This document shows, piece by piece, positions 1-64,000 of a DNA stretch of 64,000 nucleotides. The position numbers and the translations under genes were made by a program. How positions within the stretch are numbered: the stretch's first letter is position 1; every line of letters starts with the position of its first letter. Source of the DNA: Heterotrichella gracilis. Lineage: Eukaryota; Sar; Xanthophyceae; Tribonematales; Xanthonemataceae. Where the stretch lies: the NCBI GenBank assembly GCA_032358255.1, contig JAULBX010027163.1, forward strand, positions 124,001-188,000. Reading direction: 5' to 3'. A model generated the notes under the pieces. The model saw only the letters and a list, made by a program, of their open reading frames with translations, was not told the DNA's origin and did no database searches.

Positions 1-3000
1 GCTGCCCTGTGATGCGCCACAGGCCCCCCGTCATGATGAGCTCCCACAGCGACACGTGGCCGCTCAACAGGCGCCGCACCTCCCCTTCGACAAACGCTAC
101 AGCCCCCCTGGAGGCACACCACACCACAGCATGACAATCTTGAGACATGTCTCAGTGCCACATGCCTGATGTGGCACCAGAGTCAAGGTCATAACGCAGC
201 AGAAAAGGCAGATTCAAGTAATCTAGTGCATGTGCATAAGTGCGCACAATCTCCTTCCACTATATGAGAGCATTAAATAGAAACCAGCAACAGCTACTCA
301 TGGTAGACAATTAGCACCCCTTGATATGAAGCAAACATCCCACTCACTTGACATCCTCCTGCATGATGATGCGTATGAGCGCCCCGTGGAGGGTGCGCCG
401 CACGATTGGTGCCGTCTGTCGCCACATGCTCTTCAGGCCCTTCACCATCAGCTCGCCCTTTCCTCCCGCAATGTCTGACTCACGCTCAAAGGTGCGGCCG
501 GCATACCTGGTGAAGCAGAAAAGCTCTTGTAAAGAGCAGCATGTCGAAAAACATACAAGCTCACAAAGGAAGATCAGAGACACAATACGTTCAGTATCAG
601 TATCCATGGTTGCACCCAGTCTTGATCAATTCGCCATGCTACCACAGCATTTGCCGCCGGCAGTCAGCGCCTTTGCCATAGTCACAAAAGGCCACTGTCC
701 CTTGCCCTACCCAAGGGTAATAAGATAATAATAGGTCCTAGTACTATCCTTTCACCCTTGCCCCACCTGTTGACATGCAGCAACATAAAGGGGCAGGAAA
801 TCTTCTCAAACTTGAGCTCCATTGGGGGCGGGAACGCCTGTGACACCAGCCTGGATGCCAGCTGACCAACCTCCAAGGCCTCCAGGGGGGTGGCATCAGG
901 GAGGTGAAGGAATAGGGAGTCGGTCTTGGGGGAGAGGGGGGCAAGGTCTGGTGAGTTATGACATGATTTACGGTAGAAGTGCAAGGGTCGGGAAGATGAT
1001 GAGACTGTGAGCGAATTGATATTTCCCTTTTGGAATTTTATAGTTGAAGATCCTGTTTTTCTTTGCGACATTTGTGAAAACCCAATTTGTGTATCACCAT
1101 CCACACCACAGCACGTCATCACCTCCCACCTGCGCGTAAACCACCCTCCCCCTCTCCCCTTTAGGCCCCAGCTGGCCCCCTTTGGCCAGATCCTCGATGA
1201 CCTCGATTGCCCGCCTGCAGCTCTCTGCCCCCAGCGCCAGGCAGGAGTCTGCCAGGGGGACGCACTGAAGCATGGATGCGCCTGCCCCAGTGAAGCCATA
1301 CAGCGCATTGGCAGTCACCTTCAGAGCCTGCACAAGGGGAGAATTATATGGTGCTGAAAAGGGTGGGGCAAATCTTCTAAGGCAGAGAAAAGTAACCTAT
1401 GTAAATTGTTGCTGGAGTTAAGTTGCGCCGTATACCCCATTGTGATTGGTGTGGATTCCAGGCCACGTGTACCTAGCTTGGGGGCAGCCGGTTCCCATGC
1501 ACCGCGCAGGTCAACTCAGCACAAAAGTCAGCCACACGCACCTTTTGCCTGGAATCCAGGATTGCTCGTGCAGCAGGATTGGTTGCCGTTTTGAGTGCCG
1601 CTCGGGTTGCTGCGCGTGCAGTCATGAGAGCCGATAGGATGGCGGGTAGCACCCCTTGGCGCAGCTCAGGCTTCACAAACGCTGCTTGCACTGAGGAGCC
1701 AAACCAAGGAAGGGTAAAGGGACCATTTGGAATGTATTTCACCCACTTTTTGAGCCACAATGTGTATTGAATGATGGTGCATTGCACAGGTGGGAGCGAG
1801 ACATGTGCATGTCGGCAGGGCAGTGCGGCAAGGACTACCAGGGGTTGACATCCACAAACAGATACCGTGTTTTGATCAAGGCAGTATAAGTTTTAACACA
1901 TTTGTTTCTTCTTGAAAAAATTTGAAACTAATCCAAACAATGGTATGGCAAAGCCGGAGTTACAATCCTTATTAAAATTATGTAAAAATAAACAATTAGG
2001 TGCTTGCACATCTTCCACTGGAAATTCCAGCACGACAGTCAGCCTGGAAATATGACATGAGGGAAATGTACCAGAGCAAACACATGGGCACACAAGGGTG
2101 CAGCACCCCCTCACCTTGTGCCGTGATTGTGAGTGCCCCCTCCGGCAGCGCCATACGGTCCTCGGGGTGCAGCAGTGTGGTGTAGCACAGGTTGTATGCG
2201 CGGTACAGCGAGGGGTACAGGGAGGCAAAGTCGAGGATGGCCACTGGGCTGGTATACAGGCCAACTGTCTCTGCACGCATAGGTCAAGGAAATCAGGTTA
2301 CTCAGCACTGGGTTGTTGGTTGTTCATGATTTTGTCATGTGATGTCAAGGGCACAATGCCTCTTTCTTTTTGAATCTACACTCTTCCTGCTAGTAATGAA
2401 CCTACTCCACCAGCGTGACAGTTTTTGTTCAAATTAAATGGATGATTTCTTCTCAAATGCTCAAGTGCCCTTCCCACATGCACACTCACTTGACTCCACT
2501 GGGTGCATGAGGTGGGGCGACATCAAGAGTTGGGCTGCCTGGTTGCGCCCGCTGATGAGGTAGCCGCGGCGCCTAGCGTTGCGCAGCAGGAGGCTCCAGG
2601 TGCGGATCATCTGAGCGTTGTACAGCACCTGGGGAACGGAACAAGCAATTCTAAATTTTCAATACACTACAGAATGTCAGGGGTAAAAGCTGGAGTATAA
2701 TTGCTATCCCAACACAGGTATACTTCTGGGGTATGAGCCTGGCACAGGCATCATGCAGCAGCAGACTCTATCTGCAGATATATACGGCATGTGCAATGCT
2801 TTCAGAAAAGGCCACATCCTCCAAACACCATAATCACGCTCATTCTTGATGTAACAATGATCACCCATGCCACTGCAGCCTCTTGACGTACATTTGGCAG
2901 CGTCAGCCCAGTGGCCCGCGCCATCTCAATGGTTTCCGGAACCGTCCCCAGCCGGTCGAGCAGCTTCTGCACCAGCTCAACCCGCCGCAGACCATAGCGC

Positions 3001-6000
3001 GCCAGGCGACACGCGTCGGCCCGCCGCCTCTCATCCCCTCCCAAAACCCCTTCCTCCCCCTCCCCTGGGGTACCGGCAAAGTGGGATAGCTGCGCGAGGT
3101 GCGCGGGGGAAAGAATTTCCATGCGCTGTCCCAGCAGGGATTGCACGCAGTCCACCAGGGTGAATGTGGCTAGGTTGCATGAGGTGAGCACCTGGCGCAG
3201 GATGTCAAACACGATGCGGCCCTCGATCTCCGCCCTGAAGGTCTCCTGGTTGGAGGTGGAGGCCATGCGGGACTGCGGGGAGAGGTTTGACATAAGGGTA
3301 TGCTCATGTGACATGAACACACACATAGGACAAAGTGCTGCAACATGTACCATGGCAAATCAGCAGTCAGTTTTCCAGCTGCTTAAGTAGGGAGCCAAAT
3401 TGCACAGTATCAAACCCATTGTTCAACCAGCAGACGCCAAACACAGCCTCCCCAAGGATTCCTCCAACCCATCTGGGACCAACCACACTCAGCAACAGAA
3501 AGACACAGCCTTGCACCAATGGTGTTCAAACCCCACTCTAGGGTTTTCCCAACTCACCTGTGACCGTACCCATGCAGCCGAGTACATCGTGACCTTCTTG
3601 ATGGCAATGGTTTTGGCCTTGGAGTGCACCCTGCGGGACAGCATCAGCCCGCCCCCCTCTATGTGCAGCTCCTTGAACCTTGCCTGGAGCACGCTCAGAT
3701 TCTGGGCAACCTGGGGGTGGTGGGGGTGGGGCGTGGGCGTGGAGGATGTGTAGGTTGGCTGGGTATGAGGAAAGCATGTGAGGGCTGGAGGCTGGTTTGT
3801 GCAGTGGTGCAAGGCTGGATTTGACTTGGAGTGTGAAGGTGCAGAGTGATCGGGGTTGTGCTGACATGGCTGCGGGTGCGGTTGATACTGGAGAAGGCAG
3901 ATTGGGTTCTTAGTGGATCCCTATTGGGGATCAACTCACATGATATGACAAGGGAGAGCCCTGCATTCCACCCATGACAGGCTACATATACAGGAATGTA
4001 AGATATCTCACCTGGAAAACCGCCAGTGCGTCAGGGTCCACCCCGCGCATGTACTCCAGCCAGGCTTTGCACATGTCCTCTTCGCTGCCAAATACGTGCA
4101 CCCGCGCACCCGTCAGGGGCTCAACTATCACATCCCCCATGGCACCGGCCTGCCACGTGAACACCACCTGCAAGAAGGGGTGGGAGCATGATAATCAATT
4201 GGGCGTGCGTGCACATCAGCGCATGTGTGTGTGTGTGTGTGTGGGGGGGGTTTCTGATGTGCCGTGCCCAGCAACCGGTTTGGGTACAGATGGTACAGAT
4301 GTCCAGGGCATGCCATGCTTCAGCAAATTGCAAGGGTTGGAAGCTGACTACTGTTATAGCTCTAACCCAGTATTATGTCCCCCTTGAACCCACCTTTTCT
4401 CCCCTCATTTCCACTTGCGCCCCGGTGGCGCTACTGGTCCCCGCAGTGGCCTCCGCTCCATTACCCGCCTCCAGCCCCCCCAACATTTCCTCCCCTTCTT
4501 CCTCCGCATCCCCCTCCCCCCCTGTCACCCCACCGCCCAGGGCCTCCAGGAGTGCCGCTGCCTCAGCGTCCAGCCTTGCCTCCGCTGCCTGCTGGTGCTG
4601 ACCTGGCGCATCGGTCACGCATGTGATCGCCACAATGGGGTCGCTGGCGACAGGAGCCCTACATCCAGACAATTGTAGACCTCAGAAAATATATTATTAA
4701 TACAGGTTACTGTGGGTGAAGCACATTAAATGGTAACAAACTCATGGTAGAATATATTGTTTCATATTTGGTGCATTGGGATTTAAAATTCATTTACAGA
4801 TTTCATGGGGTAATAACATACAGTAAACAAGTACGCACCTGTCCTTGCCATCTGCGGCTGCCACCAGCACATCCAGTGTGGTCAGGCGCAATGGGGCTAT
4901 AGCACCTGCGTGGGCTGACTCGGCGGTGGCCTGCCACATGGCGCTGGCACAGCCATCCTGCCTGCATGGCCACCACAGGAAATAACACCAATTTTGTTGT
5001 GCTGGGAGATTTAAAGCTGCATTTTTTCAAGCGGCATTGCTCCATACATTTTTTTCCTTCCAAGTACAAGACAGATAGCAGACAGGAAGGTGCAACGGTG
5101 CACAGACAATAATGACGCTGATGCCCCCAAATCGTTAGTCAACACATTAGTAAGGTCACACAACCGCGCTGCTGCTGCAAACAATCAAGAAAATGCTGGG
5201 AACCTACTTGTATGGTTTAGGGTTCCAGGTAGGGTCCGCCAGCTGGGTGGCATCGGGTGACAGCCCCTGCAGGGTGCGCCATGGGGCGGTGACCTCCACA
5301 TGGCAGGTGGAGGTGCGCTGTGCGGGCGAGACGGGGAGGAAACCACACTCAGGAGAGCTGGTTGTGGCTGTTCCTGTGTCTGTGGGTGGGCTGGCAGCCG
5401 GAATGTGGAGCCACGCCCCTCCTGAAATGGATGCATCTGCCAGGAAGCGCTGCATGAGGTTGACCTGCGGTGGAGGTGGGGGAGAGTAGGAGGCGGGGGC
5501 AGGGAACTGGGGGAAGGGGGGAGAGAAAGAGGGGTGTGTGCTAGTGTGATATCCGCAGACGATGACCACCGGTCTGGCAACAGTGTGCAGACTTCAACCA
5601 GCGCACCTGGCAATTGTGGTGTGCTTGTTCTCCAGCGTTAACATCTACGATTTTACTGTGATGATCAAGAAATGATGCATACGGTAGCCTTGCGCTCCAC
5701 AATGCCAAAGCCATTTTGCTGTCTGTATATAAGTCCTATTGACCTGCCTCCAGCATATGATTAACCCTTAGGGCTTACCTCGCTCTCGTAGATGTCGAGA
5801 TCTTTCCATTTGAACCCACTTTGCAGCGCCTGTGGCCCCGAGATGGCACCAGCCAGGTGCGTCCCTGCTTTCTTCATACCTGCCCCCTGATGCAGTGTCA
5901 CCTTGATGAAAGGGGACCCGTTAGGCTTGTCAACCCTGCAGTCGCCACAAGAATTAGAGTTAGGGTTTTAGGGTTCCGTTGGCCATTGGGCCATTGGGCC

Positions 6001-7573
6001 ATTCGACAAGTCACCCTGCAGTTGGCACATGGACGGCCTCTGGTAACGCCACGACTGCTGTACCTGTTGCCCACGCTGTTGCATGCACATGGTGGTGCAG
6101 ATGCGTCCACTTGTTGATGCAGTGGCCGGTAGCAAGCCTCACAATTACGCCAGTGCAGAGATATGCATTGCAGACCACTTCTGTGCCATGCTTGCCCTCA
6201 CATTTAACTTTCCGCACTGTGCAGTGCACTGGGCGACATCTAAGAACACTGCCCACCTGTAGTACATAATTGGCTTAGCATGCAGGATGTCCAGTCGGCG
6301 CACTCGACTGTCCACTGCCAGGTGGCGGTTGAACAGGGTTGTCAGGTCATCCAGCCGTGTCAAGAGCAAATCAACGTCCTGCTCGTCGCCCCATGCATCG
6401 CCATCGACCTACCACAAACAAAATGACTCATCCGTATTCGATGACCAACACATGGCGCATGTTGGGTGGCACCTGACCTAGTCAGCAGCCCAGTGGAGTT
6501 GCACAACAGGTTGGGTTGCATTGATTTCATGGCAGGCATTTCTGGACACACACAGCAGCTCATGACAGCTGCAATAGCTACAGGCGCATGTCTCCCCTGT
6601 GTGTTTGGCCTTGCCTGTACTAGGGGTGCTGCGATGAAGAGATAGGGGAGGAAATCATTGACGTGCACCAGCGCGCTGTGGCCTGCTTGCGTGACACCCC
6701 ATATGTCAAAGCGGCCGCTGTCGTCCTCCACTATGTCAGTCACCATAATGGCCAGCTCCTGAGGGTTTTGTTCAGGGACACCCTTAGGGTTTTGGGGTAG
6801 GGTAACTTGTTTGCTGGAAGGAATGCACTTTGAAGCACACACACCCTGCTTTGTGTGCCAGGCAGGAAAAGGCAGTATTTTCTCTTGATTTTCACCACCA
6901 CCTCGGTTTGGGAGTGTGCTACGAAAGATAGGCAAAGCATGCATTATAAAACGGTATGGGATGCATGCGGCGCACACAAGTCAAATGTCGTGATGGTCAG
7001 GTGCGTGTGGTGCGCATTGTACAGCGCGTACCCGTTGATATTCATGAGGAGCAGCAGGGGACAAAGTCCGGGGCCCTGACAAGCCATACGCCCTGCGTAC
7101 GGATAGTGGTCTTAGTTTGACGGGTCCCAATTCCCCCCTTCCTATTACCTTCCCAAAGCTACTTTGCACAAGCAGTGCATGGATTTGGTCTTCAACCACC
7201 ACTCTTTACAATGCTCATTTTAGATGATCCTTTTTATTTGCTGTACGGGGTACGGGCAACTGCCAAACTCGTTGCATGTGAACGCCCATGTGATGGTAAA
7301 CCCGCCAAACCGCAATGTACTACCCCTGTTCCAACTAATAGCCAAACCAAGTGTAACCTTTTCAGAGCAAGCAATTGCACAAGAATCGTCCTATTGCATG
7401 TATCTGGTGGTGGTTTGCTCCCCAAAGCACAGTTATCACTGTGATTATTAAACACACCTTTCTGGCTCCGGATGCCCAGCGTTGTCGACAGGTTTCAGGT
7501 CACGCTTTTCTGGATCCAAGGAATCAACAGGCTTGCGCTTCCTGAACTCAATAGGCCCTTTCCTGCCTGACAT
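1..7573 (-). CDS. POLD1-like: DNA polymerase delta catalytic-subunit-like B-family polymerase, exonuclease motifs decayed (3' end off window)
   Basis: Family B DNA polymerase, at least 1006 residues in 17 exons: 7573-7458, 6813-6621, 6408-6257, 5935-5779, 5464-5208, 4961-4839, 4658-4394, 4167-4012, 3710-3558, 3272-2892, 2628-2490, 2270-2115, 1690-1542, 1327-1130, 924-767, 506-348, 107-<1. Phases agree at every junction. Polymerase motif A reads DFASLYPS (about residue 711) followed by [10 protein letters not shown], and motif B reads [14 protein letters not shown] (about 801). Both resemble Pol delta rather than REV3, as does [12 protein letters not shown]. The N-terminal [13 protein letters not shown] and IMYY segments also align with Pol delta. 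The proofreading domain looks dead: Exo I FDIE is LDVL, Exo II lacks its NFD, and Exo III YxxxD has Arg in place of Asp. A roughly 70-residue acidic low-complexity insert follows Exo I. Motif C is abnormal (see findings). The C-terminal Cys clusters would lie beyond base 1. Probably a diverged paralogue of the replicative enzyme; a REV3 role is the alternative. Confidence 0.85.
4225..4243. repeat. GT dinucleotide microsatellite followed by a G run
   Basis: About nine gt units followed by gggggggg lie in the intron between exons 4394-4658 and 4012-4167 of the polymerase gene. A similar (gt)n tract occurs at about 27852-27868 in trithorax-like copy 2. Confidence 0.9.
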
Positions 7574-8035
7574 GTTGGGCAACACCCCTCAGGGTGCACT
7601 ACCAGACAACAAACGTTGACTCCAGGGACTGCCCACACGATGGCATAGAAACGCTTAGCAGAGCTTGGAGTATGAGGAGTTGGGCACTGCCGTTCGAGTT
7701 CTTTACGGGACTTTGTTCACAATCATTGAAACTTGCCAGGCAAACTCCAGGTCTGCGGATCAACGGCGGGTTAATTGGCGGTGTTCCCGCCGAAAGCCCG
7801 CCGGTATCAGCACTCACCAACGAGAGAACCTTAAAAGCCACAACAGCCAAAGGAGTATCAAGTGACAGTGTTGCCTAATTAGTTCTCAGCCATTTTATCA
7901 CTAGGTTACACTGTGACAGCAGGACCACCATACCCAGGAGTATGATCTTGTGCATATGGACCCCACTGTAGAACGCGTTACCAACATGTGATAGGCGAGG
8001 ATTCGCCAGAAGGAGCAGTAAGTGAAGTAGGAGCC
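7574..8035. promoter_or_regulatory. Divergent intergenic region between polymerase gene and trithorax-like copy 1
   Basis: About 460 bases separate the two head-to-head start codons (7573 minus, 8036 plus), so the stretch must hold both promoters and 5' leaders. No clear TATA box or other recognised element is visible. An in-frame ATG at 7988 could extend copy 1 by 16 residues. The ATG at 8036 was preferred because the tandem copy has a matching start in the same local context (gaagt-ggagc-atgg). Confidence 0.4.
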
Positions 8036-11000
8036 ATGGAAAAAGACGGTTTGAAAAGTTTTTCGCCCGGGGATGTAGTGTGGGTGAACAACGACACCAG
8101 GGGAGAGGCATTCTGGCCGGTGAGTTTTGGTCCGAACTGCTCACCCTCTGTTGACAACAGGTTTTACCACACCACAGCTGCATAGTCAGTGGTGTGAGAG
8201 CTGTGATGCTGGTTTGGCAGGGCCTTGTTGTCGACCCTATTGCACAAGCTCCAGAGGACGTTCGTCGGCAGAGGAAGGCTTCAAGTCTTTGTGTCGTGCT
8301 CTTCGGCCCGGCCCTGGACGAGGTACGGGCGTTGCCAGGGGGACTGGCACGCAAAGTGGCGGTGGTGTTGGTGTTGTGCTCCTTCCTTTTGTCTTGCGCC
8401 TTGTCTGTTTGAATGCAACAACTGCAGTAAGGCATATTTTGCAGTGGGCTTATGCATCGATAAGGCTGCAGGGACCAATGCGAGACTATGCATGGGCCCA
8501 AGACGTGCAACCCTTCCACGAGCACTTGGATCGCGTGCAGGTATGTCTAAACGCAGAGTGCGGACCTCTGTGCCTTGCCTTTTCCGCTTCCTGTGTGTTT
8601 CCGGCAGCTAGCCATGAACACGGGGCAGGTGTCCCAAACCTGTTGTTTACTAGTGTTGCGTCCATATTGCACAATTTGGTGGCACCGCAAACCGCAGCTC
8701 ATCGCTGCCCGCTTTGGTACTCCTTCACTGAAGGCTTCAGCAGTTCATTCACTGTTTTAGGGTGCCCGTTGTTGCCGTTGTATCTGCACACCAATTCTGA
8801 GGGGGGCTATCGAGTGAATAAGTTTTCCGGTGCCTTTGTTGCAGACCGGGTCGCGCACCAAGGCCTTCAAAACAGCAATCGAAGAGGTATGCCACGTACC
8901 CTAGTTGCTCTCCTCCGTCTGAGGTTGCCCTGCCAGCAAGCCCTTTCCCAGAGGTCTGTTTGCAAACCCCAAGCGAGGGTTTGACACGCAAGGCTGGCCT
9001 GTTCACCTTGTTGTGGCACCTCGCTACGGTCTTGTCGCTTTTTGCCCTGCCTGAAATCACAGTCCGATAGGCTTTGTCACCAACCAATCCTTCTGGCGAC
9101 CCTGGTGAGGAGCTGACCTGCCGACCACCTTGCAGGTCTTCTCGTTCACCAGTGGCATCTTGGACCCTTTCAGCCACCTCAAGGTTGTTCAGGTAAGCTA
9201 CTACGGTAGACCCTTCCACCAAACTTCCATAAATATCTCCGCCTTGCATCTTGAACAGGCAGTAGCTGCCATCCTGCCCCTTGGGGTGGTTGACCACCAA
9301 CCTCTGGCGTGTTGCGCAGGCTCATGGCAGCAACGGCCCTCAGTGCAGCAACTGCAGTGTGACCCTAAACGAGGGTGAGCTGGCCAAGCTTGAGGATCTT
9401 GAGGGGCGCTGTACCACCTGCCAACAGCGCTACTCAAAAGGCAGCTATTGCCCCGTGTGCAGCAAGGTGGGTCAATACCTAGTACCCTCAGTCCTGAGCA
9501 CTTTGGGCTTCTGAGCAATATAGCTGCCCTGTCAGTGACCTGCACGCATGGCCTGCCATGACACACTAGCAGCGCAAGGTATGTACACCCCAAATCCAAT
9601 GCGCGACCACTGCCTGCGTCTTGCTCAGCACCCTTGCTCGCCCTTGTCCCAGGTGTGGTGGGGCTGTGAGAAGGACATGATGGGCTGCGATGGCTGCGAC
9701 CTGCGGATGCACGCAAGCTGCGACCCAAACCGCCTGCTGGCGCGCCACGACAAGGTGCCGTTTCGCTGCATTAAATGCCGCCAACCCAAGCCAGCGCCCC
9801 GCGGCCGGCCCCGGAAGGGGCAGGAGCCAGCGCCTGCAGACACCACCACTGCCGCGCCCGCTGTCAAGTCGCGGTCACGTCGGGGGAAGAGGGGGAACTT
9901 CACTGGTGCAAGGCTTGGTCCCGTCTTGCGGTCGGGGCGGGGGGGGGAGCCAGCGCCAGTGCCAGTGAACGCCACCAGTGCCAGCCCTGCTCCCAGCGTG
10001 CAGCCGCATCTTGGAGAGGAGCCAGTGGCACTGGACACCACTGACGCCACGCCCGCTCCCAGCCCGCGGACGCGGCGGGGGAAGGAGCTAGCACCAGTGA
10101 ATACCGCTGTTGCCAGCTTTGCTCCCAGCCTGCAGCTGCGCCTTGAAAGCGAGCCAGCGGCAATGGACGTCACTGACGCCACCCCCGCTCCCAGCTCGCA
10201 GTTGCAGGGGGGGCAGGAGCCAGCGCCAGTAAACAATGCTGATGCCAGTCCTGCTCCCAGCGTGCAGCCGCGTCTTGAGGAGGAGCCAGCGGCAGTGGAC
10301 ACCACTGACACCACGCCCGCTCCCAGCCCGCGGCTGCGGCAAGGGCAGGAGCCAGAGCCATTGACCACCGTTGCCCCCAGCCTGCAGCCGCCTTTTGACA
10401 AGAAGCCAGCGGCAGTGGACACCACTGACGCCACGCTCGTTCCCAGCCCGCAGCTGCAAGGGGGGCAGGAGTCAGAGCCAGTGAACACCGCCGCCAGCCC
10501 TGCTCCCAGCGTGCAGCCGCGTCTTGAGGTGGAGGCAGCGGCAGTGGACACCACTGCCGCCGCGCTCGCTCCCAGCCCGCAGCCGCAAGGGGTGCAGAAG
10601 TCAGCGCCAGCGAACACCGCTGCCAGCCCTGCTACCAGCGTGCAGCCGCGTCTTGAGGGGGAGCCAGCGGCAGTGGACACCACCGACGCCATGCGCGCTC
10701 CCAGCCCGCGGTTGCGGCAAGGACAGGAGCCAGCGCCATTGTCCACCGCTGCCCCCAGCCTGCAGCCGCGTCTTGATAAGAAGCCAGCGGCATTGGACAC
10801 CACGCCCGCGCGCAGCTTGCGGCCGCGGCGGGGAAAGGTGTCAGTGCCAGTGAACACGGCTGATGCCAGCCCTACTCTCAGCCTGCAGCTGCGCATTGAA
10901 AAGGAGCCAGGGGCACTGGACACCACTGACGCACTCCCCGCTCCCAGCCTGCGTCCGGAGCCAGTCGCCAGTACCAGCGGCAGCGGCAGCGGCAGCGACA

Positions 11001-14000
11001 GCGGCAGGGGCGGCGACAACGTTGGCGCCGGCGCCTGCGCCAACGCCGATAAGCTGGAGCGGCTGCGCAAACTGATGGTGCAGGTTTCTGCCAAGCAAAA
11101 GCCACAGCAGGCACACAGTGGGTACAGCATGTTTGCGTCCGAGATACACAGGTGCGCCTGCTTTGAAGCACCAAGCTGTGATGCATGAAAGCCGCTGTCG
11201 AGGGAGGGTTCCTCCACTGCCTGGCGGTCAGTTGGAACTCATGCCGAGGATGCAGGAGGTTAGCAAGTGTTAGTCATGATCATTGGAAATTGGAACTGCC
11301 TGTGTTACTGCCTGGCCACAGCAGGGAATATGCATTTGGTAGGAAACGTTTGCTGCAGCCCTGGCGGACCATGGCATCAGCATGGAGGGCATGCTGGGCC
11401 ACCCAAAACTCCCAACTCGCTGTGCGCACTCACAAGCTACCCTCCCTCCTGCAGGAAGTACTGCGAGTATGATGACAAGATCCAGTTCAACGACATTTCC
11501 GGGGTGGTGGGTGAGGCATGGGACAAGCTGACGCAGGAGGAGAAGATGCCCTACGTGAAGCGGGCTCAGGCTGTAGCTGTGCGAGACAGTGAGGAGCGCG
11601 CCTTGTATGAGCGGCTGGTGGAGCAGGCAAAGCAGCTGCGCGTGGAGTGTGAGCGGGAGGGTGGGTGGGCGCTCAGGCAATGGGAAATGCATGCGGGCCA
11701 TGCAACTGCATGCGGGCTCCATTGGGGATGCATTTACTGCCTTGGACTGCAACCCAGGCAATTGCAATTGCATGCGGGCACCAGGAGGGATGCATGTATT
11801 GACTCCAAAATCACCTGCAGGGCATCCCTGGCAGATATGTCACAGCCGTATGTAAGCTATGTACCGTACAGGGTTGGCCCATGATCGCTGTGCACGTGCC
11901 TGGGCATTGCCAGGGGCGATCCAGATGTTAATGGGCTATGCGTTGTCTCCGTTGGTGACCTATTATTCAAGGGCTACAGGATGCGTCTGATATGGCATCT
12001 GCAACATGCAGGCTTAATCGCACCACACGTTGTTGCCAAGGCTGAGTCACCAGTACCCTCCCCAGAACCACCACAACCCTGCGCCAAGCGGCCAATAGAA
12101 GAGAGAACAGCCGGGCCCAGTCCTGCTGCTGATGAGCATGCTGTGGTATCCAAGCGACCGAGAGATGAGCATTTCTACGCAGACGTGCCTGGCCTGCCAG
12201 CACAGGTGAGCGGCCTACTTGCCACCATGTAGCAGCTTAGTGTTTGTTTGCCAGCAGGTCAATGCACATCCCTTGTATTTTTCTGGTCAAGCAGAGTATT
12301 AATAAAAATAGTATACCTGCGACACATCCCAGTGCCACACAACCCTGCCTCAGGATCACATCAAGATACCTAGAAGGATTGCACACACACACATCTAGAT
12401 CATCTAGTCCATGCTCACATGCGTACACATTGCCACTGGTGTTTGGGAGGCGATACTTGCGCCATGCAATGTCTTCTGCTGCTTGTAACTCATGTTTGGT
12501 GCCCACGGCCCCTTGCAGATGGGGGTCATGTGCCACGGCATCCACGGTATGCTCAACCTGGCGAATAGGCAGGTGTTGTGCGGGTGCACCAACTGCAAGA
12601 AGCTGCCGAAAAGCAAGCGCGTCTTCCGCCCCACAAGTTGGGAGACACATGTTGGGCTGAAAAACGCCAGGAAGTGGAAGGTCACCATCAAGATCCAGCC
12701 TGGCCAGGTGGAGGAGGTGCCACTGGGTGGGTGTGGCATGGCTTCTGCATGCTGCTGGTGATCTTCTGGTGGAGATACTTTGCCTTTACCCCACAGTTGG
12801 TATTCTCATCATATATGTTTTGCTTAAAATCAAAGCAAACAAAAGCATCTGTGTCTTTGGATGGCTGAGTGGCCCCACGCAGTAGTTGCATTCTGGCAGA
12901 GTCGCCAGCTGCTATCAAGTCAACATCGTTGCATGCCCTTGCGCTGACAGCTCCTTTTGGTGTCTCTGTGGCAGGGGCGCAGCCCATGACGATCGCCAAA
13001 TGGCTGGAGCTGAAGGGCGTTGAGGTGCCTTCGTCTGAACGCGAGCCCCACGTACCAAAGGACCCAAAGCCCACGAAGGAGCAGAAGGACCCGGCAAAGG
13101 AGGAGAGGGAGCGACAGGAGCAGCTGAGGCTGTTGATAAGGGAGCAACAGGAGGCAAAGGCAAAACAAGTGGAGCAGCAGCCGGAACCGCAGGAGGCTGC
13201 TGCGCAGGCGTGGCAGCCTTGGCTGAATGTGCTGAACCCTGCCAAGTACAGGCCTGTCAAGGTGAGCAGTGGGAGTGGGTGGGCTGGGGGTGGGTGGGCA
13301 GGGTGTGGGGGTAATGCGCTGGGTGCCTTTGCATCTGGTGGGACATGGGCATTGCGATGATTGCTGAGTGCGGGTGCGCTGGTCCTTTGCAGGTGGTTGG
13401 TCAAAGCATAGCAACAACCACTGGGTGCTGATGCACCTATAGGCATGTATTTGTGTCAGATCACTGGTGTTCAAAATGTGCACCGCACTTGCATTGGGCA
13501 TCCTCTCCTGGACATGAGCAAGTGGGTGCAAACTCAAGCCGCTGACTCGTGCTTGACATCATACAGCACAGCCTTGCTAGGCATCACATACCTCCCTGCC
13601 ATTGATTTATATGAATTCATCAGGCAATCCTGGGCGCAGGTGATATTTGCGGGCGATCGCTGCGCCGTGTGTGACAGCGGGGTTGCCTACGACCTTGACC
13701 AGCTGGTGGAATGCAGTGGATGTGCTATCGCGGTGCACCAGTCCTGCTACGGCGTGCCAGAGCTGCCAGGTGCGTGAAATCATGGCCCTAGGCCAGTGCT
13801 CCCCATGCCGTACACCATGGCCAGCTACTGAATCCATGCATATGCAGCAAGTCAGGGTAATCTTCACAGGTGACGAGGTGTGATTATAGGTGAATTTGTG
13901 CCAGTGTGCTGTAATTTTTGGAATCTCTCATTTTGTTGATAGACCTGGAGTGGCTATGACACATCCTGCATACAACACGGACTTCTTAGTATTCATATGA

Positions 14001-16987
14001 ATCAATGCATGTAATTAGAGCTTTCTAACAAGGATATTGGAAAAATGTAGAATGTCTTCCTTCCATAATGAAGTTGCATGATTTGGCATACGCCTGTAAT
14101 CAGCGTTTTCACCCAGGCACATTGAAGCATGTGCCCTGTCGGTCATTGGTTAGCAAGGCATCACTCTGGGCGCAGGGGCTGGCGACACCTGGCTGTGTCG
14201 AACGTGTGAGTTCAAGGACAAGGATGCAGCGCCCCCGCAGTGCTGCCTGTGCCCCGTTGAAGGGGGTGCGCTCAAGCCAACGGACGTGCCTGGCCTGTGG
14301 TGCCACACCGCGTGCATGCATTGGATCCCAGAGGTGGGTCTGGGGGTCCTGGCTGCCTGGCACTGACTCAGCTCTGACCTGGCACTGAGCCTGCCATCGC
14401 TTGTCTTGTGTGTGGGTGGGTGTGAGGAAATGGCAAAGTACGGCCAAAGAGAAGGCGCTGCAAACCGCTGCACTGTGGCGCTGCAAACCTGCTGTGCATG
14501 GTTTATGGATGGTGCATCAGTGAGCCCCTGCATTGCCATTTTGTGTGCAGTCTCATCACTACTCCCTTTACCTCTGGAGTGGCAAGTGATGGAGGAGATG
14601 CACACAGCATTGCAATCCCACTTGCCCAAACATGGACCTGTACACAAAGCCAGCCGTGTGGCACACCTTCCGTTGCTGTGCAGGTGACGGTTGAGGATGT
14701 GGGGCGCATGGAGCCTGTGGAGGGTATCAAGAACATCCAGAAGGAGCGCTGGGAGCTGATGTGCTGCCTGTGCCGGCAGCGCATGGGCGCCAAGATCCAG
14801 TGCGACAAATGCTGCACCTCCTATCACCCGCTGTGCGCGCGCCTGGCAGGGCTGCACATGGACATGCAAGAGGTGCGTTGTGAAAACCCTTAGGGGTTAC
14901 TTGAGGGTTGAAAGTATTAGCTTTTGTTGAAAGCCTGGGGCTGCACATGTAGATGGCAGAGGTGTGCAGGAAGAAGCATTGCGGTTGCAAATGTGTATGT
15001 CTAATGTGCACCCTAGCCCGCCATTTCAAACAGCCACCATGAGATCTCTTTCGATGTACACATTATAGCAACTGTGGCTTCAGTCAGGGCACCCGTACTG
15101 ATTGTCCCCCTCGTATTGATTGTCACCCCCCTACCCCCACCACAGGGCCAGGGCCCCGACGACCCCGTTCGCCTCATCTCCTACTGCCCCAAGCACCGCA
15201 AACCCAGGCCGGAGCTGACAGGTGTCGACCTGGTGCGCGATGACCCATATGGTCGCGAGCGCAAGGGGTTGAATGGCAAAAAGGCGGAGGCAACGGCGCA
15301 GGATGCGGATGTGGCCGCTGCGCAGCCTCCAGCTGTGTCCATGTCAAAGTGCGCGGAAGTGCGTGCACAAGCAGGGGCGCCTACGGTGCGTGCGGGTTGT
15401 GTAGGGTGTGTTGCAGGGTTTAGGGTTCACACGCAAGCGGTTCGTGTCTAGCCTGCCAGCAATATCCGTGGTTTTGTGCGCTTGCTGTGGTTTAGCCTGT
15501 TTAGGGTCTTGCTGACCCCAGCTGGCGTTACTCTCACGGCTGCCTACCTGTGCGCAGCCCATGTATCGTGGCCAAGCACAGGGCACCGCCCAGTCTACCA
15601 CCTCTGCTAAGGATGCGAAGCCTCCCACGCTGGACCCCGTGCATCAGCAGCAAGCTTTGGCGCAATCACAGGGCGAGCAGGCGGAGGTGCAGGCCAAGGT
15701 GCGTGATTTGGTGGCGTTGGATGCGCATATTTGCTCTGTCTTAAGCAGGGTCTTTTGCCTCATCCTGCTGTGTGATCCTCCTTGGTCTGATGATAAGCTT
15801 CTTCTGTAGGCCCAGCCAGTGGCCGCCACACCGTCCCAAAGCAGGAGCTCACATGTGGCGGGATCACAGAATCGGCCATGTGCACTGAATGGATGCCAGA
15901 GGGCTGACGGGGCCACTCTGCAATGCGCCAACGCCTGCGAGGTGTATGTCCACCCACCCTGTGCTGTGGAGCTCTGCAAGGGGCACGGGTGGTACGAAAC
16001 TGAGGAGGTGAGTTGCCATATGCATGCGTGTTGGCCTGGGCATGATTGGGGGCTGGTCATCCTATGTGTGTGAATTACGTATGTTATGAGGATTGGCCTG
16101 TCACCTTACATGGTAGAAGAAATGGTGCACAGGATGGGCATGCCTCCCGCTTTGCTAACTCCCTTTTAAGAACAGGCCCCTGTTGAAAGACATGCTGAGT
16201 AGTTATTTGGTTGACATTATGCTCTATGCTTAGTTTATTGTTATATCTCCTTACTGCGTGTCACCCACCGCATCCACTTACGACAGTTACCCTCTACAGG
16301 AGATGATGACCCCAGGCACTTTCTTCTGTCGCAAGTGTGTTGATGTGGCAGAGGCAATGCTCAAGGGGAAGCGGAGGGCAACTTCATCAATTGCGCTGGC
16401 TTCCCCTAAACGGGGGAAGATAGCATCGGATGCAGGTACGCGCTTTAGAGAATATCAACGGCGGTAGTGCCATGCATTGTCAGCCACACCAAGCACCTGC
16501 CATTGCAAAAGCAGCCATCTTTACCCATGTGCCAGGGAGGCGTAAGTGGCCCAACGAGCACATGCCCAGGGAGCTGAGTGTTACTTGTTTAACGATGCAC
16601 CATCCTGGAGTTTGCAACCCATCACTCAGTCCAATATGGGTGGAGAACGAAGTGTTGCTCTTGTTTCTGCTAGGGGCTCCAGCAGCGCAGCCGTCATCGT
16701 CAGGCATGTCTGAGCAAGATGTGGCGCATGCCCCCTTGGAGGCAGAGCAGGCGGTGCCTCCATCCTCCGCGCTGCAGGGCGCAGCAGGGCAGGCGCCCGC
16801 CCCATTGCAGCCCTCGTCAGCGGTGTCGGGAGACGCTGCCAATGCGTACGAGGGCGCAATGCGTTCGTTGAAAGCTTTCATTGACGGCATGAAGCGTGTG
16901 TTCCCGGATGCGTGGGAGGAGGCAGGGCAAGCAGGGGAGTCAGCTGGGGGTGCATGTGGAGCAGGGAGCAAGTTGGCGCCTCAGTAG
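8036..16987 (+). CDS. Trithorax-like PWWP/PHD/HMG-box protein, SET-less tandem copy with expanded repeat region
   Basis: A 19-exon model gives 1475 aa with every phase consistent: 8036-8119, 8221-8322, 8445-8540, 8845-8886, 9136-9192, 9320-9466, 9653-11151, 11455-11660, 12012-12205, 12519-12726, 12975-13261, 13640-13769, 14176-14333, 14684-14872, 15146-15385, 15558-15698, 15810-16007, 16300-16435, 16674-16987. Domains in order: PWWP-like (1-108, with GDVVWVNN and GEAFWP); a Cys-rich PHD module (about 135-225, with CDGCD); an AT-hook-like GRPRKG followed by about 17 degenerate 18-23-residue repeats; an HMG box (about 662-735); a SAND-like segment with ARKWK (810-878); PHD plus extended PHD (about 975-1170); and a C-terminal PHD-like finger spread over exons 17-18. 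There is no Tudor or SET domain, so it probably binds chromatin without methylating it. Exon lengths match the neighbour at 17901-31702 almost one for one through exon 15, showing tandem duplication. Confidence 0.85.
9949..10965 (+). repeat. In-frame coding minisatellite, about 17 degenerate units of 54-69 bp
   Basis: Units alternate between two related forms, one like EPAPVNTADASPAPSVQPRL and one like EPAAVDTTDATPAPSPRLRQ. Each is 18-23 residues, rich in Pro, Ala, Ser and Thr, and ends in a basic or acidic clip. The array lies wholly within exon 7 of trithorax-like copy 1, stays in frame and contains no stop. The homologous exon in copy 2 (19754-20091) is 1161 bp shorter and lacks it. It probably encodes a disordered linker between the PHD and HMG modules. 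Confidence 0.9.
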
Positions 16988-17900
16988 CAGGCGTGGGGTA
17001 TCAGTCATTGAGGGCGGGGTTTCCAGCTTGAATTACCGTAAGATAGGTCACAAGATACGGACTGTATTGATCGCTGCAAATCCTCCTGTCCATTTCGTAG
17101 ATGCGCAACAGGACAGAAAGTTCTGGAATTTGGATCGAATACAATGAACCCAGCTCAAAAGCTCAAAGTGAATGGCAGGAACATATGCTCCTACACAGCA
17201 ACGTCATGCATGCCGGCTGTTTGTAAAAGTAGGCCTTTTGGCTTCTGTTTTCTTTTCCTTTTTAGGTGATGGCACATATCACAGCGAATTCTGAGCTGGA
17301 GGTATTGTCTTACGTTACAAGGGTCACCTTTCTCTTGGGATCGCAGGCCAGTTTGGTTGTAAATGTCTGGGTAGGGCCCACATGGGGCTGTCAGAATGGC
17401 TTGACCTAGGCTGGTGTTTTATCTACAGATGCTCTTCGTGATCCCCTTCAGACAGCAATTTGGTGGGTGTAGAAATAGTACTTGTTATTATGGTGTGACG
17501 TTTCTGGGGGGTTGCACATACGGACCTGCAATTTATCATTATTATGTAAACAGGAAAGATGTGTGAAGTCCTTCCTCAGCAAAAATGCCCCCAAAAATTA
17601 GAATAATAATTAATGATGATTTGTTGAAAACAGGCAAATTTAAATTACCCTCTACTTATGTAACCATACGACACAACCCCTGGAGGGGCAAACGTTGAAA
17701 GTTCGCAAGTTGCCCAAACATAGCGTTTGGTCTTCGAAGGGTGTGGCACAACTGCTTGGTAGAACTGTGTTGTTGAACACCATCACTGAGGACCACGTTG
17801 GGTTGTGCTAAGGAGCGCACCCGGAAAACAGGTATGGGCTCTTCACAGAGCATCGATTGTCAAGGGCCAAGGAATACATAGGCACCAAGAAGTGGGAGCG
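16988..17900. other. Intergenic spacer between tandem trithorax-like genes
   Basis: About 910 bases run from the stop of copy 1 to the start of copy 2. AT-rich stretches occur near 17530-17640. No gene, known repeat or clear promoter motif is seen. It should contain the terminator of copy 1 and the promoter of copy 2. An in-frame ATG at 17805 could extend copy 2 upstream. Confidence 0.4.
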
Positions 17901-20900
17901 ATGGAGGGACAGCCGCTGGAAAGTTTTTCGCCGAGGGATGTTGTTTGGGTAAACAACGGAGTCAGGGGAGAGGCTTTCTGGCCGGTAAGTTGGGTTTGAA
18001 CATTTTCACGTGACCCGATTGTGGCAACATCCACCTGTTCAAAGGTAGGCTTCTCCGTTGCAAACTGAGAGCTGCTGTGCTGCCTTTATCAGGCCGTCGT
18101 TATTGACCCTATTGCACAAGCTCCAGAGGACGTTCGTCGACAGAGGGAGGCAGGCAAGCACTGTGTCATGTTGTTTGGCCCGCCACTGAAGGTACGGGCC
18201 TTGCCAACTTGGCAAGGCGGTTGGGGGTGTTGTGGAGGGGCTTCTGTTTCTTGTATATGTCGTTGCGCCTTGCCTGGATGACTACTGCTGGTCCCTGGGT
18301 TGTGGGTTTGCAGCAAGCCATGTTCAGTGGGCGCTTATGCATCGATATGGCTGCAGGGGGGGTTTCGAGACTATGCATGGGCCCAAGACCTGCTCCCCTT
18401 CCACGAGCACTTGGACCATGTGCAGGTATGTTATATGGCAGAATGCGACTTAAATTAACTCTGTGCCTGGGCATTTTCGCTTCCTGTGTGCTGCTGCCAG
18501 TTATCGGGGATGAGGTGTTCCAACCTGGTTACCACCATGCGATTGTGGCACCGCAAACCGCTGCCTCATTGCTGCCCACTTTACGTTTCTTAAAGGGGCA
18601 GTTCCAGCACGTGCTCCAGCCGTTGTTGCCGTTGCATTCTGCAAGTTGCATGTTGCAGTTTTGGGTGAGCGGAAACTCGAGTGTGATTTTTTCTATTGCA
18701 GACCAATGGATCCCGCAACAAGGCCTTCAAGACTGCGATTGAAGAGGTACACAACCCTTATACCCCTATTCCCCTCCTTTGTCTGACCATCCCCCCTGCT
18801 TACCGACACAATCTGGTTTTGCAACGGATGACCAACACGATGTGATCCCTCCTTTGGGCCCAATGCTGCTCGTAAGCCCCCAGCTCTGTATCCTGTGCCC
18901 CTTCTGCCAACTTGGGTACTGTTTTCTACATACCCAGTGTTCAGCAGTGTCCCCCCCTGTACGTGTTGCACATTGTGTTGCATTGGTTTGCAAGGGCAAT
19001 GAGCCTATTTTTCCCGCTCTCTATCTCTACCTCCGACACCCGGGTTTGCTGTTCGGGGTCCGGGGAAGTTCCAAACCTTGCACCTCGTTTCCTTCTCTAG
19101 AATCAACCTCAAAGGGCAGTCGCCGTTTGCCCCTGTCGGTTCACCTGTACGACGGGCTAGGTGCAATCTGACCCTCGAGCCACCCTGCAGGTCTTCTCGT
19201 ACACCAACGGCACCATGGACCCTTTCAGCCACCTCGACGTCTTCCAGGTTCGTTGCGGTGCCCTTCCCTTGTACCATGCTCCTTCTCTGCCTTGCCCTTG
19301 TTGCTGCGCCCTGTGCTTGTCAAAACAGGCAGGCACCCTCCCTGGCCACTGGCCTGTCACTGGTGGGTTGGTTGACCACTACTTTGTGGCTCTAATGGCG
19401 CAGGCTCAAGCCGCCAACGGCCACCACTGCAGCAGCTGCAACGTGACCCTGGACGACGTTGAACTGGAGAGGTACCAGGACTTCCAGGGCCGCTGCACCA
19501 CCTGCCAAAAGCGCTACCTGGAGGGCAGCTATTGCCCCGTGTGCAGCAAGGTGGGCCAAGGTTCCAGTGGTGTGGCCTCGTGCCTGGGAACGGAAAGCTG
19601 GGTCTTTTTGTAACCCCAGAACCCGCCCTCTTGTTTCATTTCCGTTTACGCTTGGCTTGGTTGGTGTTGCCATGTTGACAGTGCAGTTGCACCTCCAGCC
19701 CAGTTCCTCCACCACCCCCACCTTGCCCAGCACCCTTACTCCCCTTGCCCCAGGTGTGGTGGGGCTCTGAGAAGGACATGGTGGGCTGCGACGGCTGCGA
19801 CCTGTGGGTGCACGCCGGCTGCGACCCACACGCCCGGCAGGCGCTGCAGGACATGCAGGCCAACGCCGAGGCGCCTTTCTACTGCACCAAGTGCCGCCAG
19901 CACCACACAGGGCGAGCGCACCTCGGCCACGCCACGCTGACGCCGCATGGCCGGCCCCGCTCGCAGCCCACAGGGGCCAGCGGCGGCGCCGGCAAGCTGG
20001 ACCGGCTGCGGCAGCTGGAGGCGCAGGTTGAGAAGCAGAAGCCCAAGCGCGCACGCAGCGGGTACAACATATTCGCCTCCGAGATCCACAGGTGCGCAGT
20101 GGGGACCCCTGCTGGCAATTGGCATTGGGTCACGTCAGCAGCGGAGCACCATCTCCATGCCATGCACCCCGCCATGCATAGAGGCTTCATGGAGCTGGCA
20201 CTAGGCAGCGGCTTATGAGCGCCCGGAGTGCATGGCATGTGGCCAATTTGGGTGGATGCATGGATGGATGCACGCGTCTTGGATATTCAAGTCACACAAT
20301 TCCATGTACCTGCTGTCCCCACCCCCCTCCTCTTCTTCCCCCTGCAGGAAGTACTCTGTGCATGACGAGAAGGTTCAGTTCAGGGATATCGCCAAGGTGG
20401 TGGGTGAGGCGTGGAAGCGGCTGACGCAGGAGGAGAAGATGCCCTACGAGGAGCAGGCGCAGGGCGAGGCGGCGCGGTACAGCGAGAAGCGGCAGGTGTA
20501 CAGCGACCTGGTGGCGCAGGCGGGGCAAATGCGGGCGGAGTGTGAGCGGGAAGGTGCGCTGGCATATAGGGTTTAGGGTTGAATCCAGGCCTTTGACTAC
20601 AGCTGAATTGTTGATACTTATTTTTTTCCTTGTAGTTTTATGTCAGTGGGAAGGTGCGCTGGTATTTAGGCATTGAATCCAGGCATTTAATTGCAACTGA
20701 ATTGTTGACATCCAGAGAGTTTAGTTAAAACTGCACTTTTCAGTTGTAGTTACATGTGAGTCCCAGGTTGGATGCATACACTAAGTTTAATAACATGCCG
20801 GGAACCCTGGTTTTAACAAGCCATTGCTCTGTGTCAGCTTCATTGTGTGCAAGTGATCCCTTTAGCCCATGTCCACTGTGGCTCGCGAGCTGGGCAGAGG

Positions 20901-23900
20901 CTTTCCCTTGTTTTGCCAGGTTTCAATGGGCTTTGTGCTGTTCCGTGAATTTTGCTATTGCTATTGCATGACGCTTGCGTGATGCGCCTGCAACCTGCAG
21001 GTCTGCTTGCATCCCGCCACGATGGCAAGGGCGAGTCGCCGCCTGATCTCCCACCCCCTGCGCGCGCCTCCACCGGCTCCAAGCGGCCCCTTGAGATCAA
21101 GGCTGAGCCCAGTCCCGATGAGGATGAGCCTCCCAAGAAATCCAGGCTGCGCTACACAGACGTGCCTGGCCTGCCTACAGAGGTGAGTGGAGTCGACAAG
21201 GGCAGTTGAGATGCATGGAATTGACCAGCTGCAGAAGTGTGTTCTTTCATGTGCAAGAGAAATGATTTGGAGGTGTATAGCTTGACATATGCACCACCCC
21301 GTGATGTACAACCCTGGACCAGGATGACCCATTGATCGGCGCACACACACACCGCTATTGGTCTTGAAAAAAGACACTTGCAGCTTGCACCGCCTTCCGC
21401 TGCTCCCTGCTCATGTCCGCCCCCCTTCCCCCCCTTGCAGATGCGCGTCATGTGCAACGGCATGCCCGGCGTGCTCAACCTGTTGGCGCAGCGGGTGGTG
21501 TGCTCGTGCAGTGACTGCAAGAAGCAGCCGCAGGAGGCACACGAGTTCACCCCCACGCAGTGGGAGCAGCACTCGGGGGCGGGGGCTGCCAAGAAGTGGA
21601 AGGCCTCCATCAGGATCGAGCCTGGCGAGGTGGATGAGATCCCCATAGGTGGGTGTGGTAAGCCATTCTATGCGTGTTCAATGAAAACTACGTTTAGAGG
21701 TTCAATCTACAGCCATCTGTAGTCTGGGGATGCTGTTGTCAACCAGAGAATTTTAATAGCATTTTAAAAGTTTTGCCTTAATTTCTTATAAAAATTAGAA
21801 GTGCATTGCACGCTCTGCATGTTGACATACTTTCCCTCCTGCAGGTTCGCAGTCCATGATGATCGGCAAGTGGCTGGAGATGAAGGGCATCGATGTGCGC
21901 CCATCCGCGCGTGCAACCCCCGTCTCCCGGGTCCCAAGGGAGCCCAAGGAAGCCAAGGAGCCAAAGGAAATAGCGGTCAAGGTGGAGAAGCCGCCCAAAC
22001 CTGAGAAGGCTATTGTGCAGGCGTGGCAGCCCTGGCTGGATGTGCTGAACCCCACCAAGTACAGGCCTGTCAAGGTGAGCAGTGGGAGGTGGTTCCTCAT
22101 GGATGGGTTTGGTCATGGGCAGTGCAGGGGGCGTGTGGTATGCAAAGGCCGCACCACATTTCATTCCCTCACACAAATGAGTATGTTTATACGTTCTTTT
22201 GAATTATTGCGTGCTCCTGGGCGCAGGTGAAATTTGCGGGCGACCGCTGCTGTGTGTGCGACAGCGACGTTGACTACGACTTTGACCAGCTGGTGTCGTG
22301 CGACTCCTGTGGGATCACGGTGCACCAGTCCTGCTACGGCGTGCCAGAGCTGCCAGGTGCGTGAAAATATGGCAGCCATGGTCATGACTGATTGGGGCAG
22401 TTGTTAATTTCTTGCGTCTACAACAGGTGGCATCGATGTCATTGACCGATGTTTTCAGGTTGGAGGTCTTTCTTGAGGATAGGAGATGTACGCGTGCATC
22501 GATAGGTGGTACAAAAACAGCCAGGAAAGAGCTGCTTGACACCGCAAGACTGACTGCAAATCTGGCTGTATTGCTGGATTACTGATTAAATAACATGCAT
22601 CAGCCTCTGCCATGGAATTGTGACCCACAGTACCTGCTCTGGCAACAATCTCCTGACTTCCAATTCAGCAATCTCCAGCCGTCGGTCAGCAAGCACACCC
22701 CTTGGTTGCAGGTGTTGAGGACATGTGGCTGTGCCGCACCTGCGAGCTCAAGGACGAGGACGCAGCGCCCCCGCAATGCTGCCTGTGCCCCGTGGAGGGC
22801 GGCGCGCTCAAGCCAACCAACATGCCTGCGCTGTGGTGCCATGCGGCGTGCATGCAGTGGATCCCAGAGGTAAGCTTGGGGGTTCTGGCTGCGTGTGCAT
22901 CAAGCCTGCCATCTCTTGTCGTGTATGGGTGGGTGGGTGAGGAAGAGGCAACGTACAGCCATACGTTGCCTCTATGGCTACGTATTGCCATAGACGTATA
23001 ATAGAGAAGGCGCAGCAATCCGCTGCATCAGGCTGGTGGGGAAAGGGGTGGTCATGCCTGGAATGGTGCACCTTGGCAGCCCATGGAATAGTCCATGGGT
23101 GCTTTTCAGGATTTTGATGGTGTGATTGCACACCTTCTCATTGAGAGTAAGGACTGCCATTGAGAAGTAAAGCCACTCAACCAAAACATGTAGGGCAGTC
23201 GCACCCTAGGCGCATGACATACCCATCCCTCATTGCACAGGTGACGGTTGAGGATGTTGGGCGCATGGAGCCTGTGGAGGGTATCAAGAATATCCAGAAG
23301 GAGCGCTGGGAGCTGATGTGCTGTGTATGCCGGCAGCGCATGGGGGCCAAGATTCAATGCGCCACCTGCTGCACCTCCTACCACCCGCTGTGTGCGCGCC
23401 TGGCAGGGCTGCACATGGAGATGGCAGAGGTGGGAAGCCTTTGGCTTGGACATATTAAGTTCTGGTGGGAAGTGGTGCAGCTCTTGGAGAGGGCAGGCAT
23501 GCGTGCTGGAACCCTTGGGGTTAACTTGAGGATTTGGGTGGAAAAGGGGGCTGCGCAGCATGAGCACTTAGGATTTTATGGGAATATTCCAGGGTTTAAT
23601 GGAGAATTCAGTTGCATAAGCGGTGGTCCATGTTGGATCCTGGTATGCAATGTTTCCACCACGGTTCATATTGGATCCTAGTATGCAATGTTTCCACCAC
23701 GGTCCATGTTGGATCCTAGTATGCAATTTTTCACCAGGAAGTGATCCAGTGCCTTGTCCTTTAATCGCACACACCCATTCCTCTAACCTACGTCCCCTTT
23801 CTTGCCCCTCCTTGTAGGGCGACCAGGGCCCCGACGGGCCCCTGCGCCTCATCTCCTACTGCCCCAAGCACTGCACCCCCCAGCCGCAGCTGACAGGTGT

Positions 23901-26900
23901 CAACCTGGTGCGCGACGACCCAGGCAATGAGGAAGGGGGCGAGGAGGCGGAGGCCGAGCTGTGCAACGGACAGCCGTGGCCGCAGCCGCCGGCGGTGCCC
24001 ATCCCCGACTGCGCCGCAGGGTGTGCACGTGCGCAGGCGCCCACGGTGCGTGCCTGGGTTAGGGTTTAGGGTTGCAGGCGCCCACAGTGCAAGTCTGGCT
24101 TTGGGTTTAGGGCTTACATGTGCAGCCAGGGTAAGTCTTAATAATCAGAGCAGCTGCAATGTTTTACTTACATGTGTATCTACTCATTGCTCCAGGAGTG
24201 GCAGCGCGCCTCCCACGGCACCGGTGCGGGCTGCAGCAGCACTAAGGCCTTCTGGATACCCCTCAAGCCACCAGATGCTGAGATGATCTACCTGGCGCCA
24301 CCCATCGAGCCCGCGCCATTGGACTCTCTGCTCGCGGTGGTTGGGCCGACCATGCAGGCGCCCGGCGGCATGGGGTGGGGCGGCGGGCGGGGCGACTGGC
24401 GGGGCGGTGGCCGCGGCAGGGGAAGGGGAAGGGGCGGAGGAAGGGGGCGTGGTGGTGGGAGGGGGCGCGGTGGAGGGCGAGGCCGGGGGCGGGGACGGGG
24501 GCGGGGGCGGGGTGGGGGTGTGCCGCGGCCTGCAGTCAGCCAAGCTCCTGTGCCGACTGGTCCTCCTCCGCAGGTGAGTGGGCGGGGGTGGGTGGTGTGC
24601 AAGATGAGGGGCGCAAATTGCATGGTATTCACAGGTGTTAATTTTGTTGGGGCTCAGCAAACTGTATGGTTTATTGTCTGCATGATTGCATTAAAGGCTG
24701 TGGCAACAACTTCAGCTACTTGCTGGTTGTTTTTGCTGCCCTTTCTGGCTCGAGAATTTCATGGTACACCTGTGCGATGCTTTCACATGTGCAGGCATCA
24801 CCTCCCAGGGATGTAGTTGCAGAGGGTGTTGCCAGGGTGCCGTTGAGTGCAGTGTGCATCATCTGTAGAATCAAAAGCTGCGGTGTAGGGTTTAGGGGCA
24901 TTGATCACAGAAGCTGCACAAGCATCTCACAATGCCGCTGACAAACTGTCCTTGCTTTGTACCAGGTTGACCTGATCGAGCTGCCTGAAAACACCCCTGA
25001 GCACCTGAACGTGCTGTGCAACGGGCGCCGCGCGGTGCTGGTGCTGCGCACACAGCGCATCATCTACAACGGGGAGGAGATGCCGGCATCCAAGTTTGAG
25101 CAGGTGGGTCAAGGTGCTCCAAGGCTGCTATTTCTTTGTATGAGTGTGGTATTTTCTCCATAGCTATGCGAACTAGCAGGCACCTGCTTGACTTGTCAGC
25201 TATGCTGTGCTGATCATGTTTTCTTTTCCCCTTTTGTTTGAGTTTTTGTTTGAAATTTTTGTTTGAATTATTTTATAATCATTTGTTGTCCTGTAAAACT
25301 TGTATTTCTGTCTGAAAATATGAGAGCTGTGCTGAGTGTGCACCGCTGCTGTGTGTGTGAGCAGGTGTGCGGCAAGGCCGACGCGAAAAAGTGGAAAACC
25401 AGCGTGTGGCTTGAGGGCGAGCACGGTCAGCAGGACCGCATGATGCAGGACTGGCTGGCTGAGAGACGCATGGACCGCAAGGGCCTGGCTGCGCTCCAGA
25501 CCAATGCGCTGCAGCACCAGGCCTGGGTGGAGTACCAGGAGATGCTGGCCAATGGGGGTGGGGAGGCGGGTGGCGCAGGGGGGGGAGGGGAGGTGGAGGG
25601 AGGGGAGAAGGCGGAGGGAGAGGAGGGGGAGGACGGGGAGGAGCATGGTGCAGGGGAGGGAGAGGAGGAGGACGGGGAGGAGGAAGGGGGTGATGAGGAG
25701 GAGGGCGACGAGGATGGCAATGGCGATGGCGATGAGGAGGGTAAGCAGTAGGTGTAGCACGTGAAAGTTGGGTTATGTTGTTAAGGAAGGAAGGTGCGGG
25801 TGACAACTGATATGGTAAGCAAGACAAATCCAGTGCATGCTTAGGCCTTCATTCTTGGTTTGTGGGTTGTGGTGTCACCAATCGGTGATGCCACACTTGC
25901 AACGCATCAGTGGCTTTCTGGTGATTGGGGTTTCAGATTCTGCATGACACCCTCTGGTATAGGGCTTAGGGTTTGGGACAGTCCTGACATTGTGTGGTGT
26001 GGCTTCCCATGCAGACATGGATGTGGATGTGGACGGGATGGAAGACGGCGTCCAACCGCATCCATCCATCCAGCCAGCAGCTACCAGCAGCGCGCCAGGT
26101 GGCGCAGCAGCAGACGACACAGCATCCCACCCAGAAACCTCCACAGGCGCCGCACCCCTCCAGAACGGCACCACCCCCCACACCCCACCCAAGGGGATGG
26201 ATGACGTCATGGCTGATGCACCAGAGGCTCGACCGGACCCCACCAGTGGGGCACCAGGGCAAGTGGCCTCGAGTGGCCAAGGGGGCAGCGGCTCTCCGAG
26301 GGCTTCATCGGATGATGCCTTCGCCACGCCGCTGGAGACAAGTGAGGCTGCGCGGGAACACAGCGGCCAGGATGGGGGCTCCAATGTTGAGGTACAGACC
26401 CTAAACACCAAACATTACACCCTATATAAGTGAAAAAGCGTTCTAGGGCAGCGTTCGTATATTGCCATAGGACTGGTTGCTGAAACCAAAAGTTGGGTCT
26501 CCTGGATGTGCAGGACAGCCTACGAGACCCTAAACCCTCAACCTTCCACCCTTAGTGGTGTGCAAAACACCAAAATCAAAACCACAGCTGAGACATGAGA
26601 GTTAGTGTTCCTGGATGTGCAGGACAGCCTGCGCGACCCTCCTGCCACACAGCAGCCCCCCACCAGGTCCCGATTGGCAGTGAGCAGCAAGGCCACTGAC
26701 GGCGCTGGACCAATGGAGGTGGATGGGTCGGAGGGGGAAGCCAGGCCAAGCCACGGCCAAGCAGGCCACGATGCACTTGCCAATGGACAAGGTGGGTTAC
26801 CCTGCTAGGTTTTGCATCTCTTTGCCCTGCCACGCACTTGGGCTGAATGCATGACTGTGATTTCATAATTGCACTTTACCTACGCGAAGTGGGGCATGAC

Positions 26901-29900
26901 CATCAATATATTCAATTCTTTGCGCATCTGCTGTGCATGCGCTTGTGACACATGGAAGCCACCTACCTAATCGGCCTGCAGAACCCTAAACCCTAGCAAA
27001 TTCCGCTCCTTATCCCTAGCTTTGCCACCGCAGCCTCCCCACCCACCCACCTGCCGTCATCCGATGGCAAGGGCGCCCGCGGCACTGAGGTTGTGGGTTC
27101 CTTCCTGCGCGTGTACTGGAGTGGGGATGACGAGTGGTTTGAAGGGGAGGTCAGAAGCTATGACCCAGACAACAGGATGCACAAAGTGTGGTACTCCTAC
27201 GACCAGGAGGTGGGTGATACTCGATTCAAAGGGCTTCATCTTTCATCAAGATGCGTGCGCATGCTACAGGGCTGCAGAATAACCCTCGATTTTGCTTGTA
27301 TTCCACCAGCTTATCGAAACACCTAAATCTTATAATAGTTAGTTCATGTATTACGATGTGCCAATGATAGGATAACAATTGATTGGCAGTTTGTGCGTGG
27401 TGGGATGCTGTCACATCACAATCCTATTATATCCTTCATGTCATGCGCTCCGAACATCTAAATCCGCGTTATTTGGCTGTTGGCGCCATGCAGCAATGAG
27501 TGGCTGGCCAAGGCCTGACACAACCCCATAGCTCCCTTTATGATGTGGCTGTAAACCTTAAACCTGACTCACGAGCTTTCATGTCATTGCCTACAGGATG
27601 AGTGGCTTGACCTGAACAAGGAGGAGCACACAGGGCGCGTGCAGTGGCTACCAGGCCCTGACCCCACCACATGGCCGCCCCCGCCATGGCAGCCCAAGGC
27701 GCCTGCCGCAGGGGAGGCCAGGCACAGAGCAGTGGCCCAACCCGCTGCCGCTGACATTGCCGGGGAGGTTGGCGGTGCTGATGATGAGGTGAGGAAATGG
27801 ATGGGAGTGTGGGCTCGCTGTGGAGATCACTCTCCTGTGTGCTTTGTGTGCATGTGTGTGTGTGTGTGTTTAGTCCAGCATCATGCTACAATGAAATAAA
27901 TAATACCATGGTTTCAGAGTCTTCAAAGTTGAAGGCAACGAAAGTGTAGGTGCTGTATAACTTCCTTAGTTTAAGGAAAGGAGTATCTACTGGTACGAGG
28001 ACAGTACTTATTTTGTTATAAGCCACGCTAGTGAGCTTCTGTTAGTATAAACAGATGTCAGTTGGGCAAAATACACTGACTGCCTATCCTGCCCTCCCCC
28101 TTGCAGGACCCCAGTCAGCCCCAGGTAGGGTGGCTGGTGGGCGTGTGGTGGAAGGACGACGCCTGCTACTACTTTGGGCACATAGCCACCTACTCGCGAT
28201 CCACCCACAAGCACCACGTGCTGTATGAGGATGGCCACCAGGAGTGGCTGGAGATGGCCAGGGAGCACGTGGCGTGGATCGCGGGGCCAGGGGAGTATGA
28301 GTGGCCGGACGATGCGCGTGTGCCCAGAGGTGGGTGCTTGGGAGGGGTGGGGTGGGGTGGGGCGGGGGTGCGGTGGGAGAAGGGGAAAGATGGGGGACAG
28401 TAAGCGGCTGTACTTGGCTTGGAAGCACATGTGTGGGTGCGTGTGTGTCCAGAAGTGGGTGTTTGGTGGGGTGGCGGTGGTGAGGCTGAGAGTGGTCTGG
28501 ATGTGGTGGCTCTCCAACCCTTGCACTGGCAGGGCAGTTTGGAAACTTGGTCAGAGCATGGGAGCTGCAGGTGGTTCTCCAATGATTTTCTGATGCTGAA
28601 CAAGCTGACATTAACTGACATTGGGGAGTTATCAGTGGGTGGACAACACTGTCCCCTCGGCGTTTTAACTGACATCCACTCTCCCCTTGCAGACCTGGCA
28701 CCCCCCACAGCTGCTGAGCTGGCAGCCCTGGCCCCCGACCCCATCCAGGATGCAGAGGCCCCCGCTGGACCCTCCGCGGCCCCTGGGGATGCGTTCGCGG
28801 CTCCCGGGGATGCATCTGGGGATGCCGAGCCCGTCCCCGGCCCCAAATCCGTCCCCGTGGACGTCCCCGAGGACCTTGCCATTGTGTGCAACGGGGCCAC
28901 GGGTGTGTTCAATTTGAAGACCCTGATCATCGACATGTCCAACGGGCGCCAGGTGTCGCCCACAGAATTTGAGCGCCTAGCCGGCAAGGGCTCCTCCAAG
29001 AAGTGGAAGGTGAGATAATGTAGAGTCATCAGCGGGTACTTCACATTTTGTTCATGTAGCTAGTACCGGCTAGTGAAGCTAGTATTTGGTACTTCTCCTA
29101 TTAGTAGCTTGTACTGGCTAGTAAATCTAGTAATCAGTACTATTCAGTAAGCGGCTACTAGGTGGAAGTTCTCAGCTACCGGTTGTAATTCTAAGCCTGA
29201 TAATAGTGATGATATTAATGTATGCATTCCAGCCACACAGTCATGCCCTGAATAAACCCTCAACCCTTGTGGTGTGCAGGCCAGCTTGCGGGTGGACAAG
29301 GGCGGCGGCAAGCCCGGGATGACCATCGGGGACTGGCTGGTGTCTGTGGGGTTGGAGCAGCCGCGGTCCGCCCCCCGCGCCGCCCGCCCCGCTCCCTCCC
29401 TCAACGCTGTCAGGCGGCGGCATGCGGCAGCCCAATACGCTGCTCCGCAACCAGGGGGGCGTGTGCAAACAAAGGTGTGGGGGATCTCGGGGTGATCAGG
29501 CTAGCTTCCAAACGGATGATATGCGCATATTTAGTAACATGCGCATCACAATGTGTGCTCAGTAGCACCATGCCCAGATCGCAGCGCTGCACCGGCCATG
29601 GCAGCCAACCCACTAAGACGCCATCATGGCATCATTACTTCGCGTCATACCCTGCTCCCCTTGACCCCGCAGATGCACCGCGAGGGCTGCATGTGCGTCA
29701 TCTGCAAGCAGGCGCGCAACAAGGGCCTGGCGTCGCCCCTGGGACCCCATGCAGCGGCCAAGTTCATGCAGCCCGCAGCCATGGCCAGGGCGCCTGAGCA
29801 GCAGCCACGGGCGCTGGGCTCGCGGCTGCGCTTTGGCAAGCGCGCCTATGTGCACATCCTACCGCACACGCGCAGCGCGCTCAGCTCTGTCATGGTAAGT

Positions 29901-31702
29901 AGTAACTTGGGATGGTTGCAAGAAAACTGCTTTTAACTTGCAACTGGTTTTGTGCTTTAAATTGGCTTCGAAGTGCCTTTGTGCTTTTATATGGGGTCAA
30001 AAATATTGTGATTTGCAGAACAGAAGAGAATAAATAATGGGATCCGCCGCAGCAATTGGTTTATTAAACAGCCAGTTCAGGGTTTCACCCGCGAGTAATG
30101 CCCCTCTCCAATAATATCCCACTCTCCCCCGCTCACCGCCACGCCCCTTGCCCGCAGTACCGCCCGCCCACAACGCGCATGTGGCTGCCCTCCGCCTGGG
30201 AGGCGCACCAGCTCACGCAGCAGCAGCAGCGGCTGCTCATCCAGGCAGCAAACGCAGGCGACTCACAATCCCACCCGCCCCTCCCGGGGACCAGCGAGCT
30301 CCCCAAGCCATCCCTGCGCCAGGCTGGTGTGCCTGGGTCTGAGCTGGTGTACGTGGGCAACCCGCTGCGCAAGGCCATGACTGTGAAGGACAAGCTGCTG
30401 CAGTCGTTGGCCTACGAGCGCACGCGGCTCACCTTTGGGAAGGTGCGGATTAATGCTTGTGGTACCCTGCAAGGGTTTGATGCATCCAAGCTGTGCGACG
30501 GCAGGGTGGACACGAGGGTGGAGGGTGTATGCTGCAGGGGTGTGTGGTGGCAAGTATCGGCACCCTGCAGCCAAATTAAAACCCTATTACTTGGAAGATG
30601 AAACCCTTAACCCTACAACAATAATACCATAAACACTACATCCCCATGGCGCAGTCTGGGATCCACGGCTGGGGCTTCTTTGCGCGCACCAACATCCCGC
30701 ACGACACCATGGTCATAGAGTACCGCGGCGACGTGGTGCGGCGCACAGTGGCCGACATCCGCGAGCGCCGCTACAAGCGCGAGGGCAAGGACTGCTACCT
30801 GTTCAACGTCAACGATGACATGGTCATGGACGCAACCATGTGCGGGGCGATCGGGCGCTTCACGGTGAGTGGGACGTAGGGCTTTTAGGTTTAGGGTTTG
30901 TGGCTACGGCTGAGGACAATGCATTTGTGGATAAAATCGTGTGTGGGGCGATTGGGCGCTTCGGTCTGGTAGGGTGTGAAGTTTACAGGTGCACCTGGGG
31001 GGGGACAAGGGGGATGTAAATGCACACACAGTGGGCCACAAGGGGGCATCATGTGCAATCAATGGGTATGGTATGTCATGGTCAGTGCACATCCATCTTG
31101 TCATTGGCAAGCACTTTTGGTTTTATGAACCCACCCACGTTTGTTTTTTACGTCATGCGCAACCACTGCCTGTTTGCGTGTCCTGCATGAGCCGGTGTGC
31201 ATCTCATGCGTGCGTCGTCTCGTGGTTGACGCCCCTCGTCTGCTTGCGCAGAACCACTGCTGCTCCCCCTGTATGTACACCAAGGTGGTGGAGTGCGACG
31301 GCGAGCACCGGCTCATGTTCTTCACAAAATACGACATACGTGCGGGGCAGGAGCTGACGTACAACTACAGGTGGGGCGTGCACATACTTCAATCTGCAGG
31401 GGTACCCATTGCCCATTGCCCAACTGACATGTCCAAGAACAGGCTGCATCTTTGATTTCTTTACCTTTATCTTGCAACTACAGATGGGACCAGATCGCTT
31501 GCCGCGCACATGTTCAACAAAACGCTGCATCAATTGATTGTTGTTCATGTTCCTTTGACAATGCACATTGGGACAGGCTTTGGGATTTATGGGATTTCAA
31601 TGTGAGTGTGTTGTTTTCTTGTACAGGTTCAAGGAGGAGGAGGGCCCAAACAAGCTGCTGTGCCAGTGCGGGGCACCAACGTGCAGAGGTTACATGAACT
31701 GA
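17901..31702 (+). CDS. Trithorax/ATX-type histone H3K4 methyltransferase-like protein (PWWP-PHD-HMG-SAND-like-ePHD-Tudor-SET)
   Basis: A 30-exon model closes in frame at 1953 aa, ending with exons 30655-30864, 31252-31370 and 31627-31702. Order: PWWP-like (1-112); PHD (about 132-215); HMG box (about 280-350); SAND/TDBD-like segment 1 with KKWKASI (423-491) and IGKWLEMKG; PHD (569-620) and extended PHD (to about 760); RG/RGG tract (exon 24196-24573); SAND-like 2 (24966-25420) with an acidic tail; two Tudor-like folds (27090-27660 and 28115-28290); SAND-like 3 (28870-29350) with IGDWL; a CMCVIC segment; LTFGKSGIHGWGFFA leading into SET (1819-1928) with EYRGDVV, NHCC and ELTYNY; post-SET CQCGAPTC. 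SET and ePHD identify the ATX/trithorax class, which methylates H3 lysine 4. The HMG box and three SAND-like copies are unusual for that class. One weak spot: exon 3 is in frame only with an acceptor at 18317/18318, 10 bp upstream of the site homologous to copy 1. Confidence 0.87.
20541..20710 (+). repeat. Exon-end duplication inside intron, copy pair with telomere-like motif
   Basis: The end of the HMG-box exon and its donor (20541-20617, tgtgagcgggaaggtgcgct...) are repeated imperfectly at 20641-20710 (tgtcagtgggaaggtgcgct...). The similarity continues through gaatccaggc and ctgaattgttga. The first copy contains gggtttaggg just after the donor. Confidence 0.85.
22944..22973. repeat. Perfect inverted repeat in intron (12-bp stem, 6-nt loop)
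   Basis: agaggcaacgta at 22944-22955 is exactly complementary to tacgttgcctct at 22962-22973. A second weaker inverted repeat follows directly (ctatggc/gccatag). The matching intron of copy 1 lacks the structure, so it arose or was kept only here. It may be a small mobile-element remnant or a structured intron element. Confidence 0.75.
23625..23735. repeat. Tandem repeat, 38-bp unit x 3, intronic
   Basis: Three consecutive units begin ggtccatgttggatcc, ggttcatattggatcc and ggtccatgttggatcc, each continuing to atgcaat and a run ending near ccac. They lie in the intron before the exon at 23818 of trithorax-like copy 2, close to its acceptor. The corresponding intron of copy 1 does not show them. 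Confidence 0.9.
24031..24112 (+). repeat. 41-bp tandem duplication spanning an exon end, donor and telomere-like motif
   Basis: Unit 1 (24031-24071) contains the last coding bases gcgcccacg, the donor gtgcgt and gggtttaggg. Unit 2 (24072-24112) repeats this as gcgcccacagtgcaag with gggtttaggg, so the second donor is degraded. Only unit 1 is needed for the reading frame. Confidence 0.9.
26491..26640 (+). repeat. Acceptor/exon-start duplication flanked by telomere-like motif
   Basis: The block 26600-26640 (acceptor plus the first codons of the exon at 26623) is repeated upstream at 26491-26531 with few differences: cctggatgtgcaggacagcct occurs in both. The upstream copy breaks off directly into accctaaaccct. 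Both copies keep an AG acceptor; the downstream one is used because it continues in frame. Confidence 0.88.
30939..30970 (+). repeat. Degenerate copy of the SET exon end in its downstream intron
   Basis: tgtgtggggcgattgggcgcttcgg mirrors the true exon end at 30839-30866 (tgtgcggggcgatcgggcgcttcacgg). The donor is lost in the copy. Between the two lies aggtttagggttt. The copy has no role in the protein model. Confidence 0.85.
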
Positions 31703-32412
31703 GCAGCTGTGCTGGGTATTGCTGTGCGGGTGTAGAGCGCCTAGTAGGGTAGTAACATAGGGGGTTGGGAGGTGGGGGGAGGGGTACATGGGCTGGGCGG
31801 TGCAGCGGGTGCAGTGCGCTGGAAAGTTAATTTTTGCTGGGTGGGTGGGTGCAACTGCCCTTTTGGCTGCAACCTTTCAGGGGATGTCGTTTTGGAGGCA
31901 TGTTTTAAGCTTTCCAACTCTGCAGACTCTGGGCATAATGCCTTAGGCTTTTATGAGATATATCTATTTTCCTTATGTAGCCGTTTGCCGCAAGAAGTCT
32001 GACTTTGAAGCCTTCTCATAGGACCAGACATCACATTGACAGTGAAATTCAATGTAATTAATCATGTCGCAATATCCACAGATTGAATCATATGCCGCTG
32101 CAGTGCAGCCTGTGAATTATTATAGCTACTATGATGGCTACATATTGGCTAGTAGCCAATATATTCGATTGGCATGCCAGCCGGGCTAACAAGTCCATCA
32201 TGGCAATGCCATAAACTATGACGAAGTCTACAAAATGGGTGCCACGAGAGCCTTGTGGATTAGAACCCTAATGGTGCATTGTGGAGGGCCTGGCAAATTG
32301 GATGGCCACAGTTGAATGCCTGAGTGGTCACTGCAAGGCAACAAATGGTATCAGATTCTGTCCCTGGATCAATGCGGCATGTCCTCTAGACCTGAGGCAG
32401 TACTGCTCAAGC
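31703..32412. other. Convergent intergenic region between SET gene and bestrophin-like gene
   Basis: About 700 bases between two stop codons, so it holds both 3' untranslated regions. The only clear structure is a perfect 8-bp inverted repeat, tattggct-agt-agccaata, at 32143-32161. No further gene is seen; long open frames here on the plus strand are antisense to the bestrophin-like gene. Confidence 0.5.
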
Positions 32413-35400
32413 TTATATGTCCTGAAAATATCCATTATGGCGTTTGTTTGCATTCAGGAATGGCTCGTCGTCGCGTCCTGCGTCGTCCTCCACCTCCCAC
32501 TGGTGCTGGTGCAGCTGGCTGCCAGTGGTACTGTTGGCAGACACGCAAAACGCGGTGCCTGCCCGCTGACCAGCCTTGGGTGTCGCCCCATTGGATGTCG
32601 AACTCCCCTCGCCCACATCCCGATTTGTTGCGCTTTCATTTGTGAAAATGTCACCAGATTCCTGGTGCACAATGCCTGGCTGCTGGCTCTGGTTGTGGCA
32701 GCCCCGCTTGGCCATCATGGGGTTTGCCACACCTCCCCCTGCTGGTCCACCAACCCCTGGGGCGCTGATGGGACCTTGGAAGCACGAGTCCAGAATGGTG
32801 GCGCCCAAATCCACTGTGGATGCGGGCCGGTCTTGCAGCACCGCCTTGGTGGCGTGCAGCAGCCGCTCGTTGAAATCGTGCTGCAGCATCACAGGCCATT
32901 CAATGAAGTTCAAATCAACTCAGGGAAAAATCATTCTAACTCAAGGCAAAAAGAACCAAAAAATGCAGGGATTACCATACCTACCTTGCCCAGCCTCAAC
33001 AGGGCTCAGCCTGTGCATAAGACACAGTCTTGCCACTGCCAGAGCCAGCAAGCATCGCTCTCATACCTACCTGTCACATCCGATAGCAATGTCTCTACCC
33101 AATCACCCTATTAGGTGGCTAGTAGCTCCATCCTCTGACAGAGTCGTCTGCTACAGTGTATACCAGGACAGTACATCTGCAGGCCCTAGCGCACGTGCTC
33201 ACCTGCATCCTAGCCAGTGGCAGCTCATTGGGCTCGCACACAAAGGGGTCCTCCAGGTCACGCGCCACCTCCTCCACACTCCAGTAGGCCAGCACTGCCA
33301 GGAAACTGGACAGCAGCTCCAGTGCCAGGTGCTCGTGGCTGGCAACCACCAGTAGCGGGAAGGTTATGGTGAAGAGGATGAGGATGAAATTCACCGCTTG
33401 CGCCCACGGGAAGGGGAACTGGAAATGCGCCAGGGACCTGCAGAGCGCAAACAAGTACTTGAGCAGCATGCCACCTGTCTTTATCCTAAGGCGTGCTGGT
33501 GGAAGAGAGGATATAGCAAGTGGAAGGTGGCAAAGTTGAGGGCAGACCCTGTCAGGAAGCCTCAATCCCAACAGGAAGCCTCAATCCCAACAGGAAGTCT
33601 CAATCCCAACAGGAAAGACTGTAGAGTATTACATTTCTACTTATAGGGTTTAGGTTTAAACCCTAAGGCCAGAGACTAACCCTCCTGTCTACCCTCTTGT
33701 CACATGTTTGTCGCCTACCTGCAGAGCTCGAATGAGCCCATCCCACTGACGATCCAGTTGTATATCTGCCCCCGCAGGGGCCCCTCAACATTTGCCAGCC
33801 CACCTGCTCGATGCCTGCGCTCCACCTCGTGGTAGACCCAGCTGACGCACATGGACACCCGCTGGTTGGCATTGGGCACGTAAATACCTGTGATGTAAAT
33901 GGCCTTGGTCGCCAACAATGCAATGCACTATTTGCGTTGGAGATTCATGGAGAAATGTACTCATGTTGCAAATTGACATGCAGTCTATAACATGACTGCA
34001 TGTCGTAGACTTGAAAATGCATGATTCATTGCAAGCAAACTCATGATGGCAATAATATTGTCACACCGTTGATGCAAATCATCACATGGCCAGATATCGG
34101 GAGCATGTACCTGTTTTGAACCACGACTGGCGGCCCTTGGGGGTGTTGTCTGTGAGGATGTCACACCCCGTCAGCATGCTGCAGGTTTTGGGTCGTGCTT
34201 TATCCAAGTCCCCACTCAATATGGCTTGCTCCTCTTCACTGATATCGCCCAGGACTGGAATGCTCATTTTCCTACACTCAACAAGGCACCCACTTCAATT
34301 TTATTCCTGGAATATTGTGGTTTAGGTGTACACCACATGTACACGAACAGTTGCAAAAGTTTGTTGATTGTGCTCAATGTGGTCTCACCTGTAATACTCA
34401 CGCAAGCCACCCAAGTCTGAGCCCAGGACAAAATACTTGTGCAGATTTTTCAATCTATCCCAGCCCCGCATGAAGGCAATCGAATCCTACAGCAACACAC
34501 AAAAAGGAGACAATTCCATATTTTATATGAGGAAATACAAAATTTGAAAAGAAAGGAATGATTTAAATAATGATTTAAATCATAATTAAAGAGTCTTATA
34601 TGAACTATGGAGCAGCACGCAGTCTGTTTTCCTGTGTTCTTTCAAGTAGAAGTATACCATTTATTGCCATAAGTACGGTCCATGTATCCATCGCGGCCCC
34701 AAACGGATGTGCATAAAGTGCACAAAAACATGGCTGGACCACCTACCATGGGTGGTGGCAAATCATCCTCCCTGTGAGCCTTGAGATGCGAGAGCTCCCA
34801 ATCGCTGCGCAGGTGCAGGAGGGACAGGCCATGCAACAGGCTGAAAAGGTGAATGATGTCTTCTGCAAACTTCCTGGAGCTCTGAATGGCCTCTGGATTG
34901 GAATAGTCTTCCATAGGCAGGTTCCAGAACTCGTAGCTCACTAGGGAGACAGCAGCATTTGCCCAGAAGTTGCTCATGTACCTGCAGTAGGGTTTGCGAG
35001 TTAAGGGTTTTGGGGTTTCAAGAAGTCCATTGTGTACATTCAGCTGGTGGCAGGAGTACCACCTTGTCCCTCCTGAAATAAACCTACTGTCATAGGAGAC
35101 CTGAACAGGTGTTGCACATACAGCATTGCTGCAGCATTTGACGCACAATTGAGCGACATCCACAGCGACATCCAAGGCGACATCCACGAGCGACATCCAC
35201 AAGGCAGCATTACAAGTGAATCAAAGCGGCCAACCGTACGTGATCTGTGTGCGCCCCTCCCAGAAGCGTGAATACCCAATCTGCGTCCTGCAGAACGCAC
35301 ATTGGACACATTTAATCCCCTGTTGTGGGTTGCTCATGGATCATGAGGCATGAATTTACCAACATTCAATTGATTAATTCTGGAGAAGGTTGAGGAGCCA

Positions 35401-35974
35401 CTCAGTAGGTGAAGCACTCTCCTATTATCTGCAGCTTTCACCTCCATCTGGGTCCAGGATGCAATCAACATGAAAGTACAGGTGTGCGCAGCGACTTCCA
35501 AGAATGGTGGCGTCGAGTGAGGAAGATACTTAGTGAGAGAAGGCCAGCCTCCGAGGCTGGTCATTCCCTCATGTATACCTATCAGCACCTAGGATTCAAT
35601 CCTTTGGGCTCCAAAAGACCCGCACCTGCACCTGCATCCGCACGCCTGTGTGCAACTCAAACCCTAAACCCTAAACCCTAATACCTAAACCCAGAATGCA
35701 ACTCACCTGAAAACCACTAAGAAGCCCAGCAGGGATGCGAACAGCTGATACGTGAAAAACTGCGCCAAACCTGCAGAGAAATGGATCAAAGGGGTTGAGT
35801 TCAGCCATCAATCCGGCTGACTAGTTAGCAATGGGCCCCTTCCATCCCCCAGGGTAAATGACACACCCCCTCACCTCGTGAAGCATGTCTTGATACTTGT
35901 TGTGGAAAATTATGGTCAAGACGGCACTCAAAACAGCCCATGGCAGTGCCTTGGGAATGGCAGAACCATATAGT
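32413..35974 (-). CDS. Bestrophin-like (bestrophin/UPF0187 family) chloride-channel protein, 5' end unresolved
   Basis: Nine exons join in frame: 35974-35875, 35759-35707, 35287-35240, 34981-34747, 34486-34389, 34271-34111, 33887-33719, 33437-33203, 32880-32413. The protein begins within YGSAIPKALPWAVLSAVL, runs through FFTYQLFASLLGFLVVFR and GYSRFWEGRTQI, and continues to FPFPWAQAVNFILILFTITF and LEDPFVCEPNELPLARMQ-HDFNERLL. These are the conserved membrane and cytosolic segments of bestrophin-like anion channels, which in algae and plants often sit in thylakoid or plasma membranes. The last exon adds about 130 residues of low-complexity tail with no known domain. The first exon must end with two codon bases and lie between 35975 and about 36900; I could not fix it, so any signal or transit peptide is unknown. 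Neighbours are unrelated and transcribed independently. Confidence 0.82.
33553..33616. repeat. 19-bp tandem repeat, about 3.3 copies, intronic
   Basis: Units start at 33553, 33572 and 33591 (caggaagcctcaatcccaa, third copy with one change) and a partial fourth follows. They lie between the exons 33437-33203 and 33887-33719 of the bestrophin-like gene and are followed by a tttaggtttaaaccctaa palindrome-like telomere motif near 33648-33668. Confidence 0.92.
35659..35692. repeat. Interstitial telomere-like repeat (CCCTAAA), about 4 units
   Basis: aaccctaaaccctaaaccctaa with a slightly diverged final unit lies in the intron before the exon 35759-35707 of the bestrophin-like gene, directly beside the splice-donor side. 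The repeat is of the plant/green-algal TTTAGGG type. Confidence 0.9.
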
Positions 35975-37385
35975 CTGCAGAACGTGGGCAGACTCCAAAA
36001 AGCTTTGCTGCACAGGCAAAACAGCTGGGGTCAACCAGGGACAGGTGTGTCAGGCAGGTCTTGCAGACATCGAGGAAGAAAGGAAAAGGTAAGGAACAAC
36101 TGGAATGCCATCAGTCGGGGTACAGTCGGGGTACAGGTCACATGGGACACACACATACACACTGTGTGGGAACAACCTGTATGTGATCATCCTGGCTGTA
36201 TTTGCTGATACTGTAGTGGCTGAATGACTGTGCTATGGTGGTCTGGAGTAAAGCTGGTTTTTGTTGCAACTACAAGTCAAAGACAGCTCTCTGGGTTACA
36301 GAACTCAGTGGTATCGTGGTGCATTAGTGCCTTTTAAACCCATAGGTGGCTGTCCGGAGCAGCATGAATCACTCATGGGTGGCATGCCGTGTGCCCACAT
36401 CGCTGCCCATCTACCAGATTGCGCGTTAAACGTGCCTTCACACCCCGGAGCTTGCACGAAAAAGAATTAAACTGCGCATGGTATGGCTGTTGTCTCGTTG
36501 TGTGCGAAGAGTTCAGCCCCAGCCTGTGAAGAGGTGCTACAGTGCCACGGGAGAGGGACCCACATTGAAACCCTAAAACCCTGGTCTTATCCGCCACCAA
36601 TATAGGTTCAAACTCCACTGGAGGAGGCAGGCGCCCACTAGCGCCTTCACCGTGATACCGGCCAGCTTTGCTCGAAGCGACGCTGTTTTGGTTTCCGTTT
36701 TGGGTGGACGACGGCGTAGTGCCGAAATAGTTACTGCCATAGCGACTGGTGATAGTAGCCAACCAGCCTCCATATCTATAGTAGTGTGGGTGTCCCTCGC
36801 AGCCAACCAGCAGGGCACTTGAAGCTCTGCTTGCTGCATGCGCCCGAGGACACGGCCTACTGTTTTCCATCTGACGGTTAAGTCTCTGTTTCCCGCGAGT
36901 TGCGCGTCACTGAGAGAGCAGCATTTGCATGCACCAATATGCATGCATTGCCCAGGTGCAGTGATTGACATCGGACGTGGGACCTCAGGAGTGGAAAAAG
37001 AGCCAAGGTACGTGTTTCATTTGCAAATATCCCTGGACCGCACCAACCATGCGGTGTATGGCACTGCTCAGCAGGATGGGTGTGGCTCGGGCATCTGAAG
37101 GACCCTTTGCATGCCGACACCGCTCACCATACCTTGGCTGGCTGTAGCAATGCAGCAGCCGACAAGCGCTGCACCCTGTGCATATTGCACGCTATGTCAC
37201 TCGTGGTATTCTTCCCTGGGCTGCTTGAACACCATACGAGCACGTTGGTCCCGACCGCAGGCATGTGTTGCCTACCCCATTTGTGGCCAAGGCCCGAGCC
37301 TTACACCCCTGCTTGCCAAGCCACACCTTGGGCACCTGATCCCCACGTATAACTTTACGTTTCACTCTTTCCCTCGCTGCCACAG
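35975..37385. other. Region with the missing 5' exon(s) of the bestrophin-like gene and the promoter of the RING gene
   Basis: About 1.4 kb between the first resolved bestrophin-like exon and the start at 37386. Minus-strand open frames at 36373-36870 and 36573-36971 are possible first-exon carriers, but neither shows a convincing bestrophin N terminus. The base before the ATG at 37386 is a cacag that could also act as an acceptor, so an untranslated leader exon for the RING gene is possible. Confidence 0.35.
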
Positions 37386-40300
37386 ATGCCCTCACGGCGC
37401 AAACGCCAGGCGCGGGGCAACTACGACGCTCAGTATGATTACGACGATGCCTACTCCCAAGAGCGGTTCGAGCAGTACCAGGAGCGTTTCGAGCGGTTCC
37501 ATGACTACATGACCGCTAACGGTGGCGGGCCGCGCAGGAAGGACCGCCGCAGCTGCTACTGCATCACCGCCACCATGCTGCTGCTGCTGTTCTGCGTCTA
37601 CATCGTGGCCTACCACGGTTCCTCCTCGCCGAAGGACAAAACCCTCCAGGAGCCTGACGTGGGCAGCGAGCACGAGACGGTGGGCCAGGGCGCAAAGCCC
37701 AGGAAGGGCAAACCCAGCGCTGGTTCGCCCAAGCACGGCAAGGGTCACGACAGCTTTGAAGCCCAGCCCAGCAAACCCGCCACCACCACCCCCAGCTGCA
37801 GCAGGAGGAGAAAACCCTCCTGCCCCGTGCGGGTGGCAGATTACTGGGGCCTGCCACCCAACCAGTGCAAGGCGGATACCACCTCGCCCTGCACCGAGGC
37901 GGCCTTCCCCACCCTGTACCTCCCCAACGACCACCTGCCGCCAGATTGGACCTGCGACGAGCTGGATGACAACAGCATAGGTGCCGAGGAGGCAGTGGAC
38001 CTGTATTCCACGGTGCTGCTGCAGTTTGCTGTGGAGGTGCTGACGGAGCTGTCGGGGCTGCTGGAGGACCCTGTGCATGGCAGGGCTGAGGTGGTGAAGC
38101 GGTGGACGGTGATGACCCCAGAGGGGGTGGGGGCCGACCCCTACGACCCACAGGTAGGGGAACGGTGGAAACCCTAAATTCTAAACCCTAAACCCTAAAT
38201 CAGAGTGATGACCCCAGAGGGGTTGGGCGCACTGGACCCTAAACCCTAAACCCTAAAGTGCAGGCAGGCGAAACAGTATATGTGACGGCCACGCCTTCAT
38301 TTCTTCCTCAACCAAACCCACCTGTTCACATTCAGGCTGCGCATTTAGAAATTAATGTATCTATTTCTATCAACCTCAGGTGGTGCGCAATCTGCGCTGG
38401 CTGGCGTGCGTGCCCAAGGAGGAGGTGGACAGGATTATTGAGATGAAGCGGAGCGCAATGGCCAAGATAGACTTTGGCCGCTTTTTCTACTTCCCACCAA
38501 ACACAAAGTCTGCGGTTGGCTTCACACTACTCAGTAAGTTTAGGGTTTAGGTGTTGGGCTGCTGCAAGTTTAGGGTTTGGATTTAGGGTTTGGGCTTCAG
38601 GTGTAGGGTTTGGGGCTTCACGCTGCAAAGTGAGTTCCTTTTCCTGCCCCTGCCGCAATTTTAGGGTTTGGGTTTAGGGTGTTGGGGTGGTCGAGTCGCA
38701 GCTTTAGGGTTTAGGTGTAGGTCGAGGGTCCCGCAGTGCGCCTTGCCAAGAGTGCACTTGCACGCCAAGGCTGACTCGTGCACCCTGTCTGGGACCCGGC
38801 CCCACTGCAGTGCACTGTGGATGCATCCTGGAGCATGGGCATATAGGGATGTTGAGCATTTGGGAGCACGGCCATACATGCGCCTGGGAACAAGGATCAT
38901 GAACCACAGGCTCGCAGGTGACGATGGTGGTGCACGCGCAGGTTTGGCGGAGGTGGCGACTGTTGCGCACTTTGCCTACACCATGGCGGCGGAGATCGCG
39001 TGGGTGGTGTATGGGAGCTCGCTGCCAAGCTGGTGGGTGGTGGCTGGGGGTCCTGTCCAGGGGTGTGTCTGGCCAGTTGAGCGACTGCCTCTCTAGGGTT
39101 TAGGGTTTAGGGTTTAGGGTTTAAAGGCAATTTAATGAACGGGAGCGCGCTGCCCAGCTGGTGGGTGATGGCTGTATACGTTCTTTGAGTGAAAATGCAG
39201 GAGTAATCCTGGCTCGTTGCCTGACCCGCGCCCTGCCTCACAAGTTGCCAGTTACTGGTTGCGTGGCCGGCTGTTTAGGGTTCAAGGTGTAGGGCTTCCT
39301 ACGGAGCGCGTCACCGAGATGCTCCACTCCACTCACTACCTCGCAGGTTCAGCGACGCGCCCGCGGACGACGGCCGGCCCGCCTTTTTTGTAGCGGTGGC
39401 CGCCCGCCTGCAGTCCCTGCTGCCCATGATCAACACCCTGGCGGTGCGCAACCTCATCCTGATAGTAGCCACCGCGCGCCTGACCCTGGCCAGCCCCTGG
39501 ATGCCCTGGGCGCTGGTGCTGATGGATAGCTATGAGCGCACCTACGTCAAGCCCACGGTGGCCAACATGCGCAACCGGCCCGGGGACATGTTCCCGCAGT
39601 TTGTGGGTACGTCCAGGGTTTAGGATGTAGGGTGTATTCCCAAACCCAAGGGATTCATCGATTGCGGTCGATACATGGTGGCAGCAGCAGGTTGACCAAG
39701 CCAAACTCAGCCAATTGACTCCTTGCATTCTTGATATAACATCAAATCAACTTCCTCAGGAGGCTCCTGTCTCTTCAGTGCGATGACAGGAAACCGACTT
39801 TGAACTTACCCTCCCGTCCCTCCCGCAGGCCTGTTTGCCTCCATGCGCCTGCTGTACATCCCCCTGGGGATATCCATCTGGGTGCCATTCGCCCTGGTGG
39901 CATTCAAGTGGCTGCACTTCTTAAAAAAAAAAATTAGGAGGAAATCCTCTTGTTTTGATCACTTTCACTTCATACCGTGATGACATGAAATTGAACTTGA
40001 CTATTAACTTCCTGGCCCCCCTGCAGGCCTGTTTGCCTCCATGCGCCTATTGTACGTGCCCCTGGGGATCTCCATATGGGTGCCCTTTGCCCTGGTGGCA
40101 TTCAACTGGCTGCACCGCATGGTGCGGGTGGATATGGTGCCCGTGGCGGTGCTGCTGGCGCAGATGGGGTACTGGGTGGGGGCGCTATTCTATGCGCTGC
40201 ACGCCGCACATGAGCTAATGGGCGTGGCCCAGGTGGCGGGAGGTAGGGCAGGGCTTTTGTAGGGTTTTGAAGGGTGGAGGTAGGGTTTTCGAAGGGTTTT

Positions 40301-43300
40301 TGAAGGGTGCATTTGCATGGGCGGGATGCTATGGCATGGGCGCGGGGATCAGGTTTTGCTGATGGGGTTTTGGGTGGGGGTGCTGTTCTACCTTGATCTG
40401 TAGGGTTTGGAGGGTGGAGATAGGGTCTTCGCAGGGTGCATGCGCATGGTTTTGCAAGGGTATTGCAAAGCTCTGTTGAGGGCAGGAAGGGGGTCTAGAG
40501 GGATGCATGCGCATGCCTTGACTGGGGCTGCTCAGGTAGGGCGATGGCGCAGCATGCTGATTTTCCAGATGATTCACTGGGTGGTTATGCGCTGCATGCG
40601 CAGAAAGAGATGCTCAGCATGACCTAGGTGGTGGGAGGTAGGGTTTCATCTAAGGTTGCTGAAGGGCAGCAATGTGGCATGGGGTGGATGCGCTGCTCAG
40701 CGCAGTGAAGGGGCATGTGGCAGGGAGTAGATATGCCTGCCCTGGTTTCAGCTTGGCTGCTTGGCTGAGGCGGTGTTATATACACGGCAGGCAGGTTGTC
40801 AACCTCATGCCAGGTGTTAAATTTTTCATGATGTAAAGGATCCCCGTTGCAAGCGGGTGTTGCTCCCCTTCATCCCCCCCTCTCACCCCTCACCCCCCTT
40901 CCACCCCCCACTCCCGCAGCCGCCTGTGCGATGACGCAGGAGGGGGAGGGGAGGGGGCTGGTGTCCCGGTGGTGGTGCGAGTCCAGCCATGCCAGCCTGG
41001 AGCTGGCGCAGGCTGTGTTCAACCCCTGGGGCTACCCCGGGCTGCTGTCGGTGCTGGTGGTGGCGCATGCATATGACCAGCTGCTCCAGGTGAGGGGGAA
41101 AGTAGTAGTTAAATGGGAATCAATAGGAAGTAAATTGTGAATCAGCTCAATTTATACAGTTTAAGAATTGAACCAACTCAATTTACCATCGGATGTGTTG
41201 CAGGATTGGATTGCTGAGGAGACGCGCGACCACTCCGCCCTGGAGATGCCTATGCTTCTATAAACTGTGGCAAGGTTTTCCAACAGCATTCCGTTCTGTT
41301 TGCAGGATTGGATTGCGGAGGAGACGCGCGACAGCTCTGCCCGCTTTGTGCGCCTGGCCCGCCTTGCGCAGCACCCTCACAAGACCATGTGGGTGCTCAA
41401 CCTGACGGAGGACGCGGTGGAGGTGCTGCTGAACGTGGCGCAGGATGTGCAGGAGCAGGAGGCCGACAGGGACGAGGTGCGGCCCCGTAATGGCTGTTAT
41501 GTTTGAACTAGGTGATGAAGTTGGGGGAAATTGTATTTTTTTGTGGCTAAGCAAGTATGTGCAGGAGCAGGAGGCGGGCAGGGATGAGCTGCGGCCACTT
41601 TTACGGTTTTTTGTTCATCTACAGTGCAAGAAAAAAGACAGCTCACAATATCCGTAAGAAACATTGGAATGTACAGTAATAAAAAATCATGTTCAAATGT
41701 TTGATAGGTATCTCACACACATAAACATACATCAACATGTCAGTTAGATTGATGTTTAATTGTATGCAGTCTCACAATTCAGCCCCATTTAGCAGCCAGC
41801 ATGGGGTTAAATGGGGCAGCGCAGGTCATGCATGCCACCCATTGCAAGTCCCTACTTCCTAAACCCTACCCGTGTGCAGGACGAGGGCGTGGCCCCTGGG
41901 CGCTACCCCACTGGGCGAGTGCTCAGCGCCTGCGCCATCAAGCTGCTTGACCTGGCGGTGTTCCACCTGGCGGCGTTTGGCCTGCGCCTGGTCATGTTCG
42001 CAGGTGCGGCCTGTCACCCTTGCTAGGGTTTTGCTGGGGTTGTGTGAAAGTAGCCCGTTCAGGTTTTAAGGGTAGTCTCCGTTCTTTGTCTGCGCTTTGC
42101 TCCAGGGTGGGTAGTGTGGTAGGGATTGCACAGGTGGCGTGGGGATGGGGTTGAGTTTCAGAACAGGAGGGGATGCGCCCCACATGTGCAGTTCCAGCAC
42201 AACATTTGGTGCCGTAAACATGGAAAAAAGCTGTTCCTGCGCCTGGTCACCTGAGCTGCTAATTTCTGTGATTACTTGCTTGTGGTCATTTTGACAGGAT
42301 GCTTGTAAAACCATTTGTATAATCCCTTCCATCCCCGCAGGCGAGTTCTTCCTCCTCACCTTCTCGGAGTTCCTGTGCCCCATCGCCCGGGGGGTGGCCC
42401 TGGTCTTCTTCCTCCTCTATCTCCTAGTCACCCGGGGCTGCTATTTCCTCCTGGACTGCATCGAGGACCCCGACTACGCAGCAGACACCATCGGCAAAGG
42501 CTTCTCCCGGGGATTGGGCTTTTTCGGGAAGTGGACGGGGGCCACCTATGCTTTGGCGGTGCTGGTGACCCTGGTGACCCGGGTGGTGGTGGCGGGGCAG
42601 CCGTGGGTGGCGGCGGCTGCTGCGCCGGTGGGGGCTGGGGTGGCGGCGGTGGGGCGCGGGGTGGGCGGCGTGGCGGTGGCGGTGGCGCAGGGGGTGGCGG
42701 CGTCTTGCAGAGGTGTGGCGGGGGTTAATTGGGGATGTGGGGGGGTGCATTGCAATGTGTGCCGGGGTGGGGGGGTACTCTGGGTCATAGTGTGGGGTTC
42801 CCGTGTGATGCATGCATGTGGTTGGGAGCCAGTGAACTGATACGCAAGCGAGGTGTGCACTTGTTTGTCTGGGGATTGCTTGGAAGGCACGTGTGTGTGA
42901 TGGGGAGCCCAGTAGGGCACGCCCGAATCCGTGTATGCAAACCAAATTATCATGTTGTGTCAAAAACCCTAATCAAGGGTGCAAGCAAACCCTAACCAGG
43001 GTATCTGTGGCATCTGCAGGAGCTGGCTCCCGCATGCAGCGGGTCGTGGACCTGGTGGTCGAAAAGCTGGAGGGAGACGGGGATGACAGGCAATCCCCAA
43101 CCGAATCCAGCACCGCCCAGGGCCCGGCGCGCAAGGGGGGCAAGCCAGCCACCGCCGCCAAGGGGAAGTCGCAGCATGCCAAGGGGGCGCACGCCCCCCC
43201 TCAGCAAGGGAAGAAGGGCAAGAAAGGCAAGGGGGGAGGCTACGGCGGGGGTTCGCGGGCCAGCAGCGACATGGGCCAGGCGGAACAGCGCGCTTCCTCG

Positions 43301-45807
43301 GACCTGCCAGGGGTGCGTGGTACTGAAGACGACGTGGGGGAGTCGTTGCCGGAGGGCGGGGATGCGGGGCCTATTCCCGACATTGTGCGGGAGCCTCAAA
43401 GGCAGGATTCCCACGAGGCGGCGAGTACCACCGCACCCCAACCGCGGCCGGCGCCAGCCCCAATCCCCACTGCAATCCCCACTGCCACCGTCGCTGTGGA
43501 GCAGCAGGGGGGTGGCAAGAAGCAGAAGGGCAAGGGGAGGAAACCCAGTATCCCCAACAGCGACCAGGGCACAAACCTTACCGTAGGGCTTCAACCACTC
43601 GCGCCCGCCCCTCCTCCGCAGCCGCACAAACCCTTTGCACCCCCTGCACCGCCTGCCAGCCGGCCGGCCCTAAACCCTAAGCAGCCAGCCATGCCGGCCC
43701 TAAACCCTAAAGAGCCGATCAAGAAGAAGCCCAGGCAGATCATCCCCATCCCCCCCACCACAACCCCCCATCCAGGCCCCCGCGCCAAGCAGCCGCACGC
43801 GCGCACCCCGCAGCCTGACCTCCGCCTCCCCCGTTCCCCCAAGTCCTCCCACAGCGTCACACCCCCCTTGTCCCCCCACCACCCGTCCAGGGCAAGCAGC
43901 GCCTCCTCCCCCTCCTCCACCAACGTGCACTACGCCCCCTTCGCCTCCCCAGCACCCCCCACCCCCTCCTTCGCCCCCCCCCCACCCTCCGCCCCCACCT
44001 CCGGGGTGTGGAACCAATGGACGGCCTCCACTGCCTGGTCCCAGGGCATGCCATCGGTGACCTCCCCGCACGCGGCCCCAGGGGGGGCGAAACCCTTTGC
44101 ACCCCCTCCCATTTCCACCACACTCAGCACGCACCCCTTGGAGCAGCCAACCTGGCAGCCGGGGCCGATTTCATCAAATTTCCCCCCCTCCTCCTCCGCC
44201 CCCTCACCCCTCATCTCCCGCAATTACGACCCCATGCACTACAGCCCAACCCCCGTGCAGCCCAGCGGGGATGCGCAGCACAACAGCTTCTTTTCCTACA
44301 CACCCACCTCCCCAGCCACCTCCCCCACCACCCACCCCGCACCAGCCACCACCCCCACGTCGTGGGCCACTGCGGTCTCGGGCAGAGGGAGTGGGGGGGG
44401 TGGAGCCTCCCACCCCCCACCGCCGCCCCAGGAGTCCCCATCGCCCGCCGGCAGCTCGGGCCTGAGACCCTTCGCCGCGCCCTTTGTCCCCACCGGCACA
44501 CCCTCTGGGGTAAACGCGCAGCGCCAGCTGGCACTCGACCCCTCCCTCCCCTCCTCCTCCTCCTCGTCTTTCTTCTCCTCCGCTCCCCCCCCTGCCTCGG
44601 GCTACGGCGCGCGCGGGGATCACGACGGGGACGGCGCCTACCCTATCCCAATGCCGATGCCGGTGCCGGTTCGGGCCCCGATCCTGGATGTGCTTCCGGA
44701 TAGCTTGCTGGGTGACTCGGTGGGCAGCTATGGGGGCCGGCTGCCGGACGAGCTGCAGTGCGTGATGTGCATGGATGAGTACCGGCCCCGCGTGATGTTT
44801 GCAAAGTGCGGCCACCGCGCCATGTGCAGGTGGGTGGGGTGGGTGGGGTTGGGGGTGGGGTGGTGGTAGTGTAGGTGGTGGTGGTGGTGGTGTGGGTGGT
44901 GGTTGTGGAGTAATGTATGGCTGTTGGCTGTTTGCCCTGCACAGAGTATTAGAATTGGATGGTAATGCTGTGCATGGCGTGGGGTAGCCACTAGCGCGTG
45001 ACACTGCTCACTTCATTGCACAACATTACTCACAAACCTTAAACCCAAAACATGTTACATGATGCACCAACGGACTGCACATACCCGGCCCTGGCCTTAG
45101 CCACACAGTTCCATAAAATCACCTACCCTGACCCTGCCCACACAATCATGGGCCTAGTACTTCACTTACTATCCTCGCAAATTCGCAAATCCACAAATGT
45201 TCAAATCCATGACCCTGTCCACAGCCCATGGCACTGACACGCCTGTTTCCATTACCCTGCTGTAGGGTTTGCAGTGAGCACTACATGCTGCGCTACGCCC
45301 ACGAGCCCAATGGGGCGCCCTGCCCATTCTGTCAGCGCAGGTAAGGCCTCATCACGCACCTGCCAGTGCCATGTCAGGTGAAGGGTTTAGGGTTTAGGGC
45401 ATCGCACAGGCCCACTATAGAAAAGGGTTGCTGGGTGCGGTATCAGTGACCGTATCCTTGTGGCTGAATGTGATTCTCCACTTGAAGCCCAAACCCGTAT
45501 GCATACTCCACAGCCAGCTGCATGTGTCCCTACACCGCACTTTGCAGCGCTACTGTGCATCTGCACCCTAACCAAAACCCTTGCACATCCCTACTCCATC
45601 AATGCAGTGCTGAAGTCTTATGCCCTTGCCCTTGCCTTTCATTCCCAACACAGTGCGCTGAACCCTAGCTAGGGTGCTGTGCCCGCATGCACAGTGCAGT
45701 GCCATTGCCCCACTCCAGCCCTGTGGCACAACCCCCCTCTTATGTGTTTGTGTGCGCTCCCCTGCCTCAGGATTGAGAGCTGGGTGGAGCGGGAGTACGT
45801 GGTGTGA
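37386..45807 (+). CDS. Large multi-pass membrane protein with C-terminal RING-HC finger (putative E3 ubiquitin ligase)
   Basis: Twelve exons close in frame at 1423 aa: 37386-38153, 38380-38533, 38918-39032, 39347-39606, 40027-40242, 40920-41089, 41306-41476, 41880-42003, 42341-42712, 43020-44829, 45266-45340, 45771-45807. A basic/acidic N terminus precedes one membrane segment (about 60-76, ITATMLLLLFCVYIVAYH) and a Lys-rich lumenal-type stretch. Several further hydrophobic segments lie between residues 350 and 780 (for example LGISIWVPFALVAF and VALVFFLLYLLV). Residues 784-1350 are a disordered Pro/Ser/Ala-rich region. The end carries a RING-HC: CVMC, KCGH, CRVC, CPFC (about 1360-1408). RING fingers recruit E2 enzymes, so a membrane-anchored E3 ligase is the likely role; the substrate is unknown. 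I do not recognise the transmembrane part. Introns carry several broken copies of adjacent exons. Confidence 0.8.
38169..38257. repeat. Two CCCTAAA tracts around a copied exon end
   Basis: accctaaattctaaaccctaaaccctaa (38169-38199) and accctaaaccctaaaccctaaa (38236-38257) bracket 38206-38232, which copies the exon end at 38110-38140 (gatgaccccagaggggttggg against gatgaccccagagggggtggg). All three lie in intron 1 of the RING-protein gene. Confidence 0.92.
38536..38720. repeat. Cluster of TTTAGGG-type motifs in intron 2 of the RING-protein gene
   Basis: gtttagggtttagg, gtttagggtttggatttagggtttggg, gtgtagggtttgggg and further degenerate units are spread over about 180 bp directly after the donor at 38534. 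Within them, 38605-38637 (ggcttcacgctgcaaagtgagttcc) resembles the exon end and donor at 38518-38540. Confidence 0.8.
39094..39174. repeat. TTTAGGG array followed by a copy of the exon end and donor
   Basis: tctagggtttagggtttagggtttagggttta (39094-39124) is followed at 39139-39174 by gggagcgcgctgcccagctggtgggtgatggctg, a near copy of the true exon end and donor at 39013-39046 (gggagctcgctgccaagctggtgggtggtggctg). Intron 3 of the RING-protein gene. Confidence 0.92.
39828..39933 (+). pseudogene. Truncated pseudo-exon: copy of the first 89 bp of exon 5, ending in an A11 tract
   Basis: 39828-39916 is about 90% identical by eye to 40027-40115, the start of the real exon 5, and also keeps a pyrimidine tract and AG acceptor. 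It breaks off after the codons for WLH into an 11-base A run. Read onward it meets a stop with no usable donor, so it cannot replace exon 5. The differences are mostly silent or conservative, hinting that the copy is fairly young. Confidence 0.9.
40569..40645 (+). repeat. Diverged copy of the exon 5 end in intron 5
   Basis: ttatgcgctgcatgcgcagaa ... atgacctaggtggtgggaggtaggg resembles the exon 5 end and donor at 40189-40252 (ctatgcgctgcacgccgcac ... gtggcccaggtggcgggaggtaggg). Another fragment, 40338-40392, resembles 40160-40195. Both lie in the RING-protein gene. Confidence 0.7.
41197..41240 (+). repeat. Partial copy of the start of exon 7 upstream of the real exon
   Basis: gttgcaggattggattgctgaggagacgcgcgac (41197-41230) duplicates the acceptor and first codons of the real exon at 41301-41336. 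Its reading frame is lost shortly after. It leaves two tandem AG acceptors about 101 bp apart. Confidence 0.92.
41559..41597 (+). repeat. Copy of the end of exon 7 in the following intron
   Basis: gtgcaggagcaggaggcgggcagggatgagctgcggcc copies the true exon 7 end and donor at 41449-41486 (gtgcaggagcaggaggccgacagggacgaggtgcggcc). The donor gtgcgg has become ctgcgg, so the copy cannot be spliced. Confidence 0.92.
44856..44905. repeat. GGT-rich microsatellite
   Basis: A run dominated by ggt triplets (ggtggtggtggtggtg and variants) lies just inside the intron that splits the RING finger of the membrane protein, downstream of a ggtggg-rich donor region. Confidence 0.85.
45381..45400. repeat. Short TTTAGGG repeat
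   Basis: gaagggtttagggtttagggc lies 40 bp after the exon 45266-45340 of the RING-protein gene, again near a donor site. Confidence 0.85.
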
Positions 45808-47358
45808 GCTGGGTCCCTGGCGCTCCCTTGCTGACCGTGCACCGTGGATGATGCTCTGGGACTGACACTCTATCTGCCTGTGCTATGCGGAGGGTGCCGG
45901 AATTTGTGCACATGATTTTGGTGTGGTCAGATGGTCCAGTGCTGGTGGGGCAGGTGGTGTGCAGCGTGGTGCGGGAACCGCGTGTGGAGTTGCGGGTGGC
46001 AGGTGTTGGAAGGGAGCCTGTGGATCGGGGATCGTGGAATTGCCTGGTGGGATGTGTGCGGCAAGGAGTGGCTGCGTTTTGCTGAAGAAACGTTGTAGGT
46101 CACTGGAGAGAGTGGGGATTGGTGGTGAAGTGCAGGGGATAGCTATTGCTGACAGTGTGCACTGTTTTTTGCACTCCATTGTGCGTGGTCTTGACGGCTG
46201 TGGCGCACAGGGGGCCATGCCGTGGATGATGATATGGGGGAGTGGGCTCGGGTGGATCGACAGCATGCAAGTTGCATTATATGGGGATGCCAGAGGGGGG
46301 TGTATAATTACCATTATGATAGGTACAGGTTTAGCTTAGCTCTGTGGACAGAGAATTTGGTAGGATATATTGCCATAGATTGCCCTTGGAATTAAACAAT
46401 GTCATTCAGCCTGCCACACTGTGGCGCCATGCCCTCAAGCCTTGAAATAACTCCAATTATGTTTTCAACTCTCTTGCCCACTGTGGTAGTTGGTACTGCT
46501 TGAAAATGCAAACCTGGAACTCAATAGTGCCTCCATGCAGAGACTGCAAGGAGTAGGGTCACAAGTTTTTTCAAATGCCTGCTTCGCCATATATGCAGGT
46601 CATGAGCCGGGCCTGCTGGGCCCCAGCAGCACACATTCTTGACAACTGATTCAGGTTTTAACTCGTTGCGAACGAGTTGGTTTCATAAAATATATGGACT
46701 CCATCGGGAATGTCACATTGAATGGACGCCAAGTGTCGAATTGTGCACACGCCACAGTCTGCCTGATCCTGGGACTCCGAGGAACTGAGCACTGAATGGT
46801 CCAGGAGCAAACAGTGTATTGCTGGTTACTCGTAAACTTCAAGTACTCGTGAATTAAACTCAATATAATCCATTACAACAGTGGCATTGGCGCTTTCCCT
46901 TTCTATCATTTCTTGCTTTCAACAGCTCCTTGGCACACCCCAAAGACCAGGCTACAGCATGCTGCGCTATGATGCCGTATTGCTACGATCATCGATGATT
47001 TTCAGTCCAATGCACATGACATTGTGTGGGGCACGCACGTCTGGCATGGCAATCTTTCAAAACTGACAACAATTGCGTGTGTTATTTTTTTATGATGAGC
47101 TTAGTGAAGAGCAATGTGGAACAAACAAGTGAAAGACAACAGGCGCCCCAAGGGTGCACCACTAGAAGCGGGAATCACCGCGGCATGCGTTGCACAATAG
47201 GAATGATAATATGTCACAATTCGTCGTATAGAAAACAACCAAGGTCACAAAAAATCAACTTCAGAAAAATACAGGTATTTTTCTCAATCTCAACAGGCTG
47301 CGAGGAAAAGAGGAAGAACGGCCACGGAGAACAGGTAAGGTGGAGAAAAAAGCAAAAT
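45808..47358. other. Convergent intergenic region
   Basis: About 1.55 kb between the stop of the RING gene and the stop of the minus-strand Cys-rich gene. No open frame with a recognisable domain is seen. A gatatattgccatag motif near 46362-46376 recurs elsewhere in the window (about 22982-22993 and 26460-26470), perhaps a mobile-element scrap. Confidence 0.4.
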
Positions 47359-50300
47359 TTAGCACTTGAGCTTGCCCCAGGGACAGGTGACGGTGGCGCC
47401 ACAAGTGGTGAGCGCCTTGCGACGCTGGACGGCATCACTCCTGGGGTTGCTTCCCGCCACATCCGCGCCCCAAGCGCTGGTGTCCATGGCGTTGCCAGCT
47501 GGCGATTCCAAGGCAACGCCACCGTGAGCGCCTTCACCTGATTGGCTGCTGCTGCTGGTGGTGGTGTCATCCTCTGAATCAGATTTGGCCTCCTCAGTGG
47601 GTAGTGTGACACCTGGCGGCTGAGTTAGGGCATCTGGGATATCACTCTGCAGCTTCCGGCCGGTGAATACGGGGAAGAAGAAGCGGGCAAGTGGCGGCGG
47701 TGGCGGGCTGGGTGGCTTGGGGCTGGGTGGTGGGCTGGGTGGGAGGGGCGCGGGTGGCGGGGAGAGAGCTGCAAAGAGCATGAAGGGGGTGGGTTTAGGT
47801 GGGTGGTGGGCGCTGTGACGCTGTGCAGCCTGTGCATGGTTGCAAGTCGCAGACAGCCCGCCCCTGCATGTAGCCACTGTTTAAGGTTTACGGCTTAGCG
47901 TTTCAGGGTTTAGGGTTTGCACAACAGCCACCGTGGTGGCATCACTCCAAGCTGTTGTGTGGCTGTTGTGTGATTTGCATGTACTACTGGGTTGGGCAAA
48001 ATTGCAACTGGTAGGTTTCTCTGACATCTGCCATGGCAAATACTAAAAATGGCATTTCCTTGCCCTACCATGGATTGCAATAAACAAACAGAAACCCTAC
48101 ACTGTGGTGCAATCGCCAGGCAAACCCAATCTGTGGTGGATCCCTCCCCTCTCACCTGACGTGGCATCCCCCTTGACAGAATACATGATGATGGTGGGGT
48201 TGGCGTCTGTGAGGTTGAAAATGTACCCCACATCACCATTGGGCAAGGCACTCCAGCCACTCGTGTACTCGTTGAGCACGATACTGAAGGGGGCCGCGGT
48301 CGAAGAGGGGTAAACCCTAAGGAGGGTGTACTTCACTGCCTCCTTGCACCCGTTGGGGAGGTTGCCTGCACAGCTGAACCGGAAGAAAATCTTCTTGCCA
48401 GCAAAATCGGTGTTCACCTGCGATGTATTGGTGAAAGTGTAAGGCCAAAGACGCAGACCACCCGATTTGATTTCCCTTGAACGCAAGCGCTGCTAGATAC
48501 AGCAGGGGGAATGATAAGGGGTTATCCTGTTGAAAGCATGATCATAGTCTTCACAGGCACGCATATAATCATGCAGGACAGGCGGTTTGGGTTTGCACGC
48601 TCTTGCCAAAACCCTCATGTAGGGTTTTCTACTCACCGCGGAGTCTGGCTGCTGGCGCAGCACAGAAGGGACCACTTCCGCCCAGTAGGGTGGCAGGCGA
48701 TACCCTACGGAAGTTTTTGCAACAGGCAAGCAATTCTGCTGCAGCTGGGTGTTGGAGGCGGTGAGCGGGTCAAAGCTGGCTGGGCACAGGGTGAGCGCTG
48801 TCACTACATAGGGATCTGCAACCACATAGGGTAATTTGAGCGGATTGGCAGCACATTCAGGTTATGGTCAGGTTCTGGAAATTGACATGTTGGTTGACAT
48901 GGGCGCTTTGCATTGGTGCACTTTGCGTTGTTGGACTGGCACTTTGCTTTGCAACAACAATCGTTTTTGGAAGCCCCAGGCACAACTCCCAGCAAACTTC
49001 GAATTGCTGCACACAGGCACGTACCATCCTTGGGGTAGGGGAAGTAAATCACTTCCAAAAAGTTGTACCCCGCGGTGGCCAGCGGGAACTGGCTCATGCT
49101 GTAGTCGCTGAACCTGCAGGGGCTGCTGAGGCTGCAGGTATCCAGCGAGGGCAGCAACTGTGTGGGGTACATGGGGATAGGCTGCGCGTCTGTGTTGCGG
49201 AAGGCCAGGGCAAGGTTGCTGAGCACCGAGGAGCATGTTGCTGCAGAGGCGGAGCATGAGCAGCCGATGCTGAAGTCGGCCAGGTTGGTGTATTTGGACT
49301 GCGGTGCAAGAGAGGAAGGGAGTTGGTGGGGCAGGGAGGGGATGGAGGAATTGGGCCCGCGCAGGGGAGGAGCCACAAGTGTTTATGGTTAACTTTGCTA
49401 GGAATATTGCTTTGTGTGACAAGGCGAGAGAGTACAGTCAGAGCCTTGTCCTTGTTCCAGGCGCGAAGCATGCCCAGCGCTGAGACACTACCAGTCACAC
49501 ACCCTGCCACATGGGCAGCATGGCTCTGGCCATTTAATATATTGAGCCCCGCCCCCGTCTCTCCCCACACACACCTGGCGCGGCAGCCTTACGGTCCAAT
49601 ATGCACTGCTGGTGTTGCTGTTGAAGGCCACGCTGAAGGCATCAAGCAGCCCCGCCTCACTGAACAGGTTGACCTGGCACTTGACGTCCACGTTGACACA
49701 GGTGTCCCAATAGGACCCGCTGGGGGGGCCATTCGATGCTGAGCCCTGCTTGCACACCCCGCCGAGGTCCCTGACCCCACACCAGGGCGTTTCCTGGCGC
49801 TGGGGGTCCAAGGGGGTCCCCAGGCACCCGCCTGCTGCGGTGAACACCGGCGTGATGGCGCGGGTGCCTTCCCCGGGGTTGTATTTGAATGGGGACTTGC
49901 AGGTGCACAGCTTTCCTGTGGACGGCGCCCGCGTGTCCATGCAGTAATCCAGGCTCTGCGTTGTGCTGCTGACTGTGTTGGTCAGCTGGGGCAGGGCCTG
50001 GCAGGTGGAAGTGTCCACCACGCACTGTGGATACCCTTCGTTAGGGTATGCGAAGAAGCACTGCGAGGCGGGGCTGGCGCCCAGCAGCAGCTGCCCCCGG
50101 TAGAACCTGTTGTAGCTGTAGGTGAAGGTGCTGTTGGCGCACTTGCAGCCCAGCGGGGTGATGGAAGCTGTGGGGGCGAAGGCTGTGGTCCCTGGGAAAC
50201 AAGGGAAGGAGCAGAGTTGAAGTACATGGGGAGTACAGCAGCAGCTCCAAAGGTTGAGGAGCAAGTTGCAAGTGCTTTTAATGGTAAAGCCAGGATTGAG

Positions 50301-50512
50301 CCAAGTAGCCTTCCGAGATTAGTCAGAGTTTGGCAAGCTGCAGACTGCCAGAGCGAGAGGTGGGCGATGCCACGTTGCATCTATGATTGCACATGCCAAC
50401 ACGTGCAGAGCGGCCAGGCTGCAGTACCTGCTGTGAAGCAGAAGAGGATGAGCAGCCAGGCCCCAAGACCCTGACAACATCTCGTTTGCAGGCTTCGTTC
50501 TTGGCGCATCAT
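47359..50512 (-). CDS. Secreted cysteine-rich protein with Pro-rich hinge, unknown family (paralogue of 51355-54407)
   Basis: Six exons close in frame at 632 aa: 50512-50428, 50191-49575, 49298-49025, 48815-48637, 48489-48156, 47768-47359. The N terminus has a signal-peptide-like core (GAWLLILFCFTAG, about 17-29). The body has many Cys pairs (GCKCANSTFTY, CTCKSPF, TPWCGV, IGCSCSASAATC, LTLCPASFD) and several N-x-S/T sites. It then runs into a Pro/Ser hinge (LPPSPPPSPKPPSPPPPP), a GRKLQ motif, an acidic Ser/Thr tail and a Cys-Lys end (TTCGATVTCPWGKLKC). Pro/Ser hinges of this sort are typical of green algal wall and matrix glycoproteins, so extracellular location is likely, but I do not recognise the family. 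Its divergent neighbour shares the same segment order and C-terminal motifs. The second exon fuses what are three exons in that neighbour. Confidence 0.78.
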
Positions 50513-51354
50513 CTTATCTGGTACAGCAGTCCCCGGACTGGATTGTTGCCCTCAGAGCTGCACCTTCCTGGGTCCTGGGCGACTCAACGACACCCGCACG
50601 GCTGTTGCGATTCAATAACACAGACTGCTGCGAGTCAAGGGCACTAGGGAAACCTTCGAGCGCGCCACAGGTACAGGGTGTTTTGGTTCGTAGCCTTCAA
50701 GTGCCCGCCGAGCTTGGCGGGGATGGCGCCATGGGTGGATGCGAGGGTTGATGGTGAGGGTACTTGCTACACACAAAGGATGAGGGCGGTTTTGCTGGAC
50801 GTTTAGTTTCAGGATGCCTAGCAGATTAAGGGAGTTGCAACGTTTACCGACAAAACGTTTTTCCGAAAGTTTCCCGCAACGCCGACTCTGCAAATCATAA
50901 GCCAACTGGCATTTGCATTTGCGCCCCCTCCATTTACCCCTATCTGTCAAAATGTCAATATAGCCATGGTTCGAGGGTCCACCTCTGGTTTCACCCTCGA
51001 CATTCGCTGCTAAACTTTCTAACCCCACAAACAAATATTGTCGTTTCTGGGGTCCAAGACAACTGGCATCTCTGTTCCTCGACAACTGGCAGGATACCTT
51101 CATCTTATAAGGAAGCACAGTTTTTGAGCTCGACAAAGTTCGGAACGGTGTTCGTGTTCCCGCTGTTCGCACTTGCATCGCTATCGCTTGACGCATCCCT
51201 AGCACCCCTCTCTACCCACGCATCGCACTGCACGCAAGCGTATACACAGCAGCTACAGCTTTTGACCACCGTGATAACACGAAGCTTCCCGCAATACATG
51301 CATGCCATCTAAACAAGCCTCTTTGCAGCCAATACCCAGTTTGTAGCCCAAATT
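50513..51354. promoter_or_regulatory. Divergent intergenic region between paired Cys-rich genes
   Basis: 842 bases separate the two head-to-head start codons of the paralogues, so both promoters lie here and could be shared. No defined element was recognised. The arrangement fits an inverted duplication that kept common control, but this is inferred from layout only. Confidence 0.4.
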
Positions 51355-54300
51355 ATGGCGGCACGACACGTTCAGGGTTCACACCAACCATTCTACTGGT
51401 CGACAGTCATCGCCATTGTGGGCTGGGTTGTGTTTGAACAAGGTGCGAGTCAGAATGCGGGTCTGCATGGCATGCCACGCGTAAGCCTTGGCCGCCACTT
51501 GGGCGACCCAACGGCAACGACCAGGGCCTGGATGTCTCACTGTGCACTTAATCTTCCTCGCATCCTGTTGTCATGTGGGTTTCCGAGCTACAGCCAGCCT
51601 GCGCAAGGCGCTGTCCACCATTGCTGCAATCATCACCCGGTCCTTACAAAGTGTCCCTGCGTTGTTGCAGCTCGACCAGCAACAGGGGATTTCAACCTAG
51701 CAGTGGACCGTACGGCTCGTGACTGTAGCTGCCTGAATGGTAACTGGACGTACCACGGTAGCTTAGAAGGCCAGTCGCTGGCATCGCCTGTGGCTGGGCC
51801 AGCCTGCACCTTTCCATACCCGTCAACAACTTACCCAGTTTGCAAAGTGGACCCGGCAAGCTGTGCGGTGACGCCATCTAGCTCCAACAACAACGAGGTG
51901 TACGACGCCTGCATAGGTAAGGCGATGGAACTACTTCCTTGCACCCATGTCAGGCCCAGGCTGTATACCAATGCCAACATGTATACCAATGCCAACACCC
52001 ACATGCAAACATTCTGCAGGCACCACCGCCAAGCCAGGCAGCGCTGCGGGTTGCATCTGCAAGAGGGTTTACAACTATGGGGCGCCTACAAAAAATCTGA
52101 CATTCACATCATCTGGTGGATGCCTTGGGTACCCAGCGGATGCCACCAAACCAGCAACCCCTTGGTGTGAGAAGCAAGCCAGCCCTACCTGCGGTGCAAG
52201 CCAATACATGCCTTGCGCAGGTGAGCTCTCGAGAAAGGCAGGCTGCCCTCTTAGATAAATACTTTCCTGAGCGCTTCAACGCCACCTGCTGTCACAAGCA
52301 CAGCACGCCCTAGTGTATGTATGTACTCCCCTGCTGCAAAACTAAGCCCCTGCCACCCCCTCTCTGCAGCCAACTTCGTATGCCAAGTGGACTTGTATAG
52401 CGCCACAGCCAAGCTCACAACATGGAGCTTTGGGTTTTCTACTGCAGACAACGCAGCCTTCTTCAAAGCTGACTGGAGCAAAAACGTGAGTTTTCCTTGA
52501 ATAGGGTTTTGTGCTGTCCTCCTGCAGCTGCTATAATTTTATTTTTATTTTTACCGTGTCCACATTTGCAGCTGCTATCACCAACTCCAGCCAACCAAAG
52601 CCCAAACAGGCTCTTATTACATGATTTATTTTGCAGGCTGATTTCAGCGGCAAGCTGGCGACGTTCAACATCTCCTGCAGCTGTACAGGCAGCGCCACCA
52701 ACTGCGCTGCAGCGGCGACTGCGACAACCATCAGCTTTCTGGACCCTGGCAGCGAGCAGCAGCAGCAGTGGTTGCCGCTGTACGCCACCGACTACTTCGA
52801 CCTGAACTCCTGCTTAGGCACCACCTGCAACTTTGACAACCTGGCGCCTGTAATTTGGTACCTGGGGTACGGCTCCTTCACAAGCATGGAGGTCACCATG
52901 ATGAAGGGGTCCCTGCAAGGTGGGTACTATATTATTGAAATCTGGGAAATTGTTGCGGATATGACAGACACAAGGCATGCGCATCAGCGCGCACAGCATG
53001 GTCAAAGCACACGGGACGGCAGGCAATGCCGCATCGCAATGGGCATGTGGGCACGCGTAGAGGCTGGTAATTGCACATCTGAATATGCACGCACCATGTG
53101 GCTGCATTTGTGCGCCATGAGACCTACCCAGTCATGTTTGTATGGCATGCCACATTTATCGCCGATATTACGTACTTCCCTTGCATGCATTCCAGCAATG
53201 CAGCAAAGATTTGCAGCGAGTTTCTCAGCACATACGTGCGGCACCAAGCATGTCAGTCTTGGCACTACCTATACCATTTCGTGCACAAATTGAGGCCTGC
53301 TGGTTGCTCATGCACATTACCTCGGATAATAAAATCCTTCAAATAAGCAAACCCTATATTACAGTTCCTTGTGTGCTCCTTCAGCCCCCTTCATCATGAC
53401 CTCAGCGGTGCTGTGCCCAAGCGGCGTGGATGCTGCCACCGCCAGTGACGACCAGCTCCTGGCCTCATGCACGCCCGCGCTCAAGAGCTTCTGGTCCTAC
53501 AACCTCACCGCCTACAACACCTTCCTCAATGTGCCCGCCATCATCAGTCGGCTGGACACCCCGGTAAGCGGCTCTGCACTATTGTCAACGCAAGAAACAT
53601 GGATGATGGCCAACTGCGACATGGAATGTCCATGGTTGTAACATAGGAGCACAACATGCAGTGCCATTCACGTTGCATGGGTAGCCTAAACCCTAAACCC
53701 TACACCCTACACTCAGACTGGCTATTGGCAATGTGTGTCTTACTACTGTGGTCAATGCAGGCATACACGGGCAGCGCTTCAGCGTCCGACCCATGGCCCG
53801 TGCGGTCGCTGCGATTGAGCTTCTTCTGCACCAATGGCGCAGCATCGTGCCAGCAGGCGGTGGAGTCGAGCACCCTGCAGCTGTACTATGCAGGGGAGAC
53901 CCAGGTGGTGGCATTCAGTTCCTACAAGCAGCAGCTCTCATGCTCCAACTCAACCCTGTGTACCTTCACATGGGCAACCTCAGCCACTCCCACCTCCATC
54001 AGATACAAAGTGCTTGGGCAGTTCAACAATGGTAGGTTGCCTGTCCTGCAATCTGGCATGTGCCAATGTGATCAGGAGTGCAATTGCAACAGCCCCTGGG
54101 TGTTCATCATGCTGCTTGTCAGCAGGGGTATACTAATATACTAACAATTAGTATAGTTAAATACCCCTGATGTCAGCAGCTACTGCCTGTACTTTTCAAA
54201 TATTTTCGTCGGGCTAACACGGATGTTCTGCTTGCAGCTTTTGAACCTGCGGTACAAGGCAGAAAGCTACAGTCGTCAGCAACAACGCCATCGGCTTCCA

Positions 54301-54407
54301 CAACTGGCGATGTCAGCTGGCTAGAAGAGCTGCTGCCATCGCACCAAAGAAAATTGCAAACAACCGGCTGTGGGAAGAAGTGTCCTGGCGTAAAACCAAA
54401 GTGCTGA
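51355..54407 (+). CDS. Secreted cysteine-rich protein, unknown family (paralogue of 47359-50512)
   Basis: Eight exons close in frame at 517 aa: 51355-51442, 51671-51916, 52020-52220, 52370-52485, 52637-52919, 53385-53563, 53761-54031, 54238-54407. A hydrophobic N-terminal core (STVIAIVGWVVF) suggests secretion. Cys segments follow the same order as the partner: DCSCLNGNWTY, GCICKRVYNYG, TPWCEKQ, FVCQVDLYS, ISCSCTGSATNC, VLCPSGVD, LSFFCTNGAASC. The end carries GRKLQ and a Cys-Lys tail (TTGCGKKCPGVKPKC), but the Pro-rich hinge of the partner is missing. Several N-x-S/T sites are present. Function is unknown; location is probably cell wall or matrix. Four introns interrupt regions that are unbroken in, or differently placed from, the partner, so intron gain or loss has occurred since duplication. 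Confidence 0.78.
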
Positions 54408-56106
54408 TATACCTGGGTGTCGGCCTGGGTCTCGGCTATATCATATGACTGACAATATATTCCAAACGCATGCAGCAAATTTTGGTCCCGAGTTGGCCTA
54501 CCTTGGGCGATGGCTCTTCATCCTTTTCATTTAGCCTTCTTGCTTAAAGAAAACTACCAACTGAAGAACCTATTCGCTTATCTTTCCCTCTCTACTTCAT
54601 ATCTGATTTTGCTCCTGTCGCGACCCAATTTTGGCTGAGAGTGCTTTTTGCTCATCAGGGCTTAAATTAAGGTGCCATTTTCTGCCTGGAACCTTCAATG
54701 ACACTGCGTGTTTTGGTAGGAGAGGCTTGGGAGAAAATCAGCCACATGCAATCTGTCTCAAGCCCATCGAATGTTCCAACGATTGGGGATGATTAGGGGC
54801 CTCCCCAGGGGACCAGCCCGTACCAGGTACTACATGGTAGGGGCCTCCCCAGCACCCCCCCCAGGGGAGCTTACAGGGCTCTCTTACTCCGCCGCTGTGG
54901 TTTCCCTTTTGTTTACTTTTTTCCTTCACGAATAAGGCTTGCTCTGGTGGTCCAAAGGGTGACTGCTAATGCTTGACAAGTGCAATGTAACTAAATAAAT
55001 AAGTTCATTTAACTGATTACGGTACACCGGCTGGCCATACAAAGATGTCAGTGGAATTGTTGATGCTTTGGCTGGAACGCCTTTGACCATGGCAGTGTTT
55101 TGCGTTAGTTGCCGACTCTGTAGCAGATCTGTAGCAAATTATGCATGTGTGCTTCGCTAGACAGCTACATGCTGCAGCTGTAGCTCTGGCTTGAACTCTT
55201 ATATGCATATGCCAGCAGTGATGCATCCCGGGATCCAGTTGTCTGCTTTGCTCACCTGTACCTACACTTGCGGCCACCACTCTGGAATTTTCTGAGTAAC
55301 TCAGTTCCGGCTGGGAATGCCTTTTGTTTGTTTGTTTTGTAACTCAGTTCATCCAATTTCAAAGGGCACTGGCGCCAGTGGCAAGCTGCAGCTGTAGGCT
55401 ACGCCAGTGGGTTCAGCATCACCTCCCACTGCAACTTGAACTAGCCACCCCCAAGGGCCTCGTAGAAATAGAAGGTTTGCGTTGAGAGATTCATGCTGTG
55501 TGCAGCAAGGAATAAAGGTGCACCCCCTGGCTTGGTCTCTGGTCCTTTGCCGCATTGTCGAGTGGGCTAGGTGTCCTGGTGACCACACACTGAAGTAGTC
55601 CTACACTGGTATTTCTGTCTCCCTTAGCTTAAAGCTATTTGACTCTGTAGCTGGTCAGTGTACGCACTCGCATGCACCGGCATGTACATCGGACACCTTG
55701 GACACGTGGGCCCAAGGCAGGTGTTGAGGCGAGGGTACCGCCACCAACCCATTGCCCCGCTTCCTCTCAACACCCGGGGTCCCTCCTCCTCTGTCGTTAA
55801 CACCGGGCAGGGTCCTCCTCGAGGTGGCAGCAGCTCGTTCATCTCACATTGATACGCGTGTCTGACGCTAAGCCAGAGCTTCTGCACCTCTCAGCTTCTG
55901 GCAGAAGCTAAGTGTTGGCCATGACCTGGTACTTGCTTTATCACCGTACCGGCGCGCTGTTCGTCCAAGGTTTGTGTGAAAAGCCGTAGCACAACCCCTT
56001 AATTGCTGCAACCAACGTATCTGTTCTCTCCTGCCCCATCCTGTTCAGTTTGGAACCACGATTGTTGATAGCCACACGGGGTTTGGTTCTTGAGTTTTGA
56101 GCGGTC
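54408..56106. other. Intergenic region, no gene recognised
   Basis: About 1.7 kb between the Cys-rich gene and the sorbosone-dehydrogenase-like gene. Only short open frames without domain character occur. Two copies of aggggcctccccag (near 54793 and 54840) flank a short stretch. The right end should carry the promoter of the gene at 56107. Confidence 0.4.
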
Positions 56107-59100
56107 ATGTGCACAAGACTACTGGGCAGGGGCAGACTCCAGCTGCTCCTGCTTCAGGCCTGGTGGGTTGCCACGGCCTTGGATGCAACCTTGGATGTCA
56201 ACTTCGCGCTTTTAGAGCTGCCACCGGGATTTGCCTTAACACTTTACTATAACGAGAGAATTCCCAACGCCCGCATGCTCACCCTTTCTGGAGACACTAA
56301 CGAGCAGCACACCATCGTCTATGTTTCGAACAATGACGGAGGCGATAAAGTACGATCTTGCACCCAAAAGGGTTGGTTTTACTTTGGCATCTACCTACTG
56401 CGGGCATTCCAAGGTTGAACTGTATATATGTGAGCCACTATCTATGCATGCATATGCTGCTTGTCACCTTGTATCACTCATGCAGGCTCCAATGCAGGCA
56501 TCATATAAAAAGAAGTGGTTGCTGGATATAAGTTGCCTTGAACCCACTCCTCCCTATATATACACTAAACAACAAATATTACCCACAATATATCCTGAAT
56601 GTCTTTCCATACGGTCAGGTGTATGCACTAATAGACGACAACAACGATGGCACCGCCAACCGCATAACTACAATAATTTCTGGCGTCAAGAACCCACAAG
56701 GCATTGCCTGGCGCAATGGATCCCTTTTTGTGGCACAGCCGCACAGGGTGATGCGGTATGACAACGTGGATCTCTACGCATTGAATGGCCTGGTGAGTGT
56801 GCAGTGCTGGCTTTCATGCAATCTATTGTTATTTTTTTTACATTTGTGTGCACACCTTGCAAGATGTGTACAGGGTGAAATATGCTGATTGTTTTTGTGC
56901 TGGGTTGGCCTCGTGGAGTTGGTGCATGGCGCGAGCAAGAAATTGTGCCTTGTTGCATGCCCGCCTGTGCAGCTCTAGGCATACTGCGCACCCCTTTGCA
57001 AGCAGTATTAAGTGATGCCACACCAGTTCAAAAATCCTGGTCACCATCGTGGATTAGTGCATGGTGTAAAATGGCTATCTTGCTGTTTGGTGGAGGCCCA
57101 TCTGTGCAGCTCCTATTTACAAGGTGATTTGTGCATCGTAGACGTATGATGCCCCGTCCGCCATTATCAGCCAGGGGACACCAAACCAGGACACCCACAG
57201 CGCCAAGTTCATAGCTTTTGGGCCCGATGACAAGCTGTACATCCCTGTTGGCGCCCCTTGTAACGTTTGCCCCTTGGAGTCATATGGCAAGATCAGCTAT
57301 GGGTCGATCAACCGCATGAATCCAGACGGGACTGAACTGGAGACCTACGCTACTGGTGCGGGAAATTGCATCACACGCATTTCATGCACTCTGAAGCCGT
57401 GCTTCATCAAAACAGTTGTGCATTTTGTAACTAAAGCCCCACCTGCATGTGCCACTGGCAGTGGCCCACATAAGAACCTGCATTACAAAAGTTCGCTATT
57501 GTCAGGCCAACGGCGAAATATTCTCTTTCAGTAGACTGCAACAACTGAGGCATGAATCGTTCGTGCAGGCATACGCAACAGCGAAGGCTTTGACTGGCAC
57601 CCAGTCACCGGGGAGATGTATTTTAGCAACAACGGCCGAGACAAAATGGGCAACGACCGGCCTGACTGCACGGTGTCATGGGCGCCGGAGCCCGGCATGT
57701 TCTTTGGGTTCCCTTACTGCCACAACAGTGGTGATGGTCCTCCTGAGGATCGGTACCCCGGGGTTGGGGACCCCATTTTTGACCCGGACGTCAACGCCGA
57801 GGGGCAGGTCTTGGATTGTTCAGGTAATAGTGGACTCAGCATGTGCATGCTGCAGTGAATTTACCAGTAGGCGCAATTCTGCCGACCGGCTGCTGGAACA
57901 TGTGTCAAAGGACTGATCATGTCTACCCCGCCGCATCGTCAGCATTCCCACTCTTTTGCTGCATTGGGTGGTCGGAGCTGGACTTGGAGCAAAGTGTATG
58001 ACCATGGTAGTCTGCATTACATTCTTAACATCCCTATCACTCCGCAACTTCTGCCAAGTTCAATGAAAAACCAGAAAAATAGAACTAAAAAGTTCAGAAT
58101 ATTTTGGAACATAGGGGAGAAAGTCAAAAGAAAAATAATGCTATAATTTTTATATTATTTATCCCTGGCCTGCAGACCCTCAGTCATTCACGCGCGCGAT
58201 CCAGGGCATGGGTCCCCACGTAGCACCCTTGGGCATGAAATTCTACACGGGGACCATGTTCCCCGAGGAGTATCACAATTCAATATTTGTGGCAGGTGGG
58301 TGCTCACATTCCCTCACGGCACGTTGCAGCACAGCCAGTGTAAGTTGAGCCTCAGCGTTGTGGTGCCTGGCACTGGTGTGCTACCGTACTTAGGCATGGA
58401 ATGCTCACGAGGAAACACTGACGTTCTCCGGCAGCATAGGTGGTGGTCCACCCACCATTGCTTTTGTCACACCTGCTGCAGTATTTGTGTCCCCACGTGG
58501 CATGCGTCAATGGCGCATCATCTCTCTGGCCCAAACTCTCGGCGCACCCAATCTGGGGTGCGGGGCAGCACCATTAATATCTGCATGGCACGCCCCTCAC
58601 GGTGCGGCCCACTGTAGGGGTTCTGCAGTTGTGCCCGCATTGCCCCACTAATGCACCTGGTGGTCCACCTGGCCCCCCACCTCAAAATTCCTGGCAGCCT
58701 TACCCACTGCCATGTGCCGCGCCTGCAGAGCACGGCAGCTGGAACCGTGACAACCTGATTGGGTACCGTGTGGCCAATGTGAAGCTTGATGCCAACAGCA
58801 GTGAGGTGGTGGACCACGAGGTGTTCATGCAGGGCTGGCTGCAGAACGAGAACACGCCGCAGCAGAACGCATGGGGTAAGTGTGGGCGCCAGGGTTTGTC
58901 CAGGCCCTGGGACAGTGGGGTTTGGGATGGCTACAGATAGGGCTAGCGCATGGCGTTCCCAGGGATTAGAGTTAATCCCTGGGGATTACAAGTATATTTC
59001 AGGTTGGTGGACTCTACGAAGCCTTGCAGACTTCCCAGACGAGGTAGCTGGTGTTAACCTAGCTACAGCGCCGTGCACCCCAATTGCTGGTAGGATTTAC

Positions 59101-59488
59101 TGTCAGTTACTGTACTCCCACAGGTATACGACGTAGAATAATGTGCAGATTTAGCTGCCGCATGCTGTCATGCTCAGCTGCGGCTGCTGTCCTGTTGCTT
59201 CCCCCTGTACAATCCCTCCAATTGCAAATTGTAACCATTAACCGCAAGGGGGCATGATGCGTTTACCCAGCTAAGCTAGTCTCCTTGTCTTGTCTCCTTG
59301 TCTTTGCTGGAAATTGCCTTTGCTTAACAATTGCCTTTCCTGCAGGCCGCCCCGTTGCTGTGCTGGTGCTTCCTGACGGCTCCCTGCTTGTGAGCGATGA
59401 CAAGGTGGGCGCGGTGTACCGCGTCACCTACGACCCGGAAGGCGCTGCCAATAGTGGGGCGCTCAACTACAAGCTGGGCAGCCGCTGA
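56107..59488 (+). CDS. L-sorbosone dehydrogenase-like secreted beta-propeller oxidoreductase
   Basis: Seven exons close in frame at 431 aa: 56107-56349, 56619-56792, 57142-57355, 57569-57823, 58176-58295, 58729-58875, 59346-59488. The first about 25 residues are a signal-like stretch (LQLLLLQAWWVATALDA). The body matches the pyrroloquinoline-quinone-type glucose/sorbosone dehydrogenase propeller: PPGFALTLY, NPQGIAWRNGSLFVA, FGPDDKLYIPVGAPCN, NSEGFDWHPVTGEMYF then NNGRD, FFGFPYCH, GPHVAPLGMKFYTG, EHGSWNRDNLIGYRV and RPVAVLVLPDGSLLVSDD. Members oxidise sugars or related polyols and are usually extracellular or periplasmic; the exact substrate here cannot be read from sequence. The length is near that of bacterial relatives. 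Several phase-1 introns have diverse sizes. Bacterial origin followed by intron gain is possible but not shown. Confidence 0.87.
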
Positions 59489-59950
59489 TGTGCATGCCTT
59501 GGGTACCACTGCTGATGAGTGTGTGAAGGCAGCGCATTGGCAGGCAGATGAGGGCAGCGAGGAGTGAATGTAGGGCAGCGGGTACTTGCATGCCTTGGGC
59601 ACACAATTGTTGGCAAGGGCTGGTAGCTTGCTGGCGCCATTGCGCAATAGCAAGTGCACCTCCCAGGTTGAACCTACAGTTTACTGCAATCCATTCATAT
59701 CATGCATGGGGGTGCCACATGGTGGTTACACTAGCCTAGAGGCGCTGCACGAGTGGTTGGCAGGTTTACTACGTCAGCCAATGACTCAGCTGTCAGTCTG
59801 GTGGGGCTTGAAAGGGTGCTGTTGCAGCTGTTGCACGATTCAACTGGGATCAAGGGTCAAGGATTCTTTCTCTCTCACAAGGTCACGCGATCTCATTCAG
59901 TTATTTTCTGCCGCATTCGCTCAGTTTTCGCTATTATTGCTGGGGCAAAA
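59489..59950. other. Convergent 3' region
   Basis: About 460 bases between the stop of the sorbosone-dehydrogenase-like gene and the stop of the cyclophilin-like gene. It holds both 3' untranslated regions. Two similar phrases (tgcatgccttggg at 59492 and 59588) hint at a small local duplication. No gene is seen. Confidence 0.4.
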
Positions 59951-62261
59951 TCATTCCCGGGAACCTTCACTGGATGACGCATCGCTAATATCACCCAGCA
60001 TTGCATCAAGCATGGCCTTCTTGCCACGTGCGGCGCCTGGCCCTGCGCCTTCACCGGTCCCTGCCTTGCGCTTCTGGCCCAGGGCTGTGGTCAAGGCTTC
60101 CCTGCAAAACAGGCAGTCAGCTGGAATCAATTGCACAAAGCATGATGGGTCAACTAGGAATTTGTTTTTGGGAGGGCGGTTCGGAATGTTAGTGGTCCAC
60201 TTATAGACATTGTTAATAAACCTGTGTAATTGCATTAGTTTTGTCGTGGTATAGTTACTAAGCTGTTTGAAACCGGCATGTGCATAGTCGATAGTTAAGG
60301 ACGATGTCTCGTACGCAGTACACGACAGGGGAGCTATTCCCTATTCTGTAAATGAATCAGGTGCATCGCTACCAGTCGTTGCACCAAATCCAGGGAACCC
60401 AGGGCGCTTTGATTACACCAAATGGACGACGAAAAGGCAATCATTTTGCAAGGAAAAAAGGTATTTCTGACCATACCTGACAGCATCCCTGGTGGTGTCC
60501 GATTCCAGCCGCAGCCTCTGTGCCGTCTCCTCCGGCGTCTCCCTGCCGCCGCTGGGCCCCGCGCCCTCCAGCGATTCGTGCACCCCCAGGTGGTTGGTCA
60601 CCCCGCACCCGCTTACCACCACCTTCTGCACCGGCACGTCTATGGAGTCTGTTGGCACGTCGTTGATGGCCAGCAGGGTGTCGTTGCCCATGTGCACCCT
60701 ACCCACCACCTGCATGGGTTGTAGAAGTTGCCATTCATGTGTGCGTTCATGTGAGTGGGTGAGGGGGGGTGCCCACGATTTTAATGATAGGCTTGCTTGG
60801 CCAGCCATACAGTGCATGTGGTATGCATTTTATAATATAATACACCACCTGGCGGTGGGCACCAATACCTTGTGGCACATGCATTTGACATGCACTATAG
60901 CTAGTTGACATATCCCAATTGTGATTGTGATCGTGAAAGTGATTGGCAAATGTTGAGCAGCTGGACTGGGTTGCTACTGCAGATCTGCATGCTGGAAAGC
61001 GACCTGAGCCCTACAAATGATGTACATGCTGGTATGTCATGATGGACGCCGTATGTCACCGACCACAAATGCACATGCACATTCTGCGGCGCCATCCGGC
61101 ATCACCACCTGATGCGTGGCATCCAGGGTCAGCGCCTTGGTGAGCGCGATGGCAAACTCCTGGCCATCTAGCGACACCGACACAGTGCCTGGCTGCACAT
61201 GCCGTAGCTGCGCCACCTGCTTCAGATGCAGCGCAGAAGGCTTCCTGGACAGACAGGGGAAATTCGGTCCATATTTAAGTCAGTGCATTATTTACTTTTT
61301 CTCTTTTTGTAAATTAATCCCTTACAATTTGCAGGGAAGTGGCGCGGTGATACAGTATTAATATGCAATATATGATACGTCTTATGTTGCTTGCTGCAGC
61401 TGCATGCATATTGCATGGCCGGGAACAACGGCCGGCGATGGTGCAGTGTCATGGGTAGATGTCGGGGGATGGCGCCCCTTGCATGGCAAGCAGCGGGTTG
61501 TTCAAAGGCCTTGCATTGCGCGGTGGTGGTTGCGGCAGGGCTTACTTGGTGCTGGCGCCCCCAAAGATGGCAAGATCTGGGATGAGCTTGTGCACACATG
61601 TGTTGTGGAAGGTGATGGGGGTGCCCTTGGCGCAGCGATTCCTGAAGTGGTTGGCTGCACTGGGCGCCACGTCATCAAACAACTCGATGACCACACGCCC
61701 TGCGTGCATATACATGGGCACACTTACACCAGGGGTCAACTGACGCCCGTTTGAGCTGCAGAGCTGTCTTGGCATCTGGTGGCGCCCGATGCGCATGGTC
61801 AAGCACATGCAAGGGAAACACCGGGGTCTGTGGGGAAGGTGTGGGTCAGCTGGTTTCTGGTAGGGGTTGCTAGGGCAGGCCTACCCAGTTGGCGCCCCCC
61901 GATGCGGAACTCCAGAAACACATATGGCCGCGTTATGGCGTGCTCGGGCAGTGGTGGGAGGAAGTTTGCGGATGCCTGGCGTGCATTCTCAATGTCAGGG
62001 TGCTGCCCAGTCTCTATAAAAGTCTCCATGTTCTTCTTCATCTCCTTGGATGTGTACCCTGCGAGTATGCAAGCCGAGTGGGCGTACATGCACAGCACTG
62101 GTGCATATGCATATGCATGCATATGCACATGCATGCATATGCACATACTTCTTGTAAGAGCTCAAGAATGCAGGTTGGTGGGTGCCATGCTTGCCTGTTA
62201 TCTTTCGCCCAGCCCTGTTACCAATGGCATCTCCCTCAAACTTTGTGCCACCTTTCCCCAT
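59951..62261 (-). CDS. Divergent cyclophilin-type peptidyl-prolyl isomerase-like protein
   Basis: Six exons close in frame at 304 aa: 62261-62195, 62058-61885, 61699-61546, 61244-61109, 60709-60477, 60101-59951. A roughly 70-residue N-terminal region is followed by a cyclophilin fold: YVFLEFRIGGRQLGRVVIEL, DDVAPSAANHFRNRC, FHNTCVHKLIPDLAIFGG, GTVSVSLDGQEFAIAL, LDATHQVVGRVHMG and VVVSGCG. Active cyclophilins have an FHRxIPxFMxQGGD core; here Arg is Lys (VHKLIPD) and the Gln is lost, so isomerase activity is doubtful. A C-terminal basic stretch (GQKRKAGTG, AARGKKAM) resembles a nuclear signal. The first intron appears to use a GC donor (acag/gcaagc), which matches the strong GC-AG consensus. 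A scaffold or RNA-processing role is possible but inferred. Confidence 0.8.
62101..62147. repeat. ATGCAT-rich alternating repeat in an intron
   Basis: gtgcatatgcatatgcatgcatatgcac and continuing units form a self-complementary alternating purine-pyrimidine tract between exons 62058-61885 and 62261-62195 of the cyclophilin-like gene. It could form hairpins or Z-DNA. No function is implied. Confidence 0.85.
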
Positions 62262-63032
62262 GGCTGCAACACTGCCGACCCAACCGAGGCTTAAATCAGC
62301 TGTAATGTGGAGATGTTACAAAGGTTTATGTCTCAGCGCGAGCCTGCAGCGCTATCACTGATACCGTGCCAAGTTATGCTGGAAGGGACGCTTTGAAGGG
62401 CTGTGCCACAGCAGGTTGGAGACGCTAGCCTGTCGTGGGTTCAGGCGTTGGTGGGTGGAGTGGCAATTACACACTATTTACACACGGTAGCAGATGTGAA
62501 ATAGGCTCCAGAAACTTATGAGGGACGGCAAGTACACCTTCAACCTCTCATTTGAATGTGGCCTTTCACTTTATATGGTGATAAGCCTCCACCCTGGAGT
62601 CACAGTGGCCCACAGTGGGGTAGCTGAAACCCTAGGTGTACCCAAGGAACCGTGAGAACTCTAAAATCTGGGTCCTGGCAAACAAGTGTGGGGCCATTGC
62701 ACCACCCCTTGGAAGCAGGGCGTGGTTTGCACTTCACCAGTGCACCTTGTTGTGCTGCCAGGCCACCATGCGGGGATCTTCTGGGATATGCACCACCGCA
62801 TGGGGATGGAAACGGGCGGGTTCCACATGCATGGTTGCTATCACAAGCACCAAGGTGGTGGTGAATCAACGGCTCTCAAGGATAGTGGGTTGTTACAGTG
62901 CTTGGCAACAGGCTGAAGTCTTCACGGTCACACCACATGCATACATCAGTGGATTCTTGGCTGCTCACTGCTAGCACAGCATCTGGTAACTTTGCTGCCT
63001 GCTGTCCTTAGCACTCGTCATCAACCGCATTC
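62262..63032. other. Intergenic region upstream of the cyclophilin-like gene
   Basis: About 770 bases between the start of the cyclophilin-like gene (62261) and the stop of the COX7a-like gene, both on the minus strand. It holds the promoter of the former and the 3' end of the latter. Short plus-strand frames near 62640-62970 show no domain. Confidence 0.4.
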
Positions 63033-63310
63033 CTACTGATCTCCCTTGCCGATGCCACGGTACATGTTGTGGAGCCCGTAGAACTGCAGCAGTGGCCAAG
63101 GCATAATTAGGGGCGACGTGACAAGCAGGGCACCATCCTCATGCACAAGCAAAAGTTAGGTCAGCTCACCAGAGAGCAAGCCGCAACGCTTGCGAAGGCC
63201 AGAGGCAGAGTGACCGACGTCAACCTGTCGCCCTTGCCCTTGAGGAAGGTGAAGACCTGGGGGTTAGACTGGTAGTATTTCTGCAGGTCCAACACTGGGT
63301 TCTTCGACAT
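63033..63310 (-). CDS. COX7A: Cytochrome c oxidase subunit 7a-like small membrane protein
   Basis: Two exons (63310-63170 and 63083-63033) give a 63-residue protein, joined at a phase-0 GT-AG intron of 86 bp. It begins MSKNPVLDLQKYYQSNPQVF and continues with TFLKGKGDRLTSVTLPLAFA, a single membrane helix and the end FYGLHNMYRGIGKGDQ. The KYxQS, FLKG-D+LTSV and Y-x-M-x-G-GK features match plant-type COX7a, a nuclear-encoded accessory subunit of mitochondrial complex IV in the inner membrane. The size is typical (about 60-70 aa) and no cleavable presequence is evident, as usual for this subunit. It lies head-to-head with the gene starting at 63813. Confidence 0.85.
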
Positions 63311-63812
63311 CTTGGCGTGCCTTGCAAGTACTAACGGGTATTCCTTCGGTTACCCGCCTGGTGACGGAGTTGTACAAGGCTGTTGGGCGTGCCAACTTGT
63401 GCTGGGAGTTTTCAAAGTGGCAATACCTTGTTATGGGTGGAGGTTTCAAAGGGTTTGGTACATATCTGGCCAGTCTCGACCTGCCTGACAAATTTGCTTA
63501 AGCCTTTATTGGGCGAGACTTCGGAAACTCTGCATATGACATACATTCGATAGGTCCACAATAGTTGTATTCGTTGTTTACCTTTCGTGCACTGTTGCGT
63601 CTACCGCCGTTGGGTCCCCTATTGTCCTCCCTTCAATTGTTCCATCCGTTCTATCTGAATTCTACTCCAACAGATCGGTGCGAGCTTTGCCCGCACATCA
63701 GCCAGTGCGAAACGTGTTGACTGATCTATTATACAACTATACCTGTGTCACAACCTGCAACCCGCAACACGCTGTGAACGGGTTGCTGTTGGGCACCCAC
63801 CCTATTGGAGCC
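63311..63812. promoter_or_regulatory. Divergent region between COX7a-like gene and the right-edge gene
   Basis: About 500 bases separate the opposite start codons at 63310 and 63813. Both promoters should lie here. No specific element was recognised. An in-frame ATG at 63678 could lengthen the right-hand protein by 45 residues. Confidence 0.35.
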
Positions 63813-64000
63813 ATGGCGGACAGGGAGGAGTACGAGGCTGCCTTGGCTATTGTGCTGGGTAAAAAGCAACCTTCATTTGCAGACTTGAAGAACTTGCTGA
63901 AGCTGGTATGTCTAGCTTGCACCGCGTTTTTGGTGTGCAATGCATGCATATGGTGCTGATCGCATGAACGTGACAAGCTGTGGACCTTATGTGTGTACTG
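63813..64000 (+). CDS. First exon of an unidentified protein, runs off the window
   Basis: ATG at 63813 (ccatggcgg context) opens an exon to 63905, ending at a good donor (ctg/gtatgt) in phase 0. The 31 residues include MADREEYEAALAIVLGKKQP and SFADLKNLLKL, an amphipathic helical start with no domain I can name. The rest of the gene is beyond base 64000. Bases 63906-64000 look like intron. Confidence 0.5.

Follow-up and report, generated by a model that had tools for sequence, protein, structure and literature searches.

Of three proteins encoded in the window, i.e. the whole 64-kb stretch of Heterotrichella gracilis DNA analysed here, parts were searched against Pfam: the first matched SET, PTM/DIR17 Tudor and, just below the cut-off, SAND, the second matched bestrophin, and the third gave no match. 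The exon at 23811-24010 showed no blastn match to a phage collection. Several introns of the window contain an imperfect copy of a neighbouring exon border, and the initial annotation had listed ten such copies. Compared with 300 dinucleotide-shuffled versions of their own intron, nine of the ten were better than every shuffle. The exception is the copy claimed at about 38605-38637 (18/23 identical positions), which 38 of the 300 shuffles equalled or exceeded and which is unsupported alone, though its 96-bp offset fits the others.

All window features described here lie on the forward strand. An exon end with its donor (edge 20553) and the intron start, located at 20541-20580 and running into a telomere tract read by eye at about 20567-20580, is copied for 20541-20570 at 20641-20670 (26/30, offset 100); similarity is weaker further on, a BLAST self-comparison aligning 74 positions of this pair at 77%. 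At 24033-24071 an exon end with its donor (edge 24045) and a telomere tract form a 41-bp tandem pair with the copy at 24074-24112 (33/39), which includes a telomere tract of its own. The copy at 26500-26531, abutting a telomere tract at 26527-26537, reproduces the acceptor and exon start at 26609-26640 (edge 26623; 30/32, offset 109). In the SET gene the exon end 30839-30861 (donor edge 30864) recurs at 30940-30962 (21/23, offset 101), with a telomere tract at 30890-30898 in between. Within 38170-38257, two CCCTAAA tracts (38170-38199 and 38236-38257) enclose the copy 38205-38230 of an exon segment at 38109-38134 (edge 38153; 24/26, offset 96), and the copy that lies within chance alone is found at 38614-38636, its presumed source being the exon end 38518-38540. 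Exon end and donor at 39013-39046 (edge 39032) are separated by a perfect TTTAGGG array (39094-39123) from their copy at 39141-39174 (31/34, offset 128). A long alignment concerns the acceptor and exon start at 40016-40115 (edge 40027), copied at 39818-39917 (89/100, offset 198). Acceptor and exon start 41300-41342 (edge 41306) are copied at 41198-41240 (39/43, offset 102), and exon end and donor 41442-41484 (edge 41476) at 41554-41596 (38/43, offset 112). Telomere units had been described beside many copies; an exact heptamer does lie between the two members, or within 30 nt of the pair, in seven of ten cases, but none was present at 39828, 41197 and 41559.

A uniform scan of exon edges with a narrower query found ten edges with a copy in the window, comprising seven of the claimed copies and three new ones, while the claimed copies at 20641, 24072 and 38605 were not recovered. 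The new copies are 14938-14964 (from the exon end 14849-14875, edge 14872, offset 89), 28438-28460 (from 28313-28335, edge 28329, offset 125) and 40586-40643 (from 40191-40248, edge 40242, offset 395).

Copying of exon edges into introns is real and reaches beyond the window. The tests of copies against edges covered 264 kb, made up of the window and 200 kb of contig C2, to which small loci were added; genome-wide, donor sites adjoining telomere arrays were counted. In the 264 kb, 90 of 714 exon edges had a copy in the adjacent intron (49 donor and 41 acceptor edges), compared to none with shuffled introns and three with the reverse complement. These copies lie in 81 of 357 introns, 71 of 260 in C2 and 10 of 97 in the window. 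The expected excess at exon edges over exon interiors was confirmed: copies were found for 74/635 exon-only segments at 0-60 nt from the edge, for 11/490 at 60-126 nt and for 0/285 at 120-186 nt, the last control being too distant to be fair alone, for which reason the nearer one was added. Duplicate pairs joining a junction to an intron numbered 72 (25.8 expected, rotated annotation as baseline), and intergenic pairs 8 (43.7 expected). The BLAST self-comparison gave 80 edge rows versus 96 by local alignment and failed to recover at least one strong pair (C2:359422); its role was limited to the association test and the spacer tables.

The offsets between original and copy cluster at 75-129 and 165-219 bp. 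We considered whether the peak at about 195 bp represents two units of about 95 bp without the middle copy, and rejected this, as any similarity in the middle was found in only 8 of 30 cases and may partly reflect overlap with the main copy. Tandem arrays occur at C2:290280-290900, 321100-321450, 264500-264900 and 288040-288760, and at a further locus (L001) a repeat unit of about 53 bp, read by eye, spans a donor.

TTTAGGG is the telomere repeat of this species itself: contigs C70, C140, C526, C609, C717, C770 and C824 each have an array in their first 10 bases. Counting overlapping and terminal ones, the whole genome has 834 matches to (TTTAGGG)3. The motif is densest in introns, near splice sites, and about 6 times denser in introns than between genes, and 53% of the telomere tracts lie within 40 nt of an edge (27% expected). 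The proposed link between copies and telomere motifs held in the 264 kb (OR 5.15, p 6.6e-8; control motif OR 1.25); at intron level in the window alone the values were OR 4.2 and p 0.057. A donor consensus just upstream of (TTTAGGG)2 was counted 106 times genome-wide versus 7 times with the donor read backwards; the acceptor counts of 353 and 185 have no proper baseline and were given no weight. A constant involvement of telomere DNA is not supported. At offsets of 70-135 a telomere-like word was contained in the span of 20 of 29 copies and missing in 9, and no spacer at all separated original and copy in 5 of 29 pairs. At offsets of 165-240, 10 of 29 copies lacked such a word across the whole span.

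Direct repeats with a score of at least 30 flank 55 of 176 intronic telomere tracts, compared to 53 of 880 random intron places and 61 of 880 distance-matched ones; 121 tracts have no flanking direct repeat of this score, and no inverted flanking repeats were found at score 30 (0/176). The direct repeats have a median length of 38 nt (10-90% range 23-67 nt), those below about 15 nt being undetectable. In the cleanest case, L058, a duplication matching at 66 of 69 bp encloses (CCCTAAA)5, five perfect repeats, with no telomere motif visible immediately outside either copy; here the end of the duplication overlaps the tract by 4 nt, resembling microhomology, the one such case seen. A duplication of 44/50 bp encloses three repeats at L003 (C2:314675-314695, within the C2 sample). 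The structure of such loci suggests that the tract was inserted. Among 14 distinct perfect arrays taken as internal, 9 had no flanking repeat of score at least 30. This test let masked letters match each other, which affected L030 (6 masked letters), while the printed alignments of L058, L002 and L003 were unaffected.

In our view these data are best explained, with somewhat better than even confidence, by repeated repair of staggered double-strand breaks straddling exon-intron borders. Two offset nicks would leave overhangs of roughly 25-70 nt, and filling in of both before joining would duplicate a stretch P, consisting of exon edge, splice site and a bit of intron. In many events telomerase would extend the free 3' end first, resulting in P, telomere repeats and P again. 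The outer copy, continuous with the exon, would stay functional in splicing, whereas the inner copy, together with the telomere scrap, would turn into intron and decay. Recurrence at one border could yield the tandem arrays with units of about 60-130 bp and lengthen the intron stepwise. We infer the breaks, the 3' overhangs, the action of telomerase and the order of events from the edge copies, the junction excess, the flanked tracts including L058 and L003, the tandem arrays and a TERT-family match (PF12009 at contig C626, best E 4.8e-13). The telomere filler was probably made by telomerase. The proposed repair fits reports of telomere insertion at breaks (PMC2246262, PMC7215372) and of fill-in by CST-Pol alpha (PMC8355091). 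The interpretation in the initial annotation is supported in part; its templated local duplication with addition of telomere-type DNA agrees with the flanking duplications. The copies without a telomere word and the arrays and tracts without a flanking repeat (9/14 and 121/176) count against break repair. Orientation was tried as a sign of telomerase polarity and failed: at donors it is mixed (11 G, 12 C), so that no strand polarity directly supports telomerase, and the C bias at acceptors (13 C, 2 G) could be explained by avoidance of AG upstream of the acceptor.

Alternatively, ordinary local tandem duplication might occur everywhere and be filtered by selection, copies within exons being purged, those in introns or spanning a junction persisting, and junction copies remaining recognisable for longer, so that the edge pattern would be mostly ascertainment. 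Junction pairs would indeed diverge more slowly owing to exon conservation, and of uniformly distributed events with repeats of 30, 45, 60 and 75 nt, 10, 18, 26 and 33% would cross an edge, a share that would rise with doubled detection to about 36%, a round figure of ours. Yet 26 of the 36 recent telomere-flanking repeats (identity at least 0.88) straddle an edge (p 8.8e-9 versus 0.26 and 1.1e-5 versus 0.36, values that are too small, since several tracts possibly stem from one array). Moreover the tracts, which exons do not conserve, crowd the edges too, and intergenic pairs are scarce although intergenic DNA should be most tolerant of duplication. We regard such a filter as rather improbable. 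Similarly unlikely appears a minisatellite-like expansion, in which telomere-like tracts beside splice sites undergo slippage or recombination and so spread their flanks in tandem, with no telomerase involved. Multi-unit arrays with a tract in each unit and the degeneracy of many tracts would suit it; the single tract of L058 between two copies, with none outside, the identity of the motif with the species' telomere and the excess of tracts in introns relative to intergenic DNA would not.

Tracts flanked by direct repeats and a preference for genes are also what a mobile intron-type element (introner-like, or a telomere-attaching retroelement) might produce if it inserted close to splice sites and made long target duplications, and introners are known to prefer linker DNA (PMC9860276). 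We found no shared element, however: 398 of 440 inter-intron similarity hits contain the telomere motif, and among the other 42 is a small dispersed family that, in what was seen of it, showed no tie to the copies. As no inverted ends were found and the duplications far exceed the 3-9 bp known from introners, such an element is very improbable. Hardly more credible is copying from RNA, whereby telomerase would extend a nick, switch to nascent pre-mRNA and copy the exon border into DNA. The concentration of duplications in gene bodies and their unspliced form across the junction would agree with it, and fragments of telomerase RNA have been copied into some vertebrate sites (PMC8537989), but donor and acceptor edges are hit alike and DNA fill-in yields the same products in fewer steps.

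Fill-in alone predicts neither the preference for exon edges nor the scarcity between genes. Tentatively, the repair of staggered breaks might be part of a border-directed process of gene bodies, in which two-sided fill-in and telomerase-made filler would add about 95 or 195 bp per step at the ends of introns and which would have left its mark on about one in five of the introns sampled, with the breaks perhaps falling in linker DNA beside the exon nucleosome.

Interstitial telomeric sequences of mammals are put in at double-strand breaks, with target duplications at some sites, and telomerase has been proposed as their source (PMC2246262; human and horse, PMC7215372). Simple target duplications are a minority there (6 of 130 loci in rodents, 4 of 25 in primates and 3 of 66 in horse, where a few complex ones add to the number), and the intron share in human is consistent with random insertion (PMC2246262, PMC7215372). 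H. gracilis likewise carries its own telomere repeats at internal sites with the target modified at some, but 55/176 intronic tracts are flanked (about 6% expected), and the tracts are intron-rich and prefer edges. Small tandem duplications arise when CST-Pol alpha fills in 3' overhangs at staggered breaks, with overhangs down to 43 bp, patch-mediated and paired-nick repair being cited as related routes (PMC8355091). Like these, ours are direct duplications tens of bp long whose copies adjoin or enclose a short filler; they differ in that telomere filler often lies between the copies and in their recurrence at exon borders. Where a new intron arises by tandem genomic duplication, its length and the offset are the same. 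Offset and intron length agreed in 0 of 90 copies here (nearest 77 versus 74), unlike intron gain by this route, in which exon sequence and splice sites are duplicated (PMC4974935). Introners add intron sequence genome-wide, in algae too (PMC9860276). In this they are similar, but here there is neither an element family nor inverted ends, and the introns that hold most copies exceed the duplicated unit in length, which looks like an enlargement of introns already present. No comparable remark was found in the searched parts of the Coccomyxa genome paper.

Intron length is usually ascribed to transposons or to diffuse insertions and deletions. This genome would add recurrent growth from the borders, with preferred step sizes and a tie to telomere repeats. 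If confirmed, it would connect the maintenance of telomeres with break repair and gene architecture, and offer a natural system for asking what breaks DNA at exon borders. Duplication-driven intron growth, as had been suggested, receives indirect support only: the median length is 367 nt for copy-bearing introns versus 274 nt for those without, and longer introns also give more space for a copy. The earlier view of the copies as broken for splicing does not hold in general. Where the site could be aligned in the 264 kb, 28 of 33 donor copies retained GT and 29 of 33 acceptor copies retained AG. The offsets gave no sign of frame retention at these spare sites (13/57 multiples of 3). An intact splice dinucleotide in most copies may be a source of alternative splicing.

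Copies of exon edges, i.e. of an exon end with its donor or of an acceptor with the start of its exon, were found in the adjacent intron for 49 donor and 41 acceptor edges (357 introns of at least 60 nt, score at least 30). The same scan gave 0 and 0 in shuffled introns and 1 and 2 in the reverse complement (donor and acceptor, respectively). The copies lie in 81 introns and in 26 of the 41 multi-exon genes, with rates differing by region (10 of 97 window introns versus 71 of 260 introns of contig C2). Nine of the ten window copies listed in the initial annotation, each tested against chance, proved to be beyond it and one did not. The assembly comprises 68.5 Mb in 903 contigs, the window being C465:124001-188000, and the sample was enlarged by 200 kb (C2:240001-440000; C2 coordinates are contig positions). 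Gene models were taken from a purpose-written gene finder, and the introns are thus predictions from sequence. At convergence it yielded 41 genes and 371 introns in this sample, with a sharp predicted splice consensus (donor CAG|GTGAG, acceptor TGCAG|G) and one internal stop in total across the 41 predicted proteins. Pfam searches with parts of three window proteins detected SET and bestrophin domains in two; the part of the third gave no match.

Enrichment at exon edges was borne out. Copies were found for 74 of 635 exon-only segments 0-60 nt from the edge, for 11 of 490 at 60-126 nt and for none of 285 at 120-186 nt; the position copied most often is about 20-40 nt from the edge. The copy offsets are two-peaked, with 45 of 97 at 75-129, 7 at 130-164 and 29 at 165-219. 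Median intron length is 367 nt with a copy versus 274 nt without, a difference of about one unit, and long introns also offer more room for a copy. The copies had been described as broken for splicing, which is mostly wrong: GT is intact in 28 of 33 donor copies and AG in 29 of 33 acceptor copies. This retention appears to be about the level expected from 10% neutral divergence.

Perfect TTTAGGG arrays stand at the very start of contigs C70, C140, C526, C609, C717, C770 and C824, and TTTAGGG is therefore the telomere repeat of the species, as is reported for Chlorella and Coccomyxa (PMC12636532, available text). Gene content, intron-rich genes, GC content and this repeat make the genome look like that of a green alga. 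Heptamer density is 1.62 per kb for introns, 0.10 for exons and 0.275 for intergenic DNA; for the reversed control motif it is 0.20, 0.18 and 0.11, respectively. Intronic heptamers are crowded within about 50 nt of the intron ends, and of the longer intronic tracts (n=60) 53% are at most 40 nt away from an exon versus 27% expected. Genome-wide, (TTTAGGG)2 follows the donor consensus within 30 nt 106 times and the reversed donor 7 times; telomere sequence precedes the donor in 29 matches, found with a slightly altered consensus and with overlapping hits in an array counted one by one. The proposed association with the copies was upheld at the level of edges (introns below 120 nt excluded), as 25 of 66 copied edges had a heptamer no more than 90 nt away versus 65 of 614 (OR 5.15, p 6.6e-8; OR 1.25 for the control motif and 3.4 for intron middles). 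At intron level the odds ratio was 3.9 (p 5.6e-7), similar across three length classes, and 4.2 (p 0.057) in the window only. At offset 70-135, 20 of 29 copies had a telomere-like word in their span, as did 19 of 29 at 165-240 (raw counts, uncorrected for chance). Telomere DNA accompanies many copies, as the initial annotation had it, and is lacking from the span of 9 of the 29 at offset 70-135; three of the ten window cases have no exact heptamer.

We also aligned the left and right flanks of 176 intronic tracts of at least 9 bp with telomere words masked. Direct repeats (score at least 30) flanked 55 of the 176 tracts, those within one array not being independent. Of 880 intron places chosen at random 53 had such repeats, and of 880 matched for distance 61; inverted repeats flanked 0 of 176 tracts versus 8 of 880 control places. 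Among intergenic tracts 2 of 12 had a flanking direct repeat versus 1 of 60, and among exonic tracts 0 of 8. The repeats straddled an exon edge in 40 of 55 cases (26 of 36 at identity of at least 0.88), where uniform events would give a share of 0.10-0.33 for repeats of 30-75 nt. Their median length is 38 nt (10-90%: 23-67 nt), with both copies within 12 bp of the tract in 22 of 55. Loci with perfect telomere arrays made up 17 entries, 14 distinct ones and one C173 array entered three times; the latter lies near a contig end and no flanking repeat was found there. Five of the 14 reached a score of at least 30 (L001, L002, L003, L030, L058). L002, L003 and L004 are within the C2 sample, outside of which 3 of 11 have a flanking repeat; L029 probably lies near the end of a contig. 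The cleanest case is L058, where a duplication matching at 66 of 69 bases encloses (CCCTAAA)5 midway along a predicted intron; the sequence immediately beyond the two copies shows no telomere motif.

In an unbiased scan for direct local duplications (offset 20-1000, low complexity masked, coding repeat array at window 9900-11050 excluded), expected numbers came from rotating the annotation under the detected pairs. There were 72 junction-intron pairs versus 25.8 expected, junction-junction 18 versus 8.1, intron-intron 56 versus 49.0, exon-intron 21 versus 27.3 and exon-exon 11 versus 16.7. Exon-intergenic pairs numbered 8 versus 4.0 and intergenic-intergenic 8 versus 43.7, "intergenic" being the remainder after the gene finder, part of which may be untranslated sequence or missed genes. 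Local duplications are concentrated in genes, and a genome-wide tendency visible only where tolerated looks unlikely on these counts. The excluded array contains a coding tandem repeat of about 66/132 bp within a predicted exon (window 9955-10953).

Some borders carry a series of consecutive units, and each unit combines an exon edge, a splice site and telomere-like DNA. The donor at C2:290804 has copies at 97, 187, 276 and 364 bp (identity 0.92, 0.94, 0.85 and 0.86), the acceptor at C2:264543 five at 64-315 bp (1.0 beside the exon, 0.86 farthest) and the donor at C2:338797 two (0.96 and 0.93); the arrays at C2:288696 and C2:246550 lack a clear gradient. Identity therefore falls clearly with distance in two of the five arrays examined. 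The gene finder made a duplicated exon end at C2:314704-314733 (L016, L003) into a 30-nt in-frame exon of its own, with a telomere-bearing intron on either side; this may be a copy that turned coding, or a mistake of the gene finder.

Direct duplications would result if staggered breaks had their two overhangs filled in. With telomere-repeat insertion, fill-in of a stretch P (exon edge, splice site and a little intron) would leave P - telomere - P, and without telomerase action plain P - P. According to the available text of PMC8355091, complementary 3' overhangs give rise to direct duplications through CST-guided Pol alpha-primase and subsequent end-joining; in mammals, telomere repeats are inserted at breaks, sometimes with target duplication (PMC2246262, PMC7215372, available text). 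The genome has a TERT-family match, PF12009 (telomerase RNA-binding domain), in two pieces at C626:23723-24513. The exon-edge preference may, at a guess, have to do with nucleosome linkers, as the spacing of about 195 bp and introner studies (PMC9860276, available text) suggest. Among the papers listed in literature searches, with most subscription journals outside their coverage, no description of exon-edge duplications with telomere filler in introns was found.

Other repeats occur at and within introns, too. In L001 (about 1675-1840, shown minus strand) three copies of a roughly 53-bp unit are seen by eye across a donor without telomere filler, a pure tandem duplication. The intronic stretches at window 23625-23736 (38 bp, three times) and 33553-33615 (19 bp, three times) are tandem repeats whose consensus units lack the telomere heptamer. 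Several introns of the window and C2, e.g. window intron 22357-22711, share a dispersed non-telomeric segment of about 50-100 bp in both orientations, with words like CAGCCAGATTAGCAG; it was also seen by eye in L001 and may be a short mobile element.
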